Source of the DNA: Rhodococcus sp. W8901
GTDB lineage: Bacteria > Actinomycetota > Actinomycetes > Mycobacteriales > Mycobacteriaceae
Reading direction: 5' to 3'
DNA: 64,000 nt
NCBI RefSeq assembly: GCF_013348805.1
Contig: NZ_CP054690.1
Span: 1,364,001 to 1,428,000 of the forward strand
A model generated the notes under the pieces. It had not been told where the DNA came from, did no database searches, and saw only the letters and a list, made by a program, of their open reading frames with translations. The number at the start of each line of letters is the position of its first letter. The first letter of the stretch is position 1. Both the position numbers and the translations under genes were made by a program. This document shows, in pieces, positions 1 through 64,000 of the stretch.

Positions 1-75
1 CACCCCGCTGCGGGCGAGCTGATCGGGCTGGCAAGCGATTTCGGTGGGCGTCGCCGCATCGACAGTCGGCGGTGA
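1..75 (+). CDS. 3' end of an unidentified upstream gene (partial)
   Basis: An open frame enters the window at base 1 and closes with TGA at 73-75, giving about 24 residues rich in Arg at the end (ending IDSRR). No family can be recognised from so few residues. It could be chance, because high-GC DNA often shows open frames. The 127 bases up to the LigD start hold no other gene. Confidence 0.25.
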   Translation, partial: HPAAGELIGLASDFGGRRRIDSRR

Positions 76-202
76 CAAAGCGGATCCGTGCACTCGGGAC
101 GAGGTCGCGGACGGGGTGGCCCTGGTCGGTGGAGGAAAGAGCAGGACATGGTGCCTGTCGGCGGCGCACAATGTGGGTATTCCGTGACGGGAGGTACCCC
201 GG

Positions 203-2452
203 ATGCCGACGCGCACGATCGACGGTCGACGCTTGACGGTGAGCCGGCTCGACAAGGTGCTGTACCCGGCCACCGGCACCACCAAGGGCGAGGTGATCGA
301 CTACTACACTGCGATCGCGCCCGCGCTGCTCCCGCACGCGATCGACCGTCCGGTCACCCGGAAGCGTTGGCCCAACGGCGTGGACGAGCCGTCGTTCTTC
401 GAGAAGAACCTCGCCGAGTCCGCCCCGGAATGGCTCAGCCGAAGGGCGGTGCATCACAAGGATCGGACGGTCCGCTACCCGCTGATCGATTCGACAGCGG
501 CGCTCGCGTGGATCGGCCAGCAGGCCGCGCTGGAGGTGCACGTGCCGCAGTGGCGGTTCGTCGACGACGAGCCGGGGCCCGCGACCAGGCTGGTGTTCGA
601 CCTCGACCCCGGTGACGGCGTCGGGCTGGCCGAGTGTGCGCGGGTGGCCTTCGCGGTCCGTGACCTGGTCGCGACCCTCGGGTGGGCGGCGTTCCCGGTC
701 ACGAGCGGCAGCAAGGGAATCCACGTCTACGTCCCGCTGGACCGGGCGCTGGCGCCGGGTGGTGCGTCGACGGTCGCGAAAAAGGTGGCGACGAGTCTCG
801 AGCAGATGCACCCCGACCTGGTGACGGCGACGATGGCGAAGTCGGTGCGCGGTGGACGGGTGTTCCTGGACTGGAGTCAGAACAACGCCGCGAAGACCAC
901 CATCGCGCCGTACTCGATGCGCGGGCGTTCCGCGCCGACGGTGGCGGCGCCGCGCGCATGGGAGGAACTCGAGGATCCGGATCTGCGGCACCTGCGGTTC
1001 GACGAGGTACTCGACCGGTTCCGCCGCGACGGCGACCTGCTCGCCGGCCTGGACCCGCCACTGGATCCGCTCGCCGAGTACCGCCGCAAGCGCGACCCCG
1101 ACCGCACACCCGAGCCGATACCGCGGACGGAAGAAGAAGGCGGCGAAGGAAACTCGTTTGTCATCCAGGAACACCACGCTCGGCGGCTGCACTACGACTT
1201 CCGACTCGAGCACGACGGCGTCATGGTCTCGTGGGCGGTGCCGCGGGGTGTGCCGACGTCGCCGAAGGAGAACCGCCTGGCGGTGCACACCGAGGACCAC
1301 CCGCTCGAGTACGCGAGTTTCTCGGGCAGCATTCCCCGCGGGGAGTACGGCGGTGGCACCGTGAGCATCTGGGACGCCGGAACGTACGAACCGGAGAAGT
1401 GGCGGGACGACGAGGTGATCGTCCGACTCTTCGGCAGCCGAGTGCAGGGCCGGTACGCGCTCATCCGCACCGAGGGTGACCAGTGGCTGATGCATCTGAT
1501 GAAGAGCGACGGCAACGGCGACGGCGCCCGCACCGATTTGCCGCGCGGACTCGCCCCGATGCTCGCCACCGCGGGCACCCTCGATGGTCTCGACCCCGAC
1601 GAGTGGGCGTTCGAGGGGAAGTGGGACGGCATCCGGTTGATCGTCGAATTTGACGGCGACGCAATACGATTGCGGGGGAGGGAGGGAAACGACGTCACCG
1701 ATCGGTACCCGGCACTGCAATCCCTTGCGCGGGCGCTGGACGGGCACCGGGTGGTGCTCGACGGCGAGGTCGTGAGTCTGGACAGCCAGGGGCGGAACAG
1801 CTTTCCCGCGCTGCAGGCTGGGGGAGCGCCGCAGTTCTGGGCGTTCGACGTGCTCTACCTCGACGGGATCTCCCTGGTCCGCAAGCGCTACGACGACCGG
1901 CGTCGCATCCTCGACGCGCTGGCCGCGGCCGTCGACGGGTTGGTGGTGCCGCCCCAGCTGACCGGGTCGGTCGCCGAGGTCCGCGAGCGCAGTCGTGACC
2001 TCGAAGGCGTTGTGGCGAAGCGGCGCGACTCGGTCTATCTGCCGGGCAAGCGGGGATCGGCGTGGATCAAGACGAAGAACTGGCTCACCCAGGAGGCGGT
2101 CATCGGCGGGTGGCGACGTGGGCGAGGCGCACGGCACGCGGTGCTCGGTTCGCTGCTGCTCGGTATTCCTGAGGAGGCGGGGCTGCGTTACATCGGCAGG
2201 GTCGGCACCGGGTTCAGCGAGCGCGACCTCGACCGGTTGACGTCGATGCTGGCGCCCCTGGAGCGAAAGACGAGCCCTTTCGTCGACGACGTGCCGGACG
2301 TCGGCCGCGGCGACACGGTGTGGGTGACGCCGAAGATCGTCGGCGAGGTGCGGTATCGGGAGCGCACCGAGGCCGGCCGGTTGCGGCACCTGAGCTGGCG
2401 CGGGGTGCGGGACGACAAGTCTCCCGCGGACGTCCGACTCGAGAACACCTGA
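203..2452 (+). CDS. ligD: Multifunctional ATP-dependent DNA ligase D (Pol-PE-Lig)
   Basis: A 749-residue non-homologous end-joining ligase, close to the length of the mycobacterial enzyme and with the same domain order. The primase/polymerase domain covers roughly residues 10-290. The 3'-phosphoesterase domain (about 315-440) shows HHARRLHYDFRLEHDG and PRGEYGGGTV. The ligase domain carries adenylation motif KWDGIR with Lys473 as the expected nucleotidyl acceptor, followed by an OB-fold. Known role of the family: filling, trimming and sealing broken DNA ends together with Ku. No Ku gene is visible in the window. The ATG at 203 follows GGGAGG with normal spacing. Only 7 bases separate it from the convergent MerR gene. 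Confidence 0.95.
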   Translation: MPTRTIDGRRLTVSRLDKVLYPATGTTKGEVIDYYTAIAPALLPHAIDRPVTRKRWPNGVDEPSFFEKNLAESAPEWLSRRAVHHKDRTVRYPLIDSTAALAWIGQQAALEVHVPQWRFVDDEPGPATRLVFDLDPGDGVGLAECARVAFAVRDLVATLGWAAFPVTSGSKGIHVYVPLDRALAPGGASTVAKKVATSLEQMHPDLVTATMAKSVRGGRVFLDWSQNNAAKTTIAPYSMRGRSAPTVAAPRAWEELEDPDLRHLRFDEVLDRFRRDGDLLAGLDPPLDPLAEYRRKRDPDRTPEPIPRTEEEGGEGNSFVIQEHHARRLHYDFRLEHDGVMVSWAVPRGVPTSPKENRLAVHTEDHPLEYASFSGSIPRGEYGGGTVSIWDAGTYEPEKWRDDEVIVRLFGSRVQGRYALIRTEGDQWLMHLMKSDGNGDGARTDLPRGLAPMLATAGTLDGLDPDEWAFEGKWDGIRLIVEFDGDAIRLRGREGNDVTDRYPALQSLARALDGHRVVLDGEVVSLDSQGRNSFPALQAGGAPQFWAFDVLYLDGISLVRKRYDDRRRILDALAAAVDGLVVPPQLTGSVAEVRERSRDLEGVVAKRRDSVYLPGKRGSAWIKTKNWLTQEAVIGGWRRGRGARHAVLGSLLLGIPEEAGLRYIGRVGTGFSERDLDRLTSMLAPLERKTSPFVDDVPDVGRGDTVWVTPKIVGEVRYRERTEAGRLRHLSWRGVRDDKSPADVRLENT

Positions 2453-2459
2453 GTGTCGA

Positions 2460-2810
2460 TCAGACGTCTCTCGGGGCGGAACGGTCCTCCGCCATGTCTG
2501 CGTTCTCGTTGCTCAGGACGGACACCAGGTCCTCGAGCGCGAGGATCTCGCGGATTCCGGTCAGGTTAACGCCCAGTTCGACGAGTTCGGTGATGCGTCG
2601 TATCCGATCGAGATCGTCTCGGCTGTACCGGCGGGTGCCTCCCTCCGAGCGGTCCGGGGCGAGCAGGCCGCGGCGTTCGAACAGGCGCAGGGTCTGCGGA
2701 CCGATGCCGGACAGTTCTGCGGCCACCGAGGTGCCGTACCCGCCCCTGGCGGAAGGCGCCGCGGTAGAGCCAGGGCCGCGGGTCGAGTGCTTGCGGGTAT
2801 CAGTGCTCAT
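2460..2810 (-). CDS. MerR-family regulator, HspR-like
   Basis: A 116-residue protein. After a low-complexity N-terminus of about 28 residues comes a winged-helix MerR domain: VAAELSGIGPQTLRLFERRG, then GGTRRYSRDDLDRIRRI and a wing helix. This pattern is closest to the HspR branch, where the signature is LRxYERxGLLxPxRxxGGxRRYS. A C-terminal effector domain is essentially absent. It is divergent from the gene at 3079, with a 268-base intergenic region that holds AGGTAACCT, a small symmetric element, near 2923-2931. No dnaK or clpB gene lies nearby, so the heat-shock target is unproven. Confidence 0.75.
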   Translation of the reverse strand: MSTDTRKHSTRGPGSTAAPSARGGYGTSVAAELSGIGPQTLRLFERRGLLAPDRSEGGTRRYSRDDLDRIRRITELVELGVNLTGIREILALEDLVSVLSNENADMAEDRSAPRDV

Positions 2811-3078
2811 CGAATCCTCCGCTTCGTGCAGTGCTGCGGATCGTGCGTCGGACGTCGATCGCAGCGGTCGGGCTGACGGATCCTGTGATCGAAACCTGTG
2901 TCGTCAGTACATAGGTAACCTCCTACGGCGCCATCAGACGGGCCCTGACTTGCGGAAATCGTCGTCGCGGACGCTACGATCGAGCGGGCGAAACGCAACG
3001 GGCGGGCCAATTCGAGTCCCATGCGCGGCTGCCACCGTGGGTTCCACGGGGGCCACTTCAAGGAAGAGATGAGGGCAA

Positions 3079-3465
3079 ATGCCCCGCACGCAGGAACACG
3101 CCGATCGCTACACCGACGCCCTGATTGCGCTCGCGGCCGCCACGCACCGTCCCGCCAATGTCGTGAACACCGCGGGCCGGTACGCGATCCGCGTCGACTT
3201 CGAGTTCAATCGCTATGTTCTTGCGACCAACGCGCAGGACGGGCTGACCAACGACGTCGACGCGATCGAGGCCTGGCACGTGGCCTTCTTCCAGCAGTCC
3301 CACAGTGTCACCGAGGACGAACTGCTCGCCGAGGCCGAGAACGAGTGGCTGGTGGACGCCTTCGATCAGGCGCTCGACACGCTGCGCAACTCGGGAAAGT
3401 GGATCGAGTCGGACGCCAAGTTCGGCGAGCTCGTGAAGTCACCGGTCGCAGCTGATCAGGACTGA
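3079..3465 (+). CDS. Conserved hypothetical protein, paralogue of the gene at 3479-3856
   Basis: 128 residues, acidic and soluble, with no signal peptide or membrane segment. It aligns along its length with the convergent neighbour: the shared pattern is YTDALIxxAAxTHxPAxVVxTxxxYAIRxDxxFxRxxLATNxxxGL, then an acidic C-terminal half with a conserved Trp. I do not recognise the family. The start follows GAAGAGATGAGGG with good spacing. Its position opposite the MerR gene suggests MerR control of this gene, by inference only. Confidence 0.7.
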   Translation: MPRTQEHADRYTDALIALAAATHRPANVVNTAGRYAIRVDFEFNRYVLATNAQDGLTNDVDAIEAWHVAFFQQSHSVTEDELLAEAENEWLVDAFDQALDTLRNSGKWIESDAKFGELVKSPVAADQD

Positions 3466-3478
3466 CGAGTTCACAGCG

Positions 3479-3856
3479 TCATGCGGCGCCCTCGACGATG
3501 GTGACGGGGCGGTCGAGCGCGACCTCGACGGGCGACCACGAGCCCTCGAATTCGAGGCGCTCCACCGCGCGCCCGTACGCGGCCACCAGGTCGCGGTCGG
3601 TTTCCGTTGCCAGTACATCTGCCCCGGTAGGGGTGCTCTCGTGGATCTCGACGGTCCAGGTGTCGAGGTCGGTGCGGGCCTCGGCCAGGCCCTGATCGCC
3701 GTTGGTGGCGAGGAGGAAGCGCCCGAAGCCGGCATCGGCGCGGATTGCGTAGCCCGCGGGGGTCCGCACGACGGACGCCGGCAGGTGGGTGAAGGCGGCG
3801 AACCCGATCAGGGCGTCGGTGTACAGGTCGGTGAAGTACTCGTGCTTGCGTGCCAT
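3479..3856 (-). CDS. Conserved hypothetical protein, paralogue of the gene at 3079-3465
   Basis: 125 residues from the ATG at 3856, which is preceded by AAAGAGAGACGAG. An upstream start at 3976 is possible but would add a basic, low-similarity extension. The protein is alignable with the convergent 3079 gene over most of its length. The two stop codons lie only about 13 bases apart, so this looks like an inverted tandem duplication. Function unknown. The 329 bases upstream (3857-4185) hold no gene. They are relatively AT-rich and contain an ATCTAT...ATAGAT inverted repeat near 4004-4025 that could be an operator. Confidence 0.7.
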   Translation of the reverse strand: MARKHEYFTDLYTDALIGFAAFTHLPASVVRTPAGYAIRADAGFGRFLLATNGDQGLAEARTDLDTWTVEIHESTPTGADVLATETDRDLVAAYGRAVERLEFEGSWSPVEVALDRPVTIVEGAA

Positions 3857-4185
3857 GACACTCGTCTCTCTTTCGGGCCACCGAACCTCGCGGAGTGGTT
3901 TCGCGGATCTCGGAAGCGATGTACCGAACCTCGGTGGTACCGGGCCGGCTGCTGTTTCCTCTCTCGATGGGAGCATCTTGTCTCCTCCAAAGTGTTTAGT
4001 AAATCTATACCAGAAGGCATAGATAGCTGCTCGGCGAAGAAGCCGCCGTAGGTGACCGCACTCGTGTCTGCTGGCGTACGAACTGCCGAAAGTAGTTGGG
4101 ATGCAAAAGCTTCTCCACTATCGGTATCGTCCGATGCAGCCGGGGCTTCGGCTCTACGCTGGTGCCGAACGATGGAGGTGAGGCG

Positions 4186-4557
4186 ATGACGGACGGGGTG
4201 GAACCGGGTCGGCAGTGGTACGACCGGGACGGACGACCGATCCCGCAAGAGGAGGCCGAGCGGCTACTGGGGCGGCCGGGGTACGACCGGATCCGGGCGA
4301 CAACCGTGATGGACATGTCCGACCTGGACTGGATACGCGACATCTCCACGGTGTGGGTGGGCGTCGACCTCGGGGAGGTGGCCGAACCTCCGCTGATCTT
4401 CGAGACCGCAGTGTTCGATCGCGATCACACGACACTTCGACATCGCCGGTACGCCACCGAGGCTCAGGCGTCGGAGGCGCACGAGGCGTTCGTCGTCGCT
4501 GCGTGCGAGGAGGCGAACGATCCTGTCGTGCTGGAGACGACCGATTCGGTGACGTGA
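4186..4557 (+). CDS. Hypothetical protein
   Basis: 123 residues from the ATG at 4186, chosen because GGAGGTGAGG lies directly upstream. The N-terminus reads YDRDGRPIPQEEAERLL, and the body is an alpha/beta-looking sequence with WIRDISTVWVGVDLG and a C-terminal half containing RHRRYATEAQASEAHEAF. No signal peptide or transmembrane helix. I do not recognise the family. The protein is acidic, cytosolic and transcribed alone, with about 95 bases before the next start. Confidence 0.6.
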   Translation: MTDGVEPGRQWYDRDGRPIPQEEAERLLGRPGYDRIRATTVMDMSDLDWIRDISTVWVGVDLGEVAEPPLIFETAVFDRDHTTLRHRRYATEAQASEAHEAFVVAACEEANDPVVLETTDSVT

Positions 4558-4652
4558 GTGCACCGCTTCCCGCCGCTTGACACGACCGACGGCCACCCGT
4601 GCAAACTGGAATCGGGTGCCTGATCGGGAGTGTCGACGGAGAGGTGCGCGCG

Positions 4653-5129
4653 ATGTCGGACAGTGAGATCGTCGTCAAGCCACTGCCCGGTCTGCGGGTG
4701 GCAGAGCTCACCGGGGTCGCGGCCGGCTTCGACCCCGAGCATGTCGGTCCGGTCGTCAAACTGCTGTTCGACGATCTGATGGACCGCTTGGCGCGGGACG
4801 AGGTCCGGGGCATCGGGCCGGCGCTGGCCTACTACGAGCGCACCCCGGCAGGGGCGGACGTCGTCGTCCATGCCGCGATTCCCGTCGGGCCCGATGAGCG
4901 ACCGGGACGAGATTTCGCGGTCGTGGATCTGCCAGAGATTCCGCGTGCGGCGACGCTCGAGCACCGCGGCTCGATGGAGAACGTGCTCCCGGCGTGGGCG
5001 TCGCTCGAGCACTGGATCGAGGCGAACGGCTACCGCGCCGACGGCCCGGCCCGCGAGCGGTACCTCGTCTACTCGGAGAACACCGACGACTGGGTCACCG
5101 AACTGCAGCGGCCGGTCACGCGGGACTGA
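4653..5129 (+). CDS. GyrI-like small-molecule-binding domain protein
   Basis: 158 residues from the ATG at 4653 (GGAGAGG upstream). The sequence fits the AraC-type effector-binding (GyrI-like) fold: an N-terminal strand (VVKPLPGLRVAELTG), a helix (VGPVVKLLFDDLMDRLARDE), a strand with ALAYYER, then the late AxxxWIEANGYRADGPARERYLVY segment typical of this domain. It has no DNA-binding domain, so it is a stand-alone ligand-binding member. The true ligand is unknown. Confidence 0.65.
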   Translation: MSDSEIVVKPLPGLRVAELTGVAAGFDPEHVGPVVKLLFDDLMDRLARDEVRGIGPALAYYERTPAGADVVVHAAIPVGPDERPGRDFAVVDLPEIPRAATLEHRGSMENVLPAWASLEHWIEANGYRADGPARERYLVYSENTDDWVTELQRPVTRD

Positions 5130-5256
5130 CAACGATTCGCCCGGGCCCCGATCTCGCTCAACGGAATCGACGCGCAGACATCCAAGCCGCCTGTGAGACG
5201 TTCACGATGACGGCGGCCGAGTACCTTGGGCGCACCGATCCGAGGAGGCCGACATC

Positions 5257-6234
5257 ATGCGCGCCGCGTTCCACAACGAGCAGGGCGGCACCGAGGTACT
5301 GCGGGTGGGCGAACTTCCCGACCCGGTCCCGGGGCCGTCGGACGTCCTGATTCGGGTGCGGGCGTCGGCGCTGGACCGCGTCGACGTCTATTGGCGCGAG
5401 GGCTCCCACGGAATGCGGGTCACCCCACCCCACGTCGGCGGTCGCGACATGGCGGGCACCGTCGTCGCGATGGGGGAGGAGGCGCGCAGGCTGCGGCCCG
5501 AGCTCTCGGTCGGCGACGACGTGGTGGCGATGGGCCGGCGCGGCGCGCACTGCGAGCTGGCGGTCGCGCCAGCGTCCTGGACGTTCCCGATGCCCGCCGG
5601 GTGTTCGTACGAGCAGGCCGCGGCGATCCCGACCGCCGGCCGCAGCGCCTACGACGCGCTGGTGGGTCGCGCCGCGATCCGCCCGGGCGAGGACGTTCTG
5701 GTGTTCGCCGGCGGCAGCGGGGTGGGCAGCTTCGGGATCCAGATCGCGCGGGCCGCGGGCTGCCGGGTGTTCACCACGGTGGGAAGCCCCGAGAAGCGTA
5801 AGCGTGCTGTGGAACTCGGAGCCGACGCGGTGATCGATCATCACAACGACGACATCGTCGCCCGCGTTTGCGACCTGACCGCCGGCCAGGGGGTGGACGT
5901 CGTCCTCGATCACGTGGGCGCACCGGTGTTCTCGGCGGCGATCCGCTCGCTCCGTCCGTTCGGCCGCTACGTCACCACGGGTGTCACGGCGGGACATCTC
6001 GCGGAACTGCATCTGGGACGGGTCTTCGAGAGGGGGCTGTCGGTGCTCGGTGTGGGCCGCCCCGATGAACAGCAGGTGCGGGAGACCCTGACCGCACTGC
6101 TGCGGCTGGTGGAGCGGGGATCGGTGACGCCCGAGGTGTTCGCGGTCTTGCCGCTGGAGGAGATATCCGCCGCACACGAGCTGATGGAGTCGTCCGGCTT
6201 CTTCGGCAAGATCGTTCTCTCCGTCGGAAAGTGA
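5257..6234 (+). CDS. Zinc-type MDR oxidoreductase, quinone oxidoreductase-like
   Basis: 325 residues of the medium-chain dehydrogenase/reductase superfamily. The N-terminal GroES-like half (MRAAFHNEQGGTEVLRVGEL) is followed by the nucleotide-binding motif VFAGGSGVGSFGIQIARAAG near residues 148-170. The structural and catalytic zinc cysteines of alcohol dehydrogenases are missing, which places it with the NADPH quinone oxidoreductase/enoyl reductase-like branch. The ATG follows CCGAGGAGG. Its stop overlaps the GTG of the next gene by four bases, so the two are translationally coupled. Confidence 0.8.
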   Translation: MRAAFHNEQGGTEVLRVGELPDPVPGPSDVLIRVRASALDRVDVYWREGSHGMRVTPPHVGGRDMAGTVVAMGEEARRLRPELSVGDDVVAMGRRGAHCELAVAPASWTFPMPAGCSYEQAAAIPTAGRSAYDALVGRAAIRPGEDVLVFAGGSGVGSFGIQIARAAGCRVFTTVGSPEKRKRAVELGADAVIDHHNDDIVARVCDLTAGQGVDVVLDHVGAPVFSAAIRSLRPFGRYVTTGVTAGHLAELHLGRVFERGLSVLGVGRPDEQQVRETLTALLRLVERGSVTPEVFAVLPLEEISAAHELMESSGFFGKIVLSVGK

Positions 6235-7166
6235 GCAGCATGTACCGACTCGTCGTGCACGGCTCCCACCTGTTGCAGTTCGCGCGCGCGATCGGCGACC
6301 CCGAGCCCGCGTACACCGACGTGGACCGATTGACGGTGTCCGGACCGGACGCCCTCGTCGCCCCGCCCACCTTCCTCATGGCCGCCGACCACTTCGACCC
6401 GGCATACGCGCGTCGTCCGCGGCCGGGCGTTGCCTGGATCGCGTCGCGTCGGCGCGAGCCGGACCAGCAGGCGGGCTTCCACATGGAGCAGCACTTCACG
6501 TTTCACCGCCCGGTCCGCGCCGGGGACGTCCTCACCGCCGACGATCGCCCCGGTGACACGTGGCGCAAGAGCGGTCGCCGGGCGGGGACGATGACCTTCA
6601 GCGAGACCCTCACCGACTACCGCGATGCCGACGGCGCGCTCGTCGCCACCGCGCGATGGGTGCAGGCGATGGTGGAGCACACGCCGCCGGTCGCAGCCGA
6701 CCCTGTCGCACAGCCGAATCCGAGTCCCACCGCCGAGTCCGAGGGTGTCGACGACGGCGACGACGGCGATCTCGTGGTCGGCAGCGCGTGGAGCGTGCCC
6801 CTCGTCGCGGACCTCACGCGGGCCCAGATCGTGATGTACGCGGGCGCGTCCGGTGACTTCCATCCGCTGCACAGCGACGACGTCTATGCCCGCGAGCGCG
6901 GCTATCCGGGCGTATTCGCGCACGGCATGCTCACCATGGGGATGAGCGGACGGGCGGTCACCGACCGGTTCGGTCACGCGAACGTGCGGTCCTTCGGCGG
7001 GAGGATCAGTTCGCAGGTCTGGCCCGGCGACACCCTCACGGCCCGGGTGGAGGTCACCGGTCGGCGGGCCGAGGACGGGGCGGCCCTGCTGGATCTCGCC
7101 GTCGCCACGGTGAACCAGCACGGCGTGCGGGTGTTCGACGGGGCGGCCACGGTGCGGGTGTCGTAG
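6231..7166 (+). CDS. Two-domain MaoC-like hot-dog dehydratase
   Basis: 311 residues starting at a GTG that overlaps the preceding stop. An in-frame ATG at 6240 is an alternative start. The N-terminal half resembles the MaoC_dehydrat_N/FAS1-like fold. The C-terminal half carries the hydratase-2 type motif: ASGDFHPLHSDDVYARERGYPGVFAHGM, with Asp and His in the usual catalytic positions. Such fusions act on acyl thioesters, hydrating enoyl groups or dehydrating 3-hydroxyacyl groups. Coupling with the MDR gene suggests a joint role on an acyl-CoA or similar substrate. The substrate is not identifiable. Confidence 0.75.
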   Translation: MSSMYRLVVHGSHLLQFARAIGDPEPAYTDVDRLTVSGPDALVAPPTFLMAADHFDPAYARRPRPGVAWIASRRREPDQQAGFHMEQHFTFHRPVRAGDVLTADDRPGDTWRKSGRRAGTMTFSETLTDYRDADGALVATARWVQAMVEHTPPVAADPVAQPNPSPTAESEGVDDGDDGDLVVGSAWSVPLVADLTRAQIVMYAGASGDFHPLHSDDVYARERGYPGVFAHGMLTMGMSGRAVTDRFGHANVRSFGGRISSQVWPGDTLTARVEVTGRRAEDGAALLDLAVATVNQHGVRVFDGAATVRVS

Positions 7167-7245
7167 CTGCCGCACCGGTTCTGGCGGCGTCGCGTCGCCG
7201 ATCGGGGGTGCGGCGCCGCGACGAGGGAGCGGCAGAAGTTCGGGG

Positions 7246-7270
7246 GTGCCCTCGGCAGGATTCGAACCTG
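7246..7270. other. attL: left attachment core
   Basis: 25 bp identical to 24031-24055. It matches the T-arm and acceptor 3' half of tRNA-Arg (reverse strand) but the rest of a tRNA is absent here. This is therefore the displaced original 3' end of the tRNA, left behind after integration. Confidence 0.85.
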
Positions 7271-7409
7271 TCATGCCTAGACGCGCTCGGAGCGGGTCTA
7301 CCAGCGACAATGTCCTATTTGTGCTGGTGATTGGCGACGCTACACTGTGCCTAAAGTGGACGCAAGCGGACACGCGATAACTCCTATTAGGCAGGAGATA
7401 GGCACGGAC

Positions 7410-8510
7410 ATGGCACGAACCAGACGCGGCTTCGGAGCGCCACGCCAAACATCGTCCGGCCGCTGGCAAGCCCGGTACACCGGCCCTGACGGATTGCCGC
7501 ATAAGGCTCCTCGCACGTTCGAAACGAAGGACGACGCTGTCGCTTGGTTGGCCGGCGAGCGCCGCAAGATCGACCTTGACGCTTGGACGCCGCCGGAACT
7601 CGATGCTGAGCCGAAGGATGTCCTTACGGTCAAGAAGTACGCGGAACGCTGGTACACCGAGACGAAGGGGCGGCACAAGCCGCGAACCCGGCAGCTCAAC
7701 CGTGGCTATCTCGACAACGTCATCCTGCCCGAACTTGGATCGGTGCCACTCGAGAGCTTGACTGTGCAGGATGTTCGGAGGTGGTACGCGAGTCTGGATC
7801 ACTACCCGACGCGCAACGCCAACGCCTTCTCGCTCCTGCGGACCATATTCAACCAGGCCGTTGATGACGAGCTGGTGCCGGCGAACCCGTGCCGCGTCAA
7901 GCGTGCTGCGGTGAAGACGCGGGTCATCGAGCCTGTTGCGTTGACTGCCGCCGAGATCCGCCAGTTGGCCGATTCCATGCCGGCGCAGTGGCGCGCGCTG
8001 GTGTTGGTGGCTGGCTTCGGTGGCCTTCGATGGGGTGAGCTGACGGCGCTACGGCGGTCTGATTTCACGTTGACCGAGTCGGATTGCTCGGTGACGGTCG
8101 CCCGTGCGGCGGTGCGGATGAAGGGTCATTTCGTGGTTGGCCCGCCGAAGTCGAAGGCGGCGATGCGTACGGTGCCATTGCCGTCTGCTCTTCGTCCCAT
8201 CTTGGTTGCGCATATCGCGGAGCACGCTGCCCCTGGTCGTGGTGGCTTGATGTTCCCGGCGGATACTGCGGACCTTCTGCACGACAACACGGTGCGTCCG
8301 AGGTTTAAGCGTGGTGCGGCGGCCCTTGGGCACCCGAAGTTGCGGTTCCACGATCTGCGGCACTCTGCGGCCACGTTGTTTGCGCAGGCTGGTGCAACGT
8401 TGGCGGATCACATGGTGTTGATGGGTCACACGTCGTCGGCGATGTCTGCCCGGTATACGCACAGCACTGCGGCGCGGAACCGGTCACTGGTGGAGGGCAT
8501 CTGGGAGTAG
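7410..8510 (+). CDS. int: Tyrosine-type site-specific integrase
   Basis: 366 residues from the ATG at 7410 (GCAGGAG upstream). An N-terminal AP2-like arm-binding segment (GRWQARYTGPDGLPHKAPRT) precedes a SAM-like core-binding domain. The catalytic domain shows the first Arg in GLRWGELTALRR (about residue 207), HDLRHSAATLFAQAG (about 313) and the nucleophile Tyr in SARYTHS (about 347). It would catalyse recombination between attP and the 3' end of tRNA-Arg. It lies 140 bases from attL and reads inwards. The 186 bases downstream, up to the next start, contain no other gene and probably hold promoter and attP-arm sequence. Confidence 0.95.
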   Translation: MARTRRGFGAPRQTSSGRWQARYTGPDGLPHKAPRTFETKDDAVAWLAGERRKIDLDAWTPPELDAEPKDVLTVKKYAERWYTETKGRHKPRTRQLNRGYLDNVILPELGSVPLESLTVQDVRRWYASLDHYPTRNANAFSLLRTIFNQAVDDELVPANPCRVKRAAVKTRVIEPVALTAAEIRQLADSMPAQWRALVLVAGFGGLRWGELTALRRSDFTLTESDCSVTVARAAVRMKGHFVVGPPKSKAAMRTVPLPSALRPILVAHIAEHAAPGRGGLMFPADTADLLHDNTVRPRFKRGAAALGHPKLRFHDLRHSAATLFAQAGATLADHMVLMGHTSSAMSARYTHSTAARNRSLVEGIWE

Positions 8511-8696
8511 CCGAGAGTGCAGATGGTGAACTCCGATGGCATGTCGGCTTGGATTCTCTGGGATCGCAGAAGACGGGCAGTCAACCTGCGAATATCGGCT
8601 ATGTCGCTCGCATGATCTCGGGTTGTGCGTTTCTGGTGGCCTCTAGGTGTACCGTCTTCAAATTAGTCGAACGGAAGTTCGAAGCCGAGGGGGGCC

Positions 8697-9233
8697 GTGG
8701 TCCTATCAGAAGAAGAAATCCGGAAGCTGCGGGCGCAGGTTGACGCTGCCCACGGTTGTGGGGTCGCTGAGCGGGCAGTCCGGCAGGAAACGGATGCTGT
8801 GATCGCTGCGGCGTACCGGCGCGCTCAAGATGCTGGTGACAGCGCGCGAGTGCGGGCGCTTGACCAGGATCGGAAGACCTGGATGGACGAGTTTCGGGCC
8901 GCGCGCTTCATCGGCCGGAAGCCATCAACGTTGCAGCGTTGGCGTCGGCAGGGGATCGTCCGGGCTGTCAGTAAGCGGGACGAGTTCGGCGTCCGCTGGT
9001 CATACAACCGGCTCGATATTCGAGCGGCCCTACATGTCTCGCACAAGGGTCGGCATGTCAGTCGACAGGCGGGTCCGGGTCGTCCGCAGAAGGTAGAGGC
9101 TCGCGCTGAGACTCTCCGGTTGCTGGAAGAGGATTCGACAGCGAGTAATCGGGCGATCGCTCGGCAGGTCGGAGTGTCACATACGTTTGTGGCTTCCGTG
9201 CGTCGCGAGTGGCAAGAAAACACTGTGTCATGA
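8697..9233 (+). CDS. HTH DNA-binding protein of the phage-derived element
   Basis: 178 residues beginning at GTG 8697 (GAGGGGGG upstream). There are two DNA-binding-looking parts. The middle has RFIGRKPSTLQRWRRQGIV, a MerR/excisionase-like helix-turn-helix. The C-terminus has ASNRAIARQVGVSHTFVASV, a typical winged or homeodomain-like recognition helix pair. It lies directly after the integrase, on the same strand. A role in early transcription or replication control of the element is likely but not proven. Confidence 0.65.
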   Translation: MVLSEEEIRKLRAQVDAAHGCGVAERAVRQETDAVIAAAYRRAQDAGDSARVRALDQDRKTWMDEFRAARFIGRKPSTLQRWRRQGIVRAVSKRDEFGVRWSYNRLDIRAALHVSHKGRHVSRQAGPGRPQKVEARAETLRLLEEDSTASNRAIARQVGVSHTFVASVRREWQENTVS

Positions 9234-9332
9234 CGACTGTCTAAGATGGTTTTTGAAGTCATGGCCAACGTCGGCCAACACTAATTCTGGGAATCACATC
9301 GTGGTTCTGTCATGCCTTGGGGGAGGTGAATT

Positions 9333-9545
9333 GTGGAGTGGCTGAATGAATCCCAAGCCTGCCTGCTTGTGGGTACGTCGGCGCGGTCTCTCCGCCGTTG
9401 GCGTCAGCGGGGCGACCTTCCAGAGTATCGGCAGTGCGTTGGTCGAACGATGTACCGACGTCGCGACGTCGAGGCGTGCGCAGAACTCCAGCGGAGGCGG
9501 TACATGGACCGACCGTTGCAGGGCAGGCCGAAGCTCACCGTCTGA
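9333..9545 (+). CDS. Small HTH protein, excisionase-like
   Basis: 70 residues starting at GTG 9333, preceded by GGGAGGTGA. The sequence LNESQACLLVGTSARSLRRW followed by RQRGDLPEYRQCVGRTMYRRRDV is the MerR/Xis winged-helix pattern: helix, recognition helix, then a wing with Arg. The upstream 99 bases contain two closely spaced GGCCAAC motifs (9262-9281), possible operators. A role as recombination directionality factor or repressor is inferred. Confidence 0.6.
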   Translation: MEWLNESQACLLVGTSARSLRRWRQRGDLPEYRQCVGRTMYRRRDVEACAELQRRRYMDRPLQGRPKLTV

Positions 9546-9625
9546 CCGGTCAACCGAACGCACCATAAAGGCCCCCAGCTTCCACGCTGCCGGGCTGAAT
9601 CAGCATGCCCGAAGGGAAGTTCCAC

Positions 9626-9805
9626 ATGAATGCTCGTCTCGTCACGATCGGAGACGCCGCCGCCTACCTCGGCTGCTCGACGCGAACAGTACGCCGGTAC
9701 ATATCTGCCGGCCGAATCGAGGCCTATCGCGTCGGTAACCGAATGATCCGAGTCGATAGCGCCGAACTTGACCGACTGCTCCGGCCGCTTGCTCACATGG
9801 CCTGA
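9626..9805 (+). CDS. Excisionase-family DNA-binding protein
   Basis: 59 residues from ATG 9626 (GAAGGGA upstream). Clear excisionase (HTH_17) pattern: LVTIGDAAAYLGCSTRTVRR followed by YISAGRIEAYRVGNRMIRVD. This is the better candidate for the Xis of the element, acting with the integrase in excision. It sits in a run of short, closely spaced genes on the plus strand. Confidence 0.7.
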   Translation: MNARLVTIGDAAAYLGCSTRTVRRYISAGRIEAYRVGNRMIRVDSAELDRLLRPLAHMA

Positions 9806-9827
9806 ACACACCGAGAGGAACCGAGAG

Positions 9828-10001
9828 ATGAGTTACCGCAACAGTACATACAACGTGCTCGAACACTACTCGCCGAGGGCGGACCGAACTCTGTACCGGG
9901 TGGTCCCGACCGCCATCACCCGCGAGTGGCGACTGAACGAGGACGAGATCCGAGCCCTACATGGGGCGCTGGGTGAGGCGATCGAGCGTTACGGCCTGTA
10001 G
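9828..10001 (+). CDS. Hypothetical protein of the early region
   Basis: 57 residues from ATG 9828 (GAGAGGAACCGAGAG upstream). Sequence features: TLYRVVPTAITREWRLNEDE and a C-terminal helix EIRALHGALGEAIERYGL. No domain recognised. It starts 22 bases after the excisionase stop, so they are probably co-transcribed. Confidence 0.5.
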   Translation: MSYRNSTYNVLEHYSPRADRTLYRVVPTAITREWRLNEDEIRALHGALGEAIERYGL

Positions 10002-11135
10002 GCCACCGGCATAGCTGACTGATTGAGACATGGTGCCGCATAACTCGCGGACGACGAGAAGAGGAACTATTGATTGACGCGAACTGGAATGAGATTCCAG
10101 ACCCCCAGGTGTGGAAGGCCACCGACCTAGAAGGCTCACGCCGAATGGAATGGCTCGCCACCGGGCGGCTCCCATCAGGCGCAGTCACTTACATGCTGGG
10201 TCCCGAGGGGATCGGCAAGAGCCTGTTCCTTGTCTGGCTGACGGCGATCATCACGACCGGGCGGGAGTTCAAGGCGTTCGGCATCCCGCAGCGGCCACCG
10301 AGCAATGTTGTGCTCGTGCTCACCGAGGACGACTGGGCGACCATCGCGCGTCCCCGCCTTGAGACGGCAGGCGCTGACCTGGACTACGTGCGGGTGATCT
10401 GCACGGATAGTGACGGGTCTGGCTCTCCGGAGTTTCCTCGTGACATCGAGTTGGTCGAAGGGGCTGCTGAGGATGCAGCGTTGGTGATTGTCGACGCGTG
10501 GGCGGACACGCTGCCATCGAACCTGTCGGTGAAGGATCCGCAGCAGGCTCGGCAGGCGTTGCATCCGTGGAAGGAAGTGGCGTCGAGGACTGGGGTGTCG
10601 ATCTTGCTGTCGGGGCATACGAATCGTGAGAAGGGCGGCAACGTCCGCAACGCGTACGGCATGACGGCGGAGCTTCGCAAGAAGGCGCGAATGACGCTGC
10701 TCGCACAGCCTGACCCAGATGAGGACGGTGTACTGGTGATCGGGCCGGAGAAGTCGAATGTGACTGCCCCAGTGGTGGCATCCCGATTCCGCATCGAGTC
10801 GGTCCAGGTGTTCGAACCGTCTGACGATGGTGATGGGACGGTGCCGCGAATGGACTGGGCTGGAGACGCCGAGCAGTCAGCGCGCGAACTGTTCGTAGCC
10901 GCTGCCGCTGCCGAGAGTGGGGAAGTCGGCGATGACCGCGACGACATCGACGCGTGGCTGAAGGCGTTCCTGTCCGAGAATCCTGACTGCCGCCAGAAGG
11001 CGAACGACGTGTTCACTGCGGCTGACGCTGCCGGCTATTCGAGGGACAAGGCGAAGCGGGCGAAGGCGCGGCTGAATGTTGATGCAGTCCGGGAGGGCTC
11101 GTGCTGGTACTGGGTTCTGCCGGTGGAAGGGAGCA

Positions 11136-12128
11136 CTAGTTGTACTGCCCATGGACGTTGATCAACCTGCTGAAGGGAACGTTCCTGCCGATGGCGGAGT
11201 GCTGCCGGTGGTGATTGTAGGTGTGCAACCATCCCGGCAGTGCTGCCCGTCTGGCCTGTTCTGACTGGTAGTGGCGGGCGAAGGCCCATTCGGCGGCCAT
11301 GGTGCGGTGGAAGCGTTCGATCTTGCCGTTGGTTTGAGGCCGGTACGGGCGGGTGCGTTTGTGGATGACCGCGAGCTCGGTGCAGGCCTGCTTCCACAGG
11401 TGCGAGCGGTAGCAGCCGCCGTTGTCCGACAGGACCCGTTCGACCGTGACGCCGCGGGCGGCGAACCACGACACTGCCCGTCGTAGCACTCCGACCGCGG
11501 TGGCGGCGGTCTCGTCGTCGTGGATCTCGGCGTAAGCGACGCGGGAATGGTCGTCGATCACGGTGTGCACGAATGCGTGCCCGAGGAGGACATCGCGATG
11601 GCGGCTGCGTTTCGTGCCGGGAGTGGTCTTGCGGTTCTGCCAGCCCTGTGGACGCCCGACGTAGCGCCAGCCACCACCGTTGGGGATGTTGCCGAGTTTC
11701 TTGACGTCGACGTGGATCATCGAACCCGGATACGGGTGTTCGTAGCGGCGGATCACTTCGCCGGTGCGGATGTCGATGTGGGACAGGCGATTGAGTCGGC
11801 AGCGGACCAGGACGGCGTGCACGGTCGAGGCCGGCATGTCCAGCCGCGACGCGATCGCTTGCGGGGACAGTCGGCGTCGCCACCGCAGATCGACGATCTT
11901 GCGTTTGGTCGGTTCCGGAGTGCGATTCGGGCTCCGGTGCGGCCGGCTGGATCGGTCGACCATGCCGGCCTCGCCCATCTCCTGATAGCGGCCCGCCCAT
12001 CTCTTGGCGGTCGGCCAGGACACGTTGAAGTGTTCCGCGGCCGTGCTGATGGGCCAGCCCTCGTCGACGATGCGGCGGGCGAGCAGCAGTCGCCCGCGTG
12101 GGGTCAGTGGTGCGTTAGCGTGGACCAC
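11136..12128 (-). CDS. IS481-family DDE transposase
   Basis: 330 residues from GTG 12128. The N-terminal HTH (RGRLLLARRIVDEGWPIS, then SWPTAKRWAGRYQEMG) and a second HTH are followed by an integrase-core domain with the DDE triad: HVDVKKLG, VLSDNGGCY and NGKIERFHR. Full length for the family and apparently intact. Its TAG stop codon lies within the target-site duplication rather than inside the element, so termination depends on the insertion site. Confidence 0.9.
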   Translation of the reverse strand: MVHANAPLTPRGRLLLARRIVDEGWPISTAAEHFNVSWPTAKRWAGRYQEMGEAGMVDRSSRPHRSPNRTPEPTKRKIVDLRWRRRLSPQAIASRLDMPASTVHAVLVRCRLNRLSHIDIRTGEVIRRYEHPYPGSMIHVDVKKLGNIPNGGGWRYVGRPQGWQNRKTTPGTKRSRHRDVLLGHAFVHTVIDDHSRVAYAEIHDDETAATAVGVLRRAVSWFAARGVTVERVLSDNGGCYRSHLWKQACTELAVIHKRTRPYRPQTNGKIERFHRTMAAEWAFARHYQSEQARRAALPGWLHTYNHHRQHSAIGRNVPFSRLINVHGQYN

Positions 12129-12252
12129 GAAGGTCTCCTGTCGGTGAGTGGGTGTCTAAGCAACTCCACTTCACGACAGGAGACCTTCTTCGTTCAACGA
12201 CCGGCTACAGCGTGTCGTCGCAATCGTTCAACCAACCTGCCTGGGCAGTACA
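11141..12252. mobile_element. IS481-family insertion sequence
   Basis: 1112 bp with perfect terminal repeats TGTACTGCCCA (left) and its complement at the right end. It is flanked by ACTAGT direct repeats at 11135-11140 and 12253-12258. Because ACTAGT is palindromic, the ends could also be placed 1 bp outward with a 4-bp CTAG duplication. It carries one transposase gene on the minus strand. Confidence 0.9.
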
Positions 12253-12415
12253 ACTAGTACCCCTATCTCCTCTTCATGCTCTCTTACTCCCTTGCAGGTC
12301 AGCAATGCACCCTTGCACAGTGAAGAGAGCAAGGGAGCAAAGGGGGCAAGCGTGGAGACATACCAAGGGCGCACCCTTGGCCACTGGCGAATGTCTGGGG
12401 AACCGGTGATCGCCA

Positions 12416-12592
12416 ATGTCTGACACCTCCTACATCGAACGAATCCCAACCGACCTCACCATCCACGGCACGCTCGAACCATGCCAGATCCCACGGTGCC
12501 GAAGATCAAGACGCGCCCCAACCGAACGGTGCTGCCTCCAAGACGGGGACGGCTGGCAGCACTGGACCCGGCGAACCTGCATCGCCGACTAA
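12416..12592 (+). CDS. Small Cys-containing hypothetical protein
   Basis: 58 residues, start overlapping the end of the restored ATPase frame by 8 bases, which supports a real, translationally coupled gene. It contains Cys pairs (CQIPRC and CC, plus a Cys near the end) and basic patches, suggesting a small zinc-binding fold, but no family is recognised. Confidence 0.5.
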   Translation: MSDTSYIERIPTDLTIHGTLEPCQIPRCRRSRRAPTERCCLQDGDGWQHWTRRTCIAD

Positions 12593-12603
12593 GTAGAAGC
12601 CAC

Positions 12604-12630
12604 AGGGGCATCCACTGATGGGTGCCCCTT
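12604..12630 (+). terminator. Hairpin after the small Cys protein
   Basis: AGGGGCATCC and GGGTGCCCCT form a stem with a short loop just after the stop at 12592. No long T run follows, so it is either a weak terminator or a phage-type regulatory hairpin. Confidence 0.45.
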
Positions 12631-12648
12631 CGTCATGTCAGGAGCCAG

Positions 12649-13290
12649 ATGCGGATAACCACAACCGCCGAAGAGTTGCGGGTTCTCCTCGCTACCTCTG
12701 AACTATTCGTCAGCCGCGACTCGAAGCACCCCAGCCTCCACGTCGTCATCCTCGAACGCCACAAGGGCAAAGTGCTCGCCGCGTCCACCGACCGATTCCG
12801 GTTCGCACTGACCGCCATCGAGGCCGACTTTGACCACGTGCCCGAGGACTGGCGGATCGCGCTCGATGTCGCGGACATACGCACACTCACGACATCACTG
12901 AAATCGCTAGGCGGTGTACGCCAGCGCCGGCAGATCGAGACAACCATCCACGATCAGGACGGGAAGCTCACAGTCTCGACACCGACAGCAGAGTGGACGT
13001 TCGACCGTGCCGAGAACCAGGTGCCCGACTGGCGTGGCCTATTCAGTGCGACACCATCCGCATCTGGTGGTGTGCCGGCACTCGTGAACCCTGGTCTGCT
13101 CGCCGATGCTGCACGTGCCGCTCGCGGCTCAAAGGACATGGCGCTCATCGAATTGTCTGCTAACTCGACACGCCCAGCTCGAATCACCATCGGTGACCAC
13201 ACCACGATCCTGCTCATGCCCGTTGGCCCAACCAGAGAGAACACGGTCGGCCGGCGTCTACACAAGGAACTCGGAATCGAATGCCAGTGA
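12649..13290 (+). CDS. Sliding-clamp-like protein (DNA polymerase III beta-like)
   Basis: 213 residues from ATG 12649 (CAGGAGC upstream). The pattern resembles two of the three repeats of a bacterial beta clamp: LHVVILERHKGKVLAASTDR (compare the clamp strand with ATDGHRL), LTVSTPTAEWTFDRAENQ, VPDWRGLF, and a C-terminal IGDHTTILLMPVGP like the clamp's final LLMPVR strand. Full clamps are about 370-390 residues, so this is a shortened form. It may recruit host polymerase to the element or mimic the host clamp. It follows the ATPase in what looks like a replication module. Confidence 0.6.
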   Translation: MRITTTAEELRVLLATSELFVSRDSKHPSLHVVILERHKGKVLAASTDRFRFALTAIEADFDHVPEDWRIALDVADIRTLTTSLKSLGGVRQRRQIETTIHDQDGKLTVSTPTAEWTFDRAENQVPDWRGLFSATPSASGGVPALVNPGLLADAARAARGSKDMALIELSANSTRPARITIGDHTTILLMPVGPTRENTVGRRLHKELGIECQ

Positions 13291-13328
13291 CAGTCATACG
13301 AAAACAATCAACGATCAGGGAGGGGACA

Positions 13329-13751
13329 GTGGCGAAGCCACGAGTGACGGACAGCGACGAGCGCACCGCTGAGGAGATGGTGCAGGCGCTACGCGACGGG
13401 GACGACGCGGCGTTCAGGCGTGCACAGGACAGTTGCTTCGAACGCTGGTATGGCGTCGAGGGAACGATGTTCGCTCTCGCATCGAAGCTGTCCAAGTTGG
13501 ACAGTCGGACAGACGAACCAGAGCCGGCCAAGTCCCGACCAGGCACCTACGGGAAGCAGCCCAAGCCAATCACTACAGAGAAAGAGAACGTCACAGTGAC
13601 AGAACAGCAGAAGCAGATAGACAGCCTCGCAGCGAAAGTCGAAGTACTACGAGACGCACTGAAGGAAACCGACAATCGGATCGACCGAATCGTAGGTGCC
13701 CTCGAAGCGTTCGCGGATGTCCTCGAAGAGGATCCGGAGGCACTGGCGTGA
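13329..13751 (+). CDS. Phage-type hypothetical protein with C-terminal coiled coil
   Basis: 140 residues from GTG 13329, selected because AGGGAGGGGAC lies just upstream. An ATG at 13281 that overlaps the clamp gene is an alternative. N-terminal helix EEMVQALRDGDDAAFRRAQ, a Pro/Lys-rich linker, then a heptad-like region (QKQIDSLAAKVEVLRDALKE). The stop overlaps the next start (GTGA), implying coupling. No family recognised. Confidence 0.6.
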   Translation: MAKPRVTDSDERTAEEMVQALRDGDDAAFRRAQDSCFERWYGVEGTMFALASKLSKLDSRTDEPEPAKSRPGTYGKQPKPITTEKENVTVTEQQKQIDSLAAKVEVLRDALKETDNRIDRIVGALEAFADVLEEDPEALA

Positions 13752-14173
13752 GTGAGCAGAACACCGAGGTGGAGCAGGTCGACACCGGACAGCCCAACGA
13801 ACAGATCGTTGAAGACGGCACCGAACCCGACCTCGCCGCGCTCGAACACCAACGACAGATCGCCGACCTCACCGAACAACTCGAAGCCGCGAACCAGGCG
13901 CTCGCCCGCCGTGATGAGCAGATCGAGAAGCACCGGGTGGCCGAACTGAAGAAGCAGATCGGCACCACCCACGAAGTCGACCCAACTCTGCTCCACGGCA
14001 GCACCGTCGAAGAGTTGGAGGCACACGCTATCCAGCTCACAGCATGGCGCAAGACCGTCGAGGCGAAGGTCGTACCCCAACGGCGCGTCCCACTTCGATC
14101 CGGCTACGTCCGGGAGTCGAACTACATGAACGCCCGACAACGCGCCGTGCACGGCGCCCGCAACTCCTTCTAA
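13748..14173 (+). CDS. Scaffold-like coiled-coil phage protein
   Basis: 141 residues from GTG 13748. An acidic N-terminus and a long coiled coil (IADLTEQLEAANQALARRDE) are followed by EVDPTLLHGSTVEELEAHA, a motif I associate with actinophage capsid scaffolding proteins (a '...LLxGxTxEEL...A' segment), and a basic C-terminal tail. No capsid protein gene is adjacent, which is unusual for a scaffold. A role in redirecting helper capsid assembly is a speculative alternative. Confidence 0.45.
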   Translation: MSEQNTEVEQVDTGQPNEQIVEDGTEPDLAALEHQRQIADLTEQLEAANQALARRDEQIEKHRVAELKKQIGTTHEVDPTLLHGSTVEELEAHAIQLTAWRKTVEAKVVPQRRVPLRSGYVRESNYMNARQRAVHGARNSF

Positions 14174-14190
14174 CTAGCAAAGGACCACCA

Positions 14191-14838
14191 ATGACCTCAA
14201 ACATCAACTTCCATCCCATCCCGCAGAGCCAGCAGGCGACAGTGGAAAACTTCAAAGCCAGCATCGGACGCTACGTGGACACCAACCGCGTGGACAGCAT
14301 CAAGGCCTCGCACAAGGCCCAACTCGAAGCCATCCGGAAGGACCCTCGCCTCACCGCAGAAGGCAAGCGGAGCGAGCTAGCCAAGGCGCACGTCGCGTCC
14401 AGAGATCAGATGAACGAACTGCGAACCCAGTTCAAGACTGGACTCGCCGCCGACAAGCTTCGAATCCAACGGCGACTGTTCGGATCCGTCACCGCAGACC
14501 CGACCGACATCGTGTCAGCCCGAGACGCACACGAACGGGCAAGCCGAATCAGCAGCCAGCAGGACGCCATCACGCTCCTCGAGCGGGCACAAATCACAGG
14601 CGACACTGCACTGAGCCGGGCCATCTTCCACCAGGCGGCCCGACACAACTGGAACGAGGCCATCACCACCCACGCAGAGACCAGCCCCGGCGCGGCAGAC
14701 GGGCTCAAGGAGCTACGAGACCTTCCCGAGGGCGACATGACCGAGAACCTCGCCTTCGCACTCCCACTGCCCAACGAGTTCGTCGGCATGACCGCTAAGG
14801 GCGTGGACGCCGAGCTGCGGAAGTACGCGGACGAATGA
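14191..14838 (+). CDS. Helical actinophage structural-module protein of unknown function
   Basis: 215 residues from ATG 14191 (AAAGGACC upstream). Almost entirely predicted helix: KASHKAQLEAIRKDPRLTAE, GKRSELAKAHVASRDQMNEL, RRLFGSVTADPTD, then IFHQAARHNWNEAI and a helical C-terminus. It resembles hypothetical proteins found in head-tail modules of actinophages, but I cannot name a function. It is too short and too helical to be an HK97-type capsid protein. Confidence 0.55.
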   Translation: MTSNINFHPIPQSQQATVENFKASIGRYVDTNRVDSIKASHKAQLEAIRKDPRLTAEGKRSELAKAHVASRDQMNELRTQFKTGLAADKLRIQRRLFGSVTADPTDIVSARDAHERASRISSQQDAITLLERAQITGDTALSRAIFHQAARHNWNEAITTHAETSPGAADGLKELRDLPEGDMTENLAFALPLPNEFVGMTAKGVDAELRKYADE

Positions 14839-14985
14839 TCAGGCCGGCACAAGGCAAGCCAGGCACCAGCACGACGCCGTCCAGCCCTCAGGGGTGGGGG
14901 AGGGGTCTCGACAAGACCGATGGCGGCCCCTCAGGCATTGCTGCCAAAACCTACTTAACCCGAATTTTCCACACCTGGAATCTTG

Positions 14986-15255
14986 ATGGCTGACGGTGGA
15001 TTGGTGGCTGCATCGCTGACGGGAGACCACATGACGGCGCTCAGGGCATTGCGGCGTCGGTTGGCTACGGCGATTGATGAGTGTGGGTCGAAGCGGGATC
15101 TGGCGGCTTTGTCTCGGCAGTACATGCTCGTGATGAAGGCAGTGGATCGACGCTGCGCACCCATACGGATCAATCTGTCGCCTGCCGAGGTGATCGCTGC
15201 ACGGAGGGCTGCACGGTCGGGTGTGAAGGCCGTGAGTCGGGGTGTGAAGCGCTAG
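14986..15255 (+). CDS. Small phage protein, possibly terminase small subunit-like
   Basis: 89 residues from ATG 14986 (a TTG at 14983 is possible). It has SLTGDHMTALRALRRRLATA and DLAALSRQYMLVMKAVD, then a basic tail rich in Ala/Arg. The 'RxRLAxAIDxCxSxRDLAALSRQL' pattern occurs in small terminase-like proteins of actinophages; this assignment is by recollection of pattern, not alignment. The gap 14839-14985 has only a GC-rich segment and no gene. Confidence 0.4.
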   Translation: MADGGLVAASLTGDHMTALRALRRRLATAIDECGSKRDLAALSRQYMLVMKAVDRRCAPIRINLSPAEVIAARRAARSGVKAVSRGVKR

Positions 15256-15340
15256 GGGCGTTTCGGTGGTGTTGGGGCTGTGCCGGCTTGGTGCGGCCCC
15301 TTTTTCATGCCCGGATTACGGGCGGAAGTGGAGATAGACG

Positions 15341-15655
15341 ATGGGGAACAACGATCCGTTCAACGCGGAGATTCAGGCGGCGGCTGGCGAACTGTGGGGA
15401 TCGCTGATCGCGACAGACGGCGACCGGGATTGGGCGCTGATGCTGATCGCTGCTTCGGCAATGAAGTATCAGGAGCGGTTCAACGAGGTGGCGTCGCTGG
15501 CGCTGGTTCTGATGGCGTCTCAGGGTTGGCGCACTGCGCTGAAGATGCTCGCCGAGAAGGGGGTTGATGCGGAAGCGGTGCGGCAGCGGGTTGTGGGTGA
15601 TGTGTTCACGGATCTTCTCGCGGAGGTTGTTGCGGCGCAGCAGCAGTCGGTGTAG
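15341..15655 (+). CDS. Phage hypothetical protein
   Basis: 104 residues from ATG 15341 (GGAG upstream). Helical, with ELWGSLIATDGDRDWALMLI and GWRTALKMLAEKGVDAEAV. No membrane segment strong enough for a holin. It lies just before the tape-measure gene, where tailed phages normally carry tail assembly chaperones with a programmed frameshift. No second overlapping frame is visible here. Confidence 0.5.
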   Translation: MGNNDPFNAEIQAAAGELWGSLIATDGDRDWALMLIAASAMKYQERFNEVASLALVLMASQGWRTALKMLAEKGVDAEAVRQRVVGDVFTDLLAEVVAAQQQSV

Positions 15656-15671
15656 CAGCAACTCGGTCTAC

Positions 15672-15713
15672 CGGCGGTTCCCCATCTCGGGGGGCCGCCT
15701 TCTTTGTTTGTTT
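15672..15713 (+). terminator. Intrinsic terminator ahead of the tape-measure gene
   Basis: GGCGGTTCCCC pairs with GGGGGGCCGCC around a 4-5 base loop and is followed by TTCTTTGTTTGTTT. It stands between 15341-15655 and the tape-measure start at 15736, so tape-measure expression would need read-through, antitermination or its own promoter. Confidence 0.7.
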
Positions 15714-15735
15714 ACAGGGGAATTGGGGGTGCGGA

Positions 15736-18700
15736 ATGGCCGGTGTTGAGTTGGCTACCGCATATGTCAGCCTAGTTGCTGACACTAGTAAGTTGCCGAA
15801 GCAGGTTGGTTCGGCGTTCAAAGATATTCAGACCCAAGCTGGTGTTGCCGGTCAGGGCATGGGGTCGAAGATGGCCGCCGGGCTTGGTAACACGCTGAAG
15901 GCCGGCGCGCTTGGTGTGGCTGCTGCTGCGGGCGCGACCGCCGGCGTGGCATTCGCGAAGGGCTTTCAGCGTCTATCGGCGATCGATGGTGCTCAGGGCA
16001 AGCTCCGTGGTCTGGGGCATGACGCGGGCACCGTGCAGACGATCATGGACAACGCCCTGGCGTCGGTGAAGGGCACGGCGTTCGGGCTCGGCGACGCGGC
16101 CGGTATCGCAGCGGGTTCTGTGGCTGCAGGGATCAAGCCGGGTCAGGATCTTGAGCGGACGCTGAAGCTTGTCGGTGATGCTGCGGCGATCGCAGGCACC
16201 GATCTCGGGTCGATGGGCGCGATTTTCAACAAGGTTGCAGCGTCGAACAAGATTCAGGGCGATGTGATCGCCCAGTTGTCTGATGCCGGTATCCCAGTGA
16301 TTCAGATGCTGGGCAAGGAACTTGGCAAGTCCTCAGAGGAAGTCGTCAAGCTGGCCTCTGACGGCAAGATCAACTTCGAGACGTTCCAGAAGGCGATGGA
16401 GAAGGGGCTCGGCGGCGCTGCCCTGGAGTCCGGCAACACCGTCTCTGGTGCCTTTAAGAACATGAATGCGGCGCTTGGGCGGCTGGGTGCTGAGGCTCTG
16501 AAGCCGACGTTCGCTCGTCTCGGTGGCGGGATCGGTGGGGTCACAAGCGCGATTGACCTTGCAGCGCCGAAGGTATCCGAGTTGGCGAAGGCGCTGGATG
16601 ACAAGGTCTTTGCACAGGGTGTTCCAAAGCTGACCGACGCTTGGAAGGAACTATCAAAGTCCGACCTTGCGCAGGGCTCGCTGCACTCGCTCGTGACTAT
16701 CGGCGGGAACCTCAAAGACACGTTCGAGGGTGTCGTGCCACCCGCGAAGCGGATAGCCGAAGAGCTGGGACGGGCATCGGCTGCTATCGGTGTGAGCGGT
16801 TGGCAGACTCTGCTTGCAACTGCCGAGGCGCTGTCGTCGGTTGCGGCATCGGTCCTCGTGCCGGCGCTTGAGACTGTCGCCGGTTTGATGGAGAGCAACA
16901 CAGGCATCGTGACAGGTCTGGTCGCAGCCTGGCTGGCGTTCAAGACGATTCCTGGCCTGATCAGCCGCACTGGTGCGCCATTGTCGACGTTGAACGGACA
17001 GGCCGTGTCTGTGTCGGGGGCATTGCGGGGAATCGCCACGGCAACAGGTGGTATCACCCAGGTCGCCGGCTATGGAGCGGTTCAGATGGGCCGGTTCGGT
17101 TCGGCGGTGCAGCAGCTCGGCACCCACTCGCCTCTGATCGGCCGGTTGCAGCGAACGTTCATGGATGCTGCTGCGGGCGCGGACAGGTTCGGTCGCATGG
17201 CTGGTACGGCGGCGGTCGCGGGGCAGGGTTTGGCTACTGCCGGCGGTGGTCTGATGTCTGCGCTGGGCGGCCCTTGGGGTGTTGCGATAACGGGTGCGAC
17301 TGTGCTGGTCGGTGGTCTCGCGAGGAAGCACGCGGAAGCGGCTGCAGAGGCACGCGCACAGGAGCAGGCGACCAAGGATCTTGCTACGGCACTGGATCAG
17401 GGTTCTGGTGCGATCACTGCGGCGGTATACGGAGACAAGGCCCGTGAACTCGCCAACAACGGATCCGTCGATCAGGCGGAAAAGCTGGGTATCACCGGTA
17501 AGGAACTCACTGCGGCCAGCCTTAACATGGGCGACTACCTTCCCGCGTTCACAGAGAAGGTCAAGACCGCTGGTGTCGCTGCTGTGGAGGCGTCTCAGTT
17601 TTTCAAGACGAACTCCGACAAGATGTCTGAGCTTGGTCTGACGGCTCAGGTGGTGTCGGGTGCGTTGGCGGGCAATGCCGATGACATCGCACTGGTGAAT
17701 GCGCAGTTGCCGACACTTGGTGCGATGACTGCCGGCGGCGCGGCCACTATGGACGGTCTAGCGCATTCGCTGAAGGGCGGCGCGGAGGAGAACTACAACC
17801 TGGTTCAGTCGGTCGCCAAGTCCAATCAGGCGCTCACCGATGCACAGAAGATCCAGGCTGATTTTCAGTCGGCGGTGCGTGGAACGGCTGCCGAGACGCG
17901 CACCATGTCGGGTGATGTGGCCGAGCTTGGATTGCAGGTCCGCGAGGTACCCGATGCGAAGTCGGTCGTTGTCGACATTCCGACCGAGGATCAGAGGAAT
18001 CGGCTGCTCGGGCTCGGGATGACTATCACGGACATTCCTGGCACGAAGACGGTCACAGTGACGGCTCCGACTGAGGAAGCGGCAGCCGGGTTGACGAACT
18101 TCGTCAATCAGCAGCGGACGATCACGGTCAAGGTTCGTGCGGAGGCTGCAGCGGATGCGTACGCGGCGAATCTTGCGGCTGACATCGCGAATGGTGGCTA
18201 TGTCCACTATGCGGATGGCGGTATCCAGAACCTGCCTGGGCAGGCGAAGATCCAGCCCGGTAGCGGTGCAGGGCTGGTGCAGTGGGCTGAGGGTGAAACC
18301 GGTGGCGAGGCGTTCATTCCGCTAGCACAGTCGAAGCGGGGACGCTCCACGTCGATCCTCGCGGACGTTGCGGCACGGTTCGGGTATGGGCTGACTGCGT
18401 TCGCTGAGGGTGGAATCAACGGCATCCAAGCAGCACTCAATGCTGGGCGCTCGAACAATGGTGTGAAGTACCTGTGGGGTGGAACCGGTCCGAACGGTTG
18501 GGACTGCTCAGGTTGGGTTGGATGGCTACAGCAGATCGCTATGGGCATCGTCGGATCAACGAAACGCCTGTACACCACCTATTCGCTGCTTGATGGTTCG
18601 TTGGCTGGTTTGCAGCGCGGACTCGGTCCTGCTGGGACTCAGTTCCAGGTGGGCGTGTCGCAGGAGCACATGGCGGCAACCGTTGGTGGGCAGCCTGCCG

Positions 18701-19653
18701 AGTCTGGTGGCTCACACGGCGATTCCCGCATTGGGGCTCCGGCAGTTGGGGCGACAGATAGCCAGTTCACGAACTGGTTTCATCTGCCCAACAGCATGAT
18801 TGCTGGTGGTGTCGCTAACTCGTTCACTCCAGGCGATCGGAGGGCCGTTGAGTGGACCGAGGACGATGACCTTTACCTCGAAGAGGCGGGCATCAATGTC
18901 CGGCAGGAGCAAGATCGCCGCAACGAAGTCCAGGAGAAGCTGAACAAGGGCGAAGCCACGCAGGCGGAACTCGACAAGGCCGATCTGGACGTGAAGAAGG
19001 CTCAGAAGAAGGTTCTGGATCTTCAGAAGCAGAAGGAAGCGGCAGGTGCTGGCAAGTATGTGGCTCCTGAGGCTCCGGGTATCGCGAAGGCATACACCGA
19101 ACGGGAGATGGAACGTCTCGACGCCCAACTCTCGGTTGATGAGGCGAACGAGCGGCGTAACGAGGTGTACGACGACCCGGAGGCATCGGAGCGTGACCGT
19201 CTGCGGGCTGACATGGACCTGGTTCGCGCCCAGAACTCGCTTGCTGAGGCGATCAAGGGCACGAAGGACGGCAAGGATTATTCGGCGCGGGGGATCGCGA
19301 AGACGTTCCTTGATCGGGCGTCGGATGCTGCGCTGGATGGTGTGTTCGGGCAGATCCCGTTCGGTGTCGGTGACTCTCGTTGGGTGACCACGGACTGGAA
19401 CTCGCTGATCCCTGAGGGCGATTGGACTCAGGAGCAGGTTGATTCGCAGCTTGGTGTGACGCCGGGTCAGGGTGACTGGATGTCGGCACTGTCCAAGAAT
19501 CTGGAGGGTGCGCCGGCTGAGGTTGGGGACCTGTTGAAGCGGGTCAAGGTGTTTGACAATGGTGGCTGGTTGGAGCCTGGTGAGTTGGGTATCAATTTGT
19601 CGTCGCGTCCGGAGCCGATCTTCAATACCCGGGACTGCTGCAAGATCGGGTGA
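15736..19653 (+). CDS. Tail tape-measure protein with embedded peptidase-like domain, 3' end cut by IS
   Basis: 1305 residues as it stands, from ATG 15736. N-terminal tape-measure domain (YVSLVADTSKLPKQVGSAFK, SAIDGAQGKLRGLGHDAGT), then hydrophobic and Gly/Ala-rich helical regions that could form membrane-active segments. Near residues 905-1010 is an NlpC/P60-like domain: YLWGGTGPNGWDCSGW with Cys924 and EHMAATVGG with His978. A coiled-coil follows. Such a domain would cut peptidoglycan during DNA entry. The last residues (RDCCKIG) are encoded by the IS3-type element; the native end continues beyond it at 20913. Restored length is about 1360 residues, which at 0.15 nm per residue predicts a tail near 200 nm. 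Confidence 0.9.
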   Translation: MAGVELATAYVSLVADTSKLPKQVGSAFKDIQTQAGVAGQGMGSKMAAGLGNTLKAGALGVAAAAGATAGVAFAKGFQRLSAIDGAQGKLRGLGHDAGTVQTIMDNALASVKGTAFGLGDAAGIAAGSVAAGIKPGQDLERTLKLVGDAAAIAGTDLGSMGAIFNKVAASNKIQGDVIAQLSDAGIPVIQMLGKELGKSSEEVVKLASDGKINFETFQKAMEKGLGGAALESGNTVSGAFKNMNAALGRLGAEALKPTFARLGGGIGGVTSAIDLAAPKVSELAKALDDKVFAQGVPKLTDAWKELSKSDLAQGSLHSLVTIGGNLKDTFEGVVPPAKRIAEELGRASAAIGVSGWQTLLATAEALSSVAASVLVPALETVAGLMESNTGIVTGLVAAWLAFKTIPGLISRTGAPLSTLNGQAVSVSGALRGIATATGGITQVAGYGAVQMGRFGSAVQQLGTHSPLIGRLQRTFMDAAAGADRFGRMAGTAAVAGQGLATAGGGLMSALGGPWGVAITGATVLVGGLARKHAEAAAEARAQEQATKDLATALDQGSGAITAAVYGDKARELANNGSVDQAEKLGITGKELTAASLNMGDYLPAFTEKVKTAGVAAVEASQFFKTNSDKMSELGLTAQVVSGALAGNADDIALVNAQLPTLGAMTAGGAATMDGLAHSLKGGAEENYNLVQSVAKSNQALTDAQKIQADFQSAVRGTAAETRTMSGDVAELGLQVREVPDAKSVVVDIPTEDQRNRLLGLGMTITDIPGTKTVTVTAPTEEAAAGLTNFVNQQRTITVKVRAEAAADAYAANLAADIANGGYVHYADGGIQNLPGQAKIQPGSGAGLVQWAEGETGGEAFIPLAQSKRGRSTSILADVAARFGYGLTAFAEGGINGIQAALNAGRSNNGVKYLWGGTGPNGWDCSGWVGWLQQIAMGIVGSTKRLYTTYSLLDGSLAGLQRGLGPAGTQFQVGVSQEHMAATVGGQPAESGGSHGDSRIGAPAVGATDSQFTNWFHLPNSMIAGGVANSFTPGDRRAVEWTEDDDLYLEEAGINVRQEQDRRNEVQEKLNKGEATQAELDKADLDVKKAQKKVLDLQKQKEAAGAGKYVAPEAPGIAKAYTEREMERLDAQLSVDEANERRNEVYDDPEASERDRLRADMDLVRAQNSLAEAIKGTKDGKDYSARGIAKTFLDRASDAALDGVFGQIPFGVGDSRWVTTDWNSLIPEGDWTQEQVDSQLGVTPGQGDWMSALSKNLEGAPAEVGDLLKRVKVFDNGGWLEPGELGINLSSRPEPIFNTRDCCKIG

Positions 19654-19662
19654 CAGGTTCGG

Positions 19663-20550
19663 TCACGCAGCCTGAGTGGCTGGTGTGGTCATGATGGTCT
19701 CGTATTCGACGGGGGTCAATTTGCCGAGCCTGGCTTGGCGTCGGCGGCGGTGGTAGGTCCGTTCGATCCAGGTGACGATCGCGATCCGAAGGTCGTTACG
19801 GGTCGCCCATGGCTGGCGGTCGAGGACGTTCTTCTGCAGCAGGGCGAAGAACGATTCCATCGCGGCGTTGTCGCCGCAGGCGCCGACTCGGCCCATCGAT
19901 CCGACCATCGCGTGCCGGCCGAGGGCGTGGACGAATTTCCGTGAACGGAACTGCGATCCGCGGTCGCTGTGAACCACGCAGCCGGCCACCGGATCACCGG
20001 CCGCGGCCCGGCGGGCGACGGCCGAGTCGAGGGCGTCGACCGCGAGTCGGGCCTTCATCTTCGAGTCGATGGAGTAGCCGACGATTCGGTTCGAGTGCAC
20101 GTCCTTGATCGCGCACAGGTAGAGCTTGCCCTCGCCGGTGTGATGCTCGGTGATATCTGTGAGCCACAACCGATTCCGCTCATCGGCGGTGAAGTTCCGG
20201 GCGACGAGATCGGCGTGGACCGGCGGACCGGAACGGACGTTTTTGGTGCCGCGCTTCTTGCCGAACGAGCTCCACCACTTGTTAGCCGAACAGATCCGCC
20301 ACCCGGTGCGCGGTGCCATCGTCTGGCCTGCGTCGGCGGCTTCGTCGACGAGGAACCGGTAACCGAATTCGGGGTCGTCGCGGTGAGCGTCGAACAGTGC
20401 GTTGGCCCTGTACGCCTCGTCGAGCTCGGCAGCGGTCACCGGTGCGGCCAGCCACCGGTAGTAAGGCTGACGTGCGATTCTGAGGACCCTGCACGTCACC
20501 GCGACGGGAATGCCGTCGGCGGCCAGTTCACGGACGAGCGGGTAGATCAT
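19663..20550 (-). CDS. IS3-family transposase OrfB
   Basis: 295 residues. The integrase core holds the DDE triad in WLTDITEH, HSDRGSQF and AAMESFFALLQKN. The N-terminal HTH-like part (VAVTCRVLRIARQPYYRWL) is typical. The start overlaps the orfA stop (ATGA), with an A run just before it that could also allow frameshifting to an OrfAB fusion. Appears intact. Confidence 0.92.
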   Translation of the reverse strand: MIYPLVRELAADGIPVAVTCRVLRIARQPYYRWLAAPVTAAELDEAYRANALFDAHRDDPEFGYRFLVDEAADAGQTMAPRTGWRICSANKWWSSFGKKRGTKNVRSGPPVHADLVARNFTADERNRLWLTDITEHHTGEGKLYLCAIKDVHSNRIVGYSIDSKMKARLAVDALDSAVARRAAAGDPVAGCVVHSDRGSQFRSRKFVHALGRHAMVGSMGRVGACGDNAAMESFFALLQKNVLDRQPWATRNDLRIAIVTWIERTYHRRRRQARLGKLTPVEYETIMTTPATQAA

Positions 20551-20840
20551 TTTCCCGGCAGGTTCGCCTGCGACAGATACGCCGCGGCCCGGCGCAGGAC
20601 CTCGTTCTCCTGTTCGAGCAGCCGGATCCGTTTCCGAGCCTCGCGCAGCTCGGCGTTCTCACTTGTGGTGGTTCCTGGCTTGACGCCGTCCTCGACGTCG
20701 GCGGCCTTCATCCAGTTCGCCAGGCAGGACTCGCTGATCCCGAAATCAGCGGCGATCCGCTTCAGCTGCTGGCCCGGTTCGCGATTGCGGGCCACGCGGA
20801 CGATGTCGTCACGGAACTCCTTGGGATACGGCTTCGGCAC
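20547..20840 (-). CDS. IS3-family OrfA (HTH and leucine zipper)
   Basis: 97 residues from GTG 20840, giving the usual PKPYPKEFRDDIVRVARNRE beginning with GGAAGG upstream. Starts at 20849 and 20876 are possible but add non-conserved residues. HTH: IAADFGISESCLANWMKAAD. C-terminal leucine zipper: ELREARKRIRLLEQENEVLR. It would bind the IS ends and partner OrfB. Confidence 0.9.
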   Translation of the reverse strand: MPKPYPKEFRDDIVRVARNREPGQQLKRIAADFGISESCLANWMKAADVEDGVKPGTTTSENAELREARKRIRLLEQENEVLRRAAAYLSQANLPGK

Positions 20841-20908
20841 AGGGCACATCCTTCCAGCAGTGCCTTCCGGCACCACAGATCAGATGTCACCTATTCGTGC
20901 AGCAGTCC

Positions 20909-21083
20909 CCCGGATCAGTTGCGGCAGTTCGCTGGCGGGTTGAACCCGGCGCAGCAGCAGCGGCAGACAGTCGATGCTTCTGTCCACTTCCACGCCCCGG
21001 TGACGACCGCCGACATCAATGAGTTCAGGGACACGATTCGCGCCGAACAGGACTGGCGCACGCGCGGCCTGGTGAGGAGGTGA
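20909..21083 (+). pseudogene. Severed C-terminal end of the tape-measure gene
   Basis: After the IS the frame from 20913 (DQLRQFAGG, then helical sequence ending RTRGLVRR) runs 56 codons to TGA at 21083. PEPIFNT before the IS and DQLRQF after it match the usual tape-measure ending. In-frame joining needs four C bases at the junction, which fits a 3-bp CCC duplication; a 4-bp CCCG duplication would leave a one-base shift. Confidence 0.7.
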
Positions 21084-21085
21084 GC

Positions 21086-21280
21086 ATGACGGTTGAAGAA
21101 GAAGTTGATGGTGCTCGCGCGCTCGAACTGTGGCGTGCGTCGATAAAGGGCGGCCCCCCTCTACCGGACGGACCGGGCTGGGGTGATGTCTCCCACGAGG
21201 ACGCCGCCCTCGACTGGTGGCGGACCAAGGAAGCCAAGGAACGGGCTCTTCCAATGTGGGTGGGCGGCAACGCCATGTGA
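21086..21280 (+). CDS. Small phage protein after the tape measure
   Basis: 64 residues from ATG 21086, three bases after the tape-measure stop, with GAGGAGGTGAG upstream. Acidic N-terminus (TVEEEVDGARALELWRAS), then GPGWGDVSHEDAALDWWR. Unknown function. The close spacing shows co-transcription with the tape measure. Confidence 0.55.
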   Translation: MTVEEEVDGARALELWRASIKGGPPLPDGPGWGDVSHEDAALDWWRTKEAKERALPMWVGGNAM

Positions 21281-21291
21281 GGTGATGGTGT

Positions 21292-21318
21292 GCCCCTCAG
21301 TTAAATTGGCTGAGGGGC
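21292..21318. terminator. Hairpin closing the tape-measure operon
   Basis: Perfect 9-bp stem GCCCCTCAG / CTGAGGGGC with a 9-base loop, 12 bases after the 21086-21280 stop. No T run follows, so it may work as a processing or protein-binding site as well as a terminator. Confidence 0.5.
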
Positions 21319-21333
21319 ATCACACCCGCCACC

Positions 21334-21339
21334 TATAAT
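21334..21339 (+). promoter_or_regulatory. Consensus -10 box (TATAAT), leaderless arrangement
   Basis: A perfect TATAAT ends two bases before a GTG at 21341 and eight before the ATG at 21347. No Shine-Dalgarno sequence is present, so a leaderless transcript starting at or near the ATG is likely. Confidence 0.5.
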
Positions 21340-21346
21340 CGTGTCG

Positions 21347-21631
21347 ATGGACTGGATTGGCGTATCTGACGAGCTGCTGGATGAGGTCGAGCAGCTAGTG
21401 AATGCTGCCGGCCGCTCTGATGCCGGCCGGACGATCGTCGACAACCTTCTGGGGGAGGGTGAGTTTGATGCGGCTTTCGAGTCGCTGGTTGCGCAGGCGG
21501 CATCTGTGGGTGTTCGGTTCCCAGCTGGGCTGCTCGACCGGATCGAGGCTGAGGTTGTCGATGCAGACGAGGAAGCATTCACTGGCGAGTTTGATGATGA
21601 TCTGCGGAAGCTGCGGCTGATCGCTGAGTGA
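21347..21631 (+). CDS. Small acidic hypothetical protein
   Basis: 94 residues from ATG 21347 (GTG 21341 also possible). Strongly acidic and helical: VSDELLDEVEQLVNAAGRSD, AGRTIVDNLLGEGEFDAAFE, LLDRIEAEVVDADEEAF. The acidity and size are reminiscent of small immunity or antitoxin-type proteins, but no toxin is adjacent and no family is certain. It has its own consensus promoter and so may be expressed in the lysogen. Confidence 0.55.
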   Translation: MDWIGVSDELLDEVEQLVNAAGRSDAGRTIVDNLLGEGEFDAAFESLVAQAASVGVRFPAGLLDRIEAEVVDADEEAFTGEFDDDLRKLRLIAE

Positions 21632-21637
21632 CGCTGT

Positions 21638-21670
21638 GCCCCCTCGGTTACCCTCAAATACTGAGGGGGC
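21638..21670 (+). promoter_or_regulatory. Hairpin that can mask the ribosome binding site of 21678
   Basis: GCCCCCTC (21638-21645) pairs with GAGGGGGC (21663-21670). The second arm holds the only plausible Shine-Dalgarno sequence of the ATG at 21678. An alternative inner stem, CCCTCA (21651-21656) with TGAGGG (21662-21667), excludes the first. The two structures could switch translation. Confidence 0.4.
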
Positions 21671-21677
21671 ATCCATC

Positions 21678-21965
21678 ATGGACACACCAGACCCACACAT
21701 CGCGGAGATGCGGCTGTATGAGCGCATCCTCGATGAGCTTGATGGCGATCTGGGCAGCGGCGATGTCGCTGCTGGTAGTGCCGCGGATGCAGGCGAGTTC
21801 GATGTTGCGGCGTGGCTGGCGGTTGAGGCCGCCTACCACGATCAGCGGCCGTTGAGTCGCTCGTTGATGGATCGGTTCCGTGTGGAGCATCCGTTGCGAG
21901 TTGAGGATCCGGGTCTGTGGCGGCAGGTTCTGAAGTGGCTGGATGGTATTCCGGTGAAGGGCTGA
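21678..21965 (+). CDS. Small acidic hypothetical protein
   Basis: 95 residues from ATG 21678. Acidic helical N-terminus (IAEMRLYERILDELDGDLGS), Trp-containing middle and a C-terminal half PLSRSLMDRFRVEHPLRVED. Similar size and charge to the gene before it, and probably part of the same small cargo group. Function unknown. Confidence 0.5.
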   Translation: MDTPDPHIAEMRLYERILDELDGDLGSGDVAAGSAADAGEFDVAAWLAVEAAYHDQRPLSRSLMDRFRVEHPLRVEDPGLWRQVLKWLDGIPVKG

Positions 21966-21971
21966 CCTGCT

Positions 21972-22406
21972 CTAGCTCTCGAGTACCCAGTTGCAGCCGA
22001 GGGTCTGCACGATCTGCCCTTCAGCCAACTGCATGTACGTCGGACCGAACGAATTGTTGCCGCCATCGGCTTCGCCCAAGCTCGCTCCCTTGTACGGCAG
22101 GTAGGTGTAGGCGCACATCGGTACGTCTGGGTTGGTTGGGCCATCCGAGTAGTAGGTGCCGGCAGCTACGTCGGTTCCGCCGACATACACACCACCGCCG
22201 AACTGGGTCTTCAGTCCTGCCTTGGTGGTGACGACCGGAACCTGTGTGGTGGTTGTGGGTGGGGCGGTCGTTGTTGGCGTCGCTGTGACGGTAATGGTCT
22301 TGTATTCGGTGACGGTCTCGGGAATTGCGGATGGTGTGTCGTTGCTGCCACATCCTCCGACAAGTAGGAGTCCCCCGACCGCGAGTGCGGTGATCATGCG
22401 TTTCAT
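21972..22406 (-). CDS. Predicted lipoprotein at the lysogeny end of the element
   Basis: 144 residues from ATG 22406. A lipoprotein signal peptide (KRMITALAVGGLLLVGGC) has its lipidated Cys at residue 19. A Thr/Pro-rich spacer follows (TVTATPTTTAPPTTTTQVP), then a compact extracellular domain with GTDVAAGTYYSDGP and ending LGCNWVLES. It is transcribed opposite to the structural genes, beside attR. Surface lipoproteins in that position in other prophages often give superinfection exclusion; that role is inferred. Confidence 0.7.
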   Translation of the reverse strand: MKRMITALAVGGLLLVGGCGSNDTPSAIPETVTEYKTITVTATPTTTAPPTTTTQVPVVTTKAGLKTQFGGGVYVGGTDVAAGTYYSDGPTNPDVPMCAYTYLPYKGASLGEADGGNNSFGPTYMQLAEGQIVQTLGCNWVLES

Positions 22407-22460
22407 GCGGATAGGTGTATCAAACTGGACAGACACGGCGGTTTGGTATGCCGGAATGCG

Positions 22461-22497
22461 AAGTGCCCCACCTGGCCTTAGGCTGGGTGGGGCACTT
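22461..22497. terminator. Hairpin between HTH and lipoprotein genes
   Basis: AAGTGCCCCACC pairs with GGTGGGGCACTT, loop of about 13 bases, with TTTT on the plus strand. It lies downstream of 22514-22732 and upstream of the lipoprotein gene, so the two reverse-strand genes are probably separate transcripts. Confidence 0.55.
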
Positions 22498-22513
22498 TTC
22501 GTCGTTTACAGGC

Positions 22514-22732
22514 TCACCATGGGTCTCCGACCGCCCGGGTGTTGTTCTTCTCGTATGTCTGTACCCCTTCCTCTGAGAACCTCACTGATTCGCCGATCCG
22601 AATACTCGCGATCTCGCCGGCTTGAGCCAGGCGGTAGACGGTCCTCTGCGAGATCTGCCAGCGTTCGGCTACTTCGGATGCCTTCAGGAGTGTGTATCGA
22701 CTGGGTGTCTTGTCTCTGGGGTGGTTTGCCAC
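22514..22732 (-). CDS. Excisionase/MerR-type HTH regulator
   Basis: 72 residues from GTG 22732. Pattern: TLLKASEVAERWQISQRTVY, then RLAQAGEIASIRIGESVRFS, the standard HTH_17 winged helix. A 9-bp inverted repeat overlaps the start region, suggesting autoregulation. A candidate for the lysogeny regulator of the element, though most phage repressors are larger. The 468 bases upstream (22733-23200) show no further gene, only hairpins. Confidence 0.65.
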   Translation of the reverse strand: MANHPRDKTPSRYTLLKASEVAERWQISQRTVYRLAQAGEIASIRIGESVRFSEEGVQTYEKNNTRAVGDPW

Positions 22733-22761
22733 GTCACAGATTGTCGCGTGGCTGACGTGGC
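22728..22761. promoter_or_regulatory. Inverted-repeat operator candidate
   Basis: GCCACGTCA (22728-22736) and TGACGTGGC (22753-22761) are perfectly complementary, 16 bases apart. The left arm overlaps the start codon of the HTH gene on the minus strand. This spacing suits two turns of helix bound by a dimer. Confidence 0.5.
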
Positions 22762-23119
22762 GTCGTGATGCGGGGGTTCCATTGCGGGACAGAAGGTCCC
22801 AGCTAGTGGATGAAGTTTGCCTACTACACCAGTTGAGGAGTGGTGGTTGGCAAGAGTTGGGCGGTAGGTCACCCACACGCGCTGCGGACACCTGGCGGTG
22901 GCAGGAGCTGTAACCCCTCCCCAAGATTTCCCACGAACCATGCCCCGATATCGCGTCTCGGCCAACACAAGTAGCCCGACCACGGATGTGGACGAGCTTG
23001 TGTCAGACCCTCACGGCGTCAGGCCTGACCCACTGTGAGAGCGCCTGTGCCGGTTCACAGGATTAGGAACACCGGGCTGTCTCGGTTTGCGTCGGAGACG
23101 GCAGGAGCGACGTGCTGCA

Positions 23120-23147
23120 GGGTTTTTCCCGGAGGTGGGAAGAACCC
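23120..23147 (-). terminator. Hairpin downstream of 23201-23728
   Basis: GGGTTTTTCCC and GGGAAGAACCC form an 11-bp stem with one G-T pair and a 6-base loop, about 55 bases past the stop of the minus-strand gene. Confidence 0.5.
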
Positions 23148-23200
23148 GGCTGGCAAGGCGCGGGCACCTACGAGAGATGCCCGGCCCAACCAGTCGGGAA

Positions 23201-23728
23201 CTAAGCAGCAGCCCTAACAGACGTTGCCGCCAACCACTTCGAATGCATCACCCGAAGACTCTCGATCAACTCCGGAATATCCTGCGGACGTACAGCAGTC
23301 GACTGATCGTTGCGAAACCACACCGACCACTGCGTGTAGTCGACAGCCCCGTCCTCACCGTGCGTTGTCAGCAGATCCAGTTCGACAGTGGTGGGGGAAT
23401 CACCCTCGCCCGGATGCTGAAAGGTGCCGGTGCCGAAGTTCTCGAAGTGTCCATCGCAGCCATGGACGAAGAGGTCGAACTCGATGCTGGTTCCCGTGTG
23501 CTTGTACGTGGCGCGGATTCCGGTATCGGTCTGTTCGAGTTCGCATGGTCCGAAGGCGTGCCCGATCAGCTCGAGCTTGTTGTGGACAGTGCGGGTCATG
23601 AGTGAATGGGTGCGGTAGTTGCCCAGGTAGTCGTGGGCTTTCCCTGCTTTCATGATGACGCCGTAGCCGCTGCAGGGGTGTCCGTGGAGGTTGGGGTGGT
23701 TAGCGATGAGTCGGTCGATGATGTTCAC
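23201..23728 (-). CDS. Hypothetical protein, lysogeny cargo candidate
   Basis: 175 residues from GTG 23728, a start fixed by its GTGA overlap with the stop of the small upstream gene. The N-terminus reads VNIIDRLIANHPNLHGHPCS. The body contains YKHTGTSIEFDLFVHGCDGH and a C-terminal helix ending in Ala residues. It looks soluble, with no DNA-binding motif. I do not recognise it. Its position next to attR and coupling to a membrane peptide suggest a cargo function such as defence or exclusion, as inference. Confidence 0.55.
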   Translation of the reverse strand: MNIIDRLIANHPNLHGHPCSGYGVIMKAGKAHDYLGNYRTHSLMTRTVHNKLELIGHAFGPCELEQTDTGIRATYKHTGTSIEFDLFVHGCDGHFENFGTGTFQHPGEGDSPTTVELDLLTTHGEDGAVDYTQWSVWFRNDQSTAVRPQDIPELIESLRVMHSKWLAATSVRAAA

Positions 23729-23871
23729 GCTGCACCGCCGATGAGCCACAGGCCGATGCGGAGGGCTTCGATGGTGGCGAAGTAGCCGGTGGTGAGGATG
23801 GCGACGACTGCGGCGATGTCACGCAGGGTCGTCTTGTCGGTGGTGCTGGATACACTTCTTGCACGGTTCAT
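23725..23871 (-). CDS. 48-residue membrane peptide coupled to 23201-23728
   Basis: Starts at ATG 23871 and ends with a TGA that overlaps the GTG of the next gene. A polar N-terminus (MNRARSVSSTTDKTTLRDI) is followed by one hydrophobic segment (VVAILTTGYFATIEALRIGL) able to span a membrane. The coupled overlap and sensible composition support a real gene. It may anchor or regulate the downstream protein. Confidence 0.55.
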   Translation of the reverse strand: MNRARSVSSTTDKTTLRDIAAVVAILTTGYFATIEALRIGLWLIGGAA

Positions 23872-23903
23872 GCGGAGTCTCATTCCGTGTGTGCCGGAGG
23901 CCC

Positions 23904-23938
23904 CGGATGAGAGTTGGCGCTCTCACTGGGGCCGTTCT
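23904..23938 (+). terminator. Strong hairpin near attR
   Basis: GGCCCCGGATGAGAG and CTCTCACTGGGGCC pair around TTGGCG, followed by GTTCTATTT. It would stop transcripts running out of the element towards the tRNA gene, or insulate the minus-strand promoter of 23871. Confidence 0.55.
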
Positions 23939-24030
23939 ATTTGGCGACACGAACCAAGCCATCTGGCACGAATTAGGCAAGAAGCCTGACTGTGAGAGGC
24001 GAAAAGCAGCCCTGAGCTGCTGAAACGTGA

Positions 24031-24055
24031 GTGCCCTCGGCAGGATTCGAACCTG
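24031..24055. other. attR: right attachment core
   Basis: The second 25-bp copy, identical to 7246-7270 and forming the 3' end of the intact tRNA-Arg gene. Integration therefore reconstituted the tRNA at this end. Confidence 0.85.
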
Positions 24056-24104
24056 CGACACCGGCTTTAGGAGAGCCGTGCTCTATCCCCTGAGCTACGA
24101 GGGC
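24032..24104 (-). tRNA. tRNA-Arg (anticodon CCT)
   Basis: Cloverleaf read on the minus strand: acceptor GCCCTCG/CGAGGGC, D stem GCTC/GAGC, anticodon stem CGGCT/AGCCG with loop CTCCTAA (anticodon CCT, reads AGG), T stem GCAGG/CCTGC with loop TTCGAAT, discriminator A. No CCA is encoded. The upstream side (minus strand) has TACACT about 55 bases away as a possible -10 box. The 3' half is the target of the integrated element. Confidence 0.95.
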
Positions 24105-24320
24105 GGGGGCGAAGCGAACGCGTGGTCGAACATCGTTCGCGCTGTTCCGCAGTAGGGAGTGTAGCGGCCGGGGGCGGTCCGGGATGAATCGGTCGCACGG
24201 TCGCAGGATCGGCGGGTCGGACATCGCAAGCGCCGACACGCCGGAGCTTGCGGACCGCCCGGGAAGCCCGATCGTCCTGCGTACGCGCACACCGGGCCGG
24301 AGCAATCCAGATAAAGATCC

Positions 24321-24355
24321 GGTAACGCTGGTCACGGCCTATATGAATTTGTTAC
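24321..24355 (+). promoter_or_regulatory. GTAAC/GTCAC repeats upstream of the M23 peptidase
   Basis: GTAAC (24322), GTCAC (24331) and GTTAC (24351) lie about 80-110 bases upstream of the peptidase start. The first two are 9 bases apart, like the loose 9-bp direct repeats bound by MtrA, a known regulator of cell-wall hydrolases. This is motif resemblance only. The rest of 24105-24428 holds no gene. Confidence 0.3.
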
Positions 24356-24428
24356 CTTGGCCCGGCAGCAAGATCGAGTGCACTCCGGAGTGTGCGGCCG
24401 AAGAAACCGATTGACGAGGTAATTGACT

Positions 24429-25265
24429 GTGGGACGCCATCACCGGACGTCAGCCGACGCTGTTCTCATCGAGCTCGACCCGACACTCCGGCAGGGGCGT
24501 CACCGCGGCGAGAGCACAGGCCCCGGTGCAGGTCTGAAGGCCGCCACGGTCGCCGCCGCAACGGGCGCGATCCTCACCGCCGGTGCGCAGCTCGGCGCGG
24601 GCAGTGCCGCTGCCGACCCGGTGGCCGCGCCCGCCCAGGTCCAGCTTCCCGAGGGGCTGCTCCCCGCAGGGCTCGAGCTCCCGGCCCTGCCCCAGCTCCC
24701 GGCCCTGCCGCAGCTGCCCACGCCGGATCAGGCGATCGACTCGTTCAAGGCCGTGCAGTTGCCGGCGGAGCTGCCGCAGCCGGTCCAGCAGGCCGTGCGC
24801 GACCTCACCGCCGCCGCCGAGGCCAACTTCGGATCGCTCGACAAGGTCACGAACCGCGCCGTGAAGCCCGTCTCGGGCACCCTCACCTCCGACTTCGGTC
24901 CGCGTTGGGGCAGTCATCACGGAGGCCTCGACATCGCCGCCCCCATCGGTACGCCTGTCTACGCCGCCGCCGACGGTGTCGTGGTCGACGCCGGGCCGGC
25001 CTCGGGATTCGGGCTGTGGGTGCGCGTCAAGCACGACGACGGCACCACCACCGTCTACGGCCACGTCAACGACTACCAGGTGTCGACCGGCCAGCACGTG
25101 GTCGCCGGTCAGCAGATCGCGACCGTCGGCAACCGCGGCCAGTCCACCGGACCCCACCTGCACTTCGAGGTGTGGAACGCCGCCGGCGCCAAGGTCGACC
25201 CGTCTGCGTGGCTCGAGGAGCGCGGCGTGGCGGTCACGTGGCGCGGCGCCTCGGCCACCATGTGA
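24429..25265 (+). CDS. Secreted M23-family peptidoglycan endopeptidase
   Basis: 278 residues from GTG 24429 (GAGG 9-10 bases upstream; TTG at 24423 is the alternative). A long signal region (LKAATVAAATGAILTAGAQL) is followed by a Pro/Leu-rich linker (ALPQLPALPQLP) and the LytM domain: TSDFGPRWGSHHGGLDIAAP with the Zn-binding His and Asp, and GPHLHFEVWN with the HxH pair. All metal ligands are present. It probably cuts cross-links in cell-wall peptidoglycan. Confidence 0.9.
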   Translation: MGRHHRTSADAVLIELDPTLRQGRHRGESTGPGAGLKAATVAAATGAILTAGAQLGAGSAAADPVAAPAQVQLPEGLLPAGLELPALPQLPALPQLPTPDQAIDSFKAVQLPAELPQPVQQAVRDLTAAAEANFGSLDKVTNRAVKPVSGTLTSDFGPRWGSHHGGLDIAAPIGTPVYAAADGVVVDAGPASGFGLWVRVKHDDGTTTVYGHVNDYQVSTGQHVVAGQQIATVGNRGQSTGPHLHFEVWNAAGAKVDPSAWLEERGVAVTWRGASATM

Positions 25266-25321
25266 GTCGACCTCCGAAACGAGCAAAGTCCCCGTCGGGT
25301 GTGGTGAGGGCGGTTTCAAGG

Positions 25322-26917
25322 GGTCGTCGCAACACTGCCTGGTTTTAGGCGGTAAGTAGATCACGCAGACGCTCGGCTGGGGTATCCCAGTCGAGCGTTT
25401 TGCGTGGACGGCCGTTGAGTTCCTGGGCGACGTGTTCGAGGTCCTCGGGTCCGAACACGCTCAGGTCGGTGCCCTTGGGGAAGTACTGCCGCAGCAGTCC
25501 GTTGGTGTTCTCGTTGGTGCCGCGCTGCCAGGGACTGGCGGGGTCGCAGAAGTAGACCGCCATGTCGGTGGCCATCGAGAACTGTTTGTGGCGGGCCATC
25601 TCGCTGCCCTGATCCCAGGTGAGCGATCCCCGCAGGTGTGCCGGCAGGGTCGAGATCGTCGCGACCAGCCCGTCCCTGACGGTTTCGGCGTCATGGCGGC
25701 CGGGAAGGTGCACCAGCATGGTGTAGCGGGTGGAGCGTTCGACGAGCGTGGCGATCGCGGACTTGTTGCCTTCACCCATGATCAGGTCGCCCTCCCAGTG
25801 GCCCGGCACGGCACGATCGTCGGCCTCGGCGGGCCGGTCACTGATCATGATCATCGGGTCGACGAACCGGTGGGTGCGCCGATCCGGGGCGCGGCGCGGT
25901 ATCCGCCTCGCTCGCCCAGACCGAAGCGTCTGCTGCACTTCACGTTTGAGGCCGCCACGGGCCTGGAAATACAGTGCCTGGTAGATCGTTTCGTGGCTCA
26001 CTCGCATGCTCTCGTCGTCCGGAAAGTCCTTCACCAGGCGGTGCGAGATCTGTTCGGGAGACAACCGCTGCGACAGCCCGTCGGTCACCGCCTCACGCAA
26101 CACCTGGCTGGTGACCAGTTTGGACTGTTTCGGCCGGGCACGAGCGGCCGCCGCGGCCCGGTCGGCCTGATAGGGCAGATACGTTCCCGCGATACTGCGG
26201 GCGCGGACCTCCCGCGAGACCGTCGAAACGTCCTTGCCGATCCCGGCCGCGATCGCCCGCAACGACCGACCGGTCAACAACCCGTCCGCGATCGCCAACC
26301 TGTCCGGCAAGGACAGATACCGGCCGCTGATCGTGGCGGGGCCGGCCCCGCGAGGCGTGGTCACAGGCACCGAGTATCGGGCACCACGGCCGTAGTCCAC
26401 GACCGTCCCGTCGCGGTGGATACGTTTGTTGCCGACCTTGCGGGTGCCGTCACGCCAGTCCCGTCCGGTGCGTTCGTGGACCCCGACCTCCCGGGCGGCA
26501 CGCCTGACCGACCAACCCGACCCGACGAGTTCGAGGAACCGGCGTCTGGCCTCCGCCTTGCCCACCGGCGCCTTCGCCTCGTCGGCCAGGCCTTCGGCCA
26601 CCAGGATCCGCCGGGCGACCGAATGCGACACCCCGCACGACTTCGCCGCCTGGTTGATCGACCCGGTCACGGTGAACACCGCCGCGACCTGCCGCCGATC
26701 GACCGCACGGCGGGGGCCACGCGACCGACCTGCGGGGCGTCCGGTCGCCCGCAGAATCGAGTAACACCGTTGCCGCGCAATCCCCAACGCCGCCGCGGCA
26801 TCCTTCACCGACACACCGGAATCAACCAAACCCACCAACCGATCACCGAACCGAGCACAGTCCTCCGAAAACGACACGGTCGCCGCAACCCCTCACATCG
26901 AGAGTGTTGCGACGACC
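25322..26917. mobile_element. IS30-family insertion sequence
   Basis: 1596 bp with perfect 15-bp terminal inverted repeats: GGTCGTCGCAACACT at 25322-25336 and its complement at 26903-26917. No convincing target duplication is visible (IS30 elements make only 2-3 bp). It is inserted into what looks like the loop of a terminator. Confidence 0.88.
25345..26877 (-). CDS. IS30-family transposase
   Basis: 510 residues, longer than many IS30 enzymes because of tandem N-terminal HTH domains (VKDAAAALGIARQRCYSIL and INQAAKSCGVSHSVARRIL). A third HTH (LRAIAAGIGKDVSTVSREV) is the usual IS30 signature. The DDE core has HWEGDLIMG, LTWDQGSEM and NENTNGLLRQYFP. Apparently intact. Confidence 0.93.
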   Translation of the reverse strand: MSFSEDCARFGDRLVGLVDSGVSVKDAAAALGIARQRCYSILRATGRPAGRSRGPRRAVDRRQVAAVFTVTGSINQAAKSCGVSHSVARRILVAEGLADEAKAPVGKAEARRRFLELVGSGWSVRRAAREVGVHERTGRDWRDGTRKVGNKRIHRDGTVVDYGRGARYSVPVTTPRGAGPATISGRYLSLPDRLAIADGLLTGRSLRAIAAGIGKDVSTVSREVRARSIAGTYLPYQADRAAAAARARPKQSKLVTSQVLREAVTDGLSQRLSPEQISHRLVKDFPDDESMRVSHETIYQALYFQARGGLKREVQQTLRSGRARRIPRRAPDRRTHRFVDPMIMISDRPAEADDRAVPGHWEGDLIMGEGNKSAIATLVERSTRYTMLVHLPGRHDAETVRDGLVATISTLPAHLRGSLTWDQGSEMARHKQFSMATDMAVYFCDPASPWQRGTNENTNGLLRQYFPKGTDLSVFGPEDLEHVAQELNGRPRKTLDWDTPAERLRDLLTA

Positions 26918-26969
26918 GCGTGAACCCAAGGAGCACCAGGCGGGGACTTCTCGTTGTTCGGGTTCGGGT

Positions 26970-27221
26970 TCAGGCGGCGGGGGCGGCGGTCCTGCGGGCG
27001 GCGTAGGACAGGCCGCATGCGGTCATCACCTGGCCGAGGCTCAGTTGCCCCTCGTCGCCCTGCGCTCGGGAGAAGCGGCCGTCCGGGCGCACCCACAGCC
27101 GGATCGACGCGTTCACGGCGTCCACCCGCCCGAGTACGTACTCGTCGCAGCCGTCGGGGCAGGGGAGCGTCTCGCGCACGACGTGCCGGGAATATGCGAG
27201 TTCGATCAGGTCGTCGATCAC
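26970..27221 (-). CDS. Small conserved actinobacterial protein
   Basis: 83 residues. N-terminus IDDLIELAYSRHVVRETLPC, then PDGCDEYVLGRVDAVNASIRLW and a C-terminal half SLGQVMTACGLSYAARRTAA. Two Cys near residues 20-24 could bind metal or form a disulfide. I do not recognise the family. A possible iron box lies about 60 bases upstream. The 48 bases between its stop and the IS30 end carry the right half of a terminator. Confidence 0.6.
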   Translation of the reverse strand: MIDDLIELAYSRHVVRETLPCPDGCDEYVLGRVDAVNASIRLWVRPDGRFSRAQGDEGQLSLGQVMTACGLSYAARRTAAPAA

Positions 27222-27281
27222 GAAGCTGCTCCTAACACCCCGGTTGCGCGGGGACCCGACGTCACCGTTCGGTAACGATGA

Positions 27282-27300
27282 TTAGGTTAGCCTTCGCTCC
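27282..27300 (-). promoter_or_regulatory. Candidate IdeR/DmdR iron box
   Basis: Read on the minus strand the site ends in AAGGCTAACCTAA. This matches 14 of 19 positions of the palindromic IdeR consensus, with one half essentially perfect. It lies upstream of the 26970-27221 gene and downstream of the encapsulin gene. Confidence 0.4.
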
Positions 27301-27355
27301 CGTCCTGCTGTCAACCCCTCATTCCGTGCGTGTGAGCAACAACTCCGGCGGCGAC

Positions 27356-28156
27356 CTAGCTGGTCGACAGCGCCACCGAGGCCTCGCCGGTGTACGTGAG
27401 GAACGTCAGCGACTCCTGGAAGTACAGATCGACCGTCTCGGAGTCGTGCGACAGGTAGCCGATCGACAGGTCCTGGCCGATCTGCAGATCGAAGTCGCCA
27501 CCACGGGAGGTGAGCACGAACGCGCCGTCGATCGCCGGCGCCCAGATGATGTCCCCGTCGATGAGTCGCTTGATGTGCTCCCGGATCGGGTAGCCGTGAT
27601 CGGACGTCTCGCTCACCTGCGTGTAAGCCTCGGCGCTCAGCAGCACCGAGTACGGGCCGTCGACGCCGGCCAGGCGCAGCTCGGACAGGGCCTGGCTGAT
27701 CACCTCGGGCACGTCCCGCACGTCCTCGGGCAGTCGCAGCGGCGGATTCGACGAGCTCGCCCGGATGCCCTCGATGCCGGCGGCGGCGTAGCCCTCGAAG
27801 ATGGCGCGGTCCTCGGCGAACGCGATCTTCTTCGCGGCCTCCTTCACGGCGTCCCAGTCGGAGTCCTGCGCGCCGCGCTCAACGTTGTCGATCTCCTCGC
27901 GGGACAGCGTGAACGGCACCCGCAGCTCCACCAGCGGCGCGACGCGGCGCTGGCGGGCCAGCACGCCGGAGCCCGGAGCCTCGATGGTCGTGGTGCGGCC
28001 GAGGCCGACCGCGGAGAAGTCGGTGCCGTGCGGACCCGAGACGTCGACGACCGTGCGTCCCGCGATGTGCCGCTTGAAGGTTCGGGTCGCCTCCTCCTCG
28101 ATGGACGCCCACGCGGCGTCGGTGATGGGGGCGAGACCGCGATAGAGATTGTTCAT
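27356..28156 (-). CDS. Encapsulin shell protein (family 1)
   Basis: 266 residues, the standard length of T=1 encapsulins with the HK97 capsid fold. Recognisable segments: MNNLYRGLAPITDAAWASIE, TFKRHIAGRTVVDVSGPHG, RRVAPLVELRVPFTLSREEI, LSAEAYTQV and the C-terminal VDLYFQESLTFLTYTGEASV. Sixty copies would form a nanocompartment of about 24 nm. Its ATG overlaps the stop of the DyP gene upstream, so cargo and shell are translationally coupled. The 134 bases after it contain the iron box and no gene. Confidence 0.95.
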   Translation of the reverse strand: MNNLYRGLAPITDAAWASIEEEATRTFKRHIAGRTVVDVSGPHGTDFSAVGLGRTTTIEAPGSGVLARQRRVAPLVELRVPFTLSREEIDNVERGAQDSDWDAVKEAAKKIAFAEDRAIFEGYAAAGIEGIRASSSNPPLRLPEDVRDVPEVISQALSELRLAGVDGPYSVLLSAEAYTQVSETSDHGYPIREHIKRLIDGDIIWAPAIDGAFVLTSRGGDFDLQIGQDLSIGYLSHDSETVDLYFQESLTFLTYTGEASVALSTS

Positions 28157-29172
28157 CTTGTGGAACTCCTTCTCAGACTGCCAATTCCGAGTGATCCGTC
28201 AGCGGCGGGGGACGGGCTCGTGTCGTCGTCGGCCTGCCGGATGCCCGGCGCCGGCGGGAGGTCGCCGAGGAACTCGACGGTGGGGGAGAAGAACAGGCCG
28301 CCGGTGACGGCGGTGGAGAAGTCGAGGATGCGGTCGGTGTTGCCCTCGGGCTTGCCGATGAACATGTTCCGGAGCATCTCCTCGGTCACCGACGGGGTGG
28401 CGGCGTAGCCGATGAAATAGGTGCCGAACTCGGCGTCGCCGAGGCTGCCGAACGGCATGTTGACCCGCAGGATCTGCCGTTCGTCGCCGTTCTCGTCGGT
28501 GATCGTGTTCAGTGCGACATGGGAATTGGACGGCTTCACGTCGTCGTCGAATTCGATGTCGTCGAGCTTGGTGCGGCCGATGACCCGCTCCTGCTCCTCG
28601 GTGGAGATCGCGTTCCAGGAATCCATGTCGTGCAGGTACTTCTGCACGATCACGTAACTCCCGCCGACGAAGTCGGGGTCCGCGTCGCCGACGAGAGCCG
28701 CCTGTGCCGCCTCGATGTCCTCGGGGTTCTCGGTGCCGTCGACGAAGCCGAGCAGGTCGCGTTGCTCGAAGTAGCGGAAGCCGTGCGTCTCGTCCACGAC
28801 GGTCGCGCCGCCGCGCAGGCGTCCGACGATCTTCGACGCCAGTTCGAAGCACAGGTCCATCGACACCGCGCGGATGTGGAACAGCAGATCGCCCGGCGTT
28901 GCGGGGGCGCGGTGCCGGGCGCCGTCGAGTTCGACGAACTCGTGCAGTTCGGCGGGGCGAGGGCCGTCGAAGAGTCGGTCCCATGCGGACGAGCCGATCG
29001 AGGCGACGCACACGAGCCCCGAGTCTGGGACCCGGAATCCGACCGCCTTGCGCAGGCCGTCGAGATCGGAGAGTAGATCGCGTGTCACGGACTCGCCACC
29101 CTCGTCGATCGTGAGCACGAGAAAGATTGCCGCGGGTGTCAATGGCGTCAGGATCAACTGGGGTCGGGCCAC
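28153..29172 (-). CDS. dypB: DyP-type haem peroxidase, encapsulin cargo
   Basis: 339 residues from GTG 29172. The distal-side GxxDG motif reads LLGFVDGTENP. SNSHVALN supplies the proximal His, and ILRVNMPFG a distal Arg. The C-terminus carries the encapsulin-targeting peptide DGSLGIGSLRR, joined by an acidic, flexible linker. It would reduce peroxides at the expense of dyes, phenolics or similar donors while packaged inside the adjacent encapsulin. The gene is first in the operon, with encapsulin second. An 8-residue tail (SLRRSSTR region) continues past the core targeting motif. Confidence 0.95.
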   Translation of the reverse strand: MARPQLILTPLTPAAIFLVLTIDEGGESVTRDLLSDLDGLRKAVGFRVPDSGLVCVASIGSSAWDRLFDGPRPAELHEFVELDGARHRAPATPGDLLFHIRAVSMDLCFELASKIVGRLRGGATVVDETHGFRYFEQRDLLGFVDGTENPEDIEAAQAALVGDADPDFVGGSYVIVQKYLHDMDSWNAISTEEQERVIGRTKLDDIEFDDDVKPSNSHVALNTITDENGDERQILRVNMPFGSLGDAEFGTYFIGYAATPSVTEEMLRNMFIGKPEGNTDRILDFSTAVTGGLFFSPTVEFLGDLPPAPGIRQADDDTSPSPAADGSLGIGSLRRSSTR

Positions 29173-29208
29173 ACCTCACGGTAGAACACTCGCACCCCGC
29201 CTGCCCGG

Positions 29209-29253
29209 GAACGGCGGCCGTCGGCGACGTGATGTCGCCGACGGCCGCCGTTC
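29209..29253 (-). terminator. Very long hairpin terminator after hmp
   Basis: A perfect 20-bp stem (29209-29228 with 29234-29253, loop GTGAT) lies 12 bases beyond the hmp stop codon. No T run follows, but the stem is among the strongest in the window and separates hmp from the DyP promoter region. Confidence 0.7.
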
Positions 29254-29264
29254 GCTCGCTCGGG

Positions 29265-30488
29265 CTACGCGGTCGCGCCCGCCCAGCTGTCCGGGCCGAA
29301 CACCTCGTAGTGGATGTTCTCCGCCGGCACGTCCCGTGCGATGAGCGACTCCTTCATGGCCAGCATGAACGGCAACGGGCCGCACAGGAATGCGCGGGTG
29401 CCGGGCTCGAGTGTCACCTCCGACAGATCGGCGCGCCCCACGCGGGTCCCCGCGAACGCCTCGCGCGCACCCAGATCCTCGTACCAGCGGTGCATCACGC
29501 CGGACGGCAGGCGATCGACCAGTTCGGTCAGCTCCGTGCGGTGGGCGTGCTGCGCCGCCGAGCGGTCGGCGTGCAGCACGGAGATGCTGCGACGGTCGCC
29601 GGTGGCCGCGAGGTGGTCGAGCATGCCGATCATCGGCGTGCAGCCGATGCCGGCCGAGACCAGCAGCAGCGGCGCATCGTCCTCGGGCAGGACCAGATCG
29701 CCGAACGGCAGCGATACAGTCAGGTCGTCACCCTCGAAGACGTTGTCGTACAGGAAGTTCGACACCTCGCCTGCCGGGGAGAGGGCGCCGTCGGGCAGTG
29801 CCTGGGCCGAGATCCGCTTGACGGTGATGCGCCACTGGTCGTCGGCGGGCCCGCACGCGAGGCTGTACTGCCGGATCTGACGGGCGCCGTCGGGCAGGTG
29901 TACCGCGACCGAGATGTACTGTCCCGGCGCGAATGACGGGAGCGTCTCGCCGTCGGCGGCGGCGAGCGTGAACGACACGGTGTCCGCGGACTGGTGTGCC
30001 CGCCCGGTCACCCGGACCCGACGCCACACGTCACCGGCCTCGACGCCCGCCTTCTCGTACAGCCCGGCCTCCATCGCGATGAGGGTGTTCGCCATGAGCC
30101 AGTAGACCTCGTCCCATGCCGAGGCCACGTCCGGGGTGACGGCCTCGCCGAGGACCTCGACGATCGCCTCGAACAGGTGCTTGTGCACGATCCAGTACTG
30201 GTCCGCGGTGATGCCGAGCGATGCGTGCTTGTGCGCGATCCGGGACAGGATCGTCTCCACCCGCGCCGGATCGGGGTCGAGCTGCAGCGTCGCGAACGCG
30301 GCGATGGCCCCGGCGAGCGCCTTCGGCTGCTCGCCCTGCTGCTGGTTGCCGCGATTGAACAGATCGCGCTCGAGCTCGGGATGTGCGTCGAACATCTTGC
30401 GGTAGAACAGCGTCGTGATGTCGCCGATCGCGGCGCCCACCGCGGGCAGCGTGGCGCGGACGGTTTCCTTCGAGGCCTCCGAGAGCAT
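29265..30488 (-). CDS. hmp: Flavohaemoglobin, nitric oxide dioxygenase
   Basis: 407 residues: a globin domain (about 1-140, TTLFYRKMFDAHPELERDLF with the haem pocket around HKHASLGITADQYWIVHKHL), an FAD domain (GQYISVAVHLPDG, RQYSLACGP) and an NAD domain (LLLVSAGIGCTPMIGMLDHL, CGPLPFMLAMKESLI). It converts NO to nitrate using NADPH and O2. It starts 26 bases after nsrR stops and so lies in an operon with its regulator. This pairing supports NO control through NsrR. Confidence 0.95.
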   Translation of the reverse strand: MLSEASKETVRATLPAVGAAIGDITTLFYRKMFDAHPELERDLFNRGNQQQGEQPKALAGAIAAFATLQLDPDPARVETILSRIAHKHASLGITADQYWIVHKHLFEAIVEVLGEAVTPDVASAWDEVYWLMANTLIAMEAGLYEKAGVEAGDVWRRVRVTGRAHQSADTVSFTLAAADGETLPSFAPGQYISVAVHLPDGARQIRQYSLACGPADDQWRITVKRISAQALPDGALSPAGEVSNFLYDNVFEGDDLTVSLPFGDLVLPEDDAPLLLVSAGIGCTPMIGMLDHLAATGDRRSISVLHADRSAAQHAHRTELTELVDRLPSGVMHRWYEDLGAREAFAGTRVGRADLSEVTLEPGTRAFLCGPLPFMLAMKESLIARDVPAENIHYEVFGPDSWAGATA

Positions 30489-30513
30489 CGGATTCTCCTG
30501 TCGTTCGGGGGAG

Positions 30514-30966
30514 TTACGGTTCGACCACTGCCGGCACGGCGGGTGTCGGCAGCACGGTTGCGGGGACGGACGGCGTGAGGTCGCGGACCGTCATGGCGTC
30601 CAGTGCGGTGTAGAAGGCTTCCTGTGCATCGCGCAGTGCCGAGCGCAGGCGGCAGCCGCGACGCAGCGGGCACGGCTTGTCGCCCTCGCACGTGACCACC
30701 TCGCCGTCGCCCTCGAGTTGCCGCGTCAGCCAGCCCACCGACGCGGTCCGGCCGAGTTCGGTGATGGCCAGGCCGCCGCCGCGTCCGCGTCTGGTGGTGA
30801 CGACGCCGAGTTCGCTCAGCCGTGCAACCACTTTCGTCGCGTGCGTGTACGACACCGCGAGCTGCTCGGCCACCGCGCGGGTGCTGGGAGCGTCGGACGC
30901 GGGCTGTTCGGCCGCCAGTCGCATGACGATCCGCAGGCCCAGGTCGGTGAACTGCGTCAGTTGCAT
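30514..30966 (-). CDS. nsrR: Rrf2-family NO-sensing repressor NsrR
   Basis: 150 residues from ATG 30966 (MQLTQFTDLGLRIVMRL). Winged HTH with STRAVAEQLAVSYTHATKVV and the wing RRGRGGGLAI. The iron-sulfur ligands are CEGDKPCPLRRGC, a C-x5-C-x5-C spacing as in the Streptomyces NO sensor. NO would damage the cluster and release the operator. It precedes hmp in the same operon. Confidence 0.92.
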   Translation of the reverse strand: MQLTQFTDLGLRIVMRLAAEQPASDAPSTRAVAEQLAVSYTHATKVVARLSELGVVTTRRGRGGGLAITELGRTASVGWLTRQLEGDGEVVTCEGDKPCPLRRGCRLRSALRDAQEAFYTALDAMTVRDLTPSVPATVLPTPAVPAVVEP

Positions 30967-30981
30967 GACTCGACCATAGAA

Positions 30982-31004
30982 AATTGGAATCCTGGATTCC
31001 AATT
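30982..31004. promoter_or_regulatory. Palindromic operator of nsrR-hmp
   Basis: A perfect 11-1-11 palindrome: AATTGGAATCC, T, GGATTCCAATT. It ends 16 bases upstream of the nsrR start codon and so overlaps or abuts the promoter. The AT-rich arms stand out strongly in this GC-rich region. Confidence 0.75.
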
Positions 31005-31071
31005 AAATGTGATCCACGTCGCGGGCCTCCGGCCGAAGTCCCGACCTTCGGCATCGGGCTGTAGGGGCTTA

Positions 31072-31103
31072 GGTCCCGAACCACTCGGGACCGAAGCATC
31101 CCC
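31072..31103. promoter_or_regulatory. DosR-like box upstream of universal stress gene
   Basis: GGTCCCGA (31072-31079) and TCGGGACC (31085-31092) form an inverted repeat. The segment 31084-31103 (CTCGGGACCGAAGCATCCCC) matches about 12 of 20 positions of the DosR consensus. The core GGGACCGAAG recurs upstream of the second stress gene. Distance to the start at 31218 is about 115 bases, and no other gene lies in 31005-31217. Confidence 0.45.
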
Positions 31104-31217
31104 GCGCAAACCGGTTCGAGTGACTACCGTCGGAAGCGGCACCTCGACGTGCGGTCCGGGGCCGGACCGCACGCGAACGCCGCACCGATTCGTCGCTAAC
31201 GGAAGAGGGTGAGCGGG

Positions 31218-32144
31218 ATGACCGCACAGGGCACGGAGAAGGGCACCAAGGAGCCGTCGATCGCACGGGACGCGAACTCGGTGGTGGTCGGCGTGGACGG
31301 GTCGCCGGCCGCGGAGGCGGCAGTGGTGTGGGCCGCGCGGACGTGCGCGGCACGGGATCTGTCGCTGCGGATCATCCATGCCCTCAACTTCTCGCCCTAC
31401 ACCTACGGGGCGCCGTACCTCGACGTCGCGGGCATCTACGACTGGATGGAGGACGAGGGCAAGGAGATCCTCGGCCGTGCCGCCGCGGTGGCCCGGGAGG
31501 TGTCCGGTGATCTCGACATCTCCACCGAGATCTCCACGATGGGCGGCGCCCGTTGGCTGGTGTCGCTGTCCGAGGACTCGCGCGCGCTGGTCCTCGGTGC
31601 GTCCGGCAGTGGCGCGGCCGGCGGCATCGGATCGACCGCCGTCAACGCCGCGAGCCACGGTGTGTGTCCGGTGGTCGTCGTCCACGAGCGTGACGGCAAG
31701 GTTCCCGACGAGGGTCCGGTCGTCGTGGGCATCGACGGCAGTCCCACCAGCGAGCGTGCCACCGGGGTCGCGTTCGAGGAGGCCGCGCAGCGTGGGGTTC
31801 CGCTCGTTGCCATCCACGCCTGGAGCGACACCCCACACGGGACGCTCGCCGGCGGGCGCAGTGCCATCCGCGATCCACGCGCGTTCGAGGACGCCGAACG
31901 GGAGGTGCTCTCCGAGCGGCTCGCCGGATGGTCCGACCGGTACCCGGACGTGGACGTCCAGCGCGAGCTCTACATCGACGGCCCCCGCACCCATCTGCTC
32001 GCGTGGTCGCAGAAGGCGCAGCTGGTGGTGGTCGGCAGCCGCGGTCGCGGTGGTTTCCGCGGCCTCCTGCTGGGGTCGACCAGCAACGAGCTCGTGCAGA
32101 AGGCGCAGTGCCCGGTGATGGTGGTTCGGCCCGAGCGGTCGTAG
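31218..32144 (+). CDS. Tandem-domain universal stress protein
   Basis: 308 residues from ATG 31218 (GGAAGAGGG upstream). Two USP domains: each starts with a VVVG(V/I)DGSP motif and ends in an ATP-binding loop (LGASGSGAAGGIGS in the first, VVGSRGRGGFRGLLLGST in the second). Typical members of the DosR dormancy regulon in mycobacteria have this architecture. A DosR-like site lies upstream. Likely role: ATP-dependent regulation of metabolism under hypoxia or stress. Confidence 0.88.
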   Translation: MTAQGTEKGTKEPSIARDANSVVVGVDGSPAAEAAVVWAARTCAARDLSLRIIHALNFSPYTYGAPYLDVAGIYDWMEDEGKEILGRAAAVAREVSGDLDISTEISTMGGARWLVSLSEDSRALVLGASGSGAAGGIGSTAVNAASHGVCPVVVVHERDGKVPDEGPVVVGIDGSPTSERATGVAFEEAAQRGVPLVAIHAWSDTPHGTLAGGRSAIRDPRAFEDAEREVLSERLAGWSDRYPDVDVQRELYIDGPRTHLLAWSQKAQLVVVGSRGRGGFRGLLLGSTSNELVQKAQCPVMVVRPERS

Positions 32145-32197
32145 AGTCCACTTTGTCGTAACGTCCGTCACAGGTAATACGGAATGGGGTCGCCGAA

Positions 32198-33238
32198 GTG
32201 CGCATCGGTATGGGCTTGAACTACAGCGGAGGTTTCGCGGAGACCGTCGACGAGGTCGCCGACCTGGAACGGGCCGGGCTGGACATCGTCTTCGTCCCCG
32301 AGGCCTACTCGTTCGACGCCGTCAGTCAGCTCGGCTTCCTCGCCGCGAAGACGTCGACGATCGAACTGGCGTCGGGCATCTTCCAGATCTACACCCGCAC
32401 CCCGAGCCTGACGGCGATGACGGCGGCCGGTCTGGACTACGTCTCGAACGGCCGGTTCGTGATGGGCATCGGGGCGTCGGGCCCGCAGGTGATCGAGGGC
32501 TTCCACGGTGTCAAGTACGACGCCCCGCTCGGCCGCACCCGCGAGCTGATCGACATCTGCCGCCAGGTGTGGCGCCGCGAGAAGGTCCAGTACCAGGGCA
32601 AGTACTACCAGGTCCCGCTCCCCGCCGATCAGGGCACGGGTCTCGGCAAGCCGCTCAAGCTGATCAATCATCCTGTGCGTGAGCGGATTCCGATCGTCAT
32701 CGCCTCCCTCGGTCCGAAGAACGTCGCGATGACGGCGGAGATCGCCGAGGGCTGGGAGCCGATCTTCTTCCACCCGGAGAAGGCGGAGTCGGTGTGGGGC
32801 GAGGCGCTCGCCGCGGGCAAGGCCAAGCGTGACCCGAGCCTGGGCGACCTGCAGATCTACGCGGGCCCCGCGCTGGCGATCGGCGACGACGTCGAGCCGA
32901 TGCTGCAGTGGATCAAGCCTCATCTCGCGCTGTACATCGGCGGCATGGGCGCCAAGGGAAAGAACTTCTACAACGACCTCGCGTGCCGCTATGGCTACGA
33001 GGAAGAGGCCGAGAAGATCCAGGACCTGTATCTGGCCGGCAAGAAGGAAGAGGCCGCCGCGGCCGTGCCCGACGAGCTGGTGCGGGCGGTCTCCCTGATC
33101 GGGACCGAGAGCTTCGTCAAGGAGCGCGTCGCCGCCTTCGCCGCGGCCGGCGTGACGACCCTCAACGTGACGCCGATGGCGGCGGACCGCGCCGGGCGAG
33201 TGAAGCTGATCGAGCAGTTGCGCGCCATCGTCGACTGA
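32198..33238 (+). CDS. LLM-class F420-dependent oxidoreductase
   Basis: 346 residues from GTG 32198. TIM-barrel luciferase-like family: MRIGMGLNYSGGFAETVDEV, FVPEAYSFDAVSQLGFLAAK, IELASGIFQIYTRTPSLTAM, RFVMGIGASGPQVIEGFHG and IPIVIASLGPKN. This pattern is that of mycobacterial F420-dependent members. The substrate is unknown. It lies 53 bases after the USP gene on the same strand and may belong to the same hypoxia-linked transcript. Confidence 0.85.
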   Translation: MRIGMGLNYSGGFAETVDEVADLERAGLDIVFVPEAYSFDAVSQLGFLAAKTSTIELASGIFQIYTRTPSLTAMTAAGLDYVSNGRFVMGIGASGPQVIEGFHGVKYDAPLGRTRELIDICRQVWRREKVQYQGKYYQVPLPADQGTGLGKPLKLINHPVRERIPIVIASLGPKNVAMTAEIAEGWEPIFFHPEKAESVWGEALAAGKAKRDPSLGDLQIYAGPALAIGDDVEPMLQWIKPHLALYIGGMGAKGKNFYNDLACRYGYEEEAEKIQDLYLAGKKEEAAAAVPDELVRAVSLIGTESFVKERVAAFAAAGVTTLNVTPMAADRAGRVKLIEQLRAIVD

Positions 33239-33253
33239 CGGCAAACACCTCGG

Positions 33254-33293
33254 CGAGAGCCCCGGAGTCCTTCTCGGACGTCCGGGGCTCTCG
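33254..33293 (+). terminator. Hairpin terminator after the LLM gene
   Basis: CGAGAGCCCCGGA (33254-33266) pairs fully with TCCGGGGCTCTCG (33281-33293), 16 bases after the stop codon. T-poor tail, as is common in this GC range. Confidence 0.65.
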
Positions 33294-33330
33294 CGTCTGC
33301 GCCGGGCGCCGTGCTGCGCGTCACCCGCGG

Positions 33331-33385
33331 CACGGGACCGAAGACCCACACGCCGGACCATCGAAACCGGGACAATGGTCCTCGA
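33331..33385. promoter_or_regulatory. Two DosR-like boxes upstream of the second stress gene
   Basis: CACGGGACCGAAGACCCACA (33331-33350) matches about 13, and ACCGGGACAATGGTCCTCGA (33366-33385) about 14, of 20 consensus positions. They are spaced 35 bases centre to centre, and the second ends 34 bases before the start codon. Paired boxes at such spacing are normal for DosR targets. Confidence 0.5.
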
Positions 33386-33419
33386 CCGGTCCGTAAGGGT
33401 GAAGGAGAAGCTGAATCCA

Positions 33420-34322
33420 ATGAGCGCAACCGAAGCGATCGTCGTCGCCGTCGACGGATCCGAGGCGGCATCGAACGCGGTGGTGTGGGCGGCTCGTGCC
33501 GCCTCGGTGCACCAGCGGCGCCTGCACATCGTGACCGCCGTGCACATCCCCGCGTTCTACTACTCCGAGCCGTACCTGGCCCGCAGCTTCCAGGACGAGC
33601 TGCGCGACACCGCGCGCTCCCGCCTCGACAGCGCACAGGTCCTCGCCAAGCAATCCGTCGAGGACCTGCCGTCGATCGAGGTCACCACCGAGCAGCTCGA
33701 GGGCCGGCCCGCGCCCATGCTGATCGACCTGTCGGAGCAGGCGTGGATGGTGGTCCTCGGCTCGCACGGGCACGGCGAGATCACCGGCCTGGTCGTCGGC
33801 TCCGTGACCGCCGCGGTGGCCGCGCACACCGCCTGCCCCATCGTGGTCGTCCGCGGCCGCACCCTCGACGGGCGCCCGCCCACCGAGGGGCCGATCGTCG
33901 TCGGCGTCGACGGCTCGGAGTCGTGCAAGCCGGCCGTCGCGGCTGCGTTCGAGGAGGCCGCGATGCGCGATGCCGCGTTGATCGCGGTCAACGTGTGGAG
34001 CGATGTGAGTGTGCAGCCGTCGCTCGGCGCCACCCCCGACGATCCGCACTGGAGCAGCATCCAGACCGGGGAGGAAGTGGTGCTCTCCGAGCGGCTCGCG
34101 GGCTGGCAGGAACGCTACCCGGACGTCGACGTCGAGCGCGTCGTCGCGCGTGACCGTCCGGTGCGCGTGCTCAGCGAGTACGCCGAGCAGGCGCAGCTGA
34201 TCGTGGTCGGTACCCGTGGTCGCGGTGGTTTCAAGGGCATGCTGCTCGGCTCCACCAGCCGCGCGATGCTGCACACCGCCGACTGCCCGGTGCTGATCGT
34301 GCCGTCCGGAAACGTCGACTAG
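33420..34322 (+). CDS. Tandem-domain universal stress protein
   Basis: 300 residues from ATG 33420 (GAAGGAGAAG upstream). First domain AIVVAVDGSEAASNAVVWAA to VVLGSHGHGEITGLVVGSVT; second PIVVGVDGSESCKPAVAAAF to VVGTRGRGGFKGMLLGST. Alignable with the gene at 31218, so the two are paralogues flanking the LLM oxidoreductase. DosR-like boxes upstream suggest hypoxic induction. Confidence 0.88.
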   Translation: MSATEAIVVAVDGSEAASNAVVWAARAASVHQRRLHIVTAVHIPAFYYSEPYLARSFQDELRDTARSRLDSAQVLAKQSVEDLPSIEVTTEQLEGRPAPMLIDLSEQAWMVVLGSHGHGEITGLVVGSVTAAVAAHTACPIVVVRGRTLDGRPPTEGPIVVGVDGSESCKPAVAAAFEEAAMRDAALIAVNVWSDVSVQPSLGATPDDPHWSSIQTGEEVVLSERLAGWQERYPDVDVERVVARDRPVRVLSEYAEQAQLIVVGTRGRGGFKGMLLGSTSRAMLHTADCPVLIVPSGNVD

Positions 34323-34336
34323 AACTACCGACTCCG

Positions 34337-34377
34337 ACACTGGGGCCGTGGAACCGTCGGTTCCACGGCCCCAGTGT
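34337..34377 (+). terminator. Intrinsic terminator-like hairpin
   Basis: ACACTGGGGCCGTGGAACC pairs perfectly with GGTTCCACGGCCCCAGTGT around GTC, a 19-bp stem 15 bases after the USP stop, followed by CGTTGCTG. Confidence 0.75.
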
Positions 34378-34539
34378 CGTTGCTGCCTCGCCCCATCCCA
34401 TTGCCACGGTTTGGCTCGAAGCCGTGCACGACACCGCTCGCCCCATCCGCCCGAGCGTCGCACGATTGCTCGGTACTGCCGAGGATTCGATCGCGACCAC
34501 AGTCGCGGCGGGGCAGGTCAACTCGCCCGCAACCGCGGG

Positions 34540-34725
34540 GCGCGGGTAGTCGGCACCGAGTCGCCGCGAAACCACGAGCACCTGGCCGCCTTCGGTGCGA
34601 CCCCGATCGACTACACCGGTGACTGGGAGCAGGCTGCGATCGACGCGGAGATCGCCGCGGCGCAAGATCTCTCCGCCGCCGGACACGTCCGCGGCAAGCT
34701 GCTCCTCGAGATCGTCCCGCAGTAG
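34540..34725 (+). pseudogene. Remnant of an MDR (zinc-type) alcohol dehydrogenase
   Basis: The frame ending at 34725 reads ARVVGTESPRNHEHLAAFGA then TPIDYTGDW and finally GHVRGKLLLEIVPQ. These are the NADPH-domain strand ('G-T-x-S-x-x-x-x-x-L-x-x-x-G-A') and the C-terminal signature of quinone oxidoreductases, but everything between and before is gone. The upstream part of the same frame (34348-34540) has no homology. It reads as an internally deleted relic. Confidence 0.55.
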
Positions 34726-34770
34726 GACCCACCTGCCGTACCGGGGCTGCCGGGGTCGACGAGTGGTTCG

Positions 34771-36345
34771 TCAGGTCCCGGACAGCGCGAGCATCCGATA
34801 GCCCGACTCGTTGAGCGAGTGGTGGTGCGGCCAGCGGGTCGCGGTCCACTCCGGATCGTTGTGAGCGGCCACCAGCGCGGCGGTCGTCGCCGAGTGCAGA
34901 TCGAACTCGAGTCCGCGGCGTAGTTGGCGTGCCTCGCCGGGGTCGGGTGCGGCGTCGATCTGTTCGATCGTGGCCGCGACCCGGGCGTCGGCGTCGTCGA
35001 GGATCCGGCGGTACGACATCGGCAGCACCGTCCACAGCACGACGACGGCGACGACGACGCCGATCACCGTCTCGAGCAGACGGTCGCGGGTCACTCCGGT
35101 CAGGTCGTCCGGCGACCCGAGCCCGCCGAGCAGCAGGGCGAGGATCGTGATGAACACCATCGCCAGTCCGTAGTTGCGGACGAGGTACGCCTGGATTCCT
35201 GCCATCGACGCGGCCAGCACGAGCACGAGCGTCACGCCGTTCGGGTCGATCGGGGTCAGCGCGGCGAGGATCACCAGGCCCAGCACGGTTCCCGCGAAGC
35301 GGTGCACGGCTCGATAGGTACCCAGGATTCGGTCCGGGCCCTGGTGCAGGATCATCGCGGCGGTGATGACCGCCCAATCCGGCCGGGCGACACCGAGAAC
35401 CATTGCGAGGGCCCCGGCCGCAGGACACGCGACGAGCAGGCGCACGACGATGAGCGCCGACCGGCCCCGCAGGTGTGCCGCCCGGCCGAGCCGGAATCGG
35501 ATGGTCGGGCGCGGGGCAGGGACTCGTCGCGACAGATCCTCGGCGTCGGCATCGAGAATCGCCGCGCTGCCGTGCAACAACGAGACGCAGCGGTCCTGGG
35601 CTGCGAGCAGATCCCGGGTGTGGGGGTGATCCCGGGCGGCGATGCCGGCGTCGTGCAGACACTGCCATGCCGCGTGGACGGCCTTGACGGCTGCGTGCCG
35701 CCGCGCCGCCGATCCCTGATCGTGGTCGAAGGCATCGACCGCCGCGATCGCCGATGCGATCGCCGCGCGTTCGGGTGTGCGCGGCCGCAGCAGGCACCCC
35801 GACATCGCGATGGGCACCGCGGTGGCCGCTCCGACCGCGGTCCAGGCGACGACGTGGCCGGCGGGAACACCGGCCGCGGGCAACGCCGACGCGATCTCCA
35901 CGGCGAGCAGCGGGAGGAACGCGCCCGGTGCACCGATCCGGAGCGCGTCGACCGTGAAAGCGGCAACGGCCACGAACACCGACATCGCGAGCACCAGCGC
36001 CATCGGCCACAGTGCGGACCCGCCCGAGGCGGCCGCATCGTGGACCGCGCTGCCGACGACCGCGCCGAGGGCGGCCGCGACCACCATCACGCCCGCAGCC
36101 GCCGAGACCGCCCGCCACCGCACCCGGTACGGCCGGCCCTCGCCGTACACCACCGCGAAGGCGCCGAGCGTCGCCGTCGCGGCCGCCAGGTCGTGGCCGA
36201 GCGCGATCCCGGCGAGAGCGGGCAGGGCGACGGCCACGGCCGCCCGCATCGTCCCCGGCCAGTGTCGTCCGACCCGCGGCACGCGCACCAGCGCGGGCCA
36301 CGCGCGGGCCGGCGTGGGAATCGGGGGAGGGACTTCGATCGACAC
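34771..36345 (-). CDS. FUSC-family membrane protein, aromatic acid exporter-like
   Basis: 524 residues. Two blocks of about five to six hydrophobic helices: residues about 30-190 (AAVAVALPALAGIALGHDLA, VAAALGAVVGSAVHD) and about 300-450 (LLVACPAAGALAMVLGVARP, TVLGLVILAALTPID, IGVVVAVVVLWTVLP), separated by a cytosolic region with Cys and His. This is the FUSC (fusaric acid resistance-like) layout of efflux proteins. The substrate is unknown. A diverged copy of its 5' end appears at 42161-42336. The 288 bases upstream up to 36634 contain no gene. Confidence 0.8.
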   Translation of the reverse strand: MSIEVPPPIPTPARAWPALVRVPRVGRHWPGTMRAAVAVALPALAGIALGHDLAAATATLGAFAVVYGEGRPYRVRWRAVSAAAGVMVVAAALGAVVGSAVHDAAASGGSALWPMALVLAMSVFVAVAAFTVDALRIGAPGAFLPLLAVEIASALPAAGVPAGHVVAWTAVGAATAVPIAMSGCLLRPRTPERAAIASAIAAVDAFDHDQGSAARRHAAVKAVHAAWQCLHDAGIAARDHPHTRDLLAAQDRCVSLLHGSAAILDADAEDLSRRVPAPRPTIRFRLGRAAHLRGRSALIVVRLLVACPAAGALAMVLGVARPDWAVITAAMILHQGPDRILGTYRAVHRFAGTVLGLVILAALTPIDPNGVTLVLVLAASMAGIQAYLVRNYGLAMVFITILALLLGGLGSPDDLTGVTRDRLLETVIGVVVAVVVLWTVLPMSYRRILDDADARVAATIEQIDAAPDPGEARQLRRGLEFDLHSATTAALVAAHNDPEWTATRWPHHHSLNESGYRMLALSGT

Positions 36346-36633
36346 GGCTGCTTACGTTACGAAACGATCCGGGCAGTGATCGAATCAGACAAAACGGCGC
36401 CCTCGGTCGGTGCCCGCGGGCACCGGTGACGGGAGTCCGTTCGGATGGTGTGTGCCGGGGCGTGCGCGAGCCTCCCCGCCTTCGTGATTCCTCCCCTCAT
36501 CGGACCGGATCGGAGTTAAATAGATTCGGCCAGGCGCAAGGGATTTCGACACGAGCAAGCACAGCCAAGTCCACCGCCCACCCGCACCGGTCCGGTGCCA
36601 CCTGCGGGAGGCAGATCGTTTCGGGGATGCGCG

Positions 36634-37881
36634 ATGAACGAAGCAGCCTTGGGAGTCCACGCGAGCGGTAGCAAGCCCGCCGTGACCCGACCGGAACCGT
36701 CCGAACCGATCGACGACGACTCGGGTGGCGGTCTCGATGTCAGCGGTGCCGGCGTCACCTTGCCGACACTGCTCGCGGTCGCGCGACTGACGCCCCCGCA
36801 GGCCGCGCAGCTGGTCGCGGACCTGGTCGGGCAGGTCGAACTCGCGGGCACGCGCCGGGGCCGCCCGGTGACATTGCAAGACGACGCCGTCATGGTGTCC
36901 GACGGTGGACGGCTCACGATCGACGGCGTCACGTCCCGCATCGAAGTGGACGACGCGATCGTCGGCCTGATCCGGAGTATCGCGACCAATTGCCGGGGGT
37001 CGGGTTTCGGTGACCTTCTGTCCGAATCCGTTTCGGGTGCAACGGATCCGGAAGGACTGATTCGCCGGGTTCGTCGGGTGATCGATCCCGAGCTCGACCC
37101 GGTCGGCGAGTCCCGGCGGAGGCGTCAGATCGGCGAACTCGTCCGGGCGACGACGGGACGGTCGCGGCCGGGAAGTCGGGCAGTGGACGATCGGGAAGCT
37201 TCGACCGATGTACCGGACGGTCCGTCCGTGCCGGCCGGATCGCTCGTGACGAGTACCGGTTGGTATCCGCCGGTCCGAAGCCCCTGGCACAGTCGTCGGC
37301 GTCGGCCTTCCCGTCGTCAGGGCCTGTACGTCGTGCTTGCCCTCGTCGTTCTCGCCGGGTCGGCCGCGGCGGCTCCGCGCGCCTGGGACCAGTTGAGCCG
37401 GGGCTGGGACGCCTTGGTCCATCCGGTGAACACCTCGTCCGCGCAGAACCGCATCGAGCCGGTGTCGCCGCCGCCGCCCGCGCCGGCGGACCCGGCCGCG
37501 GGAGGCGGTGTCGCGCCGGCGCTCGTCGACATGGGTGCTCCGCCCGCCGCTGGTCAGATAACCAGGGTCACAGCAAGTTTCGCCGACGGGTCGTGCAGCC
37601 CCGGCAAGCCGTGCGCGGTACGGGTGGACGTCGGTCTCGATCCGTCGACGGTCGGTGCGGTCACCTGGAAGCTGAACGTTTACGACCGGTGCACCGGTGA
37701 GGTGCGCGAGGGCGGGGACGTCACCATCCCGGCCGAGCCGGGGCGGGACGGTGTCTACGGTCTGAGCCGGACCACGCTGCCGGACGCTTCCGCCCTGGGC
37801 ATCGCCGCGGTCACGAGCGCGCCGGCGGTCGCCGCGTCGGAGCCGCTGTACGTGCCCGCCGAGAACGCGGTCTGCCGATGA
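36634..37881 (+). CDS. Single-pass membrane protein of unknown function, coupled to SEDS-PBP gene
   Basis: 415 residues from ATG 36634 (GGGGATG upstream). A cytosolic N-terminal part of about 220 residues includes TPPQAAQLVADLVGQVELAG and VSDGGRLTIDGVTS. One transmembrane helix follows (LYVVLALVVLAGSAAAAPRA, about residue 230). The external part has a Pro/Ala spacer, then a folded domain with two Cys (SCSPGKPCAVRVDVG) and others (YDRCTG, ENAVCR at the end), probably disulfide-bonded. It overlaps the next gene by ATGA. Context suggests a partner or regulator of the SEDS-PBP fusion. Confidence 0.65.
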   Translation: MNEAALGVHASGSKPAVTRPEPSEPIDDDSGGGLDVSGAGVTLPTLLAVARLTPPQAAQLVADLVGQVELAGTRRGRPVTLQDDAVMVSDGGRLTIDGVTSRIEVDDAIVGLIRSIATNCRGSGFGDLLSESVSGATDPEGLIRRVRRVIDPELDPVGESRRRRQIGELVRATTGRSRPGSRAVDDREASTDVPDGPSVPAGSLVTSTGWYPPVRSPWHSRRRRPSRRQGLYVVLALVVLAGSAAAAPRAWDQLSRGWDALVHPVNTSSAQNRIEPVSPPPPAPADPAAGGGVAPALVDMGAPPAAGQITRVTASFADGSCSPGKPCAVRVDVGLDPSTVGAVTWKLNVYDRCTGEVREGGDVTIPAEPGRDGVYGLSRTTLPDASALGIAAVTSAPAVAASEPLYVPAENAVCR

Positions 37882-40730
37882 GCGGCGACGGCGGCCGGGT
37901 GCGGGGACACGATCGCGAGTCCGACCCCTGGATCGTTGCGGCGGCGGTCGTCCTCGCGGTCCTCGGCCTGCTCAACCTGGTCTCGATCGGGTTCACGTCG
38001 CAGGCGATCCGCCATGCGTTGTTCACCGTGATCGGACTCGGGTTGATGTGGGTCGTCTCGCGCATGCGGGTGAACAATCTGGCCCGGTTCGGATGGGTGA
38101 CCCTCGGGGTCTCGGTCGTGATGCTGGCGGCCGTGCCGCTCGTCGGCGTCGCGGTCAAGGGCGCTCAGCGATGGCTGGACTTCGGCCTGTTCACCGTTCA
38201 GCCGTCCGAGATCGCCAAGCTCGGTCTGGTCGTGGTGTCGGCAACCATCCTGGCCGGCGGCTACACGTTCGGCCGGTTGACGGCGGCGTTGGCGATCGCG
38301 GGTGCCGTCGTGGCACTCGTCGCGTTGCAACCCGACCTGTCGAGTGCCGTGGTGCTCGTCGCGATCGCGCTGTTGATGCTGGTCCTGGCAAGGGTGCCGG
38401 CGGCGCCGCTGATGCCGTTGTTCGCGCTGGGGATCGCCGCGCTGCCCATCGCCGTGCTCTTCCTCCGCCCGTACCAGCTCGAACGGATCCAGACGTTCAT
38501 CTCGAGCGATGCCGATCCGAGCGGGTCGGGTTGGGCGTCGATGCAGGCCGACATCGCGATCGGCAGCGGTGGTCTGTGGGGCCTGGCGCGCGACCCCATC
38601 TACGACCTGCGAGCGGCCTACCTTCCCGAAGCCGAGCACGACCTCGCGTTCGCGAGCGTCGTGTACGGGTGGGGGCTGTTCGCCGGTATCGCCGTCATCG
38701 CGGCCAGCCTGGTGATCACGTGGCGTGCCGCGCTCGCCGCGCGCCGCGCCCGGACCCGGGAAGCCGCACTCGTGGCGGCGGGCGTCGGCGGGCTGTTCGG
38801 GATCCACGCGGTGCTGTCCATCGGGGCGAGTCTGTCGGTGCTGCCCCAGACCGGCATGCCGCTCCCGATGTTCAGCTACGGCGGCACCGTCGCGGTCGTC
38901 GGATTCGTCGCGATCGGGCTCGTGCTCGCGGTGCGCCGCGACGGTGTCGGCCGGCCGCTGTGGTCGCAGCCGTCCACCCGTCGGCGCCGGCCGCGGGGCG
39001 TCACGGCGGGTTCCCTCGCGGTCACCGCGCTCCTCGTGGCGATGTCGGTGTTCGCCTGGCAGTTGCAGAGCGACCGCGGTCCGGAATTGCGCGCGTTGAG
39101 CGATACCCAGATGACCCGCTGCATCCGTCTGCCCGCCGAACGGGGCGAGATCCTGGACCGGAACGGTGTGCCGCTGGCGACCAACGTTCCCGAGTACTCC
39201 ATCTCGGTGGTCAGTCGTATGTTCGACGAGGACGACTCCGGGGAGCGCAGCTTGCTTGCCGGGCTGCTGGGTGAGCCCGACACCGAGCTGGCGACAACCC
39301 TGGCGGACGGCGGCGAAGGGGAGATGCAGGCCGTCGTCGGCCAGGTTCCGCCCGATCAGGCGCGTCGGATCATCGATGCGAAGCTGCCCGGCGTGCTCGT
39401 CGTCCCCTCCGGGAAGCGGCACTATCCGTACGGCACCACACTCGCCTCCGTCCTCGGCTACGTCGGCGTCGGTGATCCGCAGGACATGGAACGTTGGCCG
39501 CAGCTCGCACTCGGGTCGAGGGTCGGCCGAGCGGGTCTCGAGAAGCAGTACGACGCGCTGCTCCGCGGCACCGACGGCAGGCAGTGCGTCTACGTCGATC
39601 CCGCCGGAAACCTGGTCGGACCCGCCGAGCGCGTGGATCCGGTACCGGGCCACGACCTGCGCCTCCATCTGGACATCGGGCTGCAGACCCTGGCGACGGA
39701 TGCACTGGCCCAGGCGGTCCGCAGCAGCGGAGGCGACCTCGGCGCGGCGGTGGTGATGGACGCGCGCACCGGTGGGGTGCTCGCGCTCGCCAGCGTGCCC
39801 GGGTACGACAACAATGTCTACGGTCCCCCCGTCGACGCCGTCGCGCTGGCCGCCCAGACCGAGGGCGCCGGGCCCGGACGGATGCTCAACCACGCCTACC
39901 AGACCGCCGCGCCGCCCGGCTCGACCTTCAAGATCGTCGTGGCGTCGGCGAACCAGGAGGATCAGGTTCTGGACCCGGAGCAGGTGATCGAGACCGGCGC
40001 CGCCTACAGCTACGGCGGGCACACGTTCGCGAACTGGCAGCCGATGGGGCCCAACAAACTGTTGGGCGCGATCCAGTGGTCGGACAACGTGTACTTCTAC
40101 AAGCTCGGCGAGCTCCTCGGTCCCGAGCGGATGGCGAAGACCGCCTCCGAACTCGGAGTGGGCAGCCGATCCGGGATCGACCTGCCCGGCGAGTCCGCGG
40201 GGTTCCTGGGCACACCGGAGAACGTCGGCGACATCGGTGGCACCTGGTATCCCGGCTCGACGCTGTTGATGGGTATCGGGCAGGGCACGGTGATCGCAAC
40301 CCCGATCCAGGTGGCGCGGTGGACGTCCGGCATCGCGACCGGAGCGATCGTCACCCCGCAGCTCGCCGCCGCCGATGCGACCGGCGACGGGGCACCGATT
40401 CCGACGGGGGAGCCGCAGCGGCTTCCCTTCGCCGACAAGCTCGGTCCCGTCCGCGCGGGGATGCGGGCATCCGCCTCCGCAGGCACGGCCGGACAGCTCG
40501 CCACGCTGCCGGTGACGGCCGGCGCCAAGACCGGCACGGCGGAGGATCCGTCGGCGCCAGGCGGTCTCAACGCCTGGTTCTCCGCGGTGGTGCCCTTCGA
40601 GTCCCCCGAAATCGTTGTCACGGCGCTGGTTCGTGGCGGTGGATTCGGATCGGCGACGTCCGGTCCCGTGGTCAAGGCGCTCCTGGAGCGTTACCTCGCG
40701 GGGCGACCGGCACCGGCGCCGGGTCGGTGA
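37878..40730 (+). CDS. Natural fusion of SEDS glycosyltransferase and class B penicillin-binding protein
   Basis: 950 residues in one unbroken frame. Residues about 20-370 form a FtsW/RodA/SpoVE membrane domain with GAQRWLDFGLFTVQPSEIAK, LPEAEHDLAFASVVYGWGLF and TGMPLPMFSYGGT. A further helix (about 375-395) leads to a PBP: RGEILDRNGVPLATN in the pedestal domain, then transpeptidase motifs PGSTFK (about 680), SDN (about 734) and KTG (about 883). The fused enzyme would polymerise and cross-link peptidoglycan. RodA/PbpA and FtsW/FtsI are normally separate proteins. Start overlaps the preceding stop. A copy of its last 130 bases recurs at 44453. Confidence 0.9.
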   Translation: MSGDGGRVRGHDRESDPWIVAAAVVLAVLGLLNLVSIGFTSQAIRHALFTVIGLGLMWVVSRMRVNNLARFGWVTLGVSVVMLAAVPLVGVAVKGAQRWLDFGLFTVQPSEIAKLGLVVVSATILAGGYTFGRLTAALAIAGAVVALVALQPDLSSAVVLVAIALLMLVLARVPAAPLMPLFALGIAALPIAVLFLRPYQLERIQTFISSDADPSGSGWASMQADIAIGSGGLWGLARDPIYDLRAAYLPEAEHDLAFASVVYGWGLFAGIAVIAASLVITWRAALAARRARTREAALVAAGVGGLFGIHAVLSIGASLSVLPQTGMPLPMFSYGGTVAVVGFVAIGLVLAVRRDGVGRPLWSQPSTRRRRPRGVTAGSLAVTALLVAMSVFAWQLQSDRGPELRALSDTQMTRCIRLPAERGEILDRNGVPLATNVPEYSISVVSRMFDEDDSGERSLLAGLLGEPDTELATTLADGGEGEMQAVVGQVPPDQARRIIDAKLPGVLVVPSGKRHYPYGTTLASVLGYVGVGDPQDMERWPQLALGSRVGRAGLEKQYDALLRGTDGRQCVYVDPAGNLVGPAERVDPVPGHDLRLHLDIGLQTLATDALAQAVRSSGGDLGAAVVMDARTGGVLALASVPGYDNNVYGPPVDAVALAAQTEGAGPGRMLNHAYQTAAPPGSTFKIVVASANQEDQVLDPEQVIETGAAYSYGGHTFANWQPMGPNKLLGAIQWSDNVYFYKLGELLGPERMAKTASELGVGSRSGIDLPGESAGFLGTPENVGDIGGTWYPGSTLLMGIGQGTVIATPIQVARWTSGIATGAIVTPQLAAADATGDGAPIPTGEPQRLPFADKLGPVRAGMRASASAGTAGQLATLPVTAGAKTGTAEDPSAPGGLNAWFSAVVPFESPEIVVTALVRGGGFGSATSGPVVKALLERYLAGRPAPAPGR

Positions 40731-41317
40731 TAGCTGTTGTGGGTGATCCCCCGCTGCGGATCGGACGCTGCGGGGGATCAGAGGATGTGGGAGATCAGCC
40801 GCTGTAGGCGGCGACGACCTCGGGGTGATCCAGGCAGGCCGTGGCGCCTTCGGCGACGCATGTGAGCGGTCGCTCGGCGGTCTTCACCGGGAGACCGAAC
40901 GATTCTTCGAACAGTTGGGACAGCCCGCGGAGCATCGCTCCGCCTCCGATCATCAGGACGCCTTCGGACATGACGTCGCTGATCGCTTGCGGGGGAAGGT
41001 CTTCCAGGCAGGCGGTCAGCGTCTGCACGATTCCGGTCGTGGTCGGTCGTAGCGCTTCCACGATCTCCTCGACGTCGAGTGAGATCAGTCGTGCGCGGCC
41101 TGTGACGGCGTCGAGTCCCTCCACCACGAGCGACTGTTCGTCGGCTGTGTCGGGTGCGCCCATCTTGGCGCGCTCCGCGGTCAGCTCGCCGACCATGATC
41201 TGGTGCTCCTCGCGCAGGTAGTGGTGCAGCGCCTCGGTCAGTTCCTCCCCGGCCAGTTGGCAACTGCGGTGCGAGATCACGCCGCCGAAACAGATGGCGG
41301 TGACCTCCGAGACACCG
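40601..41317. repeat. 717-bp duplicated segment, copy 1
   Basis: Nearly identical to 44453-45169 (offset 3852). I see only isolated mismatches, for example A/G at 40782 and C/T at 41306. Copy 1 lies in the native context: end of the SEDS-PBP gene, convergent terminator, and C-terminal half of mreB. Confidence 0.9.
40745..40779. terminator. Bidirectional hairpin between SEDS-PBP and mreB
   Basis: GATCCCCCGC (40745-40754) pairs with GCGGGGGATC (40770-40779). It sits in the 64-base gap between convergent genes. The same hairpin is present in the duplicated copy at about 44597-44631. Confidence 0.7.
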
Positions 41318-41784
41318 CCTCCGACGCTCACGACGAGATGGGCGCGAGCCTCGAGTGGATTGACCCCGCACCCGAGTGCACCCGCCACCGGTTCCGGGAT
41401 CAGCCCGACCTTGCGCAGGCCGACCTCGTGCCCGACCTCGAGCAGTGCGCGGCGCTCGAGTGGGGTGGCCCCGGCGGGCGCCGAGAAGACGGCCGTCGGC
41501 CGTCGACCGTACCGTCGGTGTGGGGCGACCTGCTCGATGACGGCCGTGACGAATGCCCGGGCCGACTCCAGATCCACGATCACCCCGTCACGCATGGGGC
41601 GAACCTGTGTGATGCCCGCAGGTGTGCGGCCGACGAGGTTGCGCGCATCCTGGCCGATCGCGAGGGCCCGGTGCGGATCTTTGTTCCGAACCAGCATGAA
41701 AGACGGTTCGTTCAGGACGATTCCGCCGTCCAGGGTTCCGACGACAGTGTTCGTAGTTCCGAGATCGATGCCAAGTCCACGCAC
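40795..41784 (-). CDS. mreB: MreB-like actin homologue
   Basis: 329 residues, the usual MreB length. Phosphate-1 loop GIDLGTTNTVVGTLDGGIVL, VIVDLESARAFVTAVIEQV, PTAVFSAPAGATPLERRALL, phosphate-2 VVSVGGGVSEVTAICFGGVI (the usual DIGGGTTE is altered to SVGGGVSE) and adenosine motif LMIGGGAMLRGLSQL. It would polymerise on the membrane and guide peptidoglycan synthesis. MreB is generally absent from the pole-growing Mycobacteriales, so its presence beside a SEDS-PBP fusion is notable. The 3' half is duplicated at 44647-45169. No MreC or MreD gene follows. Confidence 0.88.
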   Translation of the reverse strand: MRGLGIDLGTTNTVVGTLDGGIVLNEPSFMLVRNKDPHRALAIGQDARNLVGRTPAGITQVRPMRDGVIVDLESARAFVTAVIEQVAPHRRYGRRPTAVFSAPAGATPLERRALLEVGHEVGLRKVGLIPEPVAGALGCGVNPLEARAHLVVSVGGGVSEVTAICFGGVISHRSCQLAGEELTEALHHYLREEHQIMVGELTAERAKMGAPDTADEQSLVVEGLDAVTGRARLISLDVEEIVEALRPTTTGIVQTLTACLEDLPPQAISDVMSEGVLMIGGGAMLRGLSQLFEESFGLPVKTAERPLTCVAEGATACLDHPEVVAAYSG

Positions 41785-41879
41785 GTCGGCCTCCCGAAGG
41801 GAATCGAACGAGATGGGTTAGATGCTACGCATGCAGTCGACGTTCATGGCCGGTTTCGCGAGGCAGTGCTCGGTGCGGT

Positions 41880-42160
41880 GGGCGATTCGCGAGCATTTTT
41901 GCGAAGTGTGCCGGATCTTCCAACTCACCGACCTCCGCGAGAAGCGCGGTGCCGTAGAGCAATTCGTCGGTCTCGGCGAGGCTCGGGTCGTCGGTGCCCT
42001 CGGGGTGCGCAGCCCGTAGCCCCCACCAGCGGGTGCGTCGGGTTGAGTTCGAGGATCCGCTTGAAGTGCGGGACCTCCTGGCCCGAGGCTCGGTACATGC
42101 GCTCGAGCGCGGGCGTCATGGCGAACTCGTCACCGACGATGCACGCGGGGGATTCGGTGA
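41880..42160 (-). pseudogene. Diverged 3' fragment of htpG
   Basis: Minus-strand reading gives SPACIVGDEFAMTPALERMY, RASGQEVPHFKRILELNPTH and degraded ends, matching the C-terminal part of the intact HtpG encoded at 47366-47646. By eye roughly 85-90 percent of bases agree. Frameshifts and the lack of a promoter mark it as a relic. The fragment is fused directly to a FUSC fragment. Confidence 0.75.
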
Positions 42161-42336
42161 GGAAATCGTGACCGAGCGTGACACCGACGAGACCCGGCAG
42201 CGTCACGGCGACGGCGCCCCGCGCCGTTCCCGGCCAGCGGCGGCCGTCCCTCTGTACCCGAACCAGCGCGGGCCACGCCCGGGGCCGGCGTCGGGATCGG
42301 TGGAGTTGATCCCCGGTGTTCTTCGATCGACACGAA
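42161..42336 (-). pseudogene. Diverged 5' fragment of the FUSC gene
   Basis: The minus strand reads RAWPALVRVQRDGRRWPGTA then RGAVAVTLPGLVGVTLGHDF, matching the first 50 residues of the FUSC protein at 36190-36345, including RAWPALVRV and LGHD. It continues directly into the htpG fragment, forming a chimera in one open frame from about 42512 to 41925. Nothing suggests it is expressed. Bases 42337-42639 hold only a conserved leader region shared with the gene at 45929. Confidence 0.7.
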
Positions 42337-42459
42337 GACTCAGGGTGCGAAGCGGACGTCAGCGGTTGGTCGGCGGGCCGACTCGGCTTGCCCGGCGCCG
42401 CGGCCGAATCAACCACGCCGCGCCGCGTCCGCACTCGTAATGCTAATTCCACCTTCCGT

Positions 42460-42639
42460 TGCCTGAGTGAGATGTTAGATTTCCTTCGCCTATATGCAAG
42501 GGGGGCGCCCACCCATTCAGTCGGGGTCTGGTGGAGTTCGCGCAGGGTAATGGCGGCGCCATGATTTCTATGTCTTCATGCGATTAGGCGGAATGTCAAT
42601 AGATTGTTGCGCAGGCCAATCGAGGAAGGTCGTACAGCT
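42460..42639 (+). promoter_or_regulatory. Conserved leader shared by the repeat-protein genes
   Basis: Segments such as TTCGCCTA, CAGTCGGG, GTCTGG and the final CAATCGAGGA(A)GGTCGT recur in the same order upstream of 45929 (45765-45928), with parts also before 47004. This shows the genes were duplicated with their control region. CGAGGAAGG is the ribosome binding site. Confidence 0.5.
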
Positions 42640-43979
<1,340 letters not shown>

Positions 43980-44000
43980 GGGCACGACCCTCGCCGGAGG

Positions 44001-44049
44001 GACCAGACAGGCCGTCGCCGGTACCACCGAGACGACGGCCTGTCTGGTC
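44001..44049 (+). terminator. Strong hairpin after the first repeat-protein gene
   Basis: GACCAGACAGGCCGTCG (44001-44017) pairs perfectly with CGACGGCCTGTCTGGTC (44033-44049), 21 bases after the stop codon. Confidence 0.7.
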
Positions 44050-44452
44050 TCGGCGTTTCACCGTCCCACCAGCAGCCGGCACCACCGCACGATCTGGGGG
44101 GCGTTATCCGCCCTCTCGGTCGTTTGATTTGAGTGCTGATTCGAATTCACTCCGAAACCGCGGTCCAGGATTGTCGTGACAGTGCAGCGAGAAATTGCCG
44201 GTATTTGCCGAACCTCGCGCGCATGCGGCCGGTGATATCGGATGAATTACATCACTTGGAATTATGATTCCTTTAATGATTGATTCGTCCGGTTGGTTGC
44301 GATCCCGTATTCGGGGAACCGGGTAGTGGGTGTGAAAAGCATGCCGGCGGGGCTTCGCATGTGGTTCGGTGTCCGGTGCTCTGCGACGCGGACGCCCACG
44401 GAACGGCACCCGCGGGAGTGGAACTCCCGCGGGCGCGCTGAGCCGTGATCCG
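44050..44452. other. Gene-free spacer with a copied htpG-type terminator
   Basis: No gene seen. AT-richer in 44105-44300, possibly leftover leader sequence. At 44409-44433 CCCGCGGGAG / CTCCCGCGGG repeats the hairpin found after htpG (47297-47323), so this spacer also contains copied htpG flank. Confidence 0.5.
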
Positions 44453-45169
44453 GTCCCCCGAAATCGTTGTCACGGCGCTGGTTCGTGGCGGTGGATTCGG
44501 ATCGGCGACGTCCGGTCCCGTGGTCAAGGCGCTCCTGGAGCGTTACCTCGCGGGGCGACCGGCACCGGCGCCGGGTCGGTGATAGCTGTTGTGGGTGATC
44601 CCCCGCTGCGGATCGGACGCTGCGGGGGATCGGAGGATGTGGGAGATCAGCCGCTGTAGGCGGCGACGACCTCGGGGTGATCCAGGCAGGCCGTGGCGCC
44701 TTCGGCGACGCATGTGAGCGGTCGCTCGGCGGTCTTCACCGGGAGACCGAACGATTCTTCGAACAGTTGGGACAGCCCGCGGAGCATCGCTCCGCCTCCG
44801 ATCATCAGGACGCCTTCGGACATGACGTCGCTGATCGCTTGCGGGGGAAGGTCTTCCAGGCAGGCGGTCAGCGTCTGCACGATTCCGGTCGTGGTCGGTC
44901 GTAGCGCTTCCACGATCTCCTCGACGTCGAGTGAGATCAGTCGTGCGCGGCCTGTGACGGCGTCGAGTCCCTCCACCACGAGCGACTGTTCGTCGGCTGT
45001 GTCGGGTGCGCCCATCTTGGCGCGCTCCGCGGTCAGCTCGCCGACCATGATCTGGTGCTCCTCGCGCAGGTAGTGGTGCAGCGCCTCGGTCAGTTCCTCC
45101 CCGGCCAGTTGGCAACTGCGGTGCGAGATCACGCCGCCGAAACAGATGGCGGTGACCTTCGAGACACCG
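44453..45169. repeat. 717-bp duplicated segment, copy 2
   Basis: Copy of 40601-41317. It contains the last 130 bases of the SEDS-PBP frame (open at its 5' side), the convergent hairpin and the C-terminal part of mreB on the minus strand up to about residue 155. High identity indicates a recent duplication or ongoing gene conversion. In direct orientation with copy 1, it encloses the first repeat-protein gene. Confidence 0.9.
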
Positions 45170-45690
45170 GCCGGCGCCGAGAAGACGGCCGTCGGCCGCC
45201 GACCGTACCGCCGGTGCGGGGCGACCTGCTCGATGACGGCCGTGACGAATGCCCGGGCCGACTCCAGATCCACGATCAAGGCGTTTCGCGACAAGGACCT
45301 CGAAGCCGACACATCGGATCTGCACATCGAGCTCGACACCGACGCCCGCACTCTCACGGTGCGCTACAGCGGCATCGGCATGTCCCGCGACGAGGTGATC
45401 GACCTGATCGGCTCCCTTGTCAATACCGGGACCGCCGAATTGCGCTACTACACGGCGCTTCGCGCTGAAGGCGGCGAGCTGGAGCACCCTGCGCACTTCG
45501 CGAAGCCTGCTCGCGAACCGAGCTCGAGCTTGTCGAGCGCGTCGGACGCGTTGGAGGCGAGCGCGCGGAGGGAGGTACCCCGTCGCACATGGGGCGAACC
45601 TGTGCGATGCCTTGTCTTTGTTGGAGTACACCGAATGGATCATCAGATCCAGGATCTGGCGAGTCTCGGTTTGGAAGCGGATTCGTAACT
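45170..45690. pseudogene. Mosaic of mreB and htpG fragments
   Basis: From left to right: 45170-45277 matches mreB (41474-41583). 45278-45420 encodes, on the plus strand, HtpG residues KAFRDKDLEADTSDLHIELD and GIGMSRDEVIDLIG. Then comes an HtpG C-terminal scrap (GGELEHPAHFAK). 45520-45580 is HtpG 5' sequence in the opposite orientation. 45580-45617 is a short mreB piece (compare 41583-41616). 45618-45690 is htpG 5' sequence again (compare 49219-49290). None makes a functional gene. Confidence 0.75.
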
Positions 45691-45928
45691 GGCACAAACC
45701 ACTCCAAACCCCAGAATGCGGCAAATCGCATATGGCAATTTCGGCTTCCGCTACCCAATCGAAATGCTAGGTTGACTTCGCCTACACGCATGTGAGGCGT
45801 CAACCGTCAGTCGGGGGTCTGGCGGAGTTTCGTAGGGGCGATGGTTGCGTTTCAATGAATTTGATTGCATGCGGTTTGGGCGGATCGTCTTAAATTCTGC
45901 ATAGGTCAATCGAGGAGGTCGTGAAACA

Positions 45929-46957
45929 ATGCCAACCCACGGGAGCGGAAATCCCCGCACTCTGAAGATGAAGACCCGCATCATGATTGCCGCGACGGCG
46001 GCCACCGCGCTCACGGTCGGCGCGCTTGCGGTCGGGCACGCTGATCCTGAATCTGGAAGCCATGGATCAGTGGAATCCCTCGCCGCCCCGGTGTCGGGCA
46101 GCCTCGACGGCTCCGGAAGTCACGATGGCAGCTCTGGCAGCAAGGACGGCAGCCACGATGGCAGTTCCGGCGGCAGCCTGGGGAGCCTCGCTTCCGGTAG
46201 CAAGGATGGCAGCAATGAGGGGAGCCATGACGGCAGTTCCGAAGGCAGCCACGATGGCAGTTCCGATGGCAGCCTGGGGAGCCTCGGTTCCGGTAGCAAG
46301 GACGGCAGCAATGACGGGGGCCACGGTGGCAGCCTGGGGAGCCTCGCTTCCGGTAGCAAGGATGGCAGCAATGAGGGGAGCCATGACGGCAGTTCCGAAG
46401 GCAGCCACGATGGCAGTTCCGATGGCAGCCTGGGGAGCCTCGCTTCCGGTAGCAAGGATGGCAGCAATGAGGGGAGCCATGACGGCAGTTCCGAAGGCAG
46501 CCACGACGGCAGTTCCGATGGCAGCCTGGGGAGCCTCGGTTCCGGCAGCAAGGACGGCAGCAATGAGGGGAGCCATGACGGCAGTTCCGAAGGCAGCCAC
46601 GATGGCAGTTCCGATGGCAGCCTGGGGAGCCTCGGTTCCGGCAGCAAGGACGGCAGCAATGAGGGGAGCCATGACGGCAGTTCCGATGGCAGCCTGGGGA
46701 GCCTCGGTTCCGGCAGCAAGGACGGCAGCAATGAGGGGAGCCATGACGGCAGTTCCGATGGCAACCTCGGGAGCCTAGGGGCCCTGGGGAGCCTCGGCGC
46801 ACTGGGAAGCCTCGGAGCCCTGGGGAGCCTCGGGGCCCTGGGAAGCCTCGGTTCAGGCAGCCACGACGGCAGTATGGATGGCAGCCACGACGGCAGTAAG
46901 GATGGCAGCCACGACGGCAGTAAGGATGGCAGTAAGGATGGCAGCCACTGGGGGTGA
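45929..46957 (+). CDS. Secreted Gly/Ser/Asp-rich repeat protein
   Basis: 342 residues from ATG 45929 (CGAGGAGG upstream). The first 30 residues match the neighbouring repeat protein (PTHxxxNxRTLKMKTRIMIAATAA), with a signal peptide ending near VGHADP. The remainder is an uninterrupted series of units such as GSLGSLGSGSKDGSNEGSHD and GSSEGSHDGSSDG. The array is about 96 bp per long unit. It ends in a short GSLGALGSLGAL block and SMDGSHDGSKDGSH. Unlike the first gene it has no C-terminal membrane helix. The DGS repeats are acidic and could bind cations. Surface or matrix role inferred. Confidence 0.8.
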   Translation: MPTHGSGNPRTLKMKTRIMIAATAATALTVGALAVGHADPESGSHGSVESLAAPVSGSLDGSGSHDGSSGSKDGSHDGSSGGSLGSLASGSKDGSNEGSHDGSSEGSHDGSSDGSLGSLGSGSKDGSNDGGHGGSLGSLASGSKDGSNEGSHDGSSEGSHDGSSDGSLGSLASGSKDGSNEGSHDGSSEGSHDGSSDGSLGSLGSGSKDGSNEGSHDGSSEGSHDGSSDGSLGSLGSGSKDGSNEGSHDGSSDGSLGSLGSGSKDGSNEGSHDGSSDGNLGSLGALGSLGALGSLGALGSLGALGSLGSGSHDGSMDGSHDGSKDGSHDGSKDGSKDGSHWG

Positions 46958-47003
46958 CCGTTTTTGAATTGCTTCGTAGGCCTATCCCGAAGGTCATGAA
47001 GCG

Positions 47004-47143
47004 ATGTCAATTCACGGGAGGGGGAAATCTCCCGCACTCCGACGATGAGGACCCGCATCATGTTTGCTGCGACGGCGGCCGCGCTCGCGATCATCGCGCC
47101 TGCGGTCGGACAGGCTGATCCTGTCGACCTCATGAGGAAATGA
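47004..47143 (+). pseudogene. Truncated third repeat-protein paralogue
   Basis: From ATG 47004 the leader MSIHGRGKSPALRR resembles the start of the two intact genes but a one-base shift brings a stop. In the frame from ATG 47045, MRTRIMFAATAAALAIIAPA is a signal peptide like theirs, continuing VGQADPVDLMRK to a stop at 47143 where the repeats should begin. A 32-residue secreted peptide is possible, but it looks like a remnant. Confidence 0.6.
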
Positions 47144-47296
47144 ATTTCTCCCCAATGGTGCCGGCGGTTTGTTGCCTTGCCTCGTGCGACAACAAACTGC
47201 CGGCACCAGCGTTTCACGCTGATGCGAGCCGAGCGGAACTTTGATCGTTTGATCGTTTGATCGTTCCGCGGCCGCAATTGTTTCGATGCACAACGC

Positions 47297-47323
47297 GCCC
47301 GCGGGAGCAGGACTCCCGCGGGC
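47297..47323 (-). terminator. Terminator of htpG
   Basis: GCCCGCGGGAG pairs perfectly with CTCCCGCGGGC around CAGGA, 25 bases past the htpG stop. A near-identical hairpin is copied at 44409-44433. Upstream of it, TTTGATCG occurs three times in tandem (47240-47263). Confidence 0.65.
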
Positions 47324-47347
47324 CGCTGCCTCGAGTTGATAACGCGT

Positions 47348-49306
47348 CTAGATGGTGCGTGCCAGGCGGTTCGCGAGCATCTTCGCGAAGTGCGCCGGAT
47401 CCTCCAACTCGCCGCCCTCCGCGAGAAGTGCGGTGCCGTAGAGCAATTCGGCGGTCTCCGCGAGGCTCGGGTCGTCGCCGCGCTCGGCGTGCGCAGCCCG
47501 TAGACCCTCCACCAGCGGGTGCATCGGGTTGAGTTCGAGGATCCGCTTGAAGTGCGGGACCTCCTGGCCCGACGCCCGGTACATGCGCTCGAGCGACGGC
47601 GTCATGCCGAATTCGTCGCCGACGATGCAGGCAGGGGAGTCGGTCAGCCGAGTCGACAGGCGCACCTGCTTGACGTGGTCGTCGAGGGTGGAGGTGAGCC
47701 AGCCGAGGACGTCGGCGAACTGCTTGTCCTGTTCCTCGCGCTTGGCTTCGGCGTCCTTCTTCTCGTCCTCGGTGTCGAGATCGACCTCGCCCTTCGCGAT
47801 GGACTGGAGCGGCTTGCCGTCGAACTCGGGGACCGACGTCACCCACATCTCGTCGACCGGGTCCGTGAGGAGCAGCACCTCGAGGCCGCGGGCGCGGAAG
47901 GCCTCCATGTGCGGCGACGCCTCGAGCTGCTGGCGGGACTCGCCGGTGAGGTAGTAGATCTGCTCTTGGCCGTCCCTCATCCGCTCGACGTACTGCGCCA
48001 GCGTGGTCTGTTCGTCCTCGCTGTGCGTCGACGGGAACGAGGAGATCTCGAGCAGGGTGTCGCGGTTGTCGAAGTCCGACAGCAGACCCTCCTTGAGGAC
48101 CCGGCCGAACTGCGACCACACGGTCCGGTACTTGTCCCGCGACGTGTCGTCATCGTGCGTCATCATTTCGCGGATAGTGGTGAGGACCTTCTTGGTGAGC
48201 CGGCGCCGGATCGCCCGGATCTGCCGGTCCTGCTGCAGGATCTCGCGGGAAACGTTGAGCGACAGGTCCTGTGCATCCACGACACCCTTGACGAAGCGCA
48301 GGTACTCGGGCATGAGTTCCTCGCAGTCGTCCATGATGAAGACACGCTTGACGTACAGGTGGATGCCGGCGCGGTGCTCGCGCGAGAACAGATCGAACGG
48401 CGCGTGCGACGGGATGAACAGCAGCGCCTGGTACTCGAACGTGCCCTCCGCCTTCATCGGGATGACCTCGAGCGGGTCGTCCCACGAGTGGCTGACGTGC
48501 TTGTAGAACTCGTTGTACTCGTCGTCGGAGACCTCGCTGCGGGGCCGGGCCCACAGCGCCTTCATCGAGTTGAGCGTCTCGGTCTCGACGACGGTCTTCG
48601 GGGCGTCGTCGGTGTCGTCTGCATCGTCACTGCTCTTCGGGGCCGGCTTCTCGACGTCCATCCGGATCGGGTACGCGATGAAGTCCGAGTACCGCTTGAC
48701 GATTTCGCGGAGCTTGCGCTCGGCCGCGTAGTCGTACAGGTGGTCGTCGACGTCCTCCGGCTTGAGGTGCAGCGTCACCGATGTGCCCTGCGGGGCGTCG
48801 TCGACGGTCTCGATCGTGTACGTGGACTCGCCGCTCGAGACCCACCGCGTCGCGTGGCTCTCGCCGGCCTTGCGGGTCAGCAGCGTGACCTTGTCGGCGA
48901 CCATGAATGTCGAGTAGAAGCCGATACCGAACTGACCGATCAGTTCTTCGGAGGCGGCGGCGTCCTTCGCCTCGCGCAGCTTGCGGCGCAGCTCGGCGGT
49001 GCCCGACCTGGCGAGCGTGCCGATGAGGTCGATCACCTCGTCGCGCGACATGCCGATGCCGTTGTCGCGCACCGTCAGCGTGCGCGCCTCCGTGTCGACG
49101 TCGAGCTCGATGTGCAGGTCGGAGGTGTCGGCCTCGAGGTCCTTGTCGCGGAACGCCTCGAGCTTCAGCTTGTCGAGTGCGTCCGACGCGTTGGAGACGA
49201 GCTCCCGGAGAAAGGTGTCCTTGTTGGAGTACACCGAGTGGATCATCAGATCCAGAATCTGGCGAGTCTCCGTCTGGAACTCGCGTTGTTCGATACCTGT
49301 GGTCAT
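47348..49306 (-). CDS. htpG: Hsp90-family molecular chaperone HtpG
   Basis: 652 residues from ATG 49306 (AAGGGAACCAGGA upstream). Full set of Hsp90 signatures: EFQTETRQILDLMIHSVYSN, ELVSNASDALDKL, NGIGMSRDEVIDLIG, QFGIGFYSTFMVAD, and the C-terminal dimerisation region. ATP-dependent cytosolic chaperone. The intact source of the fragments at 41880-42160 and 45278-45690. It is convergent with the truncated repeat gene and 168 bases from the divergent regulator remnant at 49474. Confidence 0.97.
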   Translation of the reverse strand: MTTGIEQREFQTETRQILDLMIHSVYSNKDTFLRELVSNASDALDKLKLEAFRDKDLEADTSDLHIELDVDTEARTLTVRDNGIGMSRDEVIDLIGTLARSGTAELRRKLREAKDAAASEELIGQFGIGFYSTFMVADKVTLLTRKAGESHATRWVSSGESTYTIETVDDAPQGTSVTLHLKPEDVDDHLYDYAAERKLREIVKRYSDFIAYPIRMDVEKPAPKSSDDADDTDDAPKTVVETETLNSMKALWARPRSEVSDDEYNEFYKHVSHSWDDPLEVIPMKAEGTFEYQALLFIPSHAPFDLFSREHRAGIHLYVKRVFIMDDCEELMPEYLRFVKGVVDAQDLSLNVSREILQQDRQIRAIRRRLTKKVLTTIREMMTHDDDTSRDKYRTVWSQFGRVLKEGLLSDFDNRDTLLEISSFPSTHSEDEQTTLAQYVERMRDGQEQIYYLTGESRQQLEASPHMEAFRARGLEVLLLTDPVDEMWVTSVPEFDGKPLQSIAKGEVDLDTEDEKKDAEAKREEQDKQFADVLGWLTSTLDDHVKQVRLSTRLTDSPACIVGDEFGMTPSLERMYRASGQEVPHFKRILELNPMHPLVEGLRAAHAERGDDPSLAETAELLYGTALLAEGGELEDPAHFAKMLANRLARTI

Positions 49307-49473
49307 TCCTGGTTCCCTTCGGCAGCAGAACGTTCGACGCAAATGTTAGGACGAGGCCCGTGGTTTCCGCGAGGAAGGGCGACACCGACGTATCTTGGAA
49401 TCGGGCTTTCCGCGTCCGGACCCCGAGCGCTCGGGCTCTGTTGCAGCGCGTCGACCTGGGCGGAGGGACTGAG

Positions 49474-50910
49474 ATGGCGCCTTCCGCGACAGCACACCCT
49501 CTTCGCGGCCGTGAACAGGGAAATCTGCCCGAGGACGTCAGCAGCTTCGTGGGCCGCAGTTTCGAGGTGAAGGAGACGCGGCGGTTGCTGTCCGAATCGC
49601 GCCTCGTGACGCTGACCGGCCTCGGCGGGGTCGGTAAGACGCGACTGGCTCTCCGGGTCGCAAGGGATGCGCAGCGGACATTCGTCGACGGAACCTGGTT
49701 CGTCGACCTGAGCGAGCTCCACGATGCCGACCAGCTGGCGCAGGCAGTGGCGAGCACCCTGGGACTTCAGGACTGGTCGGTTCGGTCACCGCAGTCGGTG
49801 TTGATCGATCACCTGGCAGACCGGCGAACCCTCCTGTTACTCGACAACTGTGAGCATCTCGTAGGTCCTGTTGCCGCACTGGTGCAGACGCTGCTCAGGG
49901 CCTGCCTCGGATTGTCCGTGCTGGCGACGAGCCGTGAACCCCTCGGCATCGGCGGCGATGCGGTGGCCCTGTTCGAGCAGAGAGCCAGGGCCGTGGTGCC
50001 CGGATTCCGGCTCACCACCGAGAACAGCGCCACGGTCGCCCGGATCTGTGCGCGACTCGGGGGCCTGCCCCTGCCGATCGAGCTGGCGGCGGCCCGGCTC
50101 CGAGCGCAGTCCGTCGATCAGCTGCTCGAACGACTCGACGACCGCCTCCGCCTGCTGACCCGGGGCGACCGCACCACACCGAGCCGCCAGCAGACCCTGC
50201 GGCTGTGTATCGACTGGAGCTACGGCCTGTGCACCGATCGAGAACAGCGGTTGTGGGCTCGCCTGTCGGTGTTCGCCGGCAGCGTCGCGCTCGACGCGAT
50301 AGAGGGCGTCGTGGCGGACGACGGAGTAGACGGTGACCTGCTCGACGTCGTGACGTCCTTGGCCGACAAGTCCATCCTGATCCGGGAGGAGGTGGATGCG
50401 GCCGTGCGCTCGGCTTCGCCTGGTGCTTCGACGAACTCGCGTGGACCGCTGGCACGGAACGGCCCGAGCGGGCCGCGATGTTACTGGGCGCGTCCGACGC
50501 CCTGTTCACGGCGACCGGCAGCCCGTCGGCAACCTTCCAGGCCCTGGTCTCCTATCACGACGCGTGCGTGCGGGCGGCGCGTGAGGTGCTCGGGGACAAG
50601 GTATTCGATGCAACACTCGAGCGAGGAATGGCCATGAACCTCGACGAGGTCGTCGCCTGGGCCCTGGACTAGCGGAGACCGGAGACGCCGCTGCCGTCGC
50701 CCGCCGGTAGCAGCGCCACGCTGACCCCGCGCGAACGGTAGGTGGCCGCACCCCGTGGCCGAGGGCATGACGAACAAGGCGATCGCCGAGCGACTGGTGA
50801 TCGCTCCGCGCACAGTGGAGGGACATGTCGAGCACATACGCGACAAGCTGGGATTCAACTCGCGCGCACAGATCGCTGCCTGGACCGTCGAGAATCAGGC
50901 GGACGGTTGA
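49474..50910 (+). pseudogene. Decayed LuxR-family ATPase regulator
   Basis: ATG 49474 with CGGAGGG upstream. The N-terminal AAA/NB-ARC domain is good: LVTLTGLGGVGKTRLALRVA (Walker A), RRTLLLLDNCEHLVGPVAAL (Walker B), LGGLPLPIELAAARLRAQSV. Near 50395 the TPR-like centre is deleted and the frame shifts; the next frame carries FAWCFDELAW, then MLLGASDALFTATG and VSYHDACVRAAREVLGD, stopping at 50672. The LuxR HTH ([20 protein letters not shown]) survives near 50765-50850 but is preceded by an in-frame TAG and a frameshift. A regulator of this class is normally 700-900 residues. Confidence 0.8.
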
Positions 50911-51569
50911 TCTCCGGCGACCGGCACCGGTCGGTCCCGACCCAGGACCGGCCCGTCGATCGCGCAGAAGCTGTGGCACAGACCGGTGACGATCCGGTGC
51001 GCGCGTTCGGGGTCGAACCAGCGGTCGACGTGCGCCCAGTGGTAGGGGTGGGTCATGTAGGGGCCGGTCAGCCCGTCCACGCTCGCGTACTCCTGTTCCC
51101 ACACGTGGGTCCACCGGGTGCCGCACGACTCCCGCACGCGGCTCAGTTGGGAGGCGCCGATCGACGGTATGTAGTCCGGCATCGCGGCCGTCTCGGCCTC
51201 GAACTGCGCCACCAGGTCGGGATCCGTCGCGGGGTCGACCGCGACCAGCAGCGTCCGGTAGACCGTGGGCGTCGACGCGACGCTCGCCGGTCGCACGGCG
51301 CCGGTGTAGGTGACGCCGTCGATCTGGTCGACGGTCGGAACCCACAACAGGAAGTCCACGGCGTTCTCGACGCCGCGCCAGTCCGATTCGCTGTCGAACC
51401 GGAACTTGGCGACGAGGTCCCCGCCACGGATCCCACCCGGCAGGGTCGGCCGGACGAGGACGCTGCGGGCGTGCGGTTCGACGGCGTCGCGCAGGCCCGC
51501 GACCACGGCGTCACGTGCGGCGTCGTCGGCGGTGTCCGTGAAGCTGATCAACCTGATGACCTCAAACAT
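50895..51569 (-). CDS. Protein with two Dabb/EthD-like ferredoxin-fold domains
   Basis: 224 residues. Two alpha/beta-barrel halves: [20 protein letters not shown] with [10 protein letters not shown], and [20 protein letters not shown] with [16 protein letters not shown] and [14 protein letters not shown]. Such proteins dimerise and bind or process small aromatic or isoprenoid substrates. The start overlaps the stop of 51562-51933, showing coupling. The 3' end overlaps the relic of the LuxR regulator by 16 bases. Confidence 0.65.
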
Positions 51570-51933
51570 CGGTCACCACCGGAAGATCCGCGGCGGCGCA
51601 GGCAGTGGAGCGTCGACGGCTGGTCAGCGACCGGTCGGCGGACGCCCACCACTGCGCCACGTCCGGGTCCCGGCCCGCGGCCCACCGCTGCTGCCACCAG
51701 GCGTCGGCGCCGTGGACCGTCCAGGTGACGGTCACGGTGTTCGACTGGTCGTCGAGCCAGACCGGTGGGCTGACGAGGATGCGGTCGAGGGTGAGGCCGC
51801 GTGCACGGGCACCGGGTGCGTACTCCTCGAGGTACGACGCGAGGAACGCGCGGCCTTGTCCGGGCGCGACCACCATCTCGTCGACGACGTAGACGACCGG
51901 CTCCAGGGTCTCAGCGGTCTCGGGGGAGGTCAC
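51562..51933 (-). CDS. Small dimeric alpha/beta-barrel-type hypothetical protein
   Basis: 123 residues: VVYVVDEMVVAPGQGRAFLA, SYLEEYAPGARARGLTLDRI, and a Trp-rich part TWTVHGADAWWQQRW. The arrangement suggests a NIPSNAP/ABM-like fold, with low certainty. Middle gene of a three-gene operon, between the SDR and the Dabb protein, three bases after the SDR stop. Confidence 0.55.
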   Translation of the reverse strand: MTSPETAETLEPVVYVVDEMVVAPGQGRAFLASYLEEYAPGARARGLTLDRILVSPPVWLDDQSNTVTVTWTVHGADAWWQQRWAAGRDPDVAQWWASADRSLTSRRRSTACAAADLPVVTDV

Positions 51934-51936
51934 GGG

Positions 51937-52749
51937 CTACACCTTCTGGGTGAGACCGGCGTCGACCACCAGTTCGGTGCCGGTGACGAAGCGGGACTCG
52001 TCGCACGCCAGGAACAGCACCGCGTTACTCACGTCCACGGCGTCGACCCACGGTACGGGGATCAGGTTCCGATCCGACAAAGCTTGCCTCGCATCGGCTT
52101 CGGTCGGTGCAGCGAGATCGGGACGTAGTCGCGCGATCGCCTCGGCGGCGAGTGGCCGCCCGCTGCCCACCGCGCCCGGATGCACCGAGTTGACGCGGAT
52201 CGAGCGCGGACCCAGTTCGATCGCCAGCGTGCGCGCCAGACCGACGGCGCCGTGCTTGGCGGCCGCGTAGTGCGCGCGGTTCGCGTTCCCGCGGATGCCG
52301 GCGGTGGAACCGACCACGACCACCGATCCGCCGTCGGGCATGTGAGGAACGAAGGCGCGCACCGTGTTCCAGACGCCGCTGAGATTGATGTCGAGGGATC
52401 GCTGCCACGTCAACTCGTCGATGGTCAGGGCCGGGCCGGGGGCGTCGCACAGCCCCGCGTTGGCGACTACGACATCGACGCGTCCGAACTCGGCCACCGC
52501 GGCGTCGGCGGCGGCGCGCAGGGCGGCGACGTCCCGGACATCGGCGGTGCGGGTCAGGACCCGGCGCCCCGCCGGGACGCTCGCGGCGGTCTCTGCCAGG
52601 GCCTGCTCCGACAAGGTGCCCGGCAGGTCCAGCGCGACCACGTCGGCGCCCTCGTCGGCCAGCCTCCGGACGTGGACCCGGCCCGTACCGTTTCCTGCCC
52701 CGGTGACCACTGCCACCTTGCCGGTCATGCGACCCGCCACGCGCGTCAT
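51937..52749 (-). CDS. Mycofactocin-type short-chain dehydrogenase
   Basis: 270 residues from ATG 52749 (GGAGGGAG upstream). Rossmann motif KVAVVTGAGNGTGRVHVRRL, VVANAGLCD, the catalytic Ser in VVGSTAGIRG and YAAAKHG (Tyr and Lys). The extended 'RxHxxRLAxEGADVVALDL' segment resembles mycofactocin-coupled SDRs, which hold NAD tightly and pass electrons to mycofactocin. With the two barrel proteins it may oxidise an alcohol in a terpenoid or steroid-type degradation. Substrate not known. Confidence 0.75.
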   Translation of the reverse strand: MTRVAGRMTGKVAVVTGAGNGTGRVHVRRLADEGADVVALDLPGTLSEQALAETAASVPAGRRVLTRTADVRDVAALRAAADAAVAEFGRVDVVVANAGLCDAPGPALTIDELTWQRSLDINLSGVWNTVRAFVPHMPDGGSVVVVGSTAGIRGNANRAHYAAAKHGAVGLARTLAIELGPRSIRVNSVHPGAVGSGRPLAAEAIARLRPDLAAPTEADARQALSDRNLIPVPWVDAVDVSNAVLFLACDESRFVTGTELVVDAGLTQKV

Positions 52750-52895
52750 CCAACTCCCTCCGTAGTGCTCGGACAGGACGCTAGGGCCCCGCCGAGCGGG
52801 GTGCCTACGGCCGATTCCACGGAGCGGGAGGGTCCGCCACCGCCCGGGTGCGACCGGCGCGGTAGCGTTTTCCCGACAGCTACGGAGGTGCACCG

Positions 52896-53534
52896 ATGAC
52901 ACGGGTCTTTCTCGTCGACGATCACGAGATCGTGCGGCGCGGACTGGTGGATCTGCTGGGCAGCGCGCCTGACCTCACTGTGGTCGGCGAGGCCGCCTCG
53001 GTGGGGGAGGCGCTGGCCCGGATCCCGTCCAGCGGCGCCGACGTCGCGGTGCTCGATGTCCGGCTGCCCGACGGCAACGGCGTGGAACTGTGCCGCGACC
53101 TGCGGGCCGTGCTGCCCGACCTGCGCTGCCTGATGCTCACGTCGTACGCCGACGACGAGGCCCTGTTCGACGCCGTCATGGCCGGCGCGTCGGGTTTTGT
53201 GCTCAAGCAGATCCTCGGCACCGACCTGATCTCGGCCGTGCGGACGGTCGGCGCGGGCGGCTCGCTCCTCGACAGCCGCGCCACGGCCGCCCTGATGCAG
53301 CGGATCCGCTCCGAGCGCACCACCGACCCGCTCGCGGAGCTGTCCGACCAGGAACGCGCGGTCTTCGACCTCATCGGACAGGGTCTGACGAACCGGGAGA
53401 TTGCCGAGCGCCTGTTCCTCGCGGAGAAGACGATCAAGAACTACGTCTCGCGCCTGCTCGCCAAGCTCGGCATGCAGCGGCGCACCCAGGCGGCCGTCCT
53501 CGCCACGGAGCTGCGGAACAGCCGGCGCCGCTAG
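52896..53534 (+). CDS. dosR: DosR/DevR-like response regulator
   Basis: 212 residues. Receiver domain: [20 protein letters not shown], phospho-acceptor Asp in [20 protein letters not shown] (about residue 54), [20 protein letters not shown] and Lys in VLKQI. NarL-type [33 protein letters not shown]. Colinear with mycobacterial DosR along its full length. It would activate genes with GGGAC-type boxes under hypoxia or NO, which plausibly includes the stress genes at 31218 and 33420. The divergent SDR gene has its start 147 bases away. Confidence 0.9.
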
Positions 53535-53637
53535 GTACGGGGTGCCGGACTTCGATCCCAGCTGAGTGTCGGCTGTCCCCGCTACTCTCCTACGGTCGCG
53601 ATCAACAAGGTCGGACTCGTGGACGAATGGAGCGATG

Positions 53638-54261
53638 ATGGGCATCCAGGGATGCGGCGAGAGCGGAACCCCCGATGGTGCAGAAGCAGCGGTGACGAGT
53701 ATTCCTGCACCGCTGCTTCGGGATTACCGCCACATCGGAGGAATCGAATCAATCGCGGTCGACGGTCATCGGTACTTCTTCGGCTACGACTTCAGTGAAG
53801 ATCTGGTGCTTTCCCCACTGATCGACGACAACGAACTCATGTCGGTCTTCGCGGAGGCGCACATGGAGCAGCGGGACGGCCTGCACGATCGCGAGTACTG
53901 GCGGGATCTCGTTGATGGATCACTCGAATTCTCAGGGTTGGCGGAGCCGGAATCTTGCTCCTTCGAGTCCGACCAACTGCGCTTGATCGTCACCTCGCTG
54001 AAGAATATTGCCGAAACCGGAGTGCCGGCGCCTGACTTCGACTACCCCTATCACCTGAGATTCCTGTTGTCCTCCGCCGGGCAGTGGGAAGAGCAATTCA
54101 CCGCAACCGAAGAGGGCATGACGGCCCTCCAGGGCATCGAGAGCTCTGCCGGAGGGGCCACGCTCGAGCAGATCGCTCGGGATGTTCTCCTCGAGACTCG
54201 GAATGCGATGAATGTTGCTGGAGGAAACTGGGCAGAGGTCTTCGACGCCCTCGGCCAATGA
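53638..54261 (+). CDS. Hypothetical protein between dosR and dosS
   Basis: 207 residues from ATG 53638 (GGAG five bases upstream; ATG 53635 and GTG 53691 are alternatives). Acidic soluble protein: RHIGGIESIAVDGHRYFFGY, DDNELMSVFAEAHMEQRDGL, FSGLAEPESCSFESDQLRL. No family recognised. Less GC-biased third positions than its neighbours hint at acquisition. It separates dosR from dosS and is convergent with the latter. Confidence 0.6.
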   Translation: MGIQGCGESGTPDGAEAAVTSIPAPLLRDYRHIGGIESIAVDGHRYFFGYDFSEDLVLSPLIDDNELMSVFAEAHMEQRDGLHDREYWRDLVDGSLEFSGLAEPESCSFESDQLRLIVTSLKNIAETGVPAPDFDYPYHLRFLLSSAGQWEEQFTATEEGMTALQGIESSAGGATLEQIARDVLLETRNAMNVAGGNWAEVFDALGQ

Positions 54262-54337
54262 CACCTCGCGGTACTGCTCCCTGACGTCGAAGCCACCCAA
54301 CTGACGCAACGTGGGACGAGCGAAACGGGTCGTCACC

Positions 54338-56020
54338 TCACCGCAGCGGCACCCGCCACGTGAGTTCGGTTCCTCCGCTGAGGCCGGGCAGGAGGGCGCA
54401 GCTGCCGCCGCACTGCTCGGCCCGGCGGGCCAGGTTGTCGAGCCCGCTGCGGCGCGTCGTCTCGGGCAGGCCGACGCCGTCGTCGCAGATCCGGATCGTC
54501 AGGTGATCGGCGGCGTCGATCGCCACCGTGATCGTCGTCGCGTCCGCATGCCGCAGCGCGTTGCTCAGGCCTTCGCGCAGCACCGCCTCGGCGTGCGGAT
54601 GGATCCGCGGCGGCACGAGGGTGTCGATGGCGCCGGTGAACTGCACGTTCGGGACCAGCACCGAGCGGGTCGTCAGATCGCCGATCGCGTCGAGCAGCCG
54701 TCGCCGCAGGCTCGTGGGGGCCTGTTCGCCGGTGGTCTGCAGGTCGAAGATCGTGGTGCGGATCTCGTGGATCATCCGATCGAGTTGGGACACCGACTTG
54801 GTGATCGTGCCCGACGCGGACTCCGGCACGGGCGCGTTCTCGTCGAGCAACAGGCTCTGCAGGCTCATCCCGGTCGCGAACAGTTGCTGGATGACGTTGT
54901 CGTGCAGGTCGCGGGCGATGCGGTCGCGGTCGGCCAGCACGTCGAGCTGCCGTCGCCGGTGCTGCTGGTCGGCGAACTCGACGGCCAGCGCGGCCGAGTC
55001 GGCCATCGACCCCAGCCGGGTGATCTCGTCGGGCGCCCACCCGAGGCCCTCGCGCGTGACGACGAGCATCCCGGCGACGCCGGACGTCGTGGACAGCGGC
55101 AGCGCGGCCACCCGAACGTCGCTGCCGGTGGCGAACGGTGCCACCCGATCCCGCTCGGTGAGCAGCGCGGGCCGTCGACCACGGACCACCGGCAGCAGGC
55201 CGGAGTCCGACAGGTCGATCCGGCTGCCCGGCCGCGGGCCGTCGCCGCGGGAGGCCGCCTCGACGATCGCGTCATCCTCGTCCTCGACCACCAACACGTA
55301 CGCGCCGGTCGCTCCGCACAGATCGCGGGTGCGCGTCACCAGAAGCTCCAGAGCCTCGTCGATGGACCCACCGGAGAGCAGGCGGGCGTTGGACGACGCG
55401 AGGGCCGTCAGCCAGCGTTCCCGGGTGCGGGACTCCTCGAACAGGTGGGCGTTGTCGATCGCGACGCCCGCTGATGTGGCGAGGGCGTCGAGGATGGTCT
55501 CGTCCTCGTCGGTGAACTCCGGACCGGTCCGCTTCTCGGTGAGGTAGATGCTGCCGAACACCCGCCCCCGCACGATGATCGGCATGCCGAGGAAACTGTC
55601 CATCGGCGGATGGTTCGGCGGGAAGCCGACCGACGCCGGGTGCGCGCCCAGGTGTGCGACGCGCACGGGTCGCGGATGCTCCATCAGCAGGCCGAGCAGC
55701 CCGTGGCCCTCCGGCAGGTGCCCCATCCGCGCTCGCTCCTCCGCGGTGATGCCCTCGTACACGAACTCGGACAGTCCACCGTCGGGGTCGCGCACGCCCA
55801 GCGCGCCGTAGCGCGCATCGAGCAGCGTGGTCGCCGCCTGCACGATCCGCTGCAGGATCGAATCGAGTTCCAGTCCGGCGCCCACCACCAGGACGGCCTC
55901 GAGCAGTTCCCGCAGCCTTGCCGGGGTCGCGACGCTGTCGACGAGCCGACTGCGCATGTCGGCGAGTAGTTCCTCCAGGTTGTCGAACTCCCCGAAGCCC
56001 CAGTTACCGCCGTTCACCAT
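54338..56020 (-). CDS. dosS: DosS/DosT-like GAF sensor histidine kinase
   Basis: 560 residues from ATG 56020; a TATGCT box six bases before it suggests a leaderless transcript (GTG 56056 is an alternative). GAF-A (about 40-190, RIVQAATTLLDARYGALGVR, PIIVRGRVFGSIYLTEK) would bind haem. GAF-B follows (LAPFATGSDVRV-like). Dimerisation/phosphotransfer helix DRDRIARDLHDNVIQQLFAT with the phospho-His, then an ATPase domain with LREGLSNALRHADATTIT and CDDGVGLPE. Length and order match mycobacterial DosS. Senses O2, NO or CO and phosphorylates DosR. Confidence 0.9.
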   Translation of the reverse strand: MVNGGNWGFGEFDNLEELLADMRSRLVDSVATPARLRELLEAVLVVGAGLELDSILQRIVQAATTLLDARYGALGVRDPDGGLSEFVYEGITAEERARMGHLPEGHGLLGLLMEHPRPVRVAHLGAHPASVGFPPNHPPMDSFLGMPIIVRGRVFGSIYLTEKRTGPEFTDEDETILDALATSAGVAIDNAHLFEESRTRERWLTALASSNARLLSGGSIDEALELLVTRTRDLCGATGAYVLVVEDEDDAIVEAASRGDGPRPGSRIDLSDSGLLPVVRGRRPALLTERDRVAPFATGSDVRVAALPLSTTSGVAGMLVVTREGLGWAPDEITRLGSMADSAALAVEFADQQHRRRQLDVLADRDRIARDLHDNVIQQLFATGMSLQSLLLDENAPVPESASGTITKSVSQLDRMIHEIRTTIFDLQTTGEQAPTSLRRRLLDAIGDLTTRSVLVPNVQFTGAIDTLVPPRIHPHAEAVLREGLSNALRHADATTITVAIDAADHLTIRICDDGVGLPETTRRSGLDNLARRAEQCGGSCALLPGLSGGTELTWRVPLR

Positions 56021-56215
56021 GCACGCAGCATAGGTGGCGAGGAATTTGTCCGACACGGGTGTAACACGTTGCAGTCGCGCCTCGATGCATTCGGTGAAGT
56101 TGTCGTGAGCGAGTTGTGGTGGCTCGCCGGCGACATCACAACTGTCCGGCGTCGATCCTCGGGGGAGGGGGTCGACGCCGGACTCCCTTTCGGCCGCTCT
56201 GTGCGGCCCGCCGGG

Positions 56216-57985
56216 TCAGACCAGGAGGTCGTCCAGCGCGAACGGTGGCGCGCCCACCCCGGTGATCCGGAAGTGACCCCACGGATCCCGCTCGGCGAGG
56301 ATCGCGTCCACGACGGGCCCGTCCCCGATCCGGAGCGTCGGCACTCCGGCGTCGGGACGTTTCAGGTCGGCGATGCGATCGTCCCCCGCGACCTGCCCGT
56401 ACCAGTGGTAGTGGCCGTCGAGCGGGTCGAGGTGCCCGGTGAGGTGCACCTCGACGGCCAGTCGCAGCCCGGCGCCCTCGAGAACCGCGGGGCCGCGGAA
56501 GTCCTCCTCGTCGCGGTCCTCCGCGGAGCTGAGGTCGAAGTCGTCGACGCCGGGGCGGCGCATGCGCAGCCAGTACGACGCGCTCGACCCGGGCCAGACC
56601 GCCCGGTTGCGTCCCGTCCGGTCGAGGTACCAACTGTCGCAGCCACCCGAATTCCACACCGAGCCCGCGAGCTTATGATGGATCCGACGATTGAAGTCCC
56701 GCTGGGTGCCGCCGCGCACCTCGATGCGGGTGGCATCGTGGCCGTCCATCAGCTTCAGGCACTCGAGGATGTAGTGCGCCTGTGCCTCGATGACGAAGAC
56801 GATGGACTGGTTTCCGCCACCCGAGTTGGGGCCCATCATGAGGAAGAAGTTCGGGAAGCCGCTGACGGCGACCCCGAGGTAGGCCTCCATGCCGTCGCGC
56901 CACGCCTCCTGGATGCTCAGCCCGCCGCGTCCGACGATGTGTTCGCTCGCGAACCGGTCGGCGATCTCGAACCCGGTCCCGAACACGACGACGTCGGCGT
57001 CGTGCTCGGCGCCGTCGTCGGTGCGGATCCCGGTCTCGGTGAACTCCGCGATGCCGGACGTCACCAGGTCGACGTTCTCGCGCTGCAGCGTCGGATAGTA
57101 GTTGCTGGACACCAGGATTCGTTTGCAGCCGATCGTGTAGTCCGGGGTGAGGGTCGCGCGCAGCGCAGGGTCGCGGACCTGGTGGCGCAGCAGACTGCGG
57201 GCGGCGCGTTCGAGCGCGCCCATCAGCCGCGGGTGCATGAACCCGGCGATCAGCGATTCGTGACTCCAGTAGATCGCGCCGCGGTAGGTCTTCTGCACGC
57301 CCGGCACCGTCCGGAACAGGTGCTTCTCGGTGGGGGTGATGGCCCGGTCCAGTTTCGGCAGCACCCAGTGGGCGGTGCGTTGGTAGACGTCCACGTGCGC
57401 GGCCTGCTTCGCGATCTCGGGGACGAACTGGACGGCGCTCGCGCCGGTGCCGATCACCGCGATGCGCTTGCCGGTCAGGTCCACCGAGTGATCCCACTCG
57501 GCGGAGTGAAAAACGTTTCCCGTGAAGCGATCACGGCCGGGGAACGCGGGGATGCTGGGCTTGTGTAGCGGGCCCGGGCCGGCCGCGACGATGCGCGGTC
57601 GGTAGACGTCGCCGGCGGCGGTGCGGACCGCCCAGCGGTCGGTGGCCTCGTCGAAGTCGTAGGCCACGACCGCGGAGTCGAAGCGGATGTGCGGGGCCAG
57701 GTCGTAGTCGTCGACGATCCGCCGGATGTAGTCGAGGATCTCGGGTTGGCGGGCGTACATCCGCGTCCACCGCCGGTTCGGGGCGAACGAGAACGAGTAC
57801 ATCAGCGACATCACGTCGCACCCGCACCCGGGGTACGTGTTCTCCCGCCACGTACCGCCCACCTCCGACGCCTTCTCCACGATGACGAAGTCGTCGATTC
57901 CCGCCTCCTTCAAGCGGATCGCCATGCACAGCCCCGAGAACCCGGTCCCGACGATCAGGACCCGGGGCGCCGCGACGGTCTTCAC
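56216..57985 (-). CDS. Baeyer-Villiger-type FAD monooxygenase with C-terminal DUF4873-like domain
   Basis: 589 residues from GTG 57985, overlapping the upstream stop. FAD motif VLIVGTGFSGLCMAIRLKEA, GTWRENTYPGCGCDV (family G-T-W-x-x-N-x-Y-P-G signature), NADPH motif KRIAVIGTGASAVQFVPEI and the FMO/BVMO-like region FHSAEWDHSVDL. The last 110 residues (DEEDFRGPAVLEGAGLRLAV, TGHLDPLDGHYHWYGQV) form the extra domain. It would insert oxygen into a ketone or oxidise a heteroatom. Coupled to the AurF-like gene before it. Confidence 0.88.
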   Translation of the reverse strand: MKTVAAPRVLIVGTGFSGLCMAIRLKEAGIDDFVIVEKASEVGGTWRENTYPGCGCDVMSLMYSFSFAPNRRWTRMYARQPEILDYIRRIVDDYDLAPHIRFDSAVVAYDFDEATDRWAVRTAAGDVYRPRIVAAGPGPLHKPSIPAFPGRDRFTGNVFHSAEWDHSVDLTGKRIAVIGTGASAVQFVPEIAKQAAHVDVYQRTAHWVLPKLDRAITPTEKHLFRTVPGVQKTYRGAIYWSHESLIAGFMHPRLMGALERAARSLLRHQVRDPALRATLTPDYTIGCKRILVSSNYYPTLQRENVDLVTSGIAEFTETGIRTDDGAEHDADVVVFGTGFEIADRFASEHIVGRGGLSIQEAWRDGMEAYLGVAVSGFPNFFLMMGPNSGGGNQSIVFVIEAQAHYILECLKLMDGHDATRIEVRGGTQRDFNRRIHHKLAGSVWNSGGCDSWYLDRTGRNRAVWPGSSASYWLRMRRPGVDDFDLSSAEDRDEEDFRGPAVLEGAGLRLAVEVHLTGHLDPLDGHYHWYGQVAGDDRIADLKRPDAGVPTLRIGDGPVVDAILAERDPWGHFRITGVGAPPFALDDLLV

Positions 57986-58878
57986 AGGAATCCCGCTCGA
58001 CGCCACATCGCGCGCGAGGGTCGGCGCATCAGGCCGGTCTCCTCGAGGAACGCGGCAAGGTCGGCGAACCCGCGACGCTGGTTCACCCGGAAGTGCGGAT
58101 TCGCCAGGGCCTGTCGGCGAGCCTCCCGCGGGTCGAGGCCGGCCCGCTTGTACATCGCCGGATTGGTGAACAGTCGCGCGAGCAGCAGTCCGCCGAGTCC
58201 CTGGGCCGTACCGACCCAGACCCTGTCGATCCGATGGGTTCCGGCGATCCTCCGGCGCACGCCGGCCCGCGCGAACTGGATGTGTCGGGCCTCCTCGGTG
58301 ACGTGGATCCGCATGAGCCGGGCGATCAGGGGTTGCAGTTGGGGATCGTCGACGACGCGACGTTGGGTGGCGTCGAAGATCTCCTCGCCGATCAGCGCGG
58401 CCACCCACAGCATGGTGCCGCGAAAAGTCTTGGGCAGCACGTTGACTGCGGCCGCCTGATACCAGCGCAGTCGGTAGGGCTTGGCGCCCATCCGTTCGAT
58501 CGCCCGGCCGAACATGGCCATGTGCCGGCACTCGTCGCCCATCTCGGTGAGCGTGTAGCGGGTGTGCAGCGATCCGGGATCGTTGTGCAGCAGGTGCCGC
58601 AGCAGCGCCTGGTTGAGAATGTTCTCGAACCAGATCCCCACGCTGAGGATGTTGGCGGACTCCTGCCGGGACAGTTCGATCCGCTGCGCTTCGCTCATCG
58701 AGTCCCACAACGGCGTGCCGTACAGCGACAGCACGTGGGGCGGGAGGAAGTACTTGCCGTCCTCGAGCGGTGCGTCCCAGTCGATGTCCACCACCGGGGC
58801 GTACGAGCGCTTGACCGATCCGTTGAGCAGTCGGTCCGCGACCGACTCCCGATCGGGTGGACTCGTCGTCTGCGTCAT
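57982..58878 (-). CDS. AurF-like diiron oxygenase
   Basis: 298 residues from ATG 58878 (AGGAGGG upstream). Four-helix-bundle carboxylate ligands: ELSRQESANILSVGIWFENI, EMGDECRHMAMFGRAIE and HVTEEARHIQFARAG, the (D/E)ExRH pairs of the AurF/diiron oxygenase family (N-oxygenase-type). Pairing with a BVMO is common in actinobacteria. It is divergent from the TetR gene at 59093, implying that regulator controls the operon. Confidence 0.82.
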   Translation of the reverse strand: MTQTTSPPDRESVADRLLNGSVKRSYAPVVDIDWDAPLEDGKYFLPPHVLSLYGTPLWDSMSEAQRIELSRQESANILSVGIWFENILNQALLRHLLHNDPGSLHTRYTLTEMGDECRHMAMFGRAIERMGAKPYRLRWYQAAAVNVLPKTFRGTMLWVAALIGEEIFDATQRRVVDDPQLQPLIARLMRIHVTEEARHIQFARAGVRRRIAGTHRIDRVWVGTAQGLGGLLLARLFTNPAMYKRAGLDPREARRQALANPHFRVNQRRGFADLAAFLEETGLMRRPSRAMWRRAGFL

Positions 58879-59079
58879 GACCGTCCCTCCTGGGCGTACC
58901 CTGCGGGACTCGCCGCAGGGGCGGGAACGAACGCCGTAGCCGATACGGCGCAGTGTTTGTCGTTTGCCGATATCACCTAAAACGTAAGCGCATCCGCGAC
59001 GGTCGTCAATGGTGTCTGTGATGCTGCGGAACAGTAATCGCGTCGTGACTGCCCCGGCGCGATCGGCGAGCCGCGCTAC

Positions 59080-59085
59080 TAAACT
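59080..59085 (+). promoter_or_regulatory. -10 box of leaderless TetR gene
   Basis: TAAACT lies seven bases before the GTG at 59093, and there is no ribosome binding site. This is the usual spacing for leaderless actinobacterial transcripts. Confidence 0.45.
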
Positions 59086-59092
59086 CCCTGCG

Positions 59093-59707
59093 GTGAATTC
59101 CCGTGCACAAGATCTGAGCCCCACCGCGTTTCGCGAACGCATCCTCGACGCAGCGGAGGCGTGCCTGATCGACGTCGGCTACAGCCCGCGACTGCACGCC
59201 CAGATCGCCGAGCGGGCGGGGCTGTCGCGCCCGACGGTCTACAAGTACGTGGGCGACCAGACCGCGATCTTCGAGGCACTGTTCCAGCGCGAGATCACCC
59301 GGTTCTTCGCGGTGCTCGATCCGGTGCTGCGCGGGCGCGATCAACTGCACGTCGGATTCGTCGACTGCATCGTCTTCGCGGTGTGTTACGCGCGCCGGCA
59401 CACGCTGCTGCAGAAGGCACTTCGAGACGATCCGGACATCGTCCTGCCATGGTTCACGGTGTGCGCGAGGCCACTGATCGAGCGAGGCGCCGATTTCCTG
59501 GTGCCGCACTTCGAGCGCCTGTTCACCCCGCAGCAGTTCGTGGCGGTGAGTCCCCGCGCGATCTGCGAGTGGGCGTTCCGGTTGGTGGCCTCGCTCATCG
59601 TCACCGAGGGAGTCGTCGACACCACGGACGAGGCCGCGGTGCGGGGGTTCGTCGGCGGTCTGCTGTCGATCGCGGTCGTGCCCGCGACCGACGCGCAGGT
59701 GGTCTGA
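59093..59707 (+). CDS. TetR-family regulator
   Basis: 204 residues from GTG 59093. HTH: FRERILDAAEACLIDVGYSP and IAERAGLSRPTVYKYVGDQ. The C-terminal ligand domain (LQKALRDDPDIVLPWFTVCA, VASLIVTEGVVDTTDE) is hydrophobic and all-helical. Divergent from the AurF/BVMO operon across about 214 bases and probably its repressor. ATG 59009 is an alternative start but would add a poorly conserved 28-residue extension. Confidence 0.8.
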   Translation: MNSRAQDLSPTAFRERILDAAEACLIDVGYSPRLHAQIAERAGLSRPTVYKYVGDQTAIFEALFQREITRFFAVLDPVLRGRDQLHVGFVDCIVFAVCYARRHTLLQKALRDDPDIVLPWFTVCARPLIERGADFLVPHFERLFTPQQFVAVSPRAICEWAFRLVASLIVTEGVVDTTDEAAVRGFVGGLLSIAVVPATDAQVV

Positions 59708-60034
59708 CTACTTCGCGACCGTCAGCAGGAACGCAACGTCCTCGAGCGCCTCGACGCTGTGTCGCGCCGCAGGCATGATCAGCAGGTCGCCGGCCGACCC
59801 CTTCCACGAGTCCTCGCCGCAGATGAGCGCCAGTTTGCCGCTGAGCACCAGCAGCGTGGCCTCGCCGGGGCTGTCGTGCTCGGCCAGGCTCTTGCCGGCG
59901 CCGAGCGCGATCACGGTCTGACGCAGGCTGCGTTGATGGCCGCCGTACACGGTCTGCGAACTGCGTCCACTGGACGACGTGGACGCCAGTTTGAGCTGCT
60001 GCCGGGCGAGGGCCGTCAATGAGGTCTTGTCCAT
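59708..60034 (-). CDS. Single cupin-domain protein
   Basis: 108 residues (TTG at 60037 possible). Cupin barrel: TVIALGAGKSLAEHDSPGEA, TLLVLSGKLALICGEDSW and GDLLIMPAARHSVEALEDV. The metal ligands are HDxxGE and the later H. Function unknown, often in stress or small-molecule sensing. It is convergent with the TetR gene with no gap, and separate from folA by about 110 bases. Confidence 0.7.
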   Translation of the reverse strand: MDKTSLTALARQQLKLASTSSSGRSSQTVYGGHQRSLRQTVIALGAGKSLAEHDSPGEATLLVLSGKLALICGEDSWKGSAGDLLIMPAARHSVEALEDVAFLLTVAK

Positions 60035-60146
60035 CAAATGTCACTCCTGGTGACTGCAGGGGCGGTGTCCCCGCAGTATGACCCACCGCGCCGGAGATGA
60101 CCGGGTTATCGGCCTAACGGTTCGGCCACCGTCCGACAGTGGCCCG

Positions 60147-60629
60147 TCAGCCGCGGACGTACGTGAGGAACCGGTAGCGCAAACCGGACTTCTCCGAGAT
60201 GTGCCAGTCTCCGGTGTCTCCGACGACCCACTCGTCGCCGATCTCGGGCGCGAAGGCGTCGCCCTCGATGTCCGCGTCGATCTCGGTCACCGACAGCAGG
60301 TCCGCGAACGGCATTGCCGCGGTGTAGATCTGCGTACCGCCCACGACCCAGGCGGTGTCGCCCACGAGCGCGAGGGCCTCTTCGATGCCGTTCGCGGTGT
60401 CGGCGCCGGCCGTGGTCCAGCCGCTCTGACGGGTGACGACGATGTTCCGGCGGCCCGGCAGGGGGCGGAACTTCGGCGGGAGCGAGTCCCACGTGAGCCG
60501 GCCCATCACCACGGGGTGACCCATGGTGGTGTCCTTGAAATGGGCCATGTCCTCGGGGACGCGCCACGGGATCGTGTTGTCCCGGCCGATCACGCCCGCG
60601 GTGGTCTGGCCCCAGATCAGGCCGATCAT
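60147..60629 (-). CDS. folA: Dihydrofolate reductase
   Basis: 160 residues: IGLIWGQTTAGVIGRDNTIP, WRVPEDMAHFKDTTMGHPVV, MGRLTWDSLPPKFRPLPGRR and WVVGGTQIYTAAMPFADLL. The active-site acid lies in the PWRVPEDMAHFK segment. Reduces dihydrofolate produced by thymidylate synthase. Its ATG overlaps the thyA stop by one base (TGATG). Confidence 0.96.
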   Translation of the reverse strand: MIGLIWGQTTAGVIGRDNTIPWRVPEDMAHFKDTTMGHPVVMGRLTWDSLPPKFRPLPGRRNIVVTRQSGWTTAGADTANGIEEALALVGDTAWVVGGTQIYTAAMPFADLLSVTEIDADIEGDAFAPEIGDEWVVGDTGDWHISEKSGLRYRFLTYVRG

Positions 60630-61423
60630 CAGATCGCCACCGGCGCCTTGATCGCGGGGTGGTGGCGGTAGTCGACGATCTCGACGTCCTCGAAGGTGTA
60701 GTCGAAGATCGAGTCGCGCTTGTTCAGCTTCAGCGTCGGGTAGGGGAGCGGCTCCCGGGAGAGCTGCTCGGTGACCTGGTCGACGTGGTTGTCGTAGATG
60801 TGGCAGTCGCCGCCGGTCCAGATGAAGTCGCCCACCTCGAGCCCCGTCTGCTGCGCCACCATGTGGGTGAGCAGCGCGTAGCTGGCGATGTTGAACGGCA
60901 CGCCGAGGAACAGGTCGGCACTGCGCTGGTACAGCTGGCAGCTGAGCTTGCCGTCGGCGACGTAGAACTGGAAGAACGCGTGGCACGGCTGCAGTGCCAT
61001 CGCGTCGAGGTCCGCGACGTTCCACGCCGAGACGATGATGCGGCGCGAATCCGGATTGGTCTTCAGCGTCTCGATCACCTTGGTGATCTGGTCGATGTGC
61101 TCGCCCGACGGGGTGGGCCACGACCGCCACTGCACGCCGTAGACCGGGCCCAGCTCGCCGTCCGCGTCGGCCCACTCGTCCCAGATGGTGACGCCGTGTT
61201 CCTGCAGCCACTTGACGTTGGACTCGCCGCGCAGGAACCACAGCAGCTCGTACACGATGGACTTGAGATGCACCTTCTTGGTGGTGATGAGCGGGAAGCC
61301 CTCGCCGAGGTCCCAACGCATCTGGTGCCCGAAGACACTGCGCGTACCGGTGCCGGTGCGGTCAGCCTTCGCGGTGCCGGAGTCCATCACCAGGCGCAGA
61401 AGATCCTCGTAGGGCGTCGGCAC
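60629..61423 (-). CDS. thyA: Thymidylate synthase
   Basis: 264 residues from GTG 61423 ([20 protein letters not shown]); GTG 61429 is close by. [18 protein letters not shown], catalytic Cys in [38 protein letters not shown] and [24 protein letters not shown] ending. Makes dTMP from dUMP with methylenetetrahydrofolate. Upstream, the minus strand has the divergent cobF gene 110 bases away. Confidence 0.96.
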
Positions 61424-61532
61424 AATCACGGACCCTAGCTTAGGCTGCGCACGATCGACCGTCTTCGGCGGCCGACGATACCGGCTGGGTCCTGTGTGTA
61501 TCGGGTGCAGCAATGACGATAGCGTGCCCCGC

Positions 61533-62279
61533 ATGCGTGAGCTTCTCGTGATCGGCATCGGTGCCGGCGACCCCGACCAGGTGACGATCCAGGCCGTGAA
61601 GGCCATGAACCGGGCCGACGTGTTCTTCGTCATCGGCAAGGGCGACGAGAAGCAGGAGCTGGTGGACCTGCGCACCACCATCCTCGCCGAGCACATGGAG
61701 CGCGAGTACCGGATCGTCGACATCGTGGACCCGCCGCGGGACCGGACCCCGTCCGACTACGCCGGCGTAGTCGACGACTGGCACGACCGCCGCGCCGAGG
61801 TGTTCGAGGAGAAGTTCGCGGCCGAGGACGGCGTCGGCGCGATCCTGGTGTGGGGCGATCCGTCGCTGTACGACAGCACGCTGCGGATCGTCGAACGCGT
61901 CCTGGCGCGCGGCAACGTGCGGTTCGAGTACACCGTGATCCCCGGCGTCACGAGCATCCAGTCGCTGGCCGCGCAGCACCGCATCGTGCTCAACCGGATC
62001 GGCGAGCCCGTCCATGTCACCACCGGACGCCGGCTGCGCGAGGGGCTGCCCGACGGCGTCGGGACCGCCGTCGTGATGCTCGACGCGGACTGCAGCTTCA
62101 CCCACGTCCCGGACCCCGGCAACGAGGTGGAGATCTGGTGGGGTGCGTACCTCGGTCTGCCCGACGAGGTACTGATCTCCGGCAAGCTGCGCGAGGTGGA
62201 CGACGAGATCGTGCGCGTGCGCGCCGAACTGCGCGAGCGCAAGGGCTGGATCATGGACATCTACCTGATCCGTCGCTGA
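61533..62279 (+). CDS. cobF: Precorrin-6A synthase (deacetylating)
   Basis: 248 residues from ATG 61533. Tetrapyrrole methylase family: [59 protein letters not shown] and [13 protein letters not shown]. The specific CobF pattern (GKGDEKxELVxLR, DPxRDRT) is present. It methylates precorrin-5 at C-1 with S-adenosylmethionine and releases acetate, in the aerobic cobalamin route. No other cob gene is in the window. Confidence 0.92.
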
Positions 62280-62456
62280 CAGGCCCGCCCACCCCAGGGT
62301 GGGATTTCCTCACCCCTACGAGTGTGTGGGTCCACCCTCGGGTTGCTGTTCAGCGGGACGCCGTCGGACGAGGTTGGAAACCGGGAGATTTGGACATCCG
62401 ACCTTGGAGCGTCACCCTCGCTCCGAGCCCTACACCTGGACGGCGGTGGAGGAGAT

Positions 62457-63590
62457 ATGAGGTTTCTCGAAACTGACCGCGGCGTGCTGCAGCGCAGTCT
62501 GCCCGGTCTGGACGAGGCGCTGACGCCGATACCGCCGGGCGACCTGGAACGGCGGGGCAGCCCCGGCACCGCGGTGTTCCGGGAGGCCGGTGGGCCGGGC
62601 CTCCTCGTGCCCGCCGATCTGGGCGGCATCGGGGCAAGTCCCCTCGAGGCCGTCCGGGTGCAGCGCGCGATCGGCTCGCGGTCACCGTCGCTGGCGGTCG
62701 CCACCACGATGCACCACTTCTCGGTGGCGAGCCTCGTTGCGGTGAGCGAGACGAACACCGGTATGGACTGGATGCTGCTGCAGGCCATCGCCGCCGACAG
62801 TCTGCTGCTCGCATCCGGCTTCGCGGAAGGGCGCCCGGACGGGCAGATCCTGAAGCCGACCATGACCGCCACCCCCACACCTGACGGCGTCCGGCTGAGC
62901 GGGGTCAAGAAGCCATGCAGCCTGTCGCGCTCCATGGATCTGCTGACCGCCAGCGTCATGCTCCCTCGGCCGGACGGCCCGGGAGAACAGCTCGCGGTCG
63001 CGCTCATCCCAGCGAAGGACGACGGCGTCTCGGTCAGCTCGTTCTGGTCCAGTTTCGCGCTGGCCGGTGCCGAAAGCGATCAGGTCACCATCGACGACGT
63101 GCTGGTTCCGTCGGATCTCGTCGTAACCACGTCGGTGAGCGAGGGCGAACAACTCGACGACATCCAGAATGCCGCCTTCCTGTGGTTCGAACTGCTCATC
63201 ACCGGTTCCTACGTCGGAGCCGCCAGCGCCCTGGTGGAGTTGGCGCTCGGTTCGGACCGGATCAGCGAATCCGACCGGCTCCGACTGGTCGTCACGTTGG
63301 AAGGTGCGATGGCGTCGGTGGAGAACATCGCCCGCCGGATGACCGACGAGCTGAACAGCCGGCAACTGCTCGTGGACGCGCTCCTGGTGCGGTACGCCGT
63401 GCAGGATGCGATCGCGGCCGCCGTGCCCCGGGCAGTTGAGCTGCTCGGCGGGATGAATTTCATCACCTCGGACCGGATCGGCTACCTCGCGGCCGCGGTC
63501 AACGGACTGGGCTTCCATCCGCCGGCCCGAGCCAAGATGGCCGGCCCGTTGCTGGGTTACTTCGCCGGGAACCCGCTGGCCATCGCGTAG
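62457..63590 (+). CDS. Acyl-CoA dehydrogenase-like flavoprotein
   Basis: 377 residues from ATG 62457 (GGAGGAG upstream). FAD-domain helices: GLLVPADLGGIGASPLEAVR, MHHFSVASLVAVSETNTGMD, FAEGRPDGQILKPTMTATPT, GVRLSGVKKPCSLSRSMDLL, and a C-terminal bundle VPRAVELLGGMNFITSDRIG. The usual catalytic Glu region is not clear, so it may oxidise or hydroxylate a carrier-bound substrate rather than beta-oxidise. It begins an operon with the peptide and epimerase genes. Confidence 0.75.
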   Translation: MRFLETDRGVLQRSLPGLDEALTPIPPGDLERRGSPGTAVFREAGGPGLLVPADLGGIGASPLEAVRVQRAIGSRSPSLAVATTMHHFSVASLVAVSETNTGMDWMLLQAIAADSLLLASGFAEGRPDGQILKPTMTATPTPDGVRLSGVKKPCSLSRSMDLLTASVMLPRPDGPGEQLAVALIPAKDDGVSVSSFWSSFALAGAESDQVTIDDVLVPSDLVVTTSVSEGEQLDDIQNAAFLWFELLITGSYVGAASALVELALGSDRISESDRLRLVVTLEGAMASVENIARRMTDELNSRQLLVDALLVRYAVQDAIAAAVPRAVELLGGMNFITSDRIGYLAAAVNGLGFHPPARAKMAGPLLGYFAGNPLAIA

Positions 63591-63665
63591 CGCCGATAGC
63601 GTTGCCGCGCAGCGTGATTCCCCGGAACTATCGAAGAAATCGAAACGCATCGAAGGGGTGCCGAC

Positions 63666-63740
63666 ATGAAGATCGAACAGTTCGATCACGCTTCCCGTCA
63701 CGGCCCGAAGGGTGGGGTCTTCGCCCCTGATTCCCGATGA
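63666..63740 (+). CDS. 24-residue ORF between the dehydrogenase and epimerase genes
   Basis: ATG 63666 has AGGGG upstream at normal spacing. The product MKIEQFDHASRHGPKGGVFA ends PDSR, and its TGA overlaps the next ATG (ATGA). Coupled overlap, good ribosome binding site and a non-random composition support translation. It could be a leader peptide or a precursor peptide for a modified product. Nothing proves it. Confidence 0.45.
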   Translation: MKIEQFDHASRHGPKGGVFAPDSR

Positions 63741-64000
63741 CCCGGAGCAAGCGAACTCTGCTGCTCACCGGTGGCTCCGGAGTCATCGGCAGGGCCGTGC
63801 TCGACGCGATGGCCGAGGACTTCGACATCGTGTGTCTGCGCGGCAGACGCCCGATCGACGACCCACGGGTCAGCGAGTTTGCCGGTGATTTCACGCACCC
63901 CACGCTGGGCTTGCCGGCCACGGACTACGCCGCTCTGGTGAACCGGGTCGATGTCGTGCTGCACGGAGCAGCGGTCACCAAATGGAACGTGGATCCGGAG
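63737..64000 (+). CDS. NAD-dependent epimerase/thioester-reductase-like protein (partial)
   Basis: Starts at ATG 63737 and runs off the window (88 residues seen). Extended SDR pattern: TLLLTGGSGVIGRAVLDAMA, VCLRGRRPIDDPRVSEFAGD and VDVVLHGAAVTKW, which is the thioester-reductase-like branch (Gly-x-x-Gly-x-x-Gly and HxAAVTxW). It would reduce a thioester or epimerise a sugar. Together with the dehydrogenase gene it suggests a natural-product operon. Confidence 0.75.
   Translation, partial: MTRSKRTLLLTGGSGVIGRAVLDAMAEDFDIVCLRGRRPIDDPRVSEFAGDFTHPTLGLPATDYAALVNRVDVVLHGAAVTKWNVDPE

Follow-up and report, generated by a model that had tools for sequence, protein, structure and literature searches.

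The 16.8-kb integrated island at positions 7246 to 24055 of the window (the whole stretch of 64,000 nucleotides of Rhodococcus sp. W8901 that was analyzed) probably belongs to a seemingly undescribed family of phage satellites in actinobacteria and, as judged from sequence, would be packaged by a helper phage and build a chimeric tail on its own tape measure protein (TMP). The limits of the island coincide with an attachment repeat, of which the integrase-side copy (7246..7270) is identical over 25 bp to the second copy (24031..24055); the latter constitutes the last 25 bases of a tRNA-Arg(CCT) gene on the minus strand (24104..24031), the 3' end of which is duplicated as the island repeat. An earlier interpretation of these letters without database searches, hereafter the sequence-only reading, had placed the element at exactly the span of this repeat. 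Sequences matching the island flanks lie only approximately 0.7–1.3 kb apart in four congeners (G003, G004, G005, and G009), and the 25-bp repeat together with these close flanks indicates integration at an attachment site, as expected of a satellite. The GC content is 0.621 within the island and 0.684 in the remainder of the window.

Twenty ORFs of the island were scanned against Pfam and PHROGs, and the matches backed the integrase, HTH genes, AAA ATPase, clamp-like, scaffold-like, small terminase (TerS)-like and tape measure proteins listed in the sequence-only reading. Genes are on the plus strand unless stated otherwise. A tyrosine integrase (7347..8510; PF00589, 2.9e-17; phrog_1, 8.2e-66) is followed by the HTH DNA-binding protein hth1 (8697..9233; phrog_20602, 9.7e-9), the HTH_17 protein hth2 (9333..9545; PF12728, 3.4e-9) and hth3, an HTH_17 excisionase/regulator-like protein (9605..9805; PF12728, 1.7e-13; phrog_66, 7.9e-10). 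Downstream are a RepA-like AAA ATPase of the AAA_25 type (10070..11161; PF13481, 1.8e-19; phrog_10729, 1.5e-17) and a sliding-clamp-like protein (12622..13290; phrog_947, 9.6e-7; PF02767, 4.8e-4, under the cut-off), for which the best PHROG was phrog_12598, labeled RusA-like (1.6e-21). The small protein o156 (13281..13751), with a homologue in the island of G003 (42% over 74 residues), precedes a head-scaffold-like protein (13748..14173; phrog_1793, 1.2e-9, plus three other scaffold families below 1e-5), the 215-aa protein p215 (14191..14838), which has no match in Pfam or PHROGs and is the hallmark of the proposed satellite family, and a TerS-like protein (14983..15255; phrog_1459, 2.4e-7). 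Immediately 5' of the TMP gene lies o104 (15341..15655; 53% identity to its G003 counterpart), which from its position only is possibly a tail chaperone; against PHROGs it gave no chaperone family and nothing above the portal family phrog_776 (0.011). This match was too weak to regard o104 as a portal remnant, and the gene is also conserved in G003. Beyond the TMP gene are d96 (21341..21631; G003 counterpart 78% identical over 92 residues) and, on the minus strand, an HTH excisionase-like protein (22514..22924; PF12728, 1e-10) and e182 (23201..23749; G003 counterpart 33% identical, 3e-30).

The TMP itself had been described as full-size, which was not borne out. The ORF 15736-19650 matches phrog_10780 (5.8e-165) and Pfam TMP_3 (5.3e-19) and carries an NlpC/P60-like DCSG region at residue 923 (PF00877, partial, 0.0049, under the cut-off), but its 1305 aa terminate within an IS3-family insertion on the minus strand (19631..20909), leaving 1297 codons before the insertion (15736..19626) and severing at least the last 54. 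A 54-codon ORF just past the element (20919..21083) is likely the severed, native-looking C-terminal piece; alone it matched no family in Pfam or PHROGs. The IS3-family element has a 98.98% identical copy in the genome and was named from IS3 annotation in plasmids. Because an insertion cut its TMP gene, the copy of the island studied here is probably impaired or immobile. A further insertion, overlooked in the sequence-only reading, is an IS481-family element on the minus strand (11141..12252; transposase ORF 12128..11136) with a 6-bp target duplication, ACTAGT, and two more copies of 100% identity in the genome; it terminates the ATPase ORF, and its family name was likewise taken from plasmid annotation.

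Pfam and PHROGs revealed no large terminase (TerL), portal, protease, major capsid, major tail, tail fiber or lysis gene in the 20 ORFs, nor did phmmer with the structural proteins of six phages in the island, which agrees with the absences noted from the letters alone. The island is in this respect, like a satellite, without a recognized gene set for a complete virion. Deleted remnants of TerL, portal or capsid genes, named beforehand as an observation that would speak against a satellite, were not found in these searches either. Within the window no tail assembly chaperone was recognized, and no minor tail gene was recognized 3' of the TMP gene, where all six phages have one. In the whole genome the Pfam portal (PF05133) and capsid (PF05065) families were unmatched and phrog_2 gave a best match of only 1.7e-4, far from the island; by these three profiles no helper prophage was recognized. 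As a control, the six-phage phmmer search recognized TerL, portal, MuF, scaffold, capsid, and TMP of prophage L054 and missed its major tail protein. It also missed TerL and portal in prophages L102 and L103, in both of which phrog_2 detected a terminase, while phrog_2 missed the TerL of the G007 prophage and of L097. No one search detects every gene type, and divergent head genes could be overlooked.

The gene p215 was present in 19 of 401 genomes sampled from the family and 15 of 394 sampled from the class (own genome counted). A plan with p215 recurs in 8/31 genera of the family sample and 8/138 of the class sample. Three queries against 50,697 phage records, one against 72,556 plasmid records and three pattern queries against viral contigs gave no match to p215. 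Assignment to a known family was also tried and abandoned, as Pfam, PHROGs, and PDB sequences gave nothing useful: hits came from one of 21 members to a major-head profile (3.6e-4) and from two to unnamed families, and the top PDB hit, to part of TRIM45 (0.0024), was judged to be chance. At the 30 p215 loci examined we found a TMP in 18, a TMP remnant in one (G173, which kept only the C-terminal part), another virion gene in four and none in seven, showing that TMP is not obligatory (7/30 with none found; 5/30 with another virion gene or a remnant). The seven were searched by phmmer with the structural proteins of six phages, or seven once LilSpotty was added, and with PHROGs for five ORFs (one from L042, two each from L094 and L100); because this scope is narrow, virion genes were possibly overlooked there. 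The TMP is a single uninterrupted ORF of 692–1880 aa at 16 of the 18 loci, the exceptions being the window and G003. Eight TMP islands, the one in the window included, have boundary repeats 14–20 kb apart and no recognized head gene; in the other seven the repeats are 21–48 bp long, the spacing is 14.2–19.5 kb, and no head gene was recognized among genes of at least 150 aa. A pooled PHROG scan of 107 proteins, with 25 of the 90 matching families listed, is alone insufficient to exclude head genes. In the 17 genomes carrying the 18 TMP loci, matches to PF05133 and PF05065 were all outside the islands. Additional virion-related genes are a chaperone-family gene in L034 (2.4e-25) and genes for a minor tail protein and an endolysin beside the TMP of G278. 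Taken together, p215 looks to mark a satellite-like family across Actinomycetes and not a one-off reduced prophage.

We considered it improbable that the island is an ordinary prophage which lost its head and most of its tail genes, with the TMP as a leftover. Such an origin would account for the phage-type TerS-like, scaffold-like and TMP genes, for the nesting of the TMP among phage TMPs, for two IS insertions as a sign of decay in progress, and for the mere remnant in G173 and the combination of TMP, minor tail and endolysin genes in G278. In contrast, the recurrence of the p215 plan across genera, the absence of p215 from phage records, the predominance of uninterrupted TMPs and the lack of a recognized minor tail gene after the TMP of the window argue against it. 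Moreover, no p215-bearing relative was found to have a full head module between the corresponding genes, such a module being what the sequence-only reading had named as contrary evidence. The island of the closest relative, G003 of the same genus, carries hth1/hth2, o156, p215, o104, TMP, and d96 with no head module between them; homologues of the clamp, scaffold, TerS and AAA genes were not found there, and its TMP is split over three frames. The same-genus stretches L102–L106, tried as satellites, proved to be prophages, and a profile search found no p215 in them. Neither head-gene remnants nor relatives with an intact module emerged from the six-phage search, G003 or L102–L106. Overall, a satellite fits better than a reduced prophage, and the plan recurs across Actinomycetes; two parts of the original proposal fail, as an IS interrupts the TMP gene here and such a strategy already has a precedent.

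The TMPs of p215 islands are nested with local phage TMPs, and a single satellite clade was disfavored (p-AU 0.00028). They stem from several phage families and resemble TMPs of Gordonia, Rhodococcus, and Mycobacterium phages; the G278 TMP, for example, matches that of Mycobacterium phage LilSpotty with 84% identity over 661 residues and 60% in a second aligned part. This fits repeated recruitment from phages. Alternatively, the satellite TMP may act by interference, poisoning or delaying tail assembly of the helper, and be absent from satellite particles. TMPs that follow local phages fit a decoy no less than a component, and the Vibrio cholerae satellite PLE shows that satellites target tail assembly (PMC12987554). 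However, we find this unlikely, as many TMPs are about as long as those of phage relatives, entry-enzyme regions superfluous for a decoy are kept in some (the partial NlpC/P60-like region here; a transglycosylase family in L044 and L048), and the PLE virion contains the satellite TMP (PMC12987554). A non-mobile island whose phage genes serve the host, for instance as part of a tailocin or bacteriocin, is very improbable: the lack of packaging evidence was counted in its favor, but the island has an integrase, excisionase-like genes, attachment repeats and genes for replication, and no tail tube gene was recognized (by a six-phage search that likewise overlooked the major tail gene in the L054 control).

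The island is integrated in the tRNA gene and has its own replication ATPase, both functions being present as genes; as a helper-dependent satellite, it would excise and replicate during growth of a helper siphophage. Its TerS-like protein may then direct the helper large terminase to package it into a head of helper capsid. By analogy to PLE, the satellite TMP would serve as the ruler of a chimeric tail with helper tube, tip and fibers, fixing tail length and adding its own cell-wall-entry region; that p215 steers helper assembly is a guess. The broader idea, in which a class-wide p215 family repeatedly takes a helper virion gene, mostly TMP, and thereby has helper tails built on a satellite ruler, with TMP as the helper-specificity part and p215 as the conserved assembly steerer, seems to us evenly balanced. 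Because phages with related TMPs have Gordonia terrae and Mycobacterium smegmatis laboratory strains as recorded hosts, these islands offer a tractable test bed.

Classical PICIs and SaPIs typically carry an integrase, an HTH regulator or excisionase, a replication gene, TerS and capsid redirection functions, without TerL or capsid genes. The island resembles them, by function and not by homology, in its integrase, regulator/excisionase, replication and TerS-like genes; its one candidate for capsid-size redirection is the scaffold-like protein (phrog_1793), and it adds TMP and p215. The cf-PICIs are integrated satellites with their own head and packaging genes (PMC10690885), some with a putative tmp (Extended Data Fig. 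10 legend, PMC12987554); their own TerL, portal, protease, and capsid contrast with the TerS-like and scaffold-like genes of the island. Among actinobacterial satellites, MulchRoom and MiniFlayer of Streptomyces encode TerL, portal, and capsid, unlike the island, with no recognized primase in either, and "tape" is unmentioned in the main text describing them (PMC10690885). Candidate Mycobacterium PICIs are likewise actinobacterial, satellite-type integrated elements, some of them at tRNA genes; their definition called for an integrase plus a major capsid gene, so that islands such as the present one would go uncounted, and "tape measure" is unmentioned in the main text (PMC10654092). The p215 gene provides a search key for satellites missed when a capsid gene is required.

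Before the chimeric tails of PLE, well characterized satellites were thought to use helper tails. Supplying an own TMP had been called unusual in the sequence-only reading, but a precedent appeared in March 2026: PLE is an integrated satellite with a phage-dependent virion, in which its own TMP substitutes for that of the helper in chimeric tails, and deletion of tmp lowers transduction by 96–99.9% (Mathur et al., Nature 2026, PMC12987554). PLE also encodes a tail chaperone, PLE11 in addition a baseplate hub, and the helper is the contractile phage ICP1 (PMC12987554). Compared by description, the island shares an own TMP, though IS-cut here, and differs in its actinobacterial hosts and in the phages whose TMPs the island family resembles; no chaperone was recognized in the window, which has o104 in that position, and L034 has a chaperone-family gene. 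The p215/TMP islands look to be a second, widespread satellite family with its own TMP, so far without known relation to PLE, and with TMPs apparently taken from phages several times, replacement of the tail ruler may be a recurrent satellite strategy.

The island at 7246-24055 carries the same 25-bp direct repeat at both ends, which is identical to the last 25 bases of a tRNA-Arg(CCT) gene (24104..24031, minus strand) and bears out the boundaries proposed in the sequence-only reading. The GC content is 0.621 inside the island compared to 0.684 elsewhere in the window. Flanks were compared with a set of 14 genomes; in four congeners (G003, G004, G005, and G009) the left and right flank matches are separated by only ~0.7-1.3 kb, and in G002 by ~70 kb. 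In G007, the same tRNA-Arg site is occupied by a prophage (G007:C2:451039-497415; L104-L106) with ~46 kb between both 25-bp copies and with matches to head, tail, and lysis genes (TerL, portal, capsid, tape measure protein (TMP), and lysin). The left flank match in G008 is one 100-base piece only, beside the tRNA side, and the rest of the set gave no two-flank matches usable for comparison. Just beyond the island, a gene at 24423-25262 (plus strand) matches a Corynebacterium phage lysin (1.7e-14); the genus also has matches at this site, and the gene is probably a host peptidase. It is followed by a 510-aa ORF (25345-26877, minus strand) that by eye we take to be an IS30-type transposase. Further on, 43001-50000 is perhaps another island, where GC skew rises to 0.282 at 43-44 kb and GC content falls to 0.62-0.66 at 44-50 kb.

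Rightward from the integrase, the island encodes three HTH genes, a RepA-like AAA ATPase, a clamp-like protein, o156, a scaffold-like protein, the 215-aa protein p215, a TerS-like protein, o104, and the TMP, followed by small genes, an excisionase-like HTH gene, and e182. The gene set described from sequence alone is thus present, and the genes it had reported missing were likewise not found in the island: no large terminase (TerL), portal, protease, capsid, major tail, fiber, or lysis gene. Using phmmer with the structural proteins of six actinophages, only the TMP and a weak TerS-like match were detected. The same search of a control Arthrobacter prophage (L054) detected TerL, portal, MuF, scaffold, decoration, capsid, connector, and TMP and missed the major tail gene; in two same-genus prophages (L102 and L103) it detected capsid, TMP, and minor tails, and neither TerL nor portal. 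The profile phrog_2, presumably the large-terminase family, found a terminase where each of the L102 and L103 stretches begins and missed TerL of both the G007 prophage and the island L097. PF05133 and PF05065 detected the portal and capsid of G007, and nothing in G004 or G005. Across the island's own genome, PF05133 and PF05065 gave zero matches, and the best that phrog_2 gave was a match of 1.7e-4 at a great distance from the island.

The TMP had been described as full-size, which did not hold, as its ORF (15736-19653) terminates within an IS3-family element (19631-20909) that has a second genomic copy of 98.98% identity; a 54-codon ORF at 20919-21083 resembles the native C-terminal end. Moreover, the AAA ORF is terminated by an IS481-family element (11141-12252) with a 6-bp target duplication and two more 100% identical genomic copies. 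With both ORFs cut by insertion sequences, this copy of the island is probably damaged.

The window island is not a one-off. Matches to p215 (14191..14838, plus strand) were present in 19 of 401 genomes and 8 of 31 genera in the family sample (own genome included), and its profile matched 15 of 394 genomes and 8 of 138 genera in the class sample (counting the own genome and five already known). No match was found in 50,697 phage records (three queries), 72,556 plasmid records (one query), or viral contigs (three pattern-based queries). The family search gave 24 places besides the window, of which 20, from 17 genomes, were taken; the four not used were three fragments in G028 and a single weak match in G184. 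Together with the window and all nine new genomes from the class search, this made 30 p215 loci. The nearest relative, G003, shares hth1, hth2, o156, p215, o104, TMP, d96, and e182, and homologs of the clamp, scaffold, TerS, and AAA genes were not found in its island (L053). Both ends of L053 hold parts of one gene (cluster 57, which we take to be ComM/YifB-like), within which the island seems to be inserted, adjoining a 389-aa integrase-cluster protein that we infer to be of the large serine type.

A TMP is present in 18 of the 30 loci (window, L034, L036, L037, L038, L039, L043, L044, L048, L050, L051, L052, L053, L093, L096, L098, L099, and L101), as a single ORF of 692-1880 aa in all except the window, where it is cut, and L053, where it lies in three frames of an assembly that is 79% complete; these exceptions leave 16 loci. 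L034 additionally carries a gene of a tail-chaperone family, and L048 a minor tail protein and an endolysin-family protein. A C-terminal TMP remnant was seen in one locus (L035), and four carry a different virion gene: a MuF-type protease/ADP-ribosyltransferase gene where others have the TMP (L040, 6146-7603), a phage minor tail protein (L046, 10831-12615; phrog_110, 3.4e-185), a neck protein (L095), and TerS plus TerL (L097, 6901-8885). No virion gene was found in the remaining seven (L041, L042, L045, L047, L049, L094, and L100), with a weak TerS-like match in L049. A same-genus island (L107) encodes an integrase, an AAA-type gene, and a 1525-aa TMP, and no p215 was found in it; it is possibly a second TMP-bearing satellite type.

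A reduced prophage was the main alternative named in the sequence-only reading, and the islands recovered whole elsewhere bear on it. Boundary repeats were sought in 17 islands, of which ten had none at the threshold used. Seven TMP islands other than that of the window are delimited by repeats of 21-48 bp, whose two copies start 14.2 (G099), 15.2 (G201), 16.1 (G135), 15.5 (G085), 19.5 (G227), 15.8 (G278), and 14.7 kb (G546) apart; no tRNA was recognized at the repeats of G085 and G278, which are the least secure of the set, and the G546 stretch holds a second integrase-family gene. Among genes of at least 150 aa, no TerL, portal, or capsid was recognized in these seven islands; the scanned replication-size proteins belong mostly to primase or helicase families, and the others are integrases, TMP, p215, accessory genes, or genes with no assignment. 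In whole-genome searches with phrog_2 (17 + 13 genomes) and with PF05133 and PF05065 (three controls and the 17 genomes carrying all 18 TMP loci), every strong match in an island-bearing genome was either on a different contig or 60 kb or more away from the islands.

The window and G003 TMPs form a supported pair (98/93) nested among phage and prophage TMPs, the L038 TMP clusters with Gordonia phages (100/100; 61% identity, full length), and seven satellite TMPs, including that of L107, form a 100/100 group. With a cut-off of 200 bits and 300 aligned residues, the TMPs of L044/L048, L093, and L098 stayed unconnected to the main group; that of G278 (L048) matches phage LilSpotty (84% identity across 661 residues and 60% across 564), and that of L098 Microbacterium phage Footloose (62% identity, 65% of length). 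A single clade for all 14 satellite TMPs was rejected (p-AU 0.00028) in a tree of 22 rows with two long branches and only six phages and two prophages. These relationships fit repeated recruitment of TMPs from phages. The satellite label was nevertheless clustered beyond shuffles (4 changes versus a mean of 6.7; as low in 3 of 500), suggesting that some TMP lineages may persist within satellites. Phages were thinly sampled, however: one of the seven grouped TMPs, from L037, is as close to Gordonia phage Cashline (40.8% over 93%) as to L036.

Beyond the genes, boundaries, and recurrence established here for the p215/TMP islands, such a satellite would depend on a helper phage, its TerS-like protein would redirect packaging, and its TMP would, by analogy with the PLE satellites of Vibrio cholerae, go into a chimeric tail. 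In the window TMP, 1297 codons precede the insertion sequence and at least 54 follow it, compared to a length of 1606 residues for the phage relative that scores best, ReT1v-2, and a shorter tail would therefore be predicted. Its NlpC/P60-like region, which includes a DCSG motif, matches only in part and scores under the Pfam cut-off. In the PLE study, the satellite TMP takes the place of the helper TMP in virions, tails are shortened as expected, and transduction drops by 96-99.9% upon TMP deletion (PMC12987554). The study presents PLEs as the first satellites reported to manipulate tail assembly this way, and one of its figure legends notes that PLE-like elements and some cf-PICIs have putative tmp genes (PMC12987554). 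Among the matches listed from the open-licence PMC literature, we found no description of TMP-bearing actinobacterial satellites. Set beside the PLE precedent, the islands would thus represent a known strategy, the supply of a satellite's own TMP, in what looks like a new actinobacterial variant.
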